From: a virus
IMG/VR virus record: IMGVR_UViG_3300036791_000724
Span: 1 to 39,806 of that record
Strand: one strand, 5' to 3'
Length of the DNA stretch: 39,806 nucleotides
In this document: piece after piece, positions 1-39,806 of the stretch
Layout of the letters: the number at the start of each line of letters is the position of its first letter
Numbering within the stretch: the first letter of the stretch is position 1
Translations under genes and position numbers: made by a program
Notes under the pieces: generated by a model
Databases searched by the model: none
What the model saw: the letters and a program-made list of their open reading frames with translations, nothing else
What the model was told of the DNA's origin: nothing

Positions 1-127
1 AAACCAAATCGCCAATGATGCTCGCGGGCCGGGTGCCGTATGCGTTGCCGTTGATTCGCAGATTGCCCGGCGGATAGGGCCGCAAGTAGCGCGAGCGCGT
101 GGTCAAATCGTTTTCGAGCGCGTCGCT
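1..127. repeat. Direct terminal repeat, left copy (circular-assembly overlap)
   Basis: These 127 bases are identical to bases 39680-39806. They lie inside the coding sequence of the tail-tip gene, and the reading frame continues perfectly when the two ends are overlapped. A 127-base overlap is what a de Bruijn assembler with k=127 leaves on a closed circle. The repeat is therefore more likely an assembly mark of a circular or circularly permuted molecule than a biological terminal repeat. The exact match is seen directly; the assembler explanation is inference. Confidence 0.95.
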
Positions 128-2428
128 GAGGGCGAACGTGCCGAGGTTGTTGCTCGGCAAAAATTTCGCCTTGACCGTGAGGTCGCCGCCGTATGCCTGG
201 GGTTGGGTGAATTGCTCGGCAAGCGTGAAAAAAAAGACGACCGCGCCTTGCGCATGGTCGGCGGGCACGGTGTCGAGCACGCCGCGCAAAATATCGGAAA
301 TCGCGACCGAGCCGTCGGGGTTAACCGTCTCGACGCGCCAACTAATGATTTCGTCGTCGACGAGCGCGAGGTTTGCGCCCGCAAATAACCCGGTGACATC
401 GGTCGAGGTCAAACTCCCGAGGTCTGCACCGCTCGCGTCGATAGTGAATCCAGTCGCGTCGCGGGCGAGCGTGGCCGCGGGATAGAGGGCGGTGAGCAGG
501 CCCGCCGGGCAAAAATTAAAGAGGTCGTTGGTGAGCACGTCGCCCGCGCCGAAATCCTGCCAAACCTCGAAGTCGGTCGGCGTGGCATCTTGCCGCGAGC
601 AGAGCGCGTACACCCACAAACCGAGGGTGAGCCCGCTTATTGTGCTCACGCGCGCATAGGGAGCCTCACAGAGCCGCTGAAAAATCGGGGCAAGGGGTTC
701 GCCCACGGGATTCACCCATCCGCTCGGCGGCGGGGCTGTAAAGGCCGCCGCGGCGATGCCGAAAACGTCCTCGACCGCCTCGATGGTAATTTTGCCGTCG
801 GTGAGTTGGCCGTAACCGATTTTTGAAATGCGGAACACGAGGGCATTGATACCGAGCGGGGCCCAAGTGAATTTGAAAACGCCGTTTTGCCGCCATGCCC
901 ACGCGACGCGATTGGTCGTGAGGGTGAGTTTGCCGAGCGGATAAGACATCGGCTTAATTGCGCGCATGGCCGTCAACGTGGCCGCGTTGCCGTTCGATAG
1001 CATTTTGAAATCGAGGGTTTGCGCGCGGGTCTCGCCCGTCACGACGACATTTGCGAGGTCGTGCGCTTGCACCGTGCGCACGTTGAAATCGGCGTCGCGG
1101 TCGAGGTATTGCACGAAAACTTGATTGATAGTTTCGCGCCATTGTGCCCGCGAAAATTTCGGCGTGTCGAGCACGTTGTCGACGGTGAGCACGGGAATCG
1201 TCGACGGGTCGTAGTCCGCGCGAGTCAATTTGAGCGTCCATAATCCGGTCGTGGGCTCGACGTACAGCACCCCGTCAATGTGCCGCAAGATTTCGGAAAT
1301 GTTCGAATCGCCCGTCGCGTCTTGGTCGAAGTTGACCGAGATGCCGATTTGTTCCGCGGCGAGCGTCGTCGCGGCGCTTTTGAAACTGTCCTCGTCGACG
1401 AGCAGAGGCGAAACGCCCAAGCCGTAGTCGACATTCGTGAGTAAATCGTAAATCGCGAATGGGGCATTGGCGTCGGCGCTTCCATCGCTCGCCTGATTCA
1501 GTTGCGCGATGCTCGGGCCCATGCCAAACGGGTCGGGGCATCGCCGCAAAACAAAATTGATGGGTTTCGGATAGCTCGACGTTCCCACATAAAATTGCTT
1601 GAGCACCGCGTAGCAGAGTTTCGGATAGCTCGGCGACACGCGCGACGGCGTCGTCACGATGGTGAATTGGTCGCCGATAACGAAAGGAATCGACCCGGTC
1701 GTGATGAGGAAATTGATTTTGGTCGACGAAAACGAGACCGAGGCCCAAGCGTCGCCAATGTGCCCGGAGACCGACCCGACGACGTGAAATTTCATTTGGT
1801 GCAAGAACGTGTCGAAACTGTAGGCGGTTATCGTGATGGTCTCGTTAAGACTCAACGTGCCCGCGGCGATGAATGCGAGGTATCCGTTGCCCGAGCCCGA
1901 ATAGGTCGGGATGCTCGGCAAAGCGGTTTGTTTCGCCGACAAGTACGGGTCGCTCCCCTGTGTGCCGCGGCCAAAGTAAAAATTGATTTCGCCTTTGAGA
2001 CCGCCCGCGGAATGGTCGCCGCCGTAGAGTTTGGGCATGTTTACCGTGAGCACCGTCGGGTCGGTGCCGCTCGCGGTGTACTCGACGTTTTTGCTGTCCG
2101 ATTCCATGCTGATAAGCGCGTCGACCGGGCCTTGGCAGAGCACGTATTGGACGCCGATGTAATAGCGGTATCCGATGAGCGTTTGCGCGAGGTAGAACGT
2201 GCCGAGGTTGCCTTGCATGATGGGCACGCTTTTCAAGTCGCCCCACCAAACGACATTGCCGCCCGTCTGATTCACCGTGCCGTAAATCACAGGAATCGGG
2301 CGGCCCTCTTCGGCGGTCGGGAAACTGAAATTGCCCAAACCGTCGGGGCGATTTTTTTGCCGCGAGGCGAGCAGAGCCGACGCGAAATTCACGGCAACGG
2401 TGAGCGCGAGCATAATCCAGAAAAACAT
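1..2428 (-). CDS. Tail tip / host-specificity protein J-like, N-terminal 809 codons (cut by window end)
   Basis: The gene starts with ATG at 2428, directly after the TAA of the BR0599-like gene (TAAATG), and stays open to base 1. Joined through the 127-base overlap it continues to a stop at 39321, giving one 928-residue protein. The N-terminus is a hydrophobic segment (about residues 1-20), followed by the GRPIPVIYGTV motif typical of J-type tail proteins. A region around residues 320-490 (YDLLTNVDYGLG, then a stretch reading VLYVEPTTGLWTLKLTRADY) matches the Phage-tail_3 style of hub and host-specificity proteins. The protein should form the distal tail tip that contacts the receptor. Its position after tape measure, minor tail and gpL-like genes matches lambda H-M-L-J order. 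The domain assignment is from memory of the family, not a search. Confidence 0.85.
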   Translation of the reverse strand, partial: MFFWIMLALTVAVNFASALLASRQKNRPDGLGNFSFPTAEEGRPIPVIYGTVNQTGGNVVWWGDLKSVPIMQGNLGTFYLAQTLIGYRYYIGVQYVLCQGPVDALISMESDSKNVEYTASGTDPTVLTVNMPKLYGGDHSAGGLKGEINFYFGRGTQGSDPYLSAKQTALPSIPTYSGSGNGYLAFIAAGTLSLNETITITAYSFDTFLHQMKFHVVGSVSGHIGDAWASVSFSSTKINFLITTGSIPFVIGDQFTIVTTPSRVSPSYPKLCYAVLKQFYVGTSSYPKPINFVLRRCPDPFGMGPSIAQLNQASDGSADANAPFAIYDLLTNVDYGLGVSPLLVDEDSFKSAATTLAAEQIGISVNFDQDATGDSNISEILRHIDGVLYVEPTTGLWTLKLTRADYDPSTIPVLTVDNVLDTPKFSRAQWRETINQVFVQYLDRDADFNVRTVQAHDLANVVVTGETRAQTLDFKMLSNGNAATLTAMRAIKPMSYPLGKLTLTTNRVAWAWRQNGVFKFTWAPLGINALVFRISKIGYGQLTDGKITIEAVEDVFGIAAAAFTAPPPSGWVNPVGEPLAPIFQRLCEAPYARVSTISGLTLGLWVYALCSRQDATPTDFEVWQDFGAGDVLTNDLFNFCPAGLLTALYPAATLARDATGFTIDASGADLGSLTSTDVTGLFAGANLALVDDEIISWRVETVNPDGSVAISDILRGVLDTVPADHAQGAVVFFFTLAEQFTQPQAYGGDLTVKAKFLPSNNLGTFALSDALENDLTTRSRYLRPYPPGNLRINGNAYGTRPASIIGDLV

Positions 2429-3220
2429 TTAGGAGATGGCCTCGGTGAATGGATTCGTTATCGGCGTCAAATCAAAGCCGAGAAAATTCGGCACGTTGTT
2501 GTATGCCTGACAAGCCGCATAGGTTAACTGGCAACCGGGCACGGCCTTGTAAGCCGCGCCCGCGGCGAGGCCCGCGATGGGCGCGAGCAGGGTGATGGTA
2601 TTGCCCGCGTGGGTGACAATCATGCGAAATTCGTTGCCGACTTTGAAATATCCCGCGGCCAAACTGAACGGCAATCCCACAAATCCCGCCGACGTGACGG
2701 TGATGCCGTCGGCGCTCACGGTCGCGACCGTGCCCGTCGAGGCGAGCGTGTCGATATTGATGCCGCACCCCGCGTCGCCGAAAATATGCACACACGGCAT
2801 CTGAAAGCCTTGCTTGGGCACGCGGCGCTGTAAAATGTAGGCATCGGAGTTAACTGTCATATCGCACATATCGTCGAACGTGGCGCTCGCGACCGTGCCT
2901 TGGAAAAGCAAAACGACCTCGGGGTCGCCGAAATGCCCGCCGAAAACCTGTAGCGTCATGGGCGAGGGCGTGAGGTACGGAATGAGCAATTGCGCGACCG
3001 CGTGGGCATTCGGGAGTTTGACGTGCATTTGCCCGGTCGTGACCTCGTTCGAGTACTCGAATTCGGTGCGCTCCAAAGTCGTTGGCTCATAGGTCGCGCC
3101 TAAATAATTTATCGCTTGGTCCGAGCTCGTGAGGAAAAACGTCGCGCCCGCGGTCACGAATTTGAATAGCTCGAACGCTTGCGCGCTCGCGGTCGATTGT
3201 TCTTGCGCGTCGTAGCTCAT
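2429..3220 (-). CDS. Minor tail protein with BR0599/DUF2163-type C-terminus (gpL-like)
   Basis: A 263-residue protein. The start is ATG at 3220, which overlaps the stop of the upstream gene as ATGA. The C-terminal half has the spaced cysteines of the phage BR0599 / lambda gpL family: MPCVHIFGDAGCGIN (two Cys), then about 70 residues later PGCQLTYAACQAY (two Cys) and NFLGFDLTPITNPF. In lambda gpL four cysteines bind an iron-sulfur cluster at the tail tip. The same four-Cys spacing here makes that plausible but unproven. It lies between the distal minor tail gene and the J-like gene, as gpL does in lambda. Confidence 0.75.
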   Translation of the reverse strand: MSYDAQEQSTASAQAFELFKFVTAGATFFLTSSDQAINYLGATYEPTTLERTEFEYSNEVTTGQMHVKLPNAHAVAQLLIPYLTPSPMTLQVFGGHFGDPEVVLLFQGTVASATFDDMCDMTVNSDAYILQRRVPKQGFQMPCVHIFGDAGCGINIDTLASTGTVATVSADGITVTSAGFVGLPFSLAAGYFKVGNEFRMIVTHAGNTITLLAPIAGLAAGAAYKAVPGCQLTYAACQAYNNVPNFLGFDLTPITNPFTEAIS

Positions 3221-4935
3221 GGAACCTCGCGCGGTAATTCGGAAATTTCCAGCGTGGTTTGCGCCAAGTCGTTGTTGAGCCACTCGATTGTGGCCTCGTC
3301 GGCATCGAGCCGCGCAAAAACCAAAAACGAAACCATCGTGCGCGTCGCGTGAAATATTTTCCCGACGGGTGAATCAAAACCGAGCGTTTCGGTGCCGTCG
3401 CCGTTGTCGACGCTCGACGTGATTTGCCGATAAACGTTGCCGCTTTGGTCGGTCGGTATCATGGCAACGTAGCGCCGCGCTTTGTCGGGAAACATAAAGC
3501 GCGTATAGAATTCGCTCGCGATTTTGATGCCCGTGTCGGTCGCGGTCGTGTCTTGCACGAGCACGAGGTCTTGGTCCCAAGTCGGAATCCAGAAAGGCCG
3601 GAAACGTCCGAATCGCGCGAGCAGGAAAGCGCGCAAATTCGTAACCTGCGAATGACTGAGCATGAGCGACGGGAAAGGTTGCGACGTGATGGGCGTGCCG
3701 CCCTTGTCGATAACCGAAATCGGGCCCGCGCCTGGGTCGAGCGTCACGAGCGAGCGGTTGTAGTTGCGTTTCTGATTCGACGGCCAATTGGCCGGGATTT
3801 CGAGCACGTCAAAGCCGCGGTATTGCGTGAGCGAAATCGTGGGCGTCGGCGCGACTTGTTGCGCCTCGCCGGAAAAGTCGACGGAAATTTCGTCAATGCC
3901 GCTGCACAGTCGGTCGACGGAAATGCCTTTCGGCAAGCGCCCCAAAAAAACCGGGAGCACGAGCACGCCCGGGCCCGCGCTCCAATTGAGTTGGGTGGGA
4001 TTCGCGAGCGTGACCGAGCCCGCGGTCAATCCCGAAATCGCGAGGGCCTCGAACGTGAAAGCGTCTTTCCAAATCGCGCAAATCCCGCCGACCGCAAATT
4101 GGCGGTCGACGGTGTTGCAAAGAATCGTGAGCGAGCCCGCCGCGGCGTCGGCGAGCAACGGGGTCACATCCGGCCACCAAGGCACCCCATAGGGTTGATT
4201 CTGCCAACCCCAAATTTGCGACTCCATCGCCGCGGCCTCGCGCGCGGTGAGCCCGCTCGCTTTGAACGCCATCGAGCGCCGGGCGAGTTGCCGCAAAGCG
4301 CGGCGTTGCTCGGCGTCCGAGTATGCCTGTAGCACGTCGGTCAAATAGCCGATGCGCTCGCTCGCGCCGCTTTCCCAATCAATCGCCGGAGAAAATAAAA
4401 CGATGCGATTGCCCGTGACCGTGACGCATGTGCCGCCGATGCCGCTCACAAACGCGAAACAAATTTCCGAGGCGATATTCGGCGCGCCGCTGCGAGGCAC
4501 GAGGACTTGATAGGTGCGATTCTCAAGCGCCGCGTAGTAGGTCGGCAACGGGAAAGGATTCGCAACCGTCAAATCGCCCACGCCGCTCACCGCAATCGAA
4601 TCGAGAATTTGCGCGACGTTGCGAAATGTGTTCCACACGTCGACGGTGAATTGCGTGTCGGTGATGATGAAACCGAGTTTGGCGTCTATCGGGTTGAGGA
4701 TGATTTTCTCGAAGAGTTGGCCGCCGAAAAGTTCGGCAAACGCGCCCGAGCGATTGACGGGCGCGGTCGTCGTGAGATAGGTGCCGCGATTCGCCGCCGC
4801 GAGCGCGCCCGAGTTGACATGCACGCCCACGCCCGCGGTGAAACTAGCGTCGGCGATGTCCGTCGAGAAATTCTTCGGCGGAATCTGTACGAGCCAAAAC
4901 GGCAAAAGGTCCAATCCTGCGAAATCGGTCGGCAT
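3217..4935 (-). CDS. Minor/distal tail protein
   Basis: A 572-residue protein starting with ATG at 4935, four bases after the stop of the preceding gene, with TGAGACA just upstream. The N-terminal region is beta-rich. The middle has an Ala/Arg-rich helix (EQRRALRQLARRSMAFKASG). The C-terminus contains LLARFGRFRPFWIPTWDQDL, a sequence style often seen in siphophage minor tail proteins. Position between the paralogous structural genes and the gpL-like gene argues for a baseplate or distal tail role. I do not recognise a named family with certainty. Confidence 0.65.
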   Translation of the reverse strand: MPTDFAGLDLLPFWLVQIPPKNFSTDIADASFTAGVGVHVNSGALAAANRGTYLTTTAPVNRSGAFAELFGGQLFEKIILNPIDAKLGFIITDTQFTVDVWNTFRNVAQILDSIAVSGVGDLTVANPFPLPTYYAALENRTYQVLVPRSGAPNIASEICFAFVSGIGGTCVTVTGNRIVLFSPAIDWESGASERIGYLTDVLQAYSDAEQRRALRQLARRSMAFKASGLTAREAAAMESQIWGWQNQPYGVPWWPDVTPLLADAAAGSLTILCNTVDRQFAVGGICAIWKDAFTFEALAISGLTAGSVTLANPTQLNWSAGPGVLVLPVFLGRLPKGISVDRLCSGIDEISVDFSGEAQQVAPTPTISLTQYRGFDVLEIPANWPSNQKRNYNRSLVTLDPGAGPISVIDKGGTPITSQPFPSLMLSHSQVTNLRAFLLARFGRFRPFWIPTWDQDLVLVQDTTATDTGIKIASEFYTRFMFPDKARRYVAMIPTDQSGNVYRQITSSVDNGDGTETLGFDSPVGKIFHATRTMVSFLVFARLDADEATIEWLNNDLAQTTLEISELPREVP

Positions 4936-4939
4936 TGTC

Positions 4940-5941
4940 TCACTGCTTTACAACTGCGAAATTCGGAAACATTTTGTAGGTCGTCGTTCCGAGTACGTAT
5001 TCGGATGCATTCGAAAAACCGATGCCGACGCCGTTGCTCCAAAAAATATTCGGAATCCACCCGAGCAGGGAAACCGCGCCGCTATCGCGTTGCGCAAACA
5101 TAAGCACGGGCAACAAATTCGCGCGACCATCCGCCGAGCTCGTTTGATTGACTTGCCAAGCGTTACGCGGGCCCGAGGCGAGGCCGTCGGTATAGCGCGG
5201 AGCGACGAAAAGCGGGTTGCCGCCTTGCGATGGCGGGCCGACCGCGCTTTGTACAAACTTGCCCGTGTAGCCCCATGACGCGCCGCCGTTGTTGTTGCCC
5301 ACGGCGAGCCAATTTCCGGTGAACGTGTCGACATCGGCGCGCACGAAACAATTTTGCGATTGGTTGAAATCCCAACAACCCGGACAAGCCGAGGTGTCGG
5401 TCACGCCATACGCGGGCGACGGAAATGTCGCGCCGAATCCGCTCGTGCTCCCAAAAAAATATGCGCCGCCGGGCGTCCATGCGCCCGCTTTCACGAGTTG
5501 ACCGAATCCCAAATGATTGTAGACCGCGGGCGTTTGCTCGATGACGAGCACGACGTTGTCGCCTGTCGCGTCGCCGAAAAAATAATAGTTTTGAATCGAG
5601 CCCGCCGGGAGTGCCGCGGCGACGCCGACGTTATAGGTTTGCCCTTGCGCGATGGGCCCGCCCGCTTGTGATTTCCAGTCGGAACCGCTCGCGAATCCCG
5701 AGCCGCAGTACATCGCGATACCGTAACCCGCGCGCCACATCCCGCCGCCCCAAATCGTGCCGCCGGATTCATTCATAAACGCGCGCAAGTTTACAAAGTT
5801 GCCGCTCTTGTGCAGGTGCGCGCGCCATCCCGCGCCGTCCGACTGGCTCATATCTTGCGTCCAACCTATCGACACGAGCCACGTCACGATGGTTTGCAAC
5901 AAGTTAATCGGCGAGGTCGCCGTTCCGGTTTGGTAGGACAT
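4940..5941 (-). CDS. Minor tail protein (paralogue of the gene at 5956-7146)
   Basis: A 333-residue protein from ATG at 5941, 14 bases after the stop of its upstream neighbour. It begins MSYQTGTATSPINLLQTI and the neighbouring protein begins MSWATGTATDHADLLNKL. Both end with a related block (IGFSNASEYVLGTTTYKMF versus ITGFSNGSENTVTIGNAKY). They are tandem paralogues of different length. The sequence is aromatic and Gly-rich with many Trp, as in virion surface beta-structures. Placement directly after the tape measure indicates a tail component. The ribosome binding site is weak (GAAAGCGAG). Confidence 0.65.
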   Translation of the reverse strand: MSYQTGTATSPINLLQTIVTWLVSIGWTQDMSQSDGAGWRAHLHKSGNFVNLRAFMNESGGTIWGGGMWRAGYGIAMYCGSGFASGSDWKSQAGGPIAQGQTYNVGVAAALPAGSIQNYYFFGDATGDNVVLVIEQTPAVYNHLGFGQLVKAGAWTPGGAYFFGSTSGFGATFPSPAYGVTDTSACPGCWDFNQSQNCFVRADVDTFTGNWLAVGNNNGGASWGYTGKFVQSAVGPPSQGGNPLFVAPRYTDGLASGPRNAWQVNQTSSADGRANLLPVLMFAQRDSGAVSLLGWIPNIFWSNGVGIGFSNASEYVLGTTTYKMFPNFAVVKQ

Positions 5942-5955
5942 CGCGCGCTCGCTTT

Positions 5956-7146
5956 CTAAATCAATCGCACCGCGGCGAAATCGTTTTGCCCGTTGCGGAA
6001 AACATTTTGCACGACCATGTATTTCGCGTTGCCGATAGTGACGGTATTTTCCGAGCCGTTCGAAAATCCGGTGATGGCCGCGAGGCCGTCGAGCTCGCCC
6101 CAAATATTCGGTACGGTCGGATAGCAGTCGCCGAGCACGATGGGCAAGAGGGCATAAGAGCCATCGAGATTCGTTTGCCAATTGCCCCACGCGCACATAT
6201 ACGGCCAAATTTTCCCGCACGGGTCCGCCGAGCTCGAATCGTTTTGCCGCTCGAATGAGTGCCAGATTCCCGCGGGCGTGCGCATTTGCAAGCCGCTCGA
6301 ATTTTCCACGTTGATATTGCCCGGGCAACCGTGCGAGGGGTTTTGCATTTCGTTGCCCGTGTAACTCCATCGCCAGTTGGCGCTCGTGGCCGCGGGCTCG
6401 GCACCTATCCATTGCAGGTTGCCGCCGACAATCAAAGGGTAGGGGAAAATCGCCGGGCTCACGTATTGCGACAAAAACCCCAAATAGCCCATGACGTAAA
6501 CAGACGATACCTTAGCAATAAAGATAACTCGACGGCCGCTCGCTATAAACCAGTAGGGCATGGGATTGTTCCAAAGTGTCGTCACGGGCGAGGCATGAAT
6601 TTGCCCGCCCGGGCCGCCGATGTATCCCGCCTGATTTTCGAATGCGAGCGCCGCGTCGAATGCGGTGAAACCGCCGAGCCGCCAATTGTAATAGTCGCCT
6701 GTAGAGTTGGAAAAAACTTTCGCGCCGACGAGGATTTCGCTCGTGCCGCCGTCGCCGGGCGCTTGCCAAATCATCTCAAGGCCCGCAGAGCGCCGCATCG
6801 AGGTCCACTTGGGCGCGGTCGAAAACGTCCAAGCATCGCCCGAGACAAACGCGGTCGAGCCCGCGGTGATAAGAAAATTCACTTTGGAATTCGCGAACGC
6901 GGTGCCGACGGTGCCCGTGCCGAGCGAGCCCGAGCTCGACCCGGTCACGGTGAACGCGGTCGACGAGGTCATGGCGACGGTAATGTTTTCCGCGATGCTC
7001 GACGCGCCGCCGATGAGCGCCGAAATAATTCCGTTGCCCGTGCCCGTGTAGGTCGGATTCGTCGCCATTCCTTGAGCGGTCAAGAATGTATCGAGTTTAT
7101 TCAGCAAATCCGCGTGGTCGGTTGCTGTGCCCGTTGCCCATGACAT
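5956..7146 (-). CDS. Minor tail protein (MSW-TGTATD type)
   Basis: A 396-residue protein from ATG at 7146, with AAAGGAG nine bases upstream inside the end of the tape-measure gene. The opening MSWATGTATDHADLLNKLDTFL occurs in structural proteins encoded after tape measures in many siphophages. The remainder is Gly, Ser, Trp and Asn rich. Residues about 30-110 contain an inserted beta-rich stretch (NITVAMTSSTAFTVTGSSSG, then GSTAFVSGDAWTF) that the shorter downstream paralogue lacks. A similar stretch (KINFLITTGSIPFVIGDQFT) occurs in the J-like protein, suggesting a domain shared between virion proteins. Confidence 0.65.
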   Translation of the reverse strand: MSWATGTATDHADLLNKLDTFLTAQGMATNPTYTGTGNGIISALIGGASSIAENITVAMTSSTAFTVTGSSSGSLGTGTVGTAFANSKVNFLITAGSTAFVSGDAWTFSTAPKWTSMRRSAGLEMIWQAPGDGGTSEILVGAKVFSNSTGDYYNWRLGGFTAFDAALAFENQAGYIGGPGGQIHASPVTTLWNNPMPYWFIASGRRVIFIAKVSSVYVMGYLGFLSQYVSPAIFPYPLIVGGNLQWIGAEPAATSANWRWSYTGNEMQNPSHGCPGNINVENSSGLQMRTPAGIWHSFERQNDSSSADPCGKIWPYMCAWGNWQTNLDGSYALLPIVLGDCYPTVPNIWGELDGLAAITGFSNGSENTVTIGNAKYMVVQNVFRNGQNDFAAVRLI

Positions 7147-7147
7147 G

Positions 7148-9469
7148 CTAGTCGCTCCTTTGGAGCGCGCGTTGCGCCGCCTTTGGGTTGTTGGACAATT
7201 GCTGCAAAATTATTTTTGTCGCTTTCTTCGAGCCAAGCGACCGCAGAATCAAACCGTCGTCGAGGCCGATGCCCATGTTTATCTCGTGCGAGGTATTCAT
7301 ATCGGCGCTCGCGAGCCCGCCCGCGGCGAAATGCAACGGCGCGCCCTCGGTCGCGACGCCGCCGCTCATGCCTTTATTTATCGCCGAGAGATTGGCCTCG
7401 CCGAGCGCCTTGACGCTTTCCGCGGACATCACAAACTCGCCCGACGAAAGCATCGCCGGGATTCTGTCCTCGGTCGGGCCGCCGGGCCCCATGACCGCGC
7501 CGCCGCCCGCAAAATGCAAAGCGCCGAGCAGGCCGCCCGATGGAGCCGCGCCCGCCTCGGGAAAAAACGCGCCCATGAGCAATTTATTTATGAGCATTTG
7601 CGTCAGAATTTGCTGTAGCGATTGCAACACCGAGCCCGCGAGCCCGCGCATGGCCTCGCCGAATGAATGCGCGCCCTCGATGCCGCGCGTGAAAAAATTT
7701 TCGAGGTCGCCCGTCAATGCCTGCTCGGCGGATTTTTGAAAATTCTTCATATCATTCGGCAATTGCTGGATTGTTTTCTGCTCGACCTGCACGTTTTTGT
7801 TTACGTCTTGCGTTGCTTTTATGTGCGCCTCGTTGGCGATGCCGAGGGCTTGCTCCGCGGTTTGGAGCGCCTGTAGCGCCGCGGCCTCGTCTTGCAAGGT
7901 TTTGAGGTATTCCTGCTCGGCGGCGAGCCGTTGCGCTTGCGCATCGCTCGGGGTGATTTCGCCCGCGAGCACCTTGGTTTGAATTTCCGCGCGTTGCTCT
8001 TGTAGTTTCGATTCCGCCGCGGCGGCGTTGGCGCGTATGGATTGGAAATCCTTTTCGCGGGCCTCGGCGGCCTCGCGGCGGTCGAGCTCGGCTTGCGTCA
8101 ATTCGCCGCGTTTCACGAGTGCGGCGTTGGCGGTTTCTTCCAGTTGCTCGCGAAGTTTTTGCGCCGCCTGCAAATTGCCTTCGAGCTCCAAAGTTTTTAT
8201 TTGAAATTCGAGAGTTTTTTCCTGATTCGCTTTCGTCTTGGCCGCGCCCTCGGCGTCGATAGCTTGTTGCCCGCGACTCGCCGCCGCCTGGGTCGCGGCG
8301 ATTTTCGCGTCAATGTCCGCGAGCTCATTCGAAAGCGTCGCTTGCTTGGCCGCGTCGGGTGTCTTGCGCGCGGTCTCGCGCGATAGGTCCGCGAATGTCG
8401 CCGCCCGGGATTTTTGCAGAGCCGCGACCTCGGCGGCGGATTCGGTTGTTAGGAGCTCGCGCCGCCGCGCGAGATAGGCCGCGAGGGTGAGCTCGCCCTG
8501 CTCATACGATGCCTTGGCGGCCTCGTCGCCCGCGGTGAAAGCCTCTTTTTGTACCGCGAGCTCGCGTGCCGCCTCGCCTTTCGAAAACGTGAGCAGGGCC
8601 GCGGCGGTTGCTTCGGCAAGTTGTTGCCGCTTTTTTTCCGCCTCTTGCGCCGCTTTGATTTGCTCGTCGCCGATGTGCGCCGCGGTGATGGCTTGCTGCT
8701 CGTTGAGCTCTTGGATTTTCCGGTCGGCGGCGGCCTTGGCAATGAGCCTTTCATTTTCGACGTGCTGGATTTGCTCGACCGAGGGCGCGGCAAATCCGAC
8801 GACCGCGCCGCCGATGCCGCCCGTGAGTAATCCCGTCGCGGCGTTTTTCAGTTGCTCCATAAAGCCGCCGGGCGGTATCGGTTTGCCGATTTCCTCTTGC
8901 GCCGCTTTGAGTTTCTCGATGGTCTTGTCGAGTTCCTTGTTGGTGTCGGCGAGGTCGAGCAAATGGGTTTGTTCCGCGGTCAACCCGACGCGCGCGTATG
9001 CCTTTTCGAGCTCGGCCATTTTGGCGATGTGCGCGATGAGTGCTTGATTGTCGGCGGCGATGGCTTTCGCGTCCTCTTTCATCGCGTCAGTAAAAATGAA
9101 CGTGTCGGCAATCGCCGCGCTCATTTTTTCGGCAAACTGCGCAATCACTTCGGCGAAACCAATCGCCGCGGCAACCGGAAAAGCCGCCGACAAAAGCGGG
9201 CCGAGCGTCGTCGAGCTCGCGAGCACGCCCGCGAGATGCCGATTCAGATTGACGCCTAATTCCTCGGCGAAGAGTTTCGCCGCGCCGCGCGACTCGTGCA
9301 TCGAGCCCGCGAGCCCGCCCTCGGCCTCGGCGGCCTCGGTCGCGGTCGCCGCGGTTTCGAGTTGCGTGGCCGCGAGTTGTTTCAGTTGCGTGTTTAGTCC
9401 GCTAATCGCCGCCGATAGGCCGCGGTCCTCGGCGGTCAATGCGACCGAAATGTTTGGCGGTGTGCCCAC
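7148..9469 (-). CDS. Tail tape measure protein (gpH-like)
   Basis: A 773-residue protein. It starts with GTG at 9469 and has AAAGG nine bases upstream. The centre is highly charged and helical, with long Ala/Glu/Gln/Lys coiled-coil stretches. A hydrophobic segment lies near residues 80-115. The C-terminus has the typical tape-measure signature GGGAVMGPGGPTEDRIPAML followed by SSGEFVMSAESVKALG. It follows the gpG/gpGT genes, the usual place. With about 0.15 nm of tail per residue, a known rule of thumb, the tail would be roughly 115 nm long. It should set tail length during assembly and leave the tube during DNA ejection. Confidence 0.9.
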   Translation of the reverse strand: MGTPPNISVALTAEDRGLSAAISGLNTQLKQLAATQLETAATATEAAEAEGGLAGSMHESRGAAKLFAEELGVNLNRHLAGVLASSTTLGPLLSAAFPVAAAIGFAEVIAQFAEKMSAAIADTFIFTDAMKEDAKAIAADNQALIAHIAKMAELEKAYARVGLTAEQTHLLDLADTNKELDKTIEKLKAAQEEIGKPIPPGGFMEQLKNAATGLLTGGIGGAVVGFAAPSVEQIQHVENERLIAKAAADRKIQELNEQQAITAAHIGDEQIKAAQEAEKKRQQLAEATAAALLTFSKGEAARELAVQKEAFTAGDEAAKASYEQGELTLAAYLARRRELLTTESAAEVAALQKSRAATFADLSRETARKTPDAAKQATLSNELADIDAKIAATQAAASRGQQAIDAEGAAKTKANQEKTLEFQIKTLELEGNLQAAQKLREQLEETANAALVKRGELTQAELDRREAAEAREKDFQSIRANAAAAESKLQEQRAEIQTKVLAGEITPSDAQAQRLAAEQEYLKTLQDEAAALQALQTAEQALGIANEAHIKATQDVNKNVQVEQKTIQQLPNDMKNFQKSAEQALTGDLENFFTRGIEGAHSFGEAMRGLAGSVLQSLQQILTQMLINKLLMGAFFPEAGAAPSGGLLGALHFAGGGAVMGPGGPTEDRIPAMLSSGEFVMSAESVKALGEANLSAINKGMSGGVATEGAPLHFAAGGLASADMNTSHEINMGIGLDDGLILRSLGSKKATKIILQQLSNNPKAAQRALQRSD

Positions 9470-9470
9470 G

Positions 9471-10144
9471 TTAGACGCCTTTCAAAATCTTCGGCAATTG
9501 CGGCGGTTTCCCCTTGTGTTTCACATAGGGCGCGACTATCGCCCACAAAAGCAAATCGACGTAATATTTCGCGCGCTCCCTTTCTTTCAGAATCGCCACA
9601 AACGCGAGCATCACATCGCGGAGCGGCCAATCGAGCACGACCTCGACGCGCGCCGGGTCGAAATTCGCGACCTCGCGAATCATGGGGCCGAGGTTTCCGA
9701 GGTCGGTTGCTCCGCGCTCGACGTATCGCGGCCCTTTTCGGTCGGGTTCGAAGAGGTCGGGGAAGTCGTCGAGGATACTTCCCCAAATCTGAAAAAAACG
9801 AGCACGAAATCGAGTAGGTGCGCATTCATTCGTTGTTGCTCGTCGGGGTCGCGCGACTCGGCGAAAATTTCCGCGTTGCGCTCGGCGTCCTCGCGTTTCC
9901 ACGTTTTGCCTTTCTCGGTGAGCAACCCCGCGAGCAATTTGTATTTTCGCCCCGACTCCAAAATGCGATTGACGCACGCCTCGGCTTTGTTCGCTTTGGT
10001 CTGCACGTCGTCGCTCGGCGAATTGGTCGCGAGGATTTCCGACGCGCCCGATAATCGCAAATTCACCGTCACAAAATCTTGTTGCCGCGCGGTGAGGACT
10101 TGCGTCACGCTTTCGAATTCTCTCCCGTCTAGTTTGATTTCCAC
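9471..10144 (-). CDS. Tail assembly chaperone gpGT-like, -1 frameshift product
   Basis: After a -1 shift at TTTTTTC (9797-9791) the frame runs on as QIWGSILDDFPDLFEPDRKG to a stop at 9471, adding about 107 residues. The extension is coding-like (FDPARVEVVLDWPLRDVM, then a helical end with APYVKHKGKPPQLPKIL) and has no start codon of its own. Its stop sits two bases from the GTG of the tape measure. This reproduces the lambda G/GT arrangement. The efficiency of shifting cannot be read from sequence. Confidence 0.75.
9680..10144 (-). CDS. Tail assembly chaperone gpG-like
   Basis: A 154-residue protein from a GTG start at 10144, with GAAAGAGAG upstream. It lies between the major tail protein and the tape measure, as lambda G does. 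It opens MEIKLDGREFESVTQVLTAR. A run TTTTTTC (minus strand, 9797-9791) near codon 118 is a canonical -1 slippery heptamer of the form X XXY YYZ. Ribosomes that do not shift make this product, which ends in an Asp/Ser/Thr-rich tail. Chaperones of this family coat the tape measure and recruit tail-tube subunits. Confidence 0.8.
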   Translation of the reverse strand: MEIKLDGREFESVTQVLTARQQDFVTVNLRLSGASEILATNSPSDDVQTKANKAEACVNRILESGRKYKLLAGLLTEKGKTWKREDAERNAEIFAESRDPDEQQRMNAHLLDFVLVFFRFGEVSSTTSPTSSNPTEKGRDTSSAEQPTSETSAP

Positions 10145-10279
10145 GTCGGTCTCTCTTTCGAAAAATTCCGAAAGGCCGAAACCTGTCCCCGGATTTTACA
10201 ACCCGAATTTCGGCCCTCCGGTTTCCCCGCTGCGCTCGACCGCCGAGACCGTAGCAGAATGAGCGCGGCAAGTTTTTGT

Positions 10280-10308
10280 GCGGGGCATGTTTTGGTCTCG
10301 CGCCCCGC
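10280..10308. other. GC-rich hairpin between major tail protein and gpG
   Basis: A 7-bp perfect stem (GCGGGGC / GCCCCGC) with a 15-base loop lies in the 175-base gap 10145-10319. It has no T-run on the 3' side of the minus-strand transcript, so it does not look like a simple terminator. It may reduce read-through or protect the 3' end of the abundant major-tail-protein message. Nothing else recognisable is present in the gap. Confidence 0.4.
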
Positions 10309-10319
10309 GGAAAAAAATA

Positions 10320-11114
10320 TCAGAGAAAATACTGCAAGCCATAAGGCGAATCGGGATGATGCGCCGTATCGTCGAGGATGCTTCCCGTGAGCGTCCAATT
10401 GCCGTAGTCGTCGGCGATGAAACCGACCGCACCGCTCGGATTCAGGTTTACAACCCAAATATCCATGCCGATTTTTTGCCCGTCGGTCGGGTCGGGCACA
10501 AAGGTTAGTTTGCCTTTCACATAGGGTTGCGTCGCGGGCGCGACCGAGTTGACCGTCGCCACAAGCGTTTTGTAATTAATCGTGACCGCGGTCGTGTCGA
10601 CGACGCCGCTCCCCGACGGAAAATAAATCAGGCCCATGACCGGGTCGGCGACAACGTAGTCGGTGCCCTGCACGAGCGGCGTGCCGCCCTGATTCACGAC
10701 GGTGTTTGCCGGGAGCGAAACATCGAGATTCATATTGACGGTACGGAAATACTTTCCTTTTTTCGTGGCCGTCGCGCTGGCGAGGGGCTCGGCGCTGATG
10801 GTCGCCGACGTGCCGATGATTGGCACGACGCCCGCGGCCATCATCACAATCGCCATGTGCGCCGCGGAAAAATCCGTGCCCTCGATGTGAACGGTTGGCT
10901 CGCGTTGCTTGAGCGCCGTGGCAATGAGCGAAACGCTTTTGTTTAACGATTGATATAGTTTCGCGAGGTCGTCTTTGATTTCGACTTCTAATTTCCGACA
11001 GTTGCCGAGATGCTGTGAGCCAGTCAAATTCCCCGATGCGTCGAACACATCGAAGAGAATCGAGCCCTTCCCAAGCATCGGCAAATGCGGAACTGGATAC
11101 ACTAATGCTCCCAT
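10320..11114 (-). CDS. Major tail protein (tail tube)
   Basis: A 264-residue protein from ATG at 11114, with a strong GGGAGG site eight bases upstream overlapping the TGA of the previous gene. The N-terminal half resembles tube subunits (KGSILFDVFDASGNLTG, then LGNCRKLEVEIKDDLAKLYQ). The sequence is beta-rich throughout and includes VPDPTDGQKIGMDIWVVNLN. It sits between the tail terminator and gpG, matching the V position in lambda. A hairpin follows the gene. Confidence 0.8.
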   Translation of the reverse strand: MGALVYPVPHLPMLGKGSILFDVFDASGNLTGSQHLGNCRKLEVEIKDDLAKLYQSLNKSVSLIATALKQREPTVHIEGTDFSAAHMAIVMMAAGVVPIIGTSATISAEPLASATATKKGKYFRTVNMNLDVSLPANTVVNQGGTPLVQGTDYVVADPVMGLIYFPSGSGVVDTTAVTINYKTLVATVNSVAPATQPYVKGKLTFVPDPTDGQKIGMDIWVVNLNPSGAVGFIADDYGNWTLTGSILDDTAHHPDSPYGLQYFL

Positions 11115-11128
11115 AGCATCCCTCCCTT

Positions 11129-12247
11129 TCAGAGTAACGGGTCTTTCTTCGTCGGGTCTCCCGTCGCCGTCCGATATTTCACCGCGAAGTGAACGCCCAT
11201 CGCCGCGACAGGAATCTCGCCCTCACGGGAAAATCTTTCTGTGCCTTGTTGCTGCACGCCATTCGCGAGCCCGCCGAATTTCTCGTCGGCTTTCATCGCT
11301 TTCACACACCAGACATAGAGCGGGTCGAGCGCCGTCTCGGGGCCGACATCGAGCGCGCCTTGTGCGCGACATTCGAGAATTACTTGCATGTCAAATTCGC
11401 TGAGAGGCGCGCCATAGACTTGCCCCGCGAGTGGTTTCGGCATGGTATCGCGCACGAGGTCGATGAAAATTGCGGGCAAACTTTCTTTCTCGATGGGCCG
11501 GATGCGGTCGAAATAAATCGTTACGTCCGACGGTTTGCCCGTTGCATTGAGCGCCGTCTCGATGGCGCGAAGGATTTGCAAACGAATCGACGTTACGACT
11601 ACGGGTGCCGCCGCGACGCTTCCCGCCACAAAGTTCGAGAGTGCCGAATCGGCGACGACGGTGTCGCTGAATACCGCGACCGCGACCGAGCCGCTAGTGT
11701 GTGTCACCGCGGGCGGGCCGCTCCAAAGCAAGACGCCATTTTGCTCAACGTATAACGTGCCATCCAGCATCGCGACCGTGAATTGGTCGCCGACGTTCAC
11801 CGTTACGGGCATGGTAAAAAGCGGCAAGCCTCCAAAACCGTAGTCCTCAAATATGGCAATCGTCGGCACGCCGCCGTCGAGGTAAAGCAAGAACAAATGG
11901 CCTAAATTGCCCGTTGCGTCGACGAGCAAGCCGACGCCGATGGTCCCGTTGCCCGTCGGAATTACCGCGACGGTAAATTGCGCGTATTGATTCACGGGCA
12001 AGGCCGCACCGACAAACACCGAGAGACCGATTCCGCCATCCGCCGCGGCGTGAGCTTGACCGTCGAGCGCCTGACACGCGCCCCATCCGTCGCTCGCCGT
12101 CGCCCATTGCGCCGGGTTGAGCGGATTTGCGTTCGGTGTGAAATCATCCGAGAAAAGCGGCGTGAGCGCCGGGAGCGTGCGCGGTGCCGCGCTTGCTGGC
12201 ACGGTGCGCCGCGCGCGTGTTCCGCGAATTGGTCGAAACGTTCTCAT
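11129..12247 (-). CDS. Tail terminator (gpU-like) with N-terminal lectin-like domain
   Basis: A 372-residue protein starting with ATG at 12247, overlapping the previous stop as ATGA. Residues about 30-215 form a beta-rich module (LFSDDFTPNANPLNPAQW, then NQYAQFTVAVIP and DQFTVAMLDGTLYVEQNG) that reads like a concanavalin/LamG-type jelly roll. Residues about 225-372 (RLQILRAIETALNATGKPSD, IRPIEKESLPAIFIDL, then a long DMQVILECRAQGA strand) have the plan of siphophage tail-terminator and minor tail proteins. Placement immediately before the major tail protein supports that half. Terminators are usually about 130-180 residues alone, so this looks like a fusion that could display a sugar-binding domain at the head-tail collar. 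The domain calls are pattern-based. Confidence 0.6.
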   Translation of the reverse strand: MRTFRPIRGTRARRTVPASAAPRTLPALTPLFSDDFTPNANPLNPAQWATASDGWGACQALDGQAHAAADGGIGLSVFVGAALPVNQYAQFTVAVIPTGNGTIGVGLLVDATGNLGHLFLLYLDGGVPTIAIFEDYGFGGLPLFTMPVTVNVGDQFTVAMLDGTLYVEQNGVLLWSGPPAVTHTSGSVAVAVFSDTVVADSALSNFVAGSVAAAPVVVTSIRLQILRAIETALNATGKPSDVTIYFDRIRPIEKESLPAIFIDLVRDTMPKPLAGQVYGAPLSEFDMQVILECRAQGALDVGPETALDPLYVWCVKAMKADEKFGGLANGVQQQGTERFSREGEIPVAAMGVHFAVKYRTATGDPTKKDPLL

Positions 12248-12591
12248 TCTTTCGCTGGAGCCACCCATCCGCCGCCCGCCGGGTCGTAGTAAGTACCTTG
12301 CGCCTGGGCCGGGCCGCGTCCGTTAATTTGCGCGTTGCGATTGGTCCAATATTGCAGCAACGAAATTTCGTTGGCGTTGGCGTCGTTGTTGTAGGGCAAT
12401 TGAATCGTCGTGCGTTCTTCGAGCACGTTGCCGTCTTGAATCGCCGCATTTTCCGCCGCCGATGCGCCCGCCCATGCGCTTCCCGCGGTCTTGGGTTGCT
12501 GTCCCGATTGAATCGTAAACCAAAAAAGGCAATCGCTCGGCACCCATAGACCGTCGGAAATGCCCACGCCCATCACGATAATTTGCTTCAC
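12244..12591 (-). CDS. Small phage structural-region protein, unknown
   Basis: A 115-residue protein from a GTG at 12591 that overlaps the previous stop (GTGA), with GGGGGTGGGACA as ribosome binding site. It contains DGLWVPSDCLFWFTIQSG, an Ala-rich middle, LQYWTNRNAQINGRG and a C-terminal GTYYDPAGGGWV. Similar short proteins are found in head-tail regions of siphophages, but I cannot name a function. It is flanked by beta-sandwich virion-type proteins and is probably structural or an assembly factor. Confidence 0.6.
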   Translation of the reverse strand: MKQIIVMGVGISDGLWVPSDCLFWFTIQSGQQPKTAGSAWAGASAAENAAIQDGNVLEERTTIQLPYNNDANANEISLLQYWTNRNAQINGRGPAQAQGTYYDPAGGGWVAPAKE

Positions 12592-13265
12592 TGTCCCACC
12601 CCCAAGAGTGCTCTGCTTTGCCCGCTCGGAGCCTTGACCGCGACGGAATTCACCCACGCGGGCACGTTGCCCGTCCAAGAGAAAGTCGGAGCGACGCTCG
12701 ATTGTGGCGTCGTGACGAGCCGATGCGACGCCGCGCTTATGCAAGTCGGCACGCCCGTCGCGTCGAGCGTATCGGGCGCGGTCACGTTAACGGGTAGCGT
12801 CAAATTAAATTGCGTGATGCCGAGGTAGTTCAGAATCGCCGTGTTCGCCGCGGTCGTCGGATATGAGGCACACGTAATCGTCGCGGTGTTCGTCGTCTTT
12901 TCGAAAAAATTAAACGAATCAAGCGGCGCGCTGAGGTCCGCGCCGTCGACATCCCAAAACGACGCCGCGCCGAAAAGCTGGCCGCCTATCAAACATTGGA
13001 TTTGGTTCGTTGCGCTCCCTCGGCAATTTTTCGCGTACCATGCGCCCGCGAAAAACGTGTTTATCGCCAAGGCTTTGACCGCGAAAAGCGGAATCCAAGT
13101 ATTCCCCGCGGTGTCGGTCGGCGGGTTGAGCGTGCGGAGCGCGGTCGCCATAACGACGATGCAACGGCCCGCGGGTTGCGAATAGGTGCCCGTGAACAAA
13201 CCGCCCGAGCCCGTGCTCCCGTTGTAATTATTCGAGAGCGCGATGAGTCGTGGGGTCAACGTCAT
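12588..13265 (-). CDS. Secreted/virion-type beta-sandwich protein (DxxGNxW domain)
   Basis: A 225-residue protein from ATG at 13265 with GAGG upstream; the TGA of the previous gene lies just before it. The motif series AGRCIVVMATALRTLNPP, DTAGNTWIPLF, FAGAWYAKNC and SFWDVDGADLSAPLDSF is a widespread beta-sandwich domain in bacterial surface and phage proteins. A divergent copy makes up the first half of the protein at 37939-39324. It probably decorates the capsid or collar, given its place between head completion and tail terminator genes. Role inferred from context. Confidence 0.6.
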   Translation of the reverse strand: MTLTPRLIALSNNYNGSTGSGGLFTGTYSQPAGRCIVVMATALRTLNPPTDTAGNTWIPLFAVKALAINTFFAGAWYAKNCRGSATNQIQCLIGGQLFGAASFWDVDGADLSAPLDSFNFFEKTTNTATITCASYPTTAANTAILNYLGITQFNLTLPVNVTAPDTLDATGVPTCISAASHRLVTTPQSSVAPTFSWTGNVPAWVNSVAVKAPSGQSRALLGVGQ

Positions 13266-13268
13266 ATT

Positions 13269-14297
13269 TCAAACCTCGACATAGGTCAACGTGCCGCCGA
13301 CCGCGACCGCCGCCGACAAATTCAAATCGAGCGTTTCGCCCGCGTTGGTTTGGAAATGTCCGACCGGAGAAAATCCCGCGGAGATGCCGCCGTTCGCGCC
13401 GAAATAGTACAGGCCGGAAATATCCGTCGCCGCGTTGCTCTGAAATTTCGCGTTGACCGCGCCCGAGCTCGTGAGGTCCCATCGCAAAACCCGAATTTTT
13501 TTGCCCGTGACCGCCGCGAGTACGTTGTTGGTGCCGAGCCCGCTCGCATTGATTTTCGCGAATTTCGGCGTGAGCGCCGTCGTGCCGTTGAAAATCGTGC
13601 CCGTTTCCGAGCTCGATGCCGCGGATTGCAGCGCCGGAAAATTCGAGACGGCGACCGAAATCACGCCCGCGAGCTCTTGATAAATCGCCCGGAGCCATCC
13701 GCGAATCCCTGTGCCCGCAATCGCGGGCGGGGCCGCGCCATCGGTGCCTAAACTGGCCTCGGTCGCCGCGCCCGCGGGTAGTGGCAGCGCCGCGGCGCTT
13801 ATGGGTTGCGTAGCCGGAAAGTTTGAGACCGCGACGGCACCGCTCACGGGTTGCGTCGCCGGAAAATTTCCGACCGTGACCGCGCCCGCGACGCTTACCG
13901 CGCCGCTCGGCGTGCCGCTCACCCGCTGAACATGGCCCGCCGAATCGACGAGGCCGATTTGCACGGGCGGTCGCGTGGGCGCGACGCCCGGAGCATCCGG
14001 GCCGCTCACGACCGGGTCGGCGGGTATCCACTGGCCCGCCGTGCCGTCGTACACGAGGACCTCGCCGTCGACGGGCGGCGTGGGCGCGATGGGCGTGCCG
14101 CCGATGGAGCTCGCATCGCCCGCGCCGATAATTTCCGAGGGCTCGACGCCCGCGCCGAGGCCCGTGAATAATTTTTTGCTGTCAAGGCAAAGCAGGAGCT
14201 CGCCCTCGGCGGCGTCGGCGGGCAAATTGGCCTCGTCGCCGCGGCGAATTTGTATGATGGTTCCGCTTTCCGCCGCCGATTGAAAAGGTTTTGCCAT
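13269..14297 (-). CDS. Fibre-like / capsid decoration protein with NFPATQPVSG repeats
   Basis: A 342-residue protein. ATG at 14297 has GGGAG nine bases upstream and is preferred over an in-frame TTG at 14303. The N-terminus (QIRRGDEANLPADAAEGELL, then CLDSKKLFTGLG) is the fibre N-terminal pattern seen in tail and head fibres. Residues about 140-185 hold two copies of a V-NFPATQP-SG repeat. The C-terminal ~115 residues (ALTPKFAKINASGLG, then VAVGGTLTYVEV) form a predicted beta-jelly roll. The gene lies among head genes, so a head fibre or decoration protein is as likely as a tail fibre. Confidence 0.6.
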   Translation of the reverse strand: MAKPFQSAAESGTIIQIRRGDEANLPADAAEGELLLCLDSKKLFTGLGAGVEPSEIIGAGDASSIGGTPIAPTPPVDGEVLVYDGTAGQWIPADPVVSGPDAPGVAPTRPPVQIGLVDSAGHVQRVSGTPSGAVSVAGAVTVGNFPATQPVSGAVAVSNFPATQPISAAALPLPAGAATEASLGTDGAAPPAIAGTGIRGWLRAIYQELAGVISVAVSNFPALQSAASSSETGTIFNGTTALTPKFAKINASGLGTNNVLAAVTGKKIRVLRWDLTSSGAVNAKFQSNAATDISGLYYFGANGGISAGFSPVGHFQTNAGETLDLNLSAAVAVGGTLTYVEV

Positions 14298-14299
14298 GC

Positions 14300-14698
14300 T
14301 CAAAAACTCCCGCCGTCCGCGCTCCGACCGAGGCCGCCTGTGCCGTCGAATTCGCCGCCGTCGATAATGTCGGGCGGCGGAAACGGCACGGTACTGCTCG
14401 CCGTGCCTAAGAAAAGTTTAGTCGTGCCGCCGTCGCCGTATTTCAGGCGTTCGCGCACACTGTAAAGTTTGCCGTCAATCGAAACCGCCGAATCGACTTT
14501 GACATTCGGAAACGCGCTCGACCGCACCGTGAGCATCGGAACGCCGACGATAACTTGCCCGCGCAATTGGTCGCCCGCCTGTAGCTCGTCGTTCCAGTCG
14601 AGCGTACCGATGCCCGCGACGCCGTCGATAGTCACCGCGACCGCACCGACGGCCCTGAGCAGGAAATCAATTTCGTCGTCGTGCCAAACTGTGCTCAA
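14300..14698 (-). CDS. Head-tail attachment protein (gpFII-like)
   Basis: A 132-residue protein starting with TTG at 14698, overlapping the previous stop (TTGA). The core VPMLTVRSSAFPNVKVDSAV followed by SIDGKLYSVRERLKYGDGG matches the beta-barrel of lambda FII-type head-tail joining proteins (LTVRxxDFPxVxxGDxVxxxGxxYxVR). It follows the small head proteins and precedes the fibre-like gene. The product should sit at the portal-tail interface. The Pro/Gly-rich C-terminus is low complexity. Confidence 0.65.
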   Translation of the reverse strand: MSTVWHDDEIDFLLRAVGAVAVTIDGVAGIGTLDWNDELQAGDQLRGQVIVGVPMLTVRSSAFPNVKVDSAVSIDGKLYSVRERLKYGDGGTTKLFLGTASSTVPFPPPDIIDGGEFDGTGGLGRSADGGSF

Positions 14699-14964
14699 GA
14701 TTCCGTGTCTTTCCTCGATGTGACGCGGGGCGGCCCGCTCGAAACGCGGCGGGGCATGGGGTCGCCGTGGTCGGCCTCCATCGTCGTGACCGCGGTCGGC
14801 GCGCGATTCGGCTCGACATATTTCGCCGCGCCATCGCCGACTAGTTGCGCCGCTTGCCCTCTGCTCAATTCAAAAACGTCGCCGACCTGGCCCTCGACTC
14901 GGCCCTCGACGCTCGCGATAATCGTGCCGCGTAACAATTCGACTTTCACCGTTATCGGTTGCAT
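14695..14964 (-). CDS. Small head-region protein (KOW/DUF7210-like core)
   Basis: An 89-residue protein from ATG at 14964 with GGGAGACC upstream. Its core (VGDVFELSRGQAAQLVGDGA followed by AKYVE) resembles that of the adjacent gene product (PGTEVTLPEAQANLLIGDGM), so the two probably share a small beta domain. Such proteins are common next to major capsid genes. They may be accessory head proteins, but their function is not established. The last 30 residues are Pro, Ser and Arg rich and likely disordered. Confidence 0.6.
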   Translation of the reverse strand: MQPITVKVELLRGTIIASVEGRVEGQVGDVFELSRGQAAQLVGDGAAKYVEPNRAPTAVTTMEADHGDPMPRRVSSGPPRVTSRKDTES

Positions 14965-15078
14965 GTTTTTTGGTCTCCCTTTTTTGCGGGGCCGTTGATT
15001 TCACGAGTGCAAGTCGCGAGGCTCAACCGCCCACGAAAGCCTTTTTTTCTCCGAGTGGTAGCAGAGAAAAAGACTTTT

Positions 15079-15420
15079 CTAGGTGCCGTGCTTTTTGCTC
15101 GGGTCGTGTTTGCCGTGTTCCGCCGCGTGCTCGGTGCTGTGCTGTGCCGGGCCGCCGCTTTGCTCCGCGGGTTTTTCCGTCGCCGCGGCCTCTTCTTTGG
15201 CCTTGGCCGCGTCCTCTTGCGTTTGCGCCATGCCGTCGCCAATCAAAAGATTGGCTTGCGCCTCGGGCAATGTGACTTCGGTGCCGGGCTCGACTTGCTT
15301 GCCGTCGACGATGCATGGATTGAGCACGACGACCGTTTTCGTTTTAATCGGCGGCCCGGGCATCGTGTTCGGTTCGGCCTTGGTGTTCTTTTCGCCTTCT
15401 GGTTTTTCCTGTGTTGACAT
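15079..15420 (-). CDS. Small head-region protein following the capsid gene
   Basis: A 113-residue protein from ATG at 15420 with AAGGGAG upstream. The charged, Pro-rich N-terminus is followed by KTVVVLNPCIVDGKQVEPG and a LPEAQANLLIGDGMAQ helix, the small KOW-like pattern also seen in the next gene. The C-terminal 45 residues are Ala, Glu, His and Lys rich and probably disordered. It occupies the position where other siphophages encode decoration or head accessory proteins. An 84-base gap with a hairpin separates it from the capsid gene. Confidence 0.6.
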   Translation of the reverse strand: MSTQEKPEGEKNTKAEPNTMPGPPIKTKTVVVLNPCIVDGKQVEPGTEVTLPEAQANLLIGDGMAQTQEDAAKAKEEAAATEKPAEQSGGPAQHSTEHAAEHGKHDPSKKHGT

Positions 15421-15455
15421 TTCGCGAGCTCCCTTTCTGATTTTGAAAACGGAAT

Positions 15456-15484
15456 TCGCGAGCCGAGTTTTCGAATCTCGGCCC
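15456..15484 (-). terminator. Hairpin after the capsid gene, possible weak terminator
   Basis: On the minus strand the gap between the capsid stop and the next gene contains GCCGAG and CTCGGC arms, extended by GCG/CGC past one mismatch, around a 9-base loop. The 3' side (GAATTCCGTTTTC) has only a short T-run. It could act as a partial terminator or mRNA-stability element setting a high ratio of capsid to downstream proteins. Confidence 0.4.
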
Positions 15485-15504
15485 GCAAATTCTGGAAAGA
15501 ATTT

Positions 15505-17655
15505 TTATGGAATGATGTGTGAGGTGCAGACAAACGCCGATGGATAGGTGAGCACGACATCGGCGAGCATGAACGTCGTGAGCTCTATCATGCCTTGCTT
15601 TTTCAGGCGATAGGGGTCGACAACGAGCTCGAAACCGTTGCCCCACATCCCGACGATGATGGTTTCGAAAATGCCGCGGATGAGCGTATGCAAACCCGTG
15701 CCCGAGCCCATCGTGCCGTTTTTCGGGACTTGATTGGTCGAGCGCGCGGGCGCGCCTGTGACCTCGTCGTCGTCGGTCCAAATCGGCAAGGCAATCGTGT
15801 TCGCCAAGCGCGACGTGTTTTTGAGATTGGTTTTGACGCCCGGGGTCGTGAGCCATCCGCCCGTGCCGAGTTGGTCGGCGTTCACATCCTCAAGTTTTTG
15901 CGACATAACGAGGATGTCTTTCCACGTCGGCGACCATCCGTTTACCGCCGCGGGTTGGTCGTAGGTTTGCACGCCCGTTGTATTCAAAATGCCCACGGGT
16001 GAGAGTTGCGGCGTGGCGACCGCGCCGTTAATTGCCGCGAGGTCGAGGCTCAATGCCTGATTTTTCGCGAGGTCCTCGCGGACCAAAGTGTCAATGTCGA
16101 CGACCGCTTGCGCGAGCAATTGCCGCGAATAGCTCGTGCTCGACTGATAGGTTTTCGGAGACGAGGGGATTTGCGAAAGTGTGAGCGCGGCATCGGCCAC
16201 ATCCGCGCCCGTGTTTTCACCCACCCACGAGCCCGTGACGCTTCCCGTTTGTTTCGGGAAAGCGACGTTGTCGCGCAATCCCGCGAGCGTGCGCGCGCCG
16301 AGTTCCTTGATGCGCATTCGGTTATAGAGAAACTGGATAAATTCGCCGGGCTCGATGAATACCAAAGCGCCGCCCTTGCCCGTTGCGGTCGTGTCGAGGC
16401 CCGAGCCACTACCGGGAGCGCCGCGGAGCGCCTTGTGCATGGCATAAAGCCGCGGATATTTCCGTTCGAGGTTTTCGTCGCGCGCGTGCTTGATACTCCA
16501 CGGCACGAATAGCCCGCCGTGTTTCGCTCGCGACCATTGCTTTTCGAGCACGTCGGACACTTCGAGCTCGAAACAATTCACCCGCTTGTTTGTGCCCGCT
16601 TCGCTATATTCGCGGTTGCTGGCGAGCGCCATGATGCCGCGGGCGAGGTTGTATTCGGCTTGCTCCGATTCGCTCAAGCGAAAATCGTCCTCGACGCGCT
16701 CCGCGCCGGGTTGCGGCAATGCGCGCGCGTTTTTCTTTTCCACTTCGGCGAGGATGCGAGCCGAGGCGGTTTCAATGCTGATTCCTTCCTCGACCATTTT
16801 CAAAACTTGGTCGTCGGGGATGCCGTGCCGCTTGCCGAGCCGAAAAATTTCCGCGGCGGCGGTCCTTGTTTCTTGCTCTGTCGTTGCCATGATGGAGACC
16901 TCCGTATTCGGCTTGGGAGCCGGATTTTCTTTCAATTTGATTGCAGACATCCGCGCGCCCTCGCGAACCATGCGACCGTGCCCGACCGTCGGGTCCGCAG
17001 GTACAGCAACGGAACTAGCTTCGAGCGGCGTCCATCGCGTAATCCGATAGGTGTTGCCTTCCGTGTCGGATTGTTTTTCGAGCACCGCTTCCTCGGCCAT
17101 GTATCCGACGGAAATGTCCTTGCGAATTCCGTCCTTGATGTCGCGTTTGACTTCTTGAGGCCGAGCGTTTTTTGAAAATCGTGGGTTGCCGCGCAATTTT
17201 TTGTCGGGGTCGATGCGGCAATTTTCGACAATGCCGATAACGTCGCGGGTGTTGTGTTCCAGCAAAAACGCGAGCCCGCGGCGCGCGCGAGACATATCGA
17301 CGCTTTCGGGACTATGGTCGAGGATTTCGGTTCCATACCATCGCTTGACCGGATACTCCGAGGAAATCGCAATTTCCATTTCCTCGTCGTCGTCGCCGTC
17401 GCCGTCGCCCGCCGCGGTTCCGCCGAGAGATTCGGATTCGTCGTCTTGGCGTTGCTGTACCTCGTCGCCGCCTGGGGCCGCCGCCGCGGGATTTTCTTCG
17501 GCGCGCTTGTCCTTCGGTTTCGGCGCGGGTTTCGGCGCGGGTTTCGGTTTCGGTTTCGCGCGCATCACGACTTCGGAAATATCGAAAATGCGCGTTTGCA
17601 TGTCGAGGAATTGACCGTCTTGCAATCCGTTGCGCAAAATTTCTTCGATGCTCAT
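15505..17655 (-). CDS. Prohead protease - major capsid protein fusion (HK97 type)
   Basis: A 716-residue protein from ATG at 17655, overlapping the portal stop (ATGA). Residues 34-50 are a Lys-Pro repeat and 84-92 an Asp/Glu run. Residues about 95-240 are an HK97-family (S78) prohead protease. The likely catalytic residues are His134 (LLEHNTRD), Ser182 (KDISVGYM) and Glu212 (TPLEASSVAVPADP). Residues about 260-390 form a helical delta/scaffold-like region. Residues about 390-716 are the HK97-fold capsid domain (FIEPGEFIQFLYNRMRIKEL, NVAFPKQTGSVTGSWVGE, LVVDPYRLKKQGMIELTTFM). In most phages protease and capsid are separate genes. Here the protease must cut itself free during maturation. No frameshift or internal stop is present. 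Confidence 0.9.
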   Translation of the reverse strand: MSIEEILRNGLQDGQFLDMQTRIFDISEVVMRAKPKPKPAPKPAPKPKDKRAEENPAAAAPGGDEVQQRQDDESESLGGTAAGDGDGDDDEEMEIAISSEYPVKRWYGTEILDHSPESVDMSRARRGLAFLLEHNTRDVIGIVENCRIDPDKKLRGNPRFSKNARPQEVKRDIKDGIRKDISVGYMAEEAVLEKQSDTEGNTYRITRWTPLEASSVAVPADPTVGHGRMVREGARMSAIKLKENPAPKPNTEVSIMATTEQETRTAAAEIFRLGKRHGIPDDQVLKMVEEGISIETASARILAEVEKKNARALPQPGAERVEDDFRLSESEQAEYNLARGIMALASNREYSEAGTNKRVNCFELEVSDVLEKQWSRAKHGGLFVPWSIKHARDENLERKYPRLYAMHKALRGAPGSGSGLDTTATGKGGALVFIEPGEFIQFLYNRMRIKELGARTLAGLRDNVAFPKQTGSVTGSWVGENTGADVADAALTLSQIPSSPKTYQSSTSYSRQLLAQAVVDIDTLVREDLAKNQALSLDLAAINGAVATPQLSPVGILNTTGVQTYDQPAAVNGWSPTWKDILVMSQKLEDVNADQLGTGGWLTTPGVKTNLKNTSRLANTIALPIWTDDDEVTGAPARSTNQVPKNGTMGSGTGLHTLIRGIFETIIVGMWGNGFELVVDPYRLKKQGMIELTTFMLADVVLTYPSAFVCTSHIIP

Positions 17656-19211
17656 GCTCGCCCCTTTCTGAATTCCAGCAAGCGCGCCGCGTCTTGCGCC
17701 GTGCTTTCTTTGCCCGCGTCGGCCTCGTCGGCGGCGGGCGGCGGCGCTTCTTCGTCGGTCGCTTTGTTGATTTTCGGAGCCGCGGCGACGCCGCTAATGT
17801 CCACGTCGTATTGCTCGGCGATTTTGTTTTCGTCGGCCAGTTGCTCGACGGTTTCCTCAAAATCCTCGCCCTTTTCCGCGAGGACTTGGAAACGCGAGGT
17901 CAAACCGTTGGCGATGGCGATGGAGCTCGCTTGTACGTCTTTGAGCGGGTCCACCCACGCCCACCCGCGCGGTATCCAAACGCCCGTGAGGAATTTCGCC
18001 GGGTCGCGCGAGTCGAGCACGAGCGTGCCCGATAGGAGCGCCATGTCGAGCCACTGCTCGAAAATGCGCAAGAGAAACGCCTCGATGAGCCACGCTTGCA
18101 AGCGCCGCCAAAGCTCGCGCTCGATGAGCAGGCCCGAGCGGAGCGACGAATAATTGACGCCGACGAGGTCCGACGCGAGCGCGTTGTAGCTCACGCCGAG
18201 GCCGCTCGCGACTTGCCGCAAAAGCGCGATAACAAAATTCGGAAAAGCGTTGGCCGGGTGGTCGGGATTCCACGCGACGAATTCCATGCCCGGCGGTAAG
18301 GTCTCAATCATTCCGGGGTTAGCTTCGAGCGTGTAATATCCGGCCTTTTGTGCATCGGCATTCGGCGTTTCATACGCGCTCGGGTCGGTATAGCGGAGCC
18401 ATCCCATCTTGGCCGCGCCCGTGCGCGCCGCGACGAGCTCGGCCTCGATGTATCCGCCGAGCATTTTTAGCTGCGCCATAACCGCGTGAAACCACGTCAC
18501 GCCGCGGGTTTGATTGACGCGCGAGGGGTCGTACAGGTGAACGATTTGCTCGGCGGGGATGCGCTCGCGATTGAGCGAGCCGCCGTATTCCGAGGGCGGT
18601 TTGGGATTCACCCAATAGGCGACAGGCTTGCCCCATTGGTCGACCTCGACGCCCATGCGGACCTCGTTTTCGGTTTCACTGGCGAAGCGATTGAAAAGCG
18701 GGTCGACTTGGTCGGCGTCGATAAGTTGCATCGCAAAACGAAATTTGTTTTTGAATCCGGGCAACAAGCGAACAAAACACTCGCCATCTTGGGCGACCGT
18801 GCGGATTATCAAATCCTCAAGCGCCCGCATAGACAATTTGCCGTCGGCGGTGCATTCGCCGACCTTGCCGAAATCGCGCCAAGCCTGCTCGATTTTGGTG
18901 TTGATTTGCTTGTTGAGCTCGCCGCTATTGTTCCTAACTTTCGACTGGTAGCGGATGCCGTTGTCGCCGATGACGTTCGCCGCGAGCAGATTCAAATAGT
19001 TTTTGGCAATCGGGTTGTTGCGCGCGAGGTCGCGAGCGCGCGCGCGAAGCATCCGAATGTTTCCGCGAATCTCTTGGTCGCTCGACAGTAGCGTCGAAAT
19101 CCAGTCGCCTGTTAACCGCGTGACGCTCGCGCCGTCGTAGAGATACGGATAGAAGCGTTTGAATCCGAAAAAATTCGCGACGCGCTCGATGAATGTGAGT
19201 TTGCCTTTCAT
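17652..19211 (-). CDS. Portal protein (lambda gpB-like)
   Basis: A 519-residue protein. The start is ATG at 19211, overlapping the TAA of the previous gene (TAATG); an upstream in-frame ATG at 19310 would overlap the neighbour by 100 bases. Lambda-type portal features are ARARDLARNNPIAKNYLNLL, VIGDNGIRYQS, VAQDGECFVRL, IDADQVDP, IVHLYDPSRVNQTRGVTWFH and LASDLVGVNYSSLRSGLLIE. The C-terminus is Ala, Glu and Asp rich. The portal forms the dodecameric vertex ring for DNA packaging and head-tail joining. Gene order W-like, portal, protease/capsid follows lambda. Confidence 0.93.
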   Translation of the reverse strand: MKGKLTFIERVANFFGFKRFYPYLYDGASVTRLTGDWISTLLSSDQEIRGNIRMLRARARDLARNNPIAKNYLNLLAANVIGDNGIRYQSKVRNNSGELNKQINTKIEQAWRDFGKVGECTADGKLSMRALEDLIIRTVAQDGECFVRLLPGFKNKFRFAMQLIDADQVDPLFNRFASETENEVRMGVEVDQWGKPVAYWVNPKPPSEYGGSLNRERIPAEQIVHLYDPSRVNQTRGVTWFHAVMAQLKMLGGYIEAELVAARTGAAKMGWLRYTDPSAYETPNADAQKAGYYTLEANPGMIETLPPGMEFVAWNPDHPANAFPNFVIALLRQVASGLGVSYNALASDLVGVNYSSLRSGLLIERELWRRLQAWLIEAFLLRIFEQWLDMALLSGTLVLDSRDPAKFLTGVWIPRGWAWVDPLKDVQASSIAIANGLTSRFQVLAEKGEDFEETVEQLADENKIAEQYDVDISGVAAAPKINKATDEEAPPPAADEADAGKESTAQDAARLLEFRKGRA

Positions 19212-19870
19212 TAGCGCCAATACCTCGGAATCGGGAAAATCCGCTGCGGTTCCGGTCGGAAAATCACGTCGTAGCTCACGCCGAGCGAGCCGGGATGCTG
19301 CTGTCGCCACACAACCGACTTATAAATGCCGACGAGTTGGTGTAGTTCGTTTGCGGGATAACTCGACACGGCGCGGCCCGCGATTTGGTAGCTCTGCACG
19401 AGCGGCGAAGTGTTGCCCGCGAGCGCCGCTTGCAGCATCGCAAGGGTTTGCTCCTCCCATGTTTGAAACGCGCCCGCCGGGGCATCCGCGGGTGAATAGA
19501 CGAGGTTTGACACGAGGGTCTCGCCCGACAAATCCCACACGTCGCCCGCGGCGTTGGTGAGCCGCTCGCAATAGCGATAAGGGCCCGCGTGTAGGTCCTT
19601 GGTGTCGACAGGCTTGAGCCAAACAAAAAAACCGGGCCCGGGATTATCCGGCGCGACCGCCTCGGCTTGCTTGTTGAATTTGTCTTGCGGGCCGTTCCAA
19701 TAAATCGTGTAGGTCCAAGATTCGTCGGGGTCGTTCGAGGGGAAATCGTCGAATGAGCGGGTGAATTGTACCGTCGTGCCGATGCCGAATTGAGTGGGCA
19801 CCCAATCGGGAATGATAGGCGGTGTGGTCACGCCTCGGAAATCTACGGGGAAAACCCCAAGCCGTGCCAC
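19211..19870 (-). CDS. gpW-like head-tail joining protein with N-terminal beta domain
   Basis: A 219-residue protein from a GTG at 19870 with no clear ribosome binding site. The C-terminal part (MLQAALAGNTSPLVQSYQIA, then GRAVSSYPANELHQLVGIYK) resembles gpW and related joining proteins (SYxIxGRxVxxxSxxEL). The first ~140 residues form a beta-rich domain (VQFTRSFDDFPSNDPDESWT, WLKPVDTKDLHAGPYRYCER). gpW itself is only about 68 residues, so this is an extended version. The gene directly precedes the portal gene, exactly where lambda W lies. The N-terminal domain could be an Ig-like surface module. Confidence 0.65.
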   Translation of the reverse strand: MARLGVFPVDFRGVTTPPIIPDWVPTQFGIGTTVQFTRSFDDFPSNDPDESWTYTIYWNGPQDKFNKQAEAVAPDNPGPGFFVWLKPVDTKDLHAGPYRYCERLTNAAGDVWDLSGETLVSNLVYSPADAPAGAFQTWEEQTLAMLQAALAGNTSPLVQSYQIAGRAVSSYPANELHQLVGIYKSVVWRQQHPGSLGVSYDVIFRPEPQRIFPIPRYWR

Positions 19871-19888
19871 TCAAACATTACTTGAGTG

Positions 19889-20491
19889 CTAGGAATTGTG
19901 GGTGAGTTGCTCGACGATGCGTTTGACCGGGGCCTTTACGCGCTTATGGTCGAGCCAATCAATCGCCGAGCGAAAACTGAAATCGTCATGCCTGTAATAC
20001 TCGACCGCGCAATCGACAAAGTCGACGTGCAAGGCGAGATGCGGGTCGAGCTCCGAGAAAAAAAGCCGCGGAACCGCGACGCGAATGAGCCCGGGCACGA
20101 TGATGTTTTTGTGCGGGCGATTGGCTTGGTCGAGCGAGCCATCGAGAAAAAATTTGTGTTGCGGACAGTAGGCGACCAAATGCCCGCGGTATCCGGGCGC
20201 GCCCGCGGCATCGAGCCGTTCGCCTTTGCCGTCGATACCGACCGACCATGCCTTGTGCTCGTCGAGCAATTGCACGCTCGCGGGCGGAATTATTCCGGCG
20301 GCGACGAGTCGCCAAAATGATTTGTTGCCGACGACGATTTTGAGCGGCATGGGGTCGGCGTGAACGCCGAAATAATCGAGCACGCGAATCAAAATATGCG
20401 TCGAGGCGATGCACGAATCCGGGCGGAAATATTCGAGGATGATGGGCCGCGCGCACGCTTCGAGCCTGCTCAAAAGTTTTTCGAGCTTCAT
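19889..20491 (-). CDS. Conserved phage protein, candidate papain-like cysteine hydrolase
   Basis: A 200-residue protein from ATG at 20491, overlapping the previous TAA (TAATG). A possible Cys-His-Asp triad is visible: Cys in RPDSCIASTHILIRVLDYFG, His in GYRGHLVAYC and Asp in FFLDGSLDQANRP, in the order used by papain-fold, transglutaminase-like and NlpC-like enzymes. Similar proteins occur in many phages without a known role. The substrate could be peptidoglycan, which matters because no classical endolysin is present, but it could equally be a host protein. The fold is inferred from motif order only. Confidence 0.45.
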   Translation of the reverse strand: MKLEKLLSRLEACARPIILEYFRPDSCIASTHILIRVLDYFGVHADPMPLKIVVGNKSFWRLVAAGIIPPASVQLLDEHKAWSVGIDGKGERLDAAGAPGYRGHLVAYCPQHKFFLDGSLDQANRPHKNIIVPGLIRVAVPRLFFSELDPHLALHVDFVDCAVEYYRHDDFSFRSAIDWLDHKRVKAPVKRIVEQLTHNS

Positions 20492-21081
20492 TAGTTGCCG
20501 ACCGGGCCGTCGAAATCAATTTTCCCGAAAACCGCGAGCAAAAGGCCGCGCACCTTGGCGCGCAAGAGGGGCTCGACCTGGGGCGGCCATTCCGGGTGCA
20601 TCATCATCGTTCCGCGGATGGCGACCTCAATGAGCGCGGCATATTGTTCGGCCTCGATGAGCGCCGCGCACGAGCGACACGCGGCCCATATTCCCGCGTC
20701 GACAATGTGCGCGCCGTCGGGTATCCGTTGCTCGATGAATGACGCCGCGCGACATTCCTTTTCGATTTTTACGTTTGGCTCCATGCAAAAGTCGCATCGC
20801 CGCGGTTTGACATCGCGCTTGCGCGTGCCCGCAAACATGGGCTCGTGTACGCATCCGTAGGTCGCGGGCTCGCGCTCGCACCGCGCACACCAAGGCAATA
20901 CCACGCGGAGCACCGCGCCTTGCCCGGTGCATCGCACGCCGAATTCGATGGCGTGGCGTGAGAGATAGACCTCTTTCGAGCGGGTGAATCGCTCGCGACA
21001 TCGAGGGCATCGCCCGGTCGCCCGCAAAGCGTTCCACTCCGATTCGAATTCGTCGCGCTCTTTTACTCTTGGGGTTTGCAT
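20491..21081 (-). CDS. Cys-rich conserved phage protein, unknown
   Basis: A 196-residue protein from ATG at 21081, overlapping the previous gene by 19 bases. Several Cys pairs suggest metal sites: GRCPRCRERF, LPWCARCERE, RRCDFCMEPN and WAACRSCAALIEAEQY. The last motif is widespread in phage and actinobacterial proteins of unknown function. The C-terminus (LLRAKVRGLLLAVFGKIDF) is helical. It belongs to the chain of small Cys-rich genes between terminase and portal genes. No catalytic signature is visible. Confidence 0.65.
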   Translation of the reverse strand: MQTPRVKERDEFESEWNALRATGRCPRCRERFTRSKEVYLSRHAIEFGVRCTGQGAVLRVVLPWCARCEREPATYGCVHEPMFAGTRKRDVKPRRCDFCMEPNVKIEKECRAASFIEQRIPDGAHIVDAGIWAACRSCAALIEAEQYAALIEVAIRGTMMMHPEWPPQVEPLLRAKVRGLLLAVFGKIDFDGPVGN

Positions 21082-21257
21082 GGGTCGACCGACTTTCCCA
21101 AAACCTCGGTGAGCGCCGCGGCGAGTTTGTCGACGATGCGCGCTTTCGTTTTGTTGCTTTGAAAATAATTGGTCGCAAAGCCGCGGAGCAAAAATTTCGC
21201 CTCGTCTTTACTGAGCACGACGACGACTTGAGAATCGAAAACTTTATAGGTTTTCAT
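21063..21257 (-). CDS. Small protein, unknown
   Basis: A 64-residue protein from ATG at 21257 with AAAAGG nine bases upstream. It overlaps its upstream neighbour by 14 bases and its downstream neighbour by 19. It is mixed alpha/beta by eye (KTYKVFDSQVVVVLSKDEAK, then a helix KARIVDKLAAALTEVLG). I recognise no family. The opening MKTYKVFDSQ resembles MKAYKVAAFF of the product at 24761-24970, but the rest does not clearly match. Confidence 0.6.
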   Translation of the reverse strand: MKTYKVFDSQVVVVLSKDEAKFLLRGFATNYFQSNKTKARIVDKLAAALTEVLGKSVDPCKPQE

Positions 21258-21753
21258 ACCGCGGCCTTTTGTTCTGCGAGATTGCCAGAGTTGCGAGCCA
21301 CAGGCCCGGCGCGCGGAAACAAACGTTGCCGTCCGCGAGCCGATGCATTTGGATTTTTCGCGTGCGGGTTTTCAGCATCCAATTATTTTCGGGCACGAAA
21401 CCGGGGCGCTCGCCGACGACGACGCCCTCGGCGCGCGGCAAAGGCCGCGGCGAGTACGAGCGCCGCTCGCCATTCAAAAACGGGCAAACGCTCGCGGCGA
21501 ACCATGCACAACCGGGATGCATCGCCGGGTCTTGAAATAGATGCGACCGCTTGCAGGCATCGCCGCCGATAAAAAACGCGAGCTCGCCGAGCCGCCGCCC
21601 GCAGATTCCACACAAGCGGCCCTCGAAACATTCGATGAGTTTTTCCACGTCGACCGCGCGGAAATCCGGTTTGCCGTCAACCCATAACATGACAAACGGC
21701 ACGGGATACTCACCGTGCCGTTTGAGATGCGCCAAAAACGCGGGGATTATCAT
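21244..21753 (-). CDS. Conserved Cys-containing phage protein
   Basis: A 169-residue protein from ATG at 21753, overlapping the previous stop (ATGA). It contains LIECFEGRLCGICGRRLGEL and later DPAMHPGCAWFAASVCPFL. The CxxC, His and Cys pattern is a recognisable signature of a conserved actinophage-type protein that probably binds zinc. A conserved Trp region follows (GFVPENNWMLKTRTRKI). The function is unknown. The gene is part of the accessory chain between terL and the portal gene. Confidence 0.65.
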   Translation of the reverse strand: MIIPAFLAHLKRHGEYPVPFVMLWVDGKPDFRAVDVEKLIECFEGRLCGICGRRLGELAFFIGGDACKRSHLFQDPAMHPGCAWFAASVCPFLNGERRSYSPRPLPRAEGVVVGERPGFVPENNWMLKTRTRKIQMHRLADGNVCFRAPGLWLATLAISQNKRPRYENL

Positions 21754-22271
21754 TTCGCCTTCACGCGGGCCGCGACGGTCTTTTCCCATGCTTCGGTTAG
21801 CTTTTGGCAATCGCCCGGCGCTGAGCCGTCGTAACCGTGGCCGCGAATTTCCGCGCCGCAAACTTGCGCGCGGTGATGCGTTTGCTTGGCGGATTCGACC
21901 GCCGAGCCGCCGAGCTCGTGCTTGACCGCGGCCAAGTAATACATGAGCACGACGAAATTATCCGCGACGGGATAGCTCGCGGCGCGTTGCTCGCGCTCGG
22001 CCAATTGATAGAGTCGCGTCGCTTCGACGAGGTCCGATTCGCGACCGAATTCCCGCGCGCGGTCGAGTGCATCCGCGGTGTCGAGAATCGACGGATTTGT
22101 CGGGGTGATAAACCTCGGGATGCTCGCCGGGTCGTGAGTGTAGGCGACCGGGGCGAGCGCGGGCGGTGCGGGCGATGCCAGCGTCGGCGCGGGCCGTTGC
22201 ACGTTCCAATAGACGACGAGCGCCGCAAAAATGAGTGCTAGAGCAACAACGACAAATGTTTTTGGTCTCAA
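21750..22271 (-). CDS. Membrane-anchored protein, unknown
   Basis: A 173-residue protein. I place the start at TTG 22271 because GAAAGGAAAAA, the ribosome binding site used by many genes here, lies just upstream. An N-terminal membrane segment (KTFVVVALALIFAALVVYW) follows three polar residues. After a Pro/Ala-rich linker comes a helical domain (FGRESDLVEATRLYQLAERE, then NFVVLMYYLAAVKHELGG) with two cysteines near the end. A periplasm-facing anchored protein is likely. It could act in lysis or in superinfection exclusion, but nothing in the sequence decides this. Confidence 0.6.
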   Translation of the reverse strand: MRPKTFVVVALALIFAALVVYWNVQRPAPTLASPAPPALAPVAYTHDPASIPRFITPTNPSILDTADALDRAREFGRESDLVEATRLYQLAEREQRAASYPVADNFVVLMYYLAAVKHELGGSAVESAKQTHHRAQVCGAEIRGHGYDGSAPGDCQKLTEAWEKTVAARVKAK

Positions 22272-22291
22272 GTGATTTTTCCTTTCGCGGG

Positions 22292-22600
22292 CTAAGCCGC
22301 CGCGGGGCGTTTGTATCCGCACGGGCAAATGCCCGTCACTGCTGAAAAGTGATGCGATTGATAACGACGGCATCGCGTGTACTTGCGGCGCGCCTTCCAC
22401 GCGAGCCGCAGGTTTTTGCGATTGGCGATTTTCTTCGCCTTGGTTTGAATACGTGAGCTCCGCTCGCCCATGCACGCCGGGCAAATCAATTCGACTTTGT
22501 GTTTCTTACACTTGGGCACTGGCCGCGCCTCGCTTTCCGGTCTCGAATAGAAAGGATAATCGAATCCGGTTGGCTCGACAAGCGTGCAGAGCTCGCACAT
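22292..22600 (-). CDS. Multi-zinc-finger-like protein, unknown
   Basis: A 102-residue, strongly basic protein from ATG at 22600, overlapping the previous TAA (TAATG). It has MCELCTLVEP, KCKKHKVELICPACMGERSS and a C-terminal GICPCGYKR. These are three CxxC-type metal-binding pairs separated by a Lys/Arg-rich helix (TKAKKIANRKNLRLAWKARR). It could bind nucleic acid. It does not match a family I can name. Confidence 0.6.
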   Translation of the reverse strand: MCELCTLVEPTGFDYPFYSRPESEARPVPKCKKHKVELICPACMGERSSRIQTKAKKIANRKNLRLAWKARRKYTRCRRYQSHHFSAVTGICPCGYKRPAAA

Positions 22601-22854
22601 TACTTTCGCGCGGCCTTGCGGTTCGCTTCGTTTTGCTCCGCGGCGCTGTCGCTCATGCCGCAAGCGACGACGAATGCGATGCGGTCTTTGCGCGACTTGA
22701 GCTCGCGCGCGATGGATTTGCCGAGCTCATTCAATGCGCCGACCGAGGCCCGGTCGGTCGGGCTTTCGAGTTTGCGCTCATAAGCCGATTCGAAAATCGC
22801 ATCACGCGCGGCGAAAATTTGCTTGGCAATCATTCTCATTTCGTTGCTGAGCAC
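22600..22854 (-). CDS. Small helical protein, unknown
   Basis: An 84-residue protein from a GTG at 22854 with GGGAG nine bases upstream. It is almost entirely charged helix (MIAKQIFAARDAIFESAYER, LGKSIARELKSRKDRIAFVV). It overlaps the next gene by one base (TAATG), so the two are likely co-translated. No recognised family. Confidence 0.55.
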   Translation of the reverse strand: MLSNEMRMIAKQIFAARDAIFESAYERKLESPTDRASVGALNELGKSIARELKSRKDRIAFVVACGMSDSAAEQNEANRKAARK

Positions 22855-22884
22855 TAGGTTTGTCTCCCGTCGTTTTGAATTTAC

Positions 22885-22922
22885 CGCGCGCGATGCTCGC
22901 CCGTGGGTGAGCGCCGCGCGCG
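22885..22922. other. Long GC hairpin in an intergenic gap
   Basis: Two 17-base arms matching at 14 positions (first arm begins CGCGCGCGATGCTC) flank a 4-base loop CGTG. They fill most of the 73-base gap between the genes at 22928 and 22854. There is no T-run after it on the minus strand. It may be a transcription pause or Rho-dependent terminator element, an RNase barrier or a protein-binding RNA. Confidence 0.55.
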
Positions 22923-22927
22923 AGAAA

Positions 22928-23050
22928 TTACTCTCGCGCCGCCAAGAAAGCCGCTTCTAGCGCATCCGCCAAATCGCGCAAACGCCGCGCGCGCCATTCT
23001 TCGCGACTCAGGCCGCGAAGTACGTTTTCCGTTCCGTTTGGTTTCTCCAT
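22928..23050 (-). CDS. Very small protein, unknown
   Basis: A 40-residue open frame from ATG at 23050, immediately after the TAG of the upstream gene, with AAGGA and a nearer GAG upstream. It encodes an amphipathic basic/acidic helix (LSREEWRARRLRDLADALEA). Close spacing to its neighbour supports translation, but such a short frame could be fortuitous. Confidence 0.45.
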   Translation of the reverse strand: MEKPNGTENVLRGLSREEWRARRLRDLADALEAAFLAARE

Positions 23051-23051
23051 T

Positions 23052-23378
23052 CTAGCTCGCCATCCTTTCGAGCAGTTCGACAATCGCCTCGACGACATAC
23101 GCGACCGGGGCATCCGGCCCGACTTCCAAATCTCCGCCGTTGCCGTCCTCGTCGTTCCATCCCCACGTCCCATTGGCCGTGCCAAAACAAAAATGCGCCT
23201 CGCCGAAATCCAGTTTGATATAACCGGGAAATTCGAACGTTGCCTCAAAATTCAGCACGCGCAAATCCGCAACGACGAGCCCGAAAATGGCAATCGCCGT
23301 TAGCTTGCGACTACGACGCTCGCCGTAGTCGCCCGTGATGTACCTATCCAAACTTTCTCTTTCGCGTCCATTCATCAT
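23052..23378 (-). CDS. Conserved small protein, first gene of a leftward unit
   Basis: A 108-residue protein from ATG at 23378 with GAGGGGGA upstream. The start MMNGRERESLDRYITGDYGE resembles a short N-terminal motif seen in many small phage proteins. The rest has aromatic beta segments (FEFPGYIKLDFGEAHFCFG) and an acidic patch (GWNDEDGNGGDLEVG). It is the first gene downstream of the leftward promoter at 23420-23448, facing the plus-strand regulator cassette. Function unknown. Confidence 0.65.
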   Translation of the reverse strand: MMNGRERESLDRYITGDYGERRSRKLTAIAIFGLVVADLRVLNFEATFEFPGYIKLDFGEAHFCFGTANGTWGWNDEDGNGGDLEVGPDAPVAYVVEAIVELLERMAS

Positions 23379-23419
23379 TTGTTGTTATCCCCCTCAGGAT
23401 TTACCGCCACTGCAAGGAC

Positions 23420-23448
23420 AGTATAAACCAATCCGTTTCGTATATCAA
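23420..23448 (-). promoter_or_regulatory. Sigma70-type leftward promoter
   Basis: On the minus strand TTGATA (23448-23443) and TATACT (23425-23420) are separated by exactly 17 bases. This is a near-consensus promoter reading toward the genes from 23378 leftward. The spacer end CGGATTGGT abuts the -10. The same element recurs in inverted orientation at 23524-23536, next to the rightward cassette. Confidence 0.65.
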
Positions 23449-23523
23449 GTATAGGTGCTCAATCGCATGGGAGAAGGGATAGCGAAAACGACACGGGCGC
23501 GAAAACTCACTAGTAATTCCGAG

Positions 23524-23539
23524 CGGATTGGCTTATGAA
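23524..23539 (+). promoter_or_regulatory. Rightward promoter/operator element of the regulator cassette
   Basis: CGGATTGGCTTAT on the plus strand matches CGGATTGGTTTAT of the leftward promoter at 12 of 13 bases and continues as TATGAA, a plausible -10. No good -35 is visible at 17 bases, so the promoter may need an activator or be weak. It lies about 30 bases before the TTG of the helix-turn-helix gene. The two inverted copies define the divergent control region 23379-23565. Confidence 0.45.
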
Positions 23540-23565
23540 TGACGGGTCGTTGAAAGGAGACCGCA

Positions 23566-23973
23566 TTGCCAAGAGGACAAAAATACAAAGTAAGCGCCAA
23601 GCGTAAAGCCGCGATACTCGCCGAGGTTGCCGCGCATCCCGACGAATCCATCGCCCGGATTGCGAAGCAACACAAAGTACCGTCGCACGTTGTTTACAAT
23701 TGGATTTACTACGCGAAGAGTCAACACAAAATCATTCCCACTCAGGAGACAAACCGCAATGGAAACGCAAACGCCGAGCACGACAACGACGCCGCCCGTA
23801 GTCTCGAACGACACACGATATTCGCGTTCGGACACTGCCAAACGTGGCTCGAAGTCTATGCAAACTCCCTATCAATCCCTCCGAGCGTCCTTGCCTACCG
23901 GGTGGGAGAATTACTTCAACAGCAGACGCGCGGGGCGAAATTATGGGCTCGAAATCAAGTGTTGGTGCGGTGA
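23566..23973 (+). CDS. Helix-turn-helix regulator, plus-strand cassette
   Basis: A 135-residue protein from a TTG at 23566 with a perfect AAAGGAG six bases upstream. Residues about 12-47 (KRKAAILAEVAAHPDESIAR, then IAKQHKVPSHVVYNWIYYAK) are a transposase/psq-type helix-turn-helix. The C-terminal part (FAFGHCQTWLEVYANSLSIP, then VLAYRVGELLQQQTRG) is a separate helical domain. It is the first of three plus-strand genes in an otherwise minus-strand genome and faces a strong leftward promoter. It is a good candidate for a repressor or switch protein of that promoter. The last 215 bases overlap the next gene in another frame. Confidence 0.65.
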   Translation: MPRGQKYKVSAKRKAAILAEVAAHPDESIARIAKQHKVPSHVVYNWIYYAKSQHKIIPTQETNRNGNANAEHDNDAARSLERHTIFAFGHCQTWLEVYANSLSIPPSVLAYRVGELLQQQTRGAKLWARNQVLVR

Positions 23974-24142
23974 GAAACCGCCCGCGTCAATCTACGGTGT
24001 GAATCATCCCATGTACAACTATCAAAAATGGCGTTGGCTTTCGGTGCATCTCGCAGGGCACACCAAAGCCGACGCGGTCAAAGCGCGTCGCATCCAAGCC
24101 GACGAAAAACGCCGCAACAACAAACGCAAGCGAGCCGCGTGA
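23759..24142 (+). CDS. Protein overprinted on the regulator gene, Cys/His-containing
   Basis: A 127-residue protein from ATG at 23759 with AGGAG ten bases upstream. The first ~70 residues, encoded in the region shared with the regulator gene, are low complexity (TPSTTTTPPVVSNDTRY). The rest looks like an ordered domain (LPTGWENYFNSRRAGRNYGL, CWCGEKPPASIYGVN, WLSVHLAGHTKADAVKARR) with a CxC and several His. It ends in a basic tail. A later in-frame ATG near 23857 would remove most of the overlap but lacks a ribosome site. Function unknown. Confidence 0.6.
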   Translation: METQTPSTTTTPPVVSNDTRYSRSDTAKRGSKSMQTPYQSLRASLPTGWENYFNSRRAGRNYGLEIKCWCGEKPPASIYGVNHPMYNYQKWRWLSVHLAGHTKADAVKARRIQADEKRRNNKRKRAA

Positions 24143-24324
24143 TGCCGTACCTTTCGCTGACCGAGCGTGATGCCTTGCTCGGCCCGGTCGACGCGCCCGT
24201 TTGCTCGCGTTGCGGTCAACCCGTTCGCAAGGGCTATTGCCGCGAGTGCGACGAATTTTTTTTCAAGTGTGAGCTCTGCAATTTGCCGCACGGGCACGAG
24301 GGGCATCGCACCTATGAGCGGTGA
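24142..24324 (+). CDS. Small zinc-ribbon protein
   Basis: A 60-residue protein from ATG at 24142, overlapping the previous TGA by one base (TGATG). Three CxxC knuckles (VCSRCGQP, YCRECDEF, KCELCNLP) plus a terminal HGHEGH fit a two-site zinc ribbon. It is the last gene of the plus-strand cassette. Its 3' end overlaps the minus-strand gene at 24312 by 13 bases tail-to-tail. Such ribbons may bind nucleic acid or proteins; no specific role is visible. Confidence 0.6.
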   Translation: MPYLSLTERDALLGPVDAPVCSRCGQPVRKGYCRECDEFFFKCELCNLPHGHEGHRTYER

Positions 24325-24641
24325 ACGGGCGCGATGCGATGCCAGAGCACACCGCACACGGTACACTCTAAAATTTTAGCGTTGTAGGCCGATTCGACCG
24401 CGGGCCCGGTGTGACCGAGCGGGCAAGCGACGCAATCCTCGGGGCTCGGGTCGAATTGAACCTCGCTGAGCATCTTGGCGTGTTTGGCCGACGGCGTGAA
24501 CGGCCCGACGATTTCGAGATTGAGCGCGCGCGCGGCGACCTCGGACATAAGGCCGTCGAGGAAAAATTCCCGCCGCGTCGTGCGCCGTGGTTTGCGATTT
24601 GTTTTCGTTTTCATTTTGCTGGTACTCTTAGAGCACCCCAT
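24312..24641 (-). CDS. Basic protein with C-terminal CxxC zinc ribbon
   Basis: A 109-residue protein if ATG 24641 is used; ATG 24614 (KTKTNRKPRRTTRREFFLDG) and a GTG at 24680 are alternatives, and none has a convincing ribosome site. The N-terminus is Lys/Arg rich. A helix LMSEVAARALNLEIVG follows. The C-terminus carries EDCVACPLGHTG and ILECTVCGVLWHRI, a four-Cys zinc ribbon. It converges with the plus-strand cassette, so its message would be antisense to the 3' end of that cassette. Confidence 0.55.
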   Translation of the reverse strand: MGCSKSTSKMKTKTNRKPRRTTRREFFLDGLMSEVAARALNLEIVGPFTPSAKHAKMLSEVQFDPSPEDCVACPLGHTGPAVESAYNAKILECTVCGVLWHRIAPVHRS

Positions 24642-24683
24642 CTCCGCGGTTAACCCTTCAGAATAGTCCTGCCTGACCACTAC

Positions 24684-24720
24684 AGGGGAATCTTGTTGGC
24701 GCGAGGTTCCCCTATTTTTT
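24684..24720 (+). terminator. Rho-independent terminator for the plus-strand cassette
   Basis: On the plus strand a 7-bp perfect stem AGGGGAA / TTCCCCT with a 16-base loop is followed by A and six T. It would stop transcripts leaving the rightward cassette about 360 bases downstream of its last gene. On the minus strand no T-run follows, so leftward late transcription should pass. Confidence 0.65.
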
Positions 24721-24721
24721 C

Positions 24722-24765
24722 CCGCTGAAACCTATCCGCCGCAACCTATCCCGCTGAAACCTATC
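24722..24765. repeat. Three tandem ~15-base repeats
   Basis: Copies 1 (24722-24736) and 3 (24751-24765) are identical: CCGCTGAAACCTATC. The middle copy (CGCCGCAACCTATC, 24737-24750) differs at a few positions. They cover the end of the gene at 24761-24970 and the gap before the terminator. Evenly spaced short direct repeats of this kind often bind a regulator or replication protein. Confidence 0.6.
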
Positions 24766-24970
24766 CGGTCGGCGTCGAGCCGTTGCGCACGAGCGCGATG
24801 TCGAGCCGCAAAACCTGAATCCGGCGGCCTTTGATTCCGTCACGTTTCCAAATCTCGCGCAAGCCGCGGGCCGCCGCGGTCTCGAATGAGGATGCATTGA
24901 CGGTCGCGCTCTGGAAAGCCTTGTGCGCGACGACGTTCGGGAAGAATGCCGCGACCTTGTAGGCTTTCAT
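24761..24970 (-). CDS. Small conserved protein, unknown
   Basis: A 69-residue protein from ATG at 24970, overlapping the previous stop (ATGA). It reads as a small alpha/beta protein (MKAYKVAAFFPNVVAHKAFQ, then ASSFETAAARGLREIWKRDG). A helix with GLREIWKRDGIKGRR is a motif I associate with small phage proteins of unknown role. It is the third gene of the terL transcription unit. Its 3' end lies inside the tandem repeats. Confidence 0.6.
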   Translation of the reverse strand: MKAYKVAAFFPNVVAHKAFQSATVNASSFETAAARGLREIWKRDGIKGRRIQVLRLDIALVRNGSTPTG

Positions 24971-25218
24971 CGGAGCGCCGCCTTTCTGCGCCGCCTTTGC
25001 GCGGTTCGCCATGCAAACTTGGCACGATAGTCGCGCCACCAATGCCAACCCGCGAGACACGCGAGCACAAACAAGACGAGGCCGAGGCCGAGCCCTAAAT
25101 CGACGGCGATGTCCTCGATGCCGAGGGTATCGAACAAAAACGCGAGCCCGAGCCCGCTCAAGCCGCCTAGCGTCATGCTCCCTACTACCTGCAATCCGGT
25201 GCTAATTGTCGTATCCAT
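24967..25218 (-). CDS. Two-helix membrane protein downstream of terminase
   Basis: An 83-residue protein from ATG at 25218, overlapping the terL gene by 17 bases. Two hydrophobic segments are visible (VVGSMTLGGLSGLGLAFLF and DLGLGLGLVLFVLACLAGW), followed by a strongly basic tail (KFAWRTAQRRRRKAALR). Size, two membrane spans and charged C-terminus are holin-like. The location beside terminase rather than a lysis cassette is unusual. Holin function is only a hypothesis. Confidence 0.55.
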   Translation of the reverse strand: MDTTISTGLQVVGSMTLGGLSGLGLAFLFDTLGIEDIAVDLGLGLGLVLFVLACLAGWHWWRDYRAKFAWRTAQRRRRKAALR

Positions 25219-27121
25219 ACACCCACCCGCTCCTCTTCCCCGACCTGGGCCCGCCTGCGGTCGGCCCACCCTCGCCCTCGCCGCCTGTGCCGCTCTTGGG
25301 CTCGTCGGGCGGTGTGTTGAGGTGTTCGGCGAGCTCGCCGAGGTGCCGCAAGGTTTGATGGCCGAGCACATAGAGCGCGGCGAGCGCGTACACTTCGAGG
25401 TCGAGCGCCTCGTTGCGCGCGCGCATCTTGACGTACTCGCGCACGACGCCGCGCCCGCGGCGGTAACGCCGAATCGCTTTCTCCGCGGTCAATTGCGCGA
25501 TGTATTCATCCTCGGCCCACTCGGGCAAATGGATATAGCCGGGCCCGGGCGACGCGATGCGCAAGCGGGCAAAGATTCGGTCCTTTGCGGTGTCGGTGCC
25601 GACAGTAAACAATTTGACTTGGTAACGGTTGTTGGTCGTGTAGCGCCCGAGAATTTCCTTGCCCGCCTCGCTCGAACCTTTCAGGCAATACACGCGGCGA
25701 TGCCCGCGGGCCTTGCAAAACTTGTAGACCTCTTCGGTGTGCAGGCCGCCCGAGTCAATCATCGTCGCGGAGATTTTGACCATGCGCCCGCTTTGGTGTT
25801 GGAATTCCTCGCCGAGAAACGCATCGAGGTCGTCCCAAACATTTGTTTGCCCGGGGTCGCCGTAGAGAAGTTGGTAGGCAATGAGCCAAGATTCCTCGCC
25901 CGCGCCCCATCCCTTGATGACGCATTCGAGGCGGTCGCCCTGCACGTCGACGCTCGCGGTGAGCAGGCCCACGCCCGGCGGAACCTCGGCGACTTGCTTT
26001 TCGAGGCGGGCCTTGAGCCCGAGGGCCTCGACACTGTCGCCCTCTTCTTCCCACGTTTCGCCGAGCCGCAGATTGATAAATGCTTTCAGTTTTTCCGGGT
26101 TCTTTTGCGTCGTCGCTTCGTTCCACTCTTGCGCGAGGTCGCTCCAGTTATCGCGCCAAGGCGAATACAATGCCGAGAGATGGAAACCCACGACAGGCCG
26201 GGTCGGGAATTCTGGACGCCATTCGCCCGCGTTCAACATGCGATGCTTGAACCGTTCGGAAATTTTTTGCTTGCAGTTGGCGCAAATAAACGCGACGGAA
26301 TCTTTTACGATTTGCCCGCCGGGGTCGCGCTCGAAATAGAGCCGATACTCTTTCGTCTCCGGGTCTCGCCACCAAAGGATTTGCATGAATTGACAGAATG
26401 GACATGGAACGAAAAAGCGCCGTTTGTCGCTGCGTTCGAAATCTCGCTCGATGCGCGAGATGCTTTTCGGTTTTGCGGGTGTCGAACCTTTGACAATTTT
26501 ATAATCCGCGTAAGTGTCGGTGCGGCGCGTGCCGATTTCCAGAGGGTCGCCCTCGCCCTCGACATCAAGCGGGTATCCGTCCACTTCATCGAACAAAACT
26601 ATGGGCACGGGGTCGCTCCGCAATCCCGCGCCCGTGTTCGCTCCGGTGAGTTTCAGGAAACCGCCGGGAAATTCTTTCAGAGCAAGCGTATTCCCCGGGC
26701 GGCGCGATGTCGGGTCTTTGATTCTGTCCCGCAAGACGGGGCAGTTTTCAATCATTGGAGTAATGCGCTTTTTTCCGTAGTCCTTCGCGTTGTCGATGGT
26801 CGGTTGAACGAGCATGATAGGTTTCGGGTCCGCCTCGATGTAATAGCCGACGATGTTATTTAGCACCCCATCGGAAAAGCCGACCTGTGTGCATTTTTGT
26901 ATGACTATCTCGTGAACGCGCGGATTCAAAATAATATCCATCATTTCGATTTGAAATTTTTCGGGCACAAACGGGCCGGGCCGCGAGGTCGTGCCTTTGG
27001 GCATGTAGCGATTGCGCATGGCCCACTCCGAGACGGTCATATCGGTCGGCGGTTCCCAAAGCGCCATCGCGCGACTCGCCGCGGCGTGCAAATTAGTCAA
27101 TGCGCTCGGGTGTGTTTCCAT
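25202..27121 (-). CDS. terL: Terminase large subunit (lambda gpA family)
   Basis: A 639-residue protein from ATG at 27121 with GAGG seven bases upstream, overlapping the small subunit by 29 bases. It begins with the gpA-type segment MTVSEWAMRNRYMPKGTTSR. The ATPase motifs are QKCTQVGFSD (residues 75-84, the divergent gpA-type P-loop region) and PIVLFDEVDGY with Asp178/Glu179 as Walker B. A CPFC...CANC pair (about 235-280) is a zinc-ribbon insertion common in the family. The C-terminal half (SVDVQGDRLECVIKGWGAGE, TMIDSGGLHTEEVYKFCKAR) is the nuclease domain. It cuts and packages DNA into the prohead. The gpA family normally makes cohesive ends. Confidence 0.95.
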   Translation of the reverse strand: METHPSALTNLHAAASRAMALWEPPTDMTVSEWAMRNRYMPKGTTSRPGPFVPEKFQIEMMDIILNPRVHEIVIQKCTQVGFSDGVLNNIVGYYIEADPKPIMLVQPTIDNAKDYGKKRITPMIENCPVLRDRIKDPTSRRPGNTLALKEFPGGFLKLTGANTGAGLRSDPVPIVLFDEVDGYPLDVEGEGDPLEIGTRRTDTYADYKIVKGSTPAKPKSISRIERDFERSDKRRFFVPCPFCQFMQILWWRDPETKEYRLYFERDPGGQIVKDSVAFICANCKQKISERFKHRMLNAGEWRPEFPTRPVVGFHLSALYSPWRDNWSDLAQEWNEATTQKNPEKLKAFINLRLGETWEEEGDSVEALGLKARLEKQVAEVPPGVGLLTASVDVQGDRLECVIKGWGAGEESWLIAYQLLYGDPGQTNVWDDLDAFLGEEFQHQSGRMVKISATMIDSGGLHTEEVYKFCKARGHRRVYCLKGSSEAGKEILGRYTTNNRYQVKLFTVGTDTAKDRIFARLRIASPGPGYIHLPEWAEDEYIAQLTAEKAIRRYRRGRGVVREYVKMRARNEALDLEVYALAALYVLGHQTLRHLGELAEHLNTPPDEPKSGTGGEGEGGPTAGGPRSGKRSGWVYGYDN

Positions 27122-27599
27122 CGGCGGCCTCGTGTCCGTTCTTGCTCAACGTCGTGAGCGTTGCTTTTAATTCCTTATCCAAGCGGGTCTCAATCTGCAA
27201 TCTATCTTCGCCGACCAATTGCGCCGCGAGCCGCGAGGGTAGCGCCAAAATTCGCGCCTTGGTCACGACGACAATTTGCATGATGGTTTTCTCGACATCG
27301 TCGAGCGAAACGAATTGCCCGCGCTCGCGCGCGAGCTCTAATTGTTTGAGGTCGGCCTCGGCGGTTAAAAGTCGGAGCCGCACATCGCGCTCGGTTGTCA
27401 CGGGTGCGGTCGGGTCGTGCGCAAGACGCGCGCGCGTCTTGAGTTTGTTTTTCAGATACTTGATATACCAGAGCATGCAGTTGCCGAGGTCGTACTTTCC
27501 GCGGCCCTCCTGCGGCATTCCTTCTTTCGCGAGTTTGTGGATGTACGAATCTTCGCATTCGAAAATTTTCCCGAGCTCTTGGGGCCCGACAATCGGCAT
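27093..27599 (-). CDS. terS: Terminase small subunit (Nu1-like)
   Basis: A 168-residue protein from ATG at 27599 with GAGGGA directly upstream. Residues about 5-45 (GPQELGKIFECEDSYIHKLA, then EGMPQEGRGKYDLGNC) form the winged-helix DNA-binding domain of Nu1-type subunits. A helical region follows with DDVEKTIMQIVVVTKARIL and ALPSRLAAQL, the part that oligomerises and binds the large subunit. It recognises the packaging site, which should be nearby. It opens the late region. Confidence 0.85.
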   Translation of the reverse strand: MPIVGPQELGKIFECEDSYIHKLAKEGMPQEGRGKYDLGNCMLWYIKYLKNKLKTRARLAHDPTAPVTTERDVRLRLLTAEADLKQLELARERGQFVSLDDVEKTIMQIVVVTKARILALPSRLAAQLVGEDRLQIETRLDKELKATLTTLSKNGHEAADGNTPERID

Positions 27600-27684
27600 T
27601 TTCCCTCGTTAATTAATAAGTACTCAAAACAAACTGTCTTGACCTATCGGTAAACCGTTCACTAGTCTCCACTCGCGCTCGCCG
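27600..27684. other. AT-rich gap before terS, candidate packaging site or promoter region
   Basis: This 85-base gap is much more AT-rich than the rest of the genome. It contains TTAATTAA and CGGTAAACCG, a short symmetric element. In lambda the cos site lies immediately before nu1, so this gap is a natural candidate for cos, but no experimental or comparative support is visible. I see no clean sigma70 promoter for terS in it. Confidence 0.3.
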
Positions 27685-27936
27685 TCACCCGCGTTCGGGT
27701 GGGTAGCTCCAAGGACCCGTGCTTTCCGAATCCAAACGGTGCGGTGTGACATCTCTTTCGATGTGACGCCACTTCACGCCGCGCACGATGCGATGTGCTG
27801 TCGACTTGCTCACGCCAAACATACGCGCGAGTACTGCGAGCGAATGCGAATCGGCAAGCCTGAGCATCGTGCGCACGTTGTCGTCGGTGAGTTTGGCATT
27901 TGTACAATCGGTGCCGTGTCGTTTCATCGCGCTCAC
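27685..27936 (-). CDS. Small helix-turn-helix protein
   Basis: An 83-residue protein from a GTG at 27936 that overlaps the previous stop (GTGA); ATG 27927 is an in-frame alternative. Residues about 15-57 (KLTDDNVRTMLRLADSHSLA, then VLARMFGVSKSTAHRIVRGV) are a homeodomain/resolvase-type helix-turn-helix ending KWRHI. This module is often found next to HNH or in small phage regulators. It is the last gene before the late region and could control late transcription. Confidence 0.65.
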   Translation of the reverse strand: MSAMKRHGTDCTNAKLTDDNVRTMLRLADSHSLAVLARMFGVSKSTAHRIVRGVKWRHIERDVTPHRLDSESTGPWSYPPERG

Positions 27937-28439
27937 GCTTTCACGATTCGGTCGACCAAAATATGTAGGTGTGCCTGCACGTCTTTCAATTCGGGCATTG
28001 CTGCGATTACATGGTTGCGCGCGTGGTATAGCTTGGCAATCAGCATCCGTTCGGACAGTTGGCCGTCAACGTAAGCATCGACGAGTTTGCAAAACATCGC
28101 ACACGACAATTTGAGCAATTCTATTTTGTTTGTAGGCTCGTCGATTCGTTCGGCGTGGGCGATTGCCTTGTCGTTTGCAACGAGCAGAGCATCGCCGACG
28201 ATGCAATCATCGGGCGCGATTTCGGCGAGCTCTGTCGCTTTGGAATTGTACGGCAATTGTTTTTGTTTGCCGTCCTCGTTGACGATAAGGATTGCAAACG
28301 GTGTGCCCGGTTTTAGTTTCACGAGCTCGATGTATCCGCCGACCGCGTCTTGCATTTCGGCCAAAGCAAACGTGCCGTTTGTTTTCGGCTTGATTTCGTG
28401 AGTCGTGCCGTCGGTTTTAAGAATTGTGCCGATTTGCAT
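27933..28439 (-). CDS. DUF3846-like protein with helical C-terminal extension
   Basis: A 168-residue protein from ATG at 28439 with an excellent AAAGGAG seven bases upstream, overlapping the MazG-like gene by 23 bases. Residues 1-95 match the DUF3846 plan: TFALAEMQDAVGGYIELV, ILIVNEDGKQKQLPYN, DDCIVGDALLV. The C-terminal 70 residues are helical (NKIELLKLSCAMFCKLVDAY, then LYHARNHVIAAMPELKDV) and not part of that domain. The function of DUF3846 is unknown; it is common in mobile elements. Confidence 0.6.
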   Translation of the reverse strand: MQIGTILKTDGTTHEIKPKTNGTFALAEMQDAVGGYIELVKLKPGTPFAILIVNEDGKQKQLPYNSKATELAEIAPDDCIVGDALLVANDKAIAHAERIDEPTNKIELLKLSCAMFCKLVDAYVDGQLSERMLIAKLYHARNHVIAAMPELKDVQAHLHILVDRIVKA

Positions 28440-28815
28440 TTTCGTCTCCTTTCGTCAACGGAATCCGCTTGCGGAATCCGATTTCGAGCGATTTTTCGTT
28501 GAATACCTGCACCGCGGCGTCGCCGATTTCAAAACCGAGCGACTGGCAAAGCAAATCGAGATAAACAAAAACGTCGCCGAGCTCTTTGCGCAATTTTTCG
28601 CGCAATTGGATGTCGGTTTCCTTGTTGCCCGGAATTCCATCGCGCAAACGATTGAGTTTTTTCGCGACGTTCGCCGCTTCGCCTAATTCGCCCAATGCCG
28701 CGAGAAACCAATCGGATGTCGACCAAGATTCGAGCCTGTGACCGAATCCGAATGGACTTTCGCACCGCGCGCGATTGATTTGCGCAAATTCTTGAAAAGT
28801 TAAATTGCTGCTCAT
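28417..28815 (-). CDS. MazG-like nucleotide pyrophosphohydrolase
   Basis: A 132-residue protein from ATG at 28815, overlapping the previous stop (ATGA), with AAAAGGAAAAAA upstream. It has the helical all-alpha NTP pyrophosphatase pattern: LAALGELGEAANVAKKLNRL supplies ExxE and LRKELGDVFVYLDLLCQSLG supplies ExxD, the metal-binding carboxylates. Such enzymes hydrolyse (d)NTPs to monophosphates. Phage members are proposed to adjust nucleotide or alarmone pools. Confidence 0.75.
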   Translation of the reverse strand: MSSNLTFQEFAQINRARCESPFGFGHRLESWSTSDWFLAALGELGEAANVAKKLNRLRDGIPGNKETDIQLREKLRKELGDVFVYLDLLCQSLGFEIGDAAVQVFNEKSLEIGFRKRIPLTKGDENANRHNS

Positions 28816-29117
28816 GCGGTTTTTTCCTTTTCTGTGGCGATGCGCGGTTTGCGCGGTTTTGGGATTTTGGTTTTGATTTCCTCGGGCGGAAATTCGAAAC
28901 CGATGGTTTGCGGATAGACTTCGAGCTCGTGCGCGAGTTTTCGAAGCATCGTCGGCACGTTGCGCATTTCCTCGGCTTGTCCGCACATCTGAATCGTTTG
29001 CACGCCGTTTTCCTTAGCGAACAAAATCACGATTTCGGCGGATAGCGTCGAGTAACACATCGCCGCAAGTTTTTCGGCTTTGCGACCGAGCGCCGTTTTT
29101 CCTTTTAGGCTTTCCAT
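28812..29117 (-). CDS. Unknown early protein
   Basis: A 101-residue protein from ATG at 29117, overlapping the upstream gene by 13 bases. It reads KGKTALGRKAEKLAAMCYST, then IVILFAKENGVQTIQMCGQA, and ends in a Lys/Pro-rich tail. The C-terminus is probably disordered. No family recognised. It is translated in a chain with the MazG-like gene (ATGA overlap). Confidence 0.55.
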   Translation of the reverse strand: MESLKGKTALGRKAEKLAAMCYSTLSAEIVILFAKENGVQTIQMCGQAEEMRNVPTMLRKLAHELEVYPQTIGFEFPPEEIKTKIPKPRKPRIATEKEKTA

Positions 29118-29755
29118 GATGGCAAACTCGCAATCGTCAATTCTTTGTGCATCTCTTCGTAAAAAATCGTCGGGAATCGCAAGCGAATCACTTCGACGAT
29201 GCGCTCGCGAAAGGTCATTCTCGGTCGCAACGGAATCGTGCGCTCGAAAGCGTAAACGATAGTGATGTCGCGTTTGCCGGGCCCGGTTCGCTCGAAAACG
29301 CCGATGCCCGGGATGATAAACGTGCGTTTTTTGCCTTTGCCCGAGGCGAGCGCGAGGTTCGTATAGCGGAATGAGCGCGCGACCGGGTCGGAAAAATTCG
29401 GGCGAGCGGGCGAGCCTGTAATCGGCACCGCGAGCCCTGAGCCGTGAATCGGTCGCTTATCGCCGCCAAATCCCGACTCGAAAAACGGCAACAAAATCGG
29501 CGCGCCTTGCACGCGGTTGTCGATTCCGATTACCGCGGTTAAATCCTGCGGCGTCGAATATTTCATAATTTTGACGCGCCGGGCGATGAACGTTTTGCGG
29601 AGTGTGAAATGCGACTGTACTTCGGCGCGCCCCGCGTCGCGCGCCTCGGTCGCGGTTCGCCGAATCGCGTTATTTGCCGCAAATGGAATTTGCCGCAAAA
29701 CTTTCGCGGTCAATGCGAACAAACTCGAAGCGTCGACGGTAATTTGCGCGCTCAT
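29105..29755 (-). CDS. Minor tail / virion morphogenesis protein (gpZ-like), out of place
   Basis: A 216-residue protein from ATG at 29755, overlapping the previous stop (ATGA). The N-terminus (VLRQIPFAANNAIRRTATEA, then RDAGRAEVQSHFTLRKTFIA) resembles lambda gpZ-type minor tail proteins that act in tail completion. The C-terminus (ITIVYAFERTIPLRPRMTFR, then ERIVEVIRLRFPTIF) is also typical of that group. In lambda, Z sits between FII and U. Here it lies in the early region, about 15 kb from the head-tail joining genes. Family assignment is moderate. Confidence 0.5.
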   Translation of the reverse strand: MSAQITVDASSLFALTAKVLRQIPFAANNAIRRTATEARDAGRAEVQSHFTLRKTFIARRVKIMKYSTPQDLTAVIGIDNRVQGAPILLPFFESGFGGDKRPIHGSGLAVPITGSPARPNFSDPVARSFRYTNLALASGKGKKRTFIIPGIGVFERTGPGKRDITIVYAFERTIPLRPRMTFRERIVEVIRLRFPTIFYEEMHKELTIASLPSWKA

Positions 29756-30231
29756 ACGGGCCCGCCTGGCCCGACCGAGTTTTCGAGGTCGGCTTTGATT
29801 CCATTGCGCTCGTCTTGCTCGTTGCGCGACTCGCACCAAGCCTCAAGCATGTCGGCACCTTGTTTCCCGCATCCGTCGACGACGTATTTGAGCGCGAGCG
29901 CGAGCCGCGTCATGCGAAATGCAATCAGGGGATGCGCGAGCGCGCCCTCGTTCACCAAATAATTAAATCGTTCGTCGGTCATGGTTTTTTTCCTTTCGCT
30001 TCCAATCATCTCGGCGATTTCGGCAAAAACGCGCTCCCATTCGCCATCGTCGGCGCGCCATAGTTCAATGGCGCGGAGCCGCAATCGCTCGGCGATTTCG
30101 CGCTCTTGGTCCTCGCGACTCGTCGCCGGGCCGGGCGGAAATTCCGAAATCGTGCTCAAATTGGAGCGCGTCGGCGTTGTTGGCAATTGCTTCGCGTCGT
30201 TGCTCGCGGATTTTTGGAATGTTTTCTTCAT
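29752..30231 (-). CDS. Unknown early protein with internal in-frame start
   Basis: A 159-residue protein if ATG 30231 is used. The N-terminal half is polar then helical (REDQEREIAERLRLRAIELW, EWERVFAEIAEMIGSE). The C-terminal half begins at an internal ATG at 29982 preceded by GAAAGGAAAAAAACC, the ribosome site consensus of this genome, and reads MTDERFNYLVNEGALAHPLI onward. That half alone (76 residues) looks like an independent small protein. Either two products come from one frame, or two genes have merged by loss of a stop. The open frame extends further upstream without a convincing start. Confidence 0.5.
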   Translation of the reverse strand: MKKTFQKSASNDAKQLPTTPTRSNLSTISEFPPGPATSREDQEREIAERLRLRAIELWRADDGEWERVFAEIAEMIGSERKKTMTDERFNYLVNEGALAHPLIAFRMTRLALALKYVVDGCGKQGADMLEAWCESRNEQDERNGIKADLENSVGPGGPV

Positions 30232-30351
30232 GGCGTTTTGGTTTGGTCCGCATCGTGCTTTTTTTTCCTTTCTCACCCGGAGTTTTTTCCTGCTTTTCCA
30301 CACTGACAACAACAGCAAGATTTCTAATGGGCTGATTCTTGGTTTTCTCTT

Positions 30352-30376
30352 AAGAATTTCGCGCGCGCGCGTTCTT
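30352..30376. other. Hairpin with alternating CG tract
   Basis: AAGAA and TTCTT arms enclose a run of alternating C and G (about 12 bases) in the 220-base gap 30232-30451. The arms and the self-complementary CG run can fold into one long hairpin on either strand. The element lies just downstream (minus-strand sense) of the paired operator-like sites. Confidence 0.4.
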
Positions 30377-30392
30377 AGATAAAAACCGCTCA

Positions 30393-30434
30393 AATGTCCT
30401 ACCTGCCCGGACAAACGTGTCCGCTCTGCCCGGA
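30393..30434. promoter_or_regulatory. Two tandem operator-like palindromes TGTCC-N9-GGACA
   Basis: Elements at 30393-30411 and 30416-30434 each read TGTCC, nine bases, GGACA. The last six spacer bases (CTGCCC) are identical in both. They are separated by four bases, 23 bases start to start, so a dimeric repressor could bind both on nearly the same DNA face. They lie 18 bases beyond the stop of the winged-helix gene and about 160 bases before the next start. Confidence 0.65.
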
Positions 30435-30451
30435 CATTTCGGGCTAGTACC

Positions 30452-30781
30452 TCACCCCGTTTGCTCATGCTTTGCACTGGCCATCCTCACGGGTTGCGGC
30501 CCGTTGAATAACGGAATTTGTCGGGCGCGCGTTCTGAATTGCTCCGCGATGCGCACGCGGAGCCCGCGCCCGATATAGTTTTCGGTTTCGATGAGATTGG
30601 CCGCGCGTAACTGCACGAGCCATCGCCTAACCGTGCGCTCGCTCACCGCGCTCGTCGCCGCGAGCGATTGCTCGGTCATGGGTTGCCCTCGGTTTACCCA
30701 ACCCTCGGAGTTTGCCGCGTTGACAAATGCGCGCATGAGAAAATAAGCCGCGCCGAGTTTGCGAAATTCTAGGAATTCCAA
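30452..30781 (-). CDS. Winged-helix protein with QIPLF motif
   Basis: A 109-residue protein. The start is probably TTG at 30781 (GAG eight bases upstream); ATG 30736 is an alternative without a ribosome site. Residues about 38-75 (TEQSLAATSAVSERTVRRWL, then VQLRAANLIETENYIGRG) are a winged helix as in replication-initiation and regulator proteins. Near the C-terminus RQIPLFNG contains QxxLF, compatible with a beta-sliding-clamp binding motif. It precedes the paired operator sites and may bind them. Confidence 0.6.
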   Translation of the reverse strand: MEFLEFRKLGAAYFLMRAFVNAANSEGWVNRGQPMTEQSLAATSAVSERTVRRWLVQLRAANLIETENYIGRGLRVRIAEQFRTRARQIPLFNGPQPVRMASAKHEQTG

Positions 30782-30793
30782 GTCGGTCTCGTT

Positions 30794-31309
30794 TCAAAAA
30801 AGATTGAGTTGCCCGCCCGCGGTCGACGGTGTCGGCGGTGTGTGTGGCGGCGCTTGGTGATGGCCGCGCGATTGCCGCTCGCGCGCCTCGCGTTCGTCTC
30901 GCAGGGTCCGAAAAAACGTCAACGGCACGAGCATTTGTTTTTCAAATCCCTGCTTTTTATACCAAGGCATTTCCTCGAATTGCGCGATGAGCCGCTCGAC
31001 CGGGCACGTCTCGTCGACGTTTTGCCATTTGCAAATGAGCCGCACGGTGTCGATTTCGAAATTGAGGTAATGCTCGAAAATTTGCTTGTTGAATCCGAAA
31101 CCTCGGCCTTTGCGCCAATAGTGTCGGATGTGGTTTCGCTTGCACAGGAGCACGCCGCGGCGCTCATAAGTCGCAATCGTGAGCGGCGCGCCGATTTTGT
31201 CTTTGAGGCTGAGCCTGAGCAATTGTTTACCGTCGACGCGCTCGATGTACGCGAAATTGCCGTAGTCGTCTTTAAGCGGATTGCCGCGCGTTGGATAAAT
31301 CATTTGCAT
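30794..31309 (-). CDS. Unknown early protein with C-terminal QLNLF clamp-binding motif
   Basis: A 171-residue protein. ATG 31309 is chosen because AAAGG lies eight bases upstream; it overlaps the previous stop. The ordered part has DDYGNFAYIERVDGKQLLRL, then YERRGVLLCKRNHIRHYWRK and MPWYKKQGFEKQMLVPLTFF. A His/Pro-rich linker leads to the very last residues GGQLNLF. QL-x-LF at an exposed C-terminus is the consensus for binding the bacterial beta clamp. This suggests a role at the host replication fork, but the rest is not recognised. Confidence 0.55.
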   Translation of the reverse strand: MQMIYPTRGNPLKDDYGNFAYIERVDGKQLLRLSLKDKIGAPLTIATYERRGVLLCKRNHIRHYWRKGRGFGFNKQIFEHYLNFEIDTVRLICKWQNVDETCPVERLIAQFEEMPWYKKQGFEKQMLVPLTFFRTLRDEREARERQSRGHHQAPPHTPPTPSTAGGQLNLF

Positions 31310-31737
31310 CAAAACCTTTCGAAAATTTCGAGGATTTGTTGGAGCTCACTATCGCTTTCGTAAAAGACATGGAAAGCCGCATCGCCGCGTAGAGAAACGC
31401 CCGCGGCGACCTCGGCGAGCATCGTCGCTCGTCGATTCGGGCGGGCGTTAACGCCGTGAACGGGGCAATTTGCTTCGTTATCGACGAGCAAAAACGCGGT
31501 GCGGGCGAATTCCTCGCCATCGCCTTCGGTTGCGTGGATGATGGCCGCGGCGTCGCGGTATTGGGGTGGAAAATTGCTCGGGCGGCGCGCTCGGACCATG
31601 ACCGGAATTCCGCCTAAGACATTGCGCCAATCGAGTTTGCTTAACTCGAATGCATTGCGAACGATTTCGAGGCGGTCGTCGGCCCGCATGACAATCGCCG
31701 CGCACCGGATAGCAGGCCCTAAAACTATTGTGCTCAT
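31309..31737 (-). CDS. Unknown early protein
   Basis: A 142-residue protein from ATG at 31737 with TGAGG upstream, the TGA being the stop of the DUF2303 gene. It has alpha/beta character: MSTIVLGPAIRCAAIVMRAD, then AFLLVDNEANCPVHGVNARP and FHVFYESDSELQQILEIFER. No family recognised. It is co-transcribed between the DUF2303 gene and the clamp-motif gene. Confidence 0.6.
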   Translation of the reverse strand: MSTIVLGPAIRCAAIVMRADDRLEIVRNAFELSKLDWRNVLGGIPVMVRARRPSNFPPQYRDAAAIIHATEGDGEEFARTAFLLVDNEANCPVHGVNARPNRRATMLAEVAAGVSLRGDAAFHVFYESDSELQQILEIFERF

Positions 31738-31746
31738 GGCTCGGCC

Positions 31747-32505
31747 TCACGAGATAACGGGCGAGTCGCCGAATTTGCCGCTGAGCCACGCGGCGATGGC
31801 CTTGACCGCGGCGAGCCGCCATCGCCCGCCGTCGCCCTCGAATAGCGCGAGCTCCGCGCCGTCCTCGTTGCCATGCGCCCTGAAAAGGAATTCGGAGACG
31901 ACTTGGTCGATTTCCGCAAACGTGCGATAGGGCGCGAGGTTCACGCGACCGCGGAGCGTTTCTTCGCTTTTGAGCGTGACGCCCGCTTTCATTTGCACGG
32001 TTTGAGAGATGCCGTCGTCGGTGTCGGTGCGCTCGCGACCCGCGGAAATCGCGCTCGCGATTTTGAGGATGTAGTCGAGGTCCTTCGCCATCGAGCCGTC
32101 GTCGTTTTCGATTTTGACGCGCTGGAAACTAGTGTGCGCGAGGATGATGAAAGCCTCGGGATTCATAAACGTCGCATATTTGAATTTGCCGACCTGGGCC
32201 TCGGGATACTCGGCGCGCGCAAAAACCCGCAAGCGCCCGTATTGGTCAAGGTCGGCCTCGGCGAGTTGCACGACGGTCGGCGACAGAACATGCACGAGCA
32301 CCGCGGCCTCGCTGTCTTTCACATCGTCGAAATTTGCGTCCCACAAATCGACGAGCCCTTGCAACGTGCTCACGGCGAGCGGTTTTTTCTCCGGCGGCGC
32401 GAGCAGGTGCAAGGGCTTGCTTGTGTAGCTAATCGACTCGGTCGGCGTGAATTCCTTGACCTCGCCGAGCGATACGATTTTGTCGATGGTTTCAGGTGTA
32501 AGCAT
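31747..32505 (-). CDS. DUF2303 family protein (YfdQ-like)
   Basis: A 252-residue protein from ATG at 32505, preceded by GAGG and the genome's AAAGGAAAAAA site. It has the DUF2303 signatures: SKPLHLLAPPEKKPLAVSTL, AYPEAQ-like AEYPEAQVGKFKYATFMNPE, a VNLAPYRTFAEIDQVVSEFL segment and the terminal ALFEGDGGRWRLAAVKAIAA. Members are common in early regions of phages of many hosts. The molecular function is unknown; the genomic company of recombination and replication genes suggests DNA metabolism. Confidence 0.75.
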   Translation of the reverse strand: MLTPETIDKIVSLGEVKEFTPTESISYTSKPLHLLAPPEKKPLAVSTLQGLVDLWDANFDDVKDSEAAVLVHVLSPTVVQLAEADLDQYGRLRVFARAEYPEAQVGKFKYATFMNPEAFIILAHTSFQRVKIENDDGSMAKDLDYILKIASAISAGRERTDTDDGISQTVQMKAGVTLKSEETLRGRVNLAPYRTFAEIDQVVSEFLFRAHGNEDGAELALFEGDGGRWRLAAVKAIAAWLSGKFGDSPVIS

Positions 32506-32541
32506 TTTTGGCCTCTTTTTTCCTTTCCGCGCCGTAGCGCG

Positions 32542-32901
32542 TCACATCACATCTTTTTTTTTGTCGTTTGCCGCGGCGCTCTTGCCGTCCGTCGCTTCAA
32601 ACAAGCGGGATTGTTTGGGGTCGTGCGGAATCGCGATGAAATTCGTGCCTTTGCGCGATAGGAACATCATTCCGTTCGCCGCGTTGACGGGCGCTTGCTT
32701 GGATTTGCACGCGAAAATTATTTTGGCGCCGCTGCGGTCGTCGAACGGTTCGAAGGTAAATTCAAAAGTGATTTTGCGTTTTGCTTCGGCGTCGGTGTTT
32801 ACGTCGGCGATATTTTCCAGCACATAGGCGAGCTCGCGCTGGAAAACCTCTTCGACGGCACCGTTACAAATATTGTCGAGCGTGATTTGTTCCGGTTCCA
32901 T
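32542..32901 (-). CDS. Conserved phage protein (often labelled replication-terminator-like)
   Basis: A 119-residue protein from ATG at 32901 with TGAAAGGAAAAA directly before it. The pattern NGAVEEVFQRELAYVLENIA, then DVNTDAEAKRKITFEFTFEP is a well conserved phage family found just upstream of DUF2303 genes. Some databases label it a replication terminator protein, without evidence known to me. It is beta-rich with a polar, Lys-rich end. Confidence 0.6.
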   Translation of the reverse strand: MEPEQITLDNICNGAVEEVFQRELAYVLENIADVNTDAEAKRKITFEFTFEPFDDRSGAKIIFACKSKQAPVNAANGMMFLSRKGTNFIAIPHDPKQSRLFEATDGKSAAANDKKKDVM

Positions 32902-32910
32902 TTTTTCCTT

Positions 32911-33049
32911 TCATTGCGGGATTTGCGGCGCGCCGGGTTTGTCTTTGCTCGGCGGCGTGGGTTTGTATTTGTCGCCGACTTTGGTCGGGTCGGCGGGCTT
33001 GTTGCCCGCGGTCGGCGGCGGCGATGGCGGTGTCGACGGCGTCGACGGG
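32911..33049 (-). other. Pro-rich open extension in +1 frame after the Fn3 gene
   Basis: Immediately after the Fn3 stop, the +1 frame reads NPSTPSTPPSPPPTAGNK, then ADPTKVGDKYKPTPPSKDKP and ends GAPQIPQ-stop. The stop is followed at once by the ribosome binding site of the next gene, the arrangement seen at real gene ends here. The frame has no start codon of its own. It is either a programmed +1 frameshift product, the remnant of a recent frameshift, or a one-base assembly error. Confidence 0.5.
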
Positions 33050-33574
33050 TTAAATAACCGTTGCGGAAAATCCTGTTGGCGGTAGTGGTTTAGTAGGTAC
33101 GGGAAGATTCACCAAAACGGAAAGAATCGTCGAGGGGTCGCTCTCGACTCCGCTTGGGCCGACCGCTGTCACGAAATAACACCGCGTCACACCGTTCGGA
33201 ATTCCGGGGCCGTCGGTGAACGTGAGCACCGTGAGGCCCGTGGAAATCACGAAAAATTGCGAGACCGGAGTCGCCGCGCAATTCGGCGGTTCGGGGTTGC
33301 CGGGTTGCCCGCCGAATTTGTAAACGTTGTAGGTGAGCGGGCTCGGTTGCGCGGGCGGAACCGTTTCCGGCGGAATCGGCGCGGGCGGTTGCGGCGCAAC
33401 CCAAACGAGCTTGACCGAGTGCGTCGTGCCCGTTGAGTCGGTCGGTTTGGGTTGCTCGGGTCGTTTCAATCCTTTGTACTGCTCGTTTTCTTTCGCTTCT
33501 CTTTCTTTTTTTTCTTGCGCCGCGAGTGGCAGCGCAAACACCGCAATCGCAAAAAGCAAATACAGTTTTCTCAT
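33050..33574 (-). CDS. Secreted fibronectin type III-like protein
   Basis: A 174-residue protein from ATG at 33574 with AAAGGAAAAA upstream. A classical signal peptide (MRKLYLLFAIAVFALPLAAQ) has a likely cleavage site after LAA. A charged segment follows, then a single Fn3-type domain (THSVKLVWVAPQPPAP, LTYNVYKFGG, GVTRCYFVTAVGPSGVESDP). It would be exported by the lysogen or infected cell, so it may be a moron acting at the cell surface. After the TAA at 33050 a +1 shift opens a Pro-rich tail ending at 32911; see findings. The style is common in Acidobacteriota. Confidence 0.7.
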   Translation of the reverse strand: MRKLYLLFAIAVFALPLAAQEKKEREAKENEQYKGLKRPEQPKPTDSTGTTHSVKLVWVAPQPPAPIPPETVPPAQPSPLTYNVYKFGGQPGNPEPPNCAATPVSQFFVISTGLTVLTFTDGPGIPNGVTRCYFVTAVGPSGVESDPSTILSVLVNLPVPTKPLPPTGFSATVI

Positions 33575-33613
33575 TCTCGTTTTTCCTTTCGGTTTTTTGG
33601 TGGGCCGGAAAAT

Positions 33614-33805
33614 CTATCGCTCCTCTTCGGGGATGTGGTCGCTTACCTGAGTTATTTTTTCGAGCAAACTGTGTTCGACGAGCTCGTATACCGCGACCTC
33701 GGTCGGGCCGTCGCCCTCGACCGCGTCGGCGTTTGTCGAGAATGCTTCGAGGCACTCGGTATCCTCGTCACACATCCGCACGTAGATTTTTTTCGGGAAT
33801 TCCAT
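33614..33805 (-). CDS. Small acidic protein, unknown
   Basis: A 63-residue protein. ATG 33805 is chosen because AAAGGAAAAA lies upstream. It reads MEFPKKIYVRMCDEDTECLE, then GDGPTEVAVYELVEHSLLEK. The DGPT-VAVYELV string recurs in small phage proteins of unknown function. It overlaps the upstream regulator gene by 38 bases in another frame. Confidence 0.6.
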   Translation of the reverse strand: MEFPKKIYVRMCDEDTECLEAFSTNADAVEGDGPTEVAVYELVEHSLLEKITQVSDHIPEEER

Positions 33806-34082
33806 CGTCGTTTTTCCTTTCGGGTTGTTTCCGCCGGGCGAGCGGGATGCGCACGCGCGGTCGAAAATTTTGGTAGATGTCCTCAAGCGAGATTCGAAAA
33901 CCGGAATCCCGCGCGAGCTCGCGAATCTCGAAAGCCGTCGAGGGTGACGGTGCCGCGACGCCGCGGAGCCAGTGGTAGACCGCTTGCGGGCTCACATCGA
34001 GTTGCTCGGCGAGCGTGGCCGTGCCTATTTGGTCGACAAACCGCCCGAGCTTCGATTTCCAGCGTTCGTCAATCGCGCGCAT
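33768..34082 (-). CDS. Cro/CI-like helix-turn-helix regulator
   Basis: A 104-residue protein from ATG at 34082 with AAGGGGAA upstream, overlapping the previous gene by 14 bases. Residues about 20-70 (IGTATLAEQLDVSPQAVYHW, then LRGVAAPSPSTAFEIRELAR) are a lambda-repressor-type helix-turn-helix with a clear recognition helix. The C-terminus is Arg/Lys rich and has no dimerisation or autocleavage domain. It fits a Cro-like or early-gene regulator. Confidence 0.65.
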   Translation of the reverse strand: MRAIDERWKSKLGRFVDQIGTATLAEQLDVSPQAVYHWLRGVAAPSPSTAFEIRELARDSGFRISLEDIYQNFRPRVRIPLARRKQPERKNDDGIPEKNLRADV

Positions 34083-34413
34083 GGGTTTCCCCTTGTTTGG
34101 TTTTTTCGTCGCTCTGCGAGGCTGCAAATTGATTTGTCGGGGTTTCAGGCGAGCGCGGCCAAACGGTCGCGCCATGCCGGGCCGCCCATTCGCGACCGTG
34201 CCGCTCGCAATAGGTTCGCCGCGCGCGCGTAACCCGCCGGGTGAGCTTGCTCGATTCGTAGGTGTAGGTCGCCGCGTAGATGATGGGCTCGCGGCAAGGT
34301 TTCTTGGGAGACGACGACGAGCAGGCGACATATCCGCGCGCTCGAAGATGCTCGTAGTGTTTGAGGTCGTTTTCGCTGAGGGGAATTAGTTCGAAATCCG
34401 TCGCCGTTGACAC
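34069..34413 (-). CDS. Unknown early protein beside attP
   Basis: A 114-residue protein from a GTG at 34413 without a clear ribosome site. It begins MSTATDFELIPLSENDLKHY and has cysteines in VACSSSSPKKPCREP and TYCERHGREW. The C-terminus is polar. No family recognised. It is the first gene downstream of the attP-like region in the leftward direction. Confidence 0.5.
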   Translation of the reverse strand: MSTATDFELIPLSENDLKHYEHLRARGYVACSSSSPKKPCREPIIYAATYTYESSKLTRRVTRARRTYCERHGREWAARHGATVWPRSPETPTNQFAASQSDEKTKQGETHARD

Positions 34414-34452
34414 CGTTGCACGCTCAATTCCGCGGCGGTGTTAGCGCCCCGC

Positions 34453-34641
34453 GTGTAACCGCGTGTAACTAGCACCGTTGCTTTGAGCGTTATGGCTGCA
34501 ATTGCGAGAATGTAGAATCTATAACTTACGTGCTTTCAATACCTGCACTGAGTTCGAATCCCACCCTCTCCGCCAACCATAACGCCCTTTCTTTTCTACA
34601 ACCTAAAAAAATCGCGCGCGCGCCGTGTAACTTGGCGTAAC
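34453..34641. other. attP region: tRNA-Ser 3' end core with flanking repeats
   Basis: The core 34552-34575 on the plus strand is the T-loop to CCA end of a bacterial tRNA-Ser gene (GTTCGAATCCCACC, then CTCTCCGCCA). No matching 5' half (GGAGAGG) exists upstream, so it is not a tRNA gene. Around it lie GTGTAAC at 34453-34459, 34463-34469 and 34625-34631, and GCGTAAC at 34635-34641, arranged like integrase arm sites. A 9-base inverted repeat GCGTTATGG / CCATAACGC at 34487-34495 and 34577-34585 brackets the core. Tyrosine integrases commonly use tRNA 3' ends as attachment cores. The site is 1.1 kb from the integrase gene. Confidence 0.75.
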
Positions 34642-34823
34642 TGGCCCCAAAAGGAAAGCGAAACCGTCCTCGGCTTGAGCCAGTAGCCGCCGCCGGGTCT
34701 CTTCGCGTCCGCGATTGCCCTGTCGATTCGCGCGCCCATGTCGAAACATTCGTGGTCGTGATACTCGTCGAGCGAAAAACAAACCCGGTGACAGCGCGGG
34801 CAAACTCTTTCGCGGTAGGTCAT
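34596..34823 (-). CDS. Small zinc-binding-type protein, module copy B
   Basis: A 75-residue protein from ATG at 34823, overlapping the previous stop (ATGA). The N-terminus MTYRERVCPRCHRVCFSLDE followed by YHDHEC supplies Cys8, Cys11, Cys15, His22, His24 and Cys26, a likely zinc site. The C-terminus is basic. It is the second gene of a two-gene unit that resembles the unit just upstream. Its 3' end holds two of the arm-type repeats of the attP region. Confidence 0.55.
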   Translation of the reverse strand: MTYRERVCPRCHRVCFSLDEYHDHECFDMGARIDRAIADAKRPGGGYWLKPRTVSLSFWGQLRQVTRRARDFFRL

Positions 34824-35035
34824 ACGGCCTCGACGCGGACGCGCTTGCGCTCGCAGAAATCGACGTAGCCGCCGCGACGGTACTTCGCCGCCAAAAGTTC
34901 CCAATAGCCGCCGAGCTCGCCCTCAAACGCGAGGTACAGGCGTTGCCCGTCACGCGACGCGCGGAGCACCTTGCCGACGACCGTTTGGCCTTTGAAAGAG
35001 ATTTTCACCGCTTGCCCTTTGCGAAAAATCTGCAT
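34820..35035 (-). CDS. Small beta-barrel-like protein, module copy B
   Basis: A 71-residue protein from ATG at 35035, with GAGG 11 bases upstream. It reads MQIFRKGQAVKISFKGQTVV, then YLAFEGELGGYWELL and ends DFCERKRVRVEAV. It is clearly homologous to the product of 35232-35453 (shared IF-KG--VK, G-TV, AS--G--L-L-F, GGY, VD--E, VR-EA). The pattern of short strands suggests an SH3-like barrel. Function unknown. Confidence 0.65.
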   Translation of the reverse strand: MQIFRKGQAVKISFKGQTVVGKVLRASRDGQRLYLAFEGELGGYWELLAAKYRRGGYVDFCERKRVRVEAV

Positions 35036-35037
35036 AG

Positions 35038-35235
35038 CTAAAAAAACCTCGGTTGCTTCTGGTCGGCGGCGATTCTTTCGCGCCGCTTCGCTTGTGACTT
35101 TGTGAGCATCTGAACCGTGTGCTCTAAACAATGCGCGAGCCGACCGCCGGAAACGGCGTGCCGGGTGATTCGCCTACATTTGCGGCAAAACTCTGTTGTT
35201 TCCGTAGTCGCCTTGGTGTAGTGCTCGTGTCTCAT
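35038..35235 (-). CDS. Small zinc-binding-type protein, module copy A
   Basis: A 65-residue protein from ATG at 35235, overlapping the previous stop (ATGA). TTEFCRKCRRITRHAVSGGR followed by LAHCLEH gives a Cys-x2-Cys ... His ... Cys ... His pattern of a small zinc finger; similar short proteins occur in many phages. The tail is basic (KSQAKRRERIAADQKQ). It pairs with the barrel-like gene upstream. Confidence 0.6.
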   Translation of the reverse strand: MRHEHYTKATTETTEFCRKCRRITRHAVSGGRLAHCLEHTVQMLTKSQAKRRERIAADQKQPRFF

Positions 35236-35453
35236 GCGGCCTCGATTCGCACGGGCCTTTGCTCGAATAGGTCGACGAATCCGAGCTCGTCGTTTGCGCA
35301 CATCACGGGCATCATGCCGGGATAACCGCCGACCATCGCATCGAATTGCAGCATGAGCGACCGCCCGTTGCCCGACGCGAGCATCACGACGGCCCTCACC
35401 GTGCGCCCGCCGAGCGTGACCTTGACAAATTCGCCTTTCAAAAAAATCCGCAT
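35232..35453 (-). CDS. Small beta-barrel-like protein, module copy A
   Basis: A 73-residue protein from ATG at 35453 with GAGGCG upstream; an in-frame upstream ATG at 35519 would put the terminator hairpin inside the gene. It reads MRIFLKGEFVKVTLGGRTVR, then SLMLQFDAMVGGYPGM and ends DLFEQRPVRIEAA. It is a paralogue of the product of 34820-35035. It is the first gene after the integrase terminator. Confidence 0.65.
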   Translation of the reverse strand: MRIFLKGEFVKVTLGGRTVRAVVMLASGNGRSLMLQFDAMVGGYPGMMPVMCANDELGFVDLFEQRPVRIEAA

Positions 35454-35481
35454 CGGTCGCCTCGTTCCAAAATGGAAAATA

Positions 35482-35502
35482 GGCGGGCAAACTTCGCCCG
35501 CC
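35482..35502 (-). terminator. Terminator after the integrase gene
   Basis: On the minus strand a perfect 7-bp stem GGCGGGC / GCCCGCC with a 7-base loop is followed by TATTTTCCATTTT. It would end integrase transcripts before the duplicated small-gene module. The 223-base gap 35454-35676 also contains a 13-base inverted repeat GCGGCCTCGGTCG (about 35572 and 35649) of unknown role and no convincing gene. Confidence 0.6.
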
Positions 35503-35676
35503 CATTCGCTCCTCTTCACCGCCCAAAATGTCGGTGCCCGCGCCCCGGCGGCCCGGCACGTCGAGCGTTTGCGGCCTCGGTCGTGGTAGGCATCCGCTCG
35601 GACGCGCCCCGCGTGCCCTCGCGTGACGCGCCGCTCGACGGTTTAATCCTCGACCGAGGCCGCAATTTTTTGCCCA

Positions 35677-36888
35677 CTAGTTAACTCCCTTGCCCGAATG
35701 CCGCCGCGTGTCGCGCGGAGCGTCGAGCATCGCGAGCACGGGGTCGTTGCGCCAAGTGTCGCGCACCGCCTCGTCGATTCGTTTTTGTTTGGCTTCGCTG
35801 TGCCCGCTGTAATGCTTCTGCACGACGGCGAGCGTGTCGCCGAGCGCGTCGGCGACATCTTGCAACGTTTTGCCGGGTTGCTCAAGCAACGAAATCGCGA
35901 ACGTATGCCGAAAGCGGTGCGCATGGCCGCCGACGATGCCCGCGCGTTTGAATAGGCCGGACAAGTACGCTTGATAGTCGCCGACCCGCGAGGTCAAAAG
36001 TTTGGTGCCGCGCCAGAAAAAATACTCTTCGCTTTCGCGTGGGATTTTGGCGAGGGCGTCGGTCACGACCTGGGGCAATTGCACCGATACCGCGCTCTTA
36101 TTTTTGCCGCAGGTTAGAAAGACGCGCCCGTTTTGAATCGCGGCCACAGGGCAACCGACCGCGTCCGAAATCCGCAGGCCCGAATACCGCAGAAACAAAA
36201 CGAGCGCCTGAGTGCGGAGCGCGTTTGCCTTTCTGTCGGGTTGCGCGGCGCGCACGATGTCTTTCGCCGCTTGCTCTAAAATTTGAAATTGCTCGCGGGG
36301 CTCAAAGCCTTTTTTCTTGGCCGTGGGCACAGGCCGCAAAGTGATTTTGCTCGTCGGGTCTTTGGCAATCCAGTCGCGATTGAGGGCGAATTTGAAAAAT
36401 TGCCGCAGGTTTTCGGTTTTCTTGTTGGCCGCGAGATGACTGTCGCGAATGATGCGGCCCTCGCGACCGCGGCGCGTATCCTCGCGGTCGTTCGAAAACC
36501 ATGTGCGAAAGTCGGCGACCAAATCCGGGTCGACTTGGTCGACATAGGTCGCACGACGGCGCGCGGCAAACGCGAGGAATTGCTTGTGCAAGGTTTTTTG
36601 TTTGCGCACGCGCTCTTTGCTGCGGTGCTTGGCGTCGGGGTCGGCGAAGAATGCGGCGCTCGCATCGGCGAGGGTGATTTGCTTGAGCGGTCGCGCGGCC
36701 ACGATTGCGCCGCCCGAGGCGAGCTCGGCGATTTGCATGAGCGCGACGTTCCAATCGGTCGTGCGCAAGTTGCGCGGATTTTTGAGCGGCGAGCCGTCGG
36801 CCCAAATCGGGCAATCGCATTTCCAATGCTTCGATTTGAGCGGGCGAAATTCGCACGCGCGGACATGCCGACGATAGGGGTTTATCAC
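35677..36888 (-). CDS. int: Tyrosine integrase
   Basis: A 403-residue protein from a GTG at 36888 with AGGGGG upstream. A Cys-rich N-terminus (ACEFRPLKSKHWKCDCPIW) precedes an arm/core-binding region. The catalytic residues are Arg239 (RYSGLRISD), Lys264 (CGKNKS), His324 and Arg327 (HAHRFRHTF) and Tyr360 (VVQKHYSGHSE). The usual His/Trp just before the Tyr motif is Asp351 (ALGDTLAVVQ), a variation known in related integrases. It should recombine the attP-like site at 34552-34575 with a host tRNA-Ser gene. It is encoded with the small helix-turn-helix gene 10 bases upstream. Confidence 0.93.
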   Translation of the reverse strand: MINPYRRHVRACEFRPLKSKHWKCDCPIWADGSPLKNPRNLRTTDWNVALMQIAELASGGAIVAARPLKQITLADASAAFFADPDAKHRSKERVRKQKTLHKQFLAFAARRRATYVDQVDPDLVADFRTWFSNDREDTRRGREGRIIRDSHLAANKKTENLRQFFKFALNRDWIAKDPTSKITLRPVPTAKKKGFEPREQFQILEQAAKDIVRAAQPDRKANALRTQALVLFLRYSGLRISDAVGCPVAAIQNGRVFLTCGKNKSAVSVQLPQVVTDALAKIPRESEEYFFWRGTKLLTSRVGDYQAYLSGLFKRAGIVGGHAHRFRHTFAISLLEQPGKTLQDVADALGDTLAVVQKHYSGHSEAKQKRIDEAVRDTWRNDPVLAMLDAPRDTRRHSGKGVN

Positions 36889-36898
36889 TGCACACCCC

Positions 36899-37138
36899 CT
36901 AGTTGTTGCGCCGCTTCAATTTTTCGATAACTCGCAAGATGGCCGCCTCGGGGATGAGCAACGTGCGCTTGCTGCGTTTGCCGCGGCGCGCTGAGGTCAA
37001 AACGACGACGCCGTCCTCGTACTCGAATAGCTCGATTACTTTGGTGCGCGACAGGCTGAGCCGTTGCGCGACTTCTACGACGCGATACATCTGCGGAACC
37101 GCCGACATTTTCTCGTCGTGCTCGTGCTCGGTAATCAT
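36899..37138 (-). CDS. Excisionase-like helix-turn-helix protein
   Basis: A 79-residue protein from ATG at 37138. Residues about 17-65 (MYRVVEVAQRLSLSRTKVIE, then LLIPEAAILRVIEKLKRR) are a MerR/excisionase-type winged helix. It sits directly upstream of int and shares the promoter at 37202-37230. It could be the recombination directionality factor or a regulator of int. Confidence 0.7.
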   Translation of the reverse strand: MITEHEHDEKMSAVPQMYRVVEVAQRLSLSRTKVIELFEYEDGVVVLTSARRGKRSKRTLLIPEAAILRVIEKLKRRNN

Positions 37139-37570
37139 AATGCTCGCCTTGCTTCGTCATTTTGCGCCCGTATCCTTTCGAGTGATTTGCCTACTCAAAA
37201 GAGTATAAACCAAGCGCCTTGGTATGTACAGACCGCGAGTGCGCGGTAAGTACATGCCGCCGACGACCGTGCCTAAACTTTCGCGAGGGAAAAACAAGGG
37301 CCCCAGAGTGGGAGAAGAGTAGTTGGCCCGTGTCCCGCGGAATTGCTCGATTGCATTAATTATCGCAATTCCGTTTGAGACCATAGTCGCACTAAAACGC
37401 GCTGTCAAGATGCAAGCGCGAGGGTGCGCCGGGATACAATTGTGGAAATCCTGTAACGATTTAATACGATTGACAGAGGGTGACGTGCAAATCGCCAATG
37501 TTTACGCGGCAATGGCGAGTACTAGCAGCGCCCACACTTTTCAACAGTGTTTTCAAAAATTGGTTAAAAT
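37139..37570. other. Noncoding control region upstream of the integrase unit
   Basis: This 432-base gap separates the end of the late genes from the integration module. Besides the promoter at 37202-37230 it holds an imperfect 13-base inverted repeat (TGTACAGACCGCG..., 37225-37255), a second good minus-strand promoter match TTGACA-N17-TATGGT at about 37410-37382, and an inverted TCGCCA/TGGCGA pair near 37490-37517. No coding frame looks real. It probably carries the main control elements for lysogeny and the late-operon end. Confidence 0.5.
37202..37230 (-). promoter_or_regulatory. Promoter/operator of the integrase unit
   Basis: On the minus strand TGTACA (37230-37225) and TATACT (37207-37202) are 17 bases apart. 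The spacer contains a perfect palindrome ACCAAG-CGC-CTTGGT (37209-37223) and ends TTGGTTTATACT, identical over 12 bases to the leftward promoter at 23420. A repressor bound here would block int expression. Confidence 0.6.
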
Positions 37571-37720
37571 TTACTCGCTTTTGACATTTTTTTCTGATTC
37601 GGGTTTTCTGGTATGCCGCTGCACCCACTCGACGGAAAGCGTGATGAGCGCCCCGGTTATCATCCCGAGCAGAAAATCAAAAAGCGCGCCGTGTAACGGC
37701 CAAGACTGGGTATCAAACAT
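37571..37720 (-). CDS. Single-span small membrane protein
   Basis: A 49-residue protein from ATG at 37720 with GAGG upstream; the TGA of the previous gene lies eight bases before. One hydrophobic segment (ALFDFLLGMITGALITLSVEW) is followed by a basic then charged tail (QRHTRKPESEKNVKSE). Pairing with a two-span membrane gene just upstream suggests a lysis or membrane-disruption role, which is unproven. Confidence 0.55.
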   Translation of the reverse strand: MFDTQSWPLHGALFDFLLGMITGALITLSVEWVQRHTRKPESEKNVKSE

Positions 37721-37728
37721 TTGTCGCC

Positions 37729-37923
37729 TCAGTGTGGCCCGATGCGAATGTTTGCGAGATTGGTCCACCCGAGCGTGATGAGCAGGAGCCAGAGAATCAG
37801 CATCACGACGACGAAACCATTTAGGATAGCTTTCACTTTTTCATCCATCGGCAAGAAACGATTCGCGAAGTAGAGCAACACGCCGACAACGATGATGACC
37901 AAAACGACTTGGATAATTGGCAT
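37729..37923 (-). CDS. Two-span small membrane protein (Thivi_2564-like), possible holin
   Basis: A 64-residue protein from ATG at 37923 with GAAAGGAAAAA directly upstream, right after the stop of the receptor-binding-type gene. It has two hydrophobic helices (IIQVVLVIIVVGVLLYFANR and LNGFVVVMLILWLLLITLGW) joined by a short polar turn (LPMDEKVKA). It resembles the short Thivi_2564-type membrane proteins. As the first gene after the tail block it is the best-placed holin candidate. Confidence 0.6.
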   Translation of the reverse strand: MPIIQVVLVIIVVGVLLYFANRFLPMDEKVKAILNGFVVVMLILWLLLITLGWTNLANIRIGPH

Positions 37924-37938
37924 CGGTTTTTTCCTTTC

Positions 37939-39324
37939 CTAAAAACATTCGAGATAGGCCGCATAAATTTTCAGGTGCAGGCCGCCCGTACTTCCGGGGA
38001 TTTGGCACGCCGCGGCGATGCGCGCCGCGAGGCTCGCGACATTCGTGCCGCTCGGGATTGCAAGCGTCTTGGTTTGCCGCGCGACCGCGCCGCCGCCGGG
38101 TGCCGCGGAGTCGAGCACGGTTTCCGTCGAACCAATCCACCCCGCGACTTTCCACGCGGGGATGGTTTGCGAGGGCGCGACCAAATCGTTTTGCGTGATT
38201 TCATAATCGACGACGAGGTTTGCGCCGCCGCCGCCGACGTTGCCCGTCATGCCCTCGACGAGCACGAGGACCTCGTCGCCCGTCGAGCCCGCGCAAATCA
38301 ATTCCGCGAATGTCGTGTCGTTGCCGTCAATGATGTTCGCCGGGTTCAAACACTGCCCGGTGTAAATGTGATAGTCCGCGGTGAGCACGGTGCTGTCGTC
38401 ATAGGTCGCGGTCGCATCGTGCGCGAAAGCCTTGAGCGTGAGCGGAACCGCGACCGAAATCGGCGACGAATAAAGCGTCGACGCGGTCGTCGGCGTCGAG
38501 CCGTCGAGGGTGTAATAAATCGCGAGGCTTTCGGCGTTGGTGAGCACGACCGATTGAGCCGCGGGATAGGTGCCCGGGCCGGGCGTCGCGACGGGCGTGC
38601 TCGCCTTGACGTGCATCGAGACGAATTGCGCGACCGTGCCGAGGGCCTTCCAGCGTATTGACGGGAAGGAAAGCGCCGGGTAAGCGAGCGCCGTGTCGAG
38701 CTTGTCGAACGTGGTCAACGAGCCAAACCAAAAGAATTCCGCGCCGCCCGTGGTCGTCGAGCCCGTATCAATTGGCGTCGCATTTTTCGCGGATTCGCGT
38801 TCGGTGAATCCAGTCGTCGAGGTCGTCGGCGTGTCGCCCTCGCTATTCTCGGCGAACGAAACAAAATTGTAGGAGTTGCCCGTGTAACCGTTGTTGACGA
38901 ATGGCGCGGTGAACGTGAGCGCGGTGTCGCCCGGGTTTGCTTCGGTGTGCGAAAGCGAATTCAAATACAGAATTTCGCCGCTATCGGGCGAGACCTCATG
39001 CACGCTAAGAAACAATGCCCCGGTCGCGGGTGCGGTCGCGGTGAATCCGGTGAGCCCGCCCGCGACGGGCGATTTTGAAAACATCGTAACTTGCAAGTCG
39101 CCCGAGCTCGACAAATTGCGCGAATAAAACGGCGCGACCGGATTCAAGGCCGAATCTTTCAGCGTGAGCGAGACGGGCGAATTCGTTGCGGAAAAATTCG
39201 TCGCATCGAACCATGACGCGACCGCGACGATGAGATTGCCCGCGGTCGTCGGGCTCGGGAGCGTGACCGAAACACTCGTGCCGCTCAAGACAAACGCGCT
39301 TTTGCTTTGTACGAATGCGGTCAC
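37939..39324 (-). CDS. Receptor-binding/tail fibre-type protein with chitobiase-like domain
   Basis: A 461-residue protein from a GTG at 39324, overlapping the tail-tip stop (GTGA). Residues 1-250 are a beta-sandwich of the type also found at 12588-13265 (AGNLIVAVASWFDA, LFLSVHEVSPDSGEI). Residues about 255-325 match the chitobiase/beta-hexosaminidase C-terminal module (ATPGPGTYPAAQSVVLTNAE, then IYYTLDGSTPTTASTLYSSP). Residues about 330-461 begin NPANIIDGNDTTFAEL, like F5/8-type discoidin domains. Three surface-binding modules directly after the tail-tip gene indicate host recognition or adhesion. Confidence 0.65.
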   Translation of the reverse strand: MTAFVQSKSAFVLSGTSVSVTLPSPTTAGNLIVAVASWFDATNFSATNSPVSLTLKDSALNPVAPFYSRNLSSSGDLQVTMFSKSPVAGGLTGFTATAPATGALFLSVHEVSPDSGEILYLNSLSHTEANPGDTALTFTAPFVNNGYTGNSYNFVSFAENSEGDTPTTSTTGFTERESAKNATPIDTGSTTTGGAEFFWFGSLTTFDKLDTALAYPALSFPSIRWKALGTVAQFVSMHVKASTPVATPGPGTYPAAQSVVLTNAESLAIYYTLDGSTPTTASTLYSSPISVAVPLTLKAFAHDATATYDDSTVLTADYHIYTGQCLNPANIIDGNDTTFAELICAGSTGDEVLVLVEGMTGNVGGGGANLVVDYEITQNDLVAPSQTIPAWKVAGWIGSTETVLDSAAPGGGAVARQTKTLAIPSGTNVASLAARIAAACQIPGSTGGLHLKIYAAYLECF

Positions 39325-39806
39325 AGGCTCAAATCTCCGGGTGTGGCGCTCGTGAATTCATAGCGACCGGGCGCGAGCGTGCCCGCCGCTTCCATTTGAA
39401 TCGTGAACGATTGCGCAAAATAACTGTCGCCCGCCGCGGTCGTCGAAAAGATTTCGACGACGACCGGATTGCTCAAAGCGGGGTCGTCGGTCAAGTGTTG
39501 ATTCGCGGTATAGGTAAACGGCGAGCTCGCCGGGTCGTAGGTCCGCGAAAAGGAAATCGCCGGAATCGAGACGACGACTTTGAACGTTTGCCCCGACTCG
39601 CCCGCGATGTCGGTTTGGTCTTGCGGAACCATCACGACGCCCGCGGTTTGCGTGAGCCGATTGCGCGAGCTCCACGTCAAAACCAAATCGCCAATGATGC
39701 TCGCGGGCCGGGTGCCGTATGCGTTGCCGTTGATTCGCAGATTGCCCGGCGGATAGGGCCGCAAGTAGCGCGAGCGCGTGGTCAAATCGTTTTCGAGCGC
39801 GTCGCT
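39321..39806 (-). CDS. Tail tip / host-specificity protein J-like, C-terminal part
   Basis: This is the C-terminal 161 residues plus stop of the protein that starts at 2428; the last 127 bases duplicate bases 1-127. The frame matches exactly across the circle junction. The residues (RSRYLRPYPPGNLRING, then a beta-rich stretch with SFSRTYDPASSPFTY) look like a terminal beta-sandwich, as expected for a receptor-proximal domain. The stop TGA overlaps the GTG start of the next gene (GTGA at 39321-39324), so translation is probably coupled to the downstream receptor-binding-type protein. Confidence 0.85.
   Translation of the reverse strand, partial: SDALENDLTTRSRYLRPYPPGNLRINGNAYGTRPASIIGDLVLTWSSRNRLTQTAGVVMVPQDQTDIAGESGQTFKVVVSIPAISFSRTYDPASSPFTYTANQHLTDDPALSNPVVVEIFSTTAAGDSYFAQSFTIQMEAAGTLAPGRYEFTSATPGDLSL
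39680..39806. repeat. Direct terminal repeat, right copy
   Basis: This is the second copy of the 127-base sequence at the left end, and again lies inside the tail-tip gene. Removing one copy gives a unique circular genome of 39,679 bases in which the tail-tip gene is uninterrupted. Confidence 0.95.

Follow-up and report, generated by a model that had tools for sequence, protein, structure and literature searches.

What removes every copy of a four-base word from a genome of almost 40 kb? We addressed this question for a 39,806-bp stretch of viral DNA (the window, IMG/VR record IMGVR_UViG_3300036791_000724), which a first-pass annotation of the letters alone had described as wholly lacking the palindrome GATC where about 140 copies would be expected by chance. 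A string search of the 39,806 bp returned no GATC, and the expectation proved to be 145.6 from base composition or 147.6 from a maximal-order Markov model built on the window's own trimers. The final 127 bp of the window are identical to its first 127 bp, as in a circular assembly, so the contig is a 39,679-bp circle plus overlap. On this circle, considering both strands, GATC occurs 0 times against 146.8 expected (Poisson P ~2e-64); the circle junction contributes no copy, and each half of the genome has none. GATC has the strongest deficit among the 136 tetramer classes and is the sole tetramer absent; the annotation had likewise reported that other palindromic tetramers are present. The next lowest palindrome, CCGG, stands at 0.59 of its Markov expectation. 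The site is also strongly under-represented against a null that preserves proteins and codon usage. Synonymous reshuffling of codons in 20 genes predicts 101 +/- 7 GATC sites, of which none is found, and control tetramers fit this model (CATG, 69 versus 72; AGCT, 51 versus 54).

The window is the complete circular genome of a siphophage with an integrase, from soil by our reading of the sample. The minus strand carries most of the genes that could be recognised (Table 1). The phage is probably temperate, judging from the presence in its sequence of both an integrase and a candidate tRNA-derived attachment site. A search of 329 Terriglobia genomes for spacers against the phage or integrated copies of it revealed no integrated copy; what matched were the tRNA-Ser sequence, fragments of distant prophages and short, weak hits. 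A PADLOC scan of ten window proteins identified no defence or anti-defence family, and no phage-encoded methylase was found in the window.

Table 1. Features of the window and the last remaining copies of three nearly eliminated palindromes.
Feature	Position	Strand	Remarks
Tail genes	2-11,114		
First half: tail, head and portal genes	1..19870		
Second half: terminase, early genes and integrase	19871..39679		
Sole remaining CGGCCG	6533..6538		~30 expected
Major head protein with protease region	15505..17655	-	phrog_617, E 2.8e-93
Portal protein	17652..19310	-	phrog_21, E 2.4e-110; used for comparing relatives
Terminase region	25,202-27,599		
Terminase large subunit (TerL)	25202..27121	-	phrog_15, E 5.5e-229; used to find and order relatives
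Sole remaining GCATGC	27473..27478		~13 expected
Sole remaining GGCGCC	32725..32730		~30 expected
Probable attachment site	34552..34575	+	Same 24 bp as the 3' end of tRNA-Ser genes of Terriglobia
Tyrosine integrase	35677..36888	-	phrog_1; PF00589 above its cut-off

The manner in which GATC sites were replaced indicates selection and not mutation. Where relatives have GATC, the window is mostly one base off, with the change at any of the four positions. Codon choice around potential sites is correspondingly strict: Asp codons followed by C are GAC in 98 cases and GAT in 0, as against 230 GAC and 114 GAT elsewhere, and ATC is used for none of the Ile codons preceded by G, as against 205 ATC codons elsewhere. 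The substitutions that did away with GATC sites are single, scattered and for the most part silent.

The removal of GATC appears to continue, because comparison with a close relative, G001, shows no new sites. With 874 substitutions between the two genomes, approximately 18.5 new GATC sites would be expected, a figure that is approximate because the null places the observed substitutions at random on matching bases and ignores codon constraint. None was seen, and control tetramers fit the same null.

We then compared GATC across the relatives of the window. The closest records are IMG/VR contigs, which, reading from their samples, we take to be from soil. G001, which matches the window at 92% of nucleotides across most of the aligned parts, lacks GATC (0 against 47 expected); G002 (84% TerL identity) has 37 against 35 (1.05x), G003 (74%) has 0 against 112, and G006 (72%) has 204 against 150. 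Most other relatives in the clade carry GATC at 1.5-5x expectation, the contigs L032, L033, L035, L037, L046, L048, L050, L052 and L075 reaching 4-5x the expectation from composition, and GATC spans from 0 to ~5x expectation inside one terminase clade. A TerL tree joins G002 to the window and G001 with support of 100 and puts G003 outside this group (support 80). GATC was either lost twice, or lost once and then regained; the two histories are indistinguishable because the G002 sites show no enrichment at positions common to outgroups (P 0.80 and 0.94). No relatives could be confirmed from scans of viral contigs that used the tail protein or the integrase as query. The proposal of long selection against GATC is therefore well supported, the loss being phage-specific, silent, apparently still maintained and subject to switching within one clade.

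We considered whether a methylase serves as an alternative to site loss, as a ParB-N6/N4 methylase lies near terL in many near relatives that carry GATC and is missing from the window. However, there is no clean association between methylase and GATC, because the GATC-richest clades show no methylase either. Separately, the GATC-free G003 encodes a D12-class methylase (L003:14336-15358; best solved match the DpnII methylase, E 1.7e-10) yet has no GATC for it to protect.

The annotation had described the loss of one tetramer, which is incomplete, as many palindromic hexamers are missing as well. Of the 31 testable palindromic hexamers with no GATC inside them, 14 are eliminated, compared with 5 of 1,448 non-palindromic hexamers. 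The deficit is one of restriction-like palindromes and not of similar words. It is most pronounced for CTCGAG (0 found, 33 expected), CGGCCG and GGCGCC (1 found, 30 expected for each), and extends to AGCGCT (0 of 14 expected), ACGCGT (0 of 12), CACGTG and CCATGG (0 of 11 each) and AGGCCT (0 of 9). The RCCGGY family (0 of 27 expected) and the asymmetric word GAAGAC (0 of 10) are also missing. CCGCGG, GAGCTC, GTCGAC and GAATTC are retained at expected counts, and palindromic hexamers are nearly all-or-none in the window. Synonymous shuffling flags 15 of 33 palindromic hexamers, 2 of which contain GATC. Both halves of the genome show the pattern: the eliminated set is found once against 98 expected in the first half and once against 86 in the second, and the retained set is found 319 times against 296 expected and 334 times against 329, respectively.

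The window itself supplied the expected hexamer counts and, for the most part, the eliminated list. An independent check is therefore provided by the gain of sites in the comparison with G001. For this purpose GCATGC, which is present in G001, was left out of the list and ACCGGT was added. Eliminated hexamers gained 1 new copy where 33.7 were expected, and retained hexamers gained 54 where 43.5 were expected. Elsewhere, most relatives have 0 or 1 hexamers eliminated, as has Terriglobia DNA; G003 comes second to the window in hexamer loss (6 of 28), with a list that is partly different. G006 (L096-L098) has a lost list of its own, comprising TCCGGA (0 of 29 expected), TTCGAA (0 of 13.5) and CGGCCG (2 of 34).

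Taken together, these results make it very probable that avoidance of restriction sites, under pressure from several Type II enzymes of which at least one recognises GATC, has shaped the genome. The hosts of the phage lineage would carry several such enzymes, GATC cutters included; genomes retaining a site would be cut upon entry, and the surviving lineages would swap each site, mostly through silent codon changes. The outcome would be a genome from which GATC and fourteen palindromic hexamers are gone or nearly so and from which new sites are still removed. The agents, we infer, are restriction enzymes, and the GATC-targeting restriction put forward at the outset is strongly favoured as the cause because unrelated palindromes were lost along with GATC. 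Several Type II enzymes predict the joint loss of unrelated palindromes with few non-palindromes, and explanations confined to GATC are therefore insufficient. Phages are known to shed restriction sites, and in about one in ten viral genomes the elimination is complete or near-complete. All 46 phages with hosts that encode the methyl-dependent enzyme have fewer GATC sites than expected; complete elimination is, however, rarer in temperate phages, which counts against restriction-site avoidance here (PMC6286503).

Which hosts could have supplied these enzymes? Among cellular genomes, just one yielded a close relative, a prophage with 73% TerL identity that lies in a metagenome-assembled genome (MAG) of Terriglobia (Acidobacteriota). 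As the nearest records are virus contigs and this one prophage, we infer the host class and propose Terriglobia-like Acidobacteriota of soil as the hosts; the match to tRNA-Ser ends adds little, because such 3' ends are widely conserved. DpnI homologues are present in 34 of 250 Terriglobia genomes, and the one that was checked is full length relative to the solved enzyme. A CcrM-like methylase adjoins the DpnI homologue at 4 of the 8 loci read; L147, L148, L149 and L151 have a Terriglobia DpnI homologue next to a CcrM-like adenine methylase. DpnII relatives are present in 6 of 399 Terriglobia genomes, with an adenine-methylase-like gene adjoining all six loci. The sole full-length DpnII-like gene in these 399 genomes (G282:C193; L138, L199, L220), which also adjoins an adenine-methylase-like gene, has an internal stop codon. 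MutH (PF02976) was found in 0 of 250 Terriglobia genomes, and the E. coli control was found. Judging by these homologues, the likely host class does possess GATC-directed enzymes, of the DpnI as well as the DpnII type, but neither type has a link to the phage. The search for hosts and relatives with GATC enzymes thus succeeded as to the enzymes and not as to a link with the phage, and the loss of GATC, which had been expected to help name the host, by itself names neither host nor enzyme. Two candidate links were rejected. G282, which carries the DpnII gene, is not favoured as a host of GATC-free phages, as GATC is at ordinary levels in the related prophage contig of that genome, and in base composition the phage is no closer to DpnI-positive than to DpnI-negative genomes.

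A narrower form of restriction-site avoidance, concerning GATC only, is an attractive special case. If hosts that cut methylated GATC and hosts that cut unmethylated GATC were both encountered, as in a DpnI/DpnII-type conflict, no methylation state would be safe and complete loss of GATC would be the sole escape. The presence of both enzyme families within the class Terriglobia, the lack of a methylase of the phage's own and the coexistence of alternative cassettes in pneumococcus (PMC12707154) are consistent with this. Yet nothing ties the phage to such hosts, its composition fits DpnI-positive genomes no better than negative ones, the only full-length DpnII gene is interrupted in a genome whose related prophage has ordinary GATC, and the lost hexamers are left unexplained, so that we regard this conflict as possible but rather doubtful. 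Escape from methyl-directed mismatch repair, in which host MutH cannot nick phage DNA that has no GATC, is much less probable still. It has a precedent in phiX174, which has no GATC and in which added sites lower the mutation rate, although the authors of that study doubt it as the sole cause (PMC5014478). MutH was absent from the Terriglobia genomes searched, a point that counts only if the host belongs to Terriglobia, and the loss of many unrelated hexamers would go unexplained.

A bias of mutation acting without selection, for instance deamination of a methylated base within GATC, is very improbable. The replacements do include C>T and G>A changes, which is nothing specific, but A>G is the commonest change in two comparisons. 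A bias at one base would not spread replacements over every one of the four positions and match them to silent codon choice; moreover, whole palindromes are lost, hexamers included. An inherited signature of the host or phage family is just as hard to credit. Word usage is often common to host and phage, but Terriglobia DNA has GATC at 0.7-2.7x expectation and most relatives have it in excess, and the absence is no lineage signature because relatives, including G002, which is nearer than G003, carry normal GATC. Least probable of all is a library or assembly artefact that removed GATC-bearing DNA. The sequence is indeed the contig of an uncultivated virus; however, the genome closes as a circle, its genes are long and intact, and metagenome 3300050821, the source of the GATC-free G003, also yielded L017, L018, L021, L022, L046 and L050, which carry GATC at 1.5-5x.

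Restriction-site avoidance of this kind is a known mechanism, seen in phages K, T7 and N4, and the window is an extreme case of it. Like the window, Staphylococcus phage K is without GATC, which has been credited to escape from Sau3AI (PMC6532042). In the 50 kb of phage K that we read, GATC occurs 0 times against 134 expected; unlike the window, phage K is virulent, its host is known and none of 29 palindromic hexamers is eliminated. Coliphages T7 (GATC, 6 against 155 expected; hexamers eliminated, 7 of 33) and N4 (over 40 kb, 1 against 145; 8 of 32) resemble the window more closely in that GATC is strongly depleted together with several palindromic hexamers, but they are virulent, retain a few GATC sites and have lost fewer hexamers, from a partly different list. 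Two distant terminase relatives, Pseudomonas phage ZRG1 (13 of 35 hexamers eliminated) and Roseobacter phage CRP-811 (9 of 25), have abundant GATC (623 against 168 and 195 against 126, respectively), so the spectrum of enzymes differs from that of the window. In lambda, 2 of 46 hexamers are eliminated. The parallel with phiX174, likewise wholly without GATC, is limited by the nature of that phage, which has a 5.4-kb single-stranded DNA genome and a host with Dam and MutH and for which mismatch repair has been proposed (PMC5014478). Plasmids provide a further likeness, as smaller plasmids and those of broader host range avoid 6-bp Type II targets more, although this is a statistical trend over many elements (PMC10359461). 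With 14 of 31 hexamers eliminated and no GATC, the window is the most extreme of the few phages compared, on a known scale; the set is small and hand-picked, and we therefore claim no rank among all phages.

What sets the window apart is how far an integrase-bearing phage has been purged, and the existence of purged and unpurged sister lineages. One tentative reading, which we consider a minority possibility, is that the phage moves among hosts with opposed GATC enzymes and a dozen six-base cutters, that its lineage purged every site, despite lysogeny, because methylation cannot protect it, and that its relatives switch as their hosts change. If this were true, one could read from the missing palindromes which restriction enzymes an uncultured host community possesses. 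The missing words predict the host specificities GATC, RCCGGY, CTCGAG, CGGCCG, GGCGCC, AGCGCT, ACGCGT, CACGTG, CCATGG, AGGCCT, GACGTC and ATCGAT, among others, which can be tested on soil Acidobacteriota. An integrase-bearing phage as purged as this one is also a useful counter-example to the rarer elimination reported for temperate phages (PMC6286503), and a clade with and without GATC among near relatives opens loss and regain to study. A separate, independent case is found in a distant terminase lineage (L067, L069 and L080), in which GATC and GTAC are both entirely missing.
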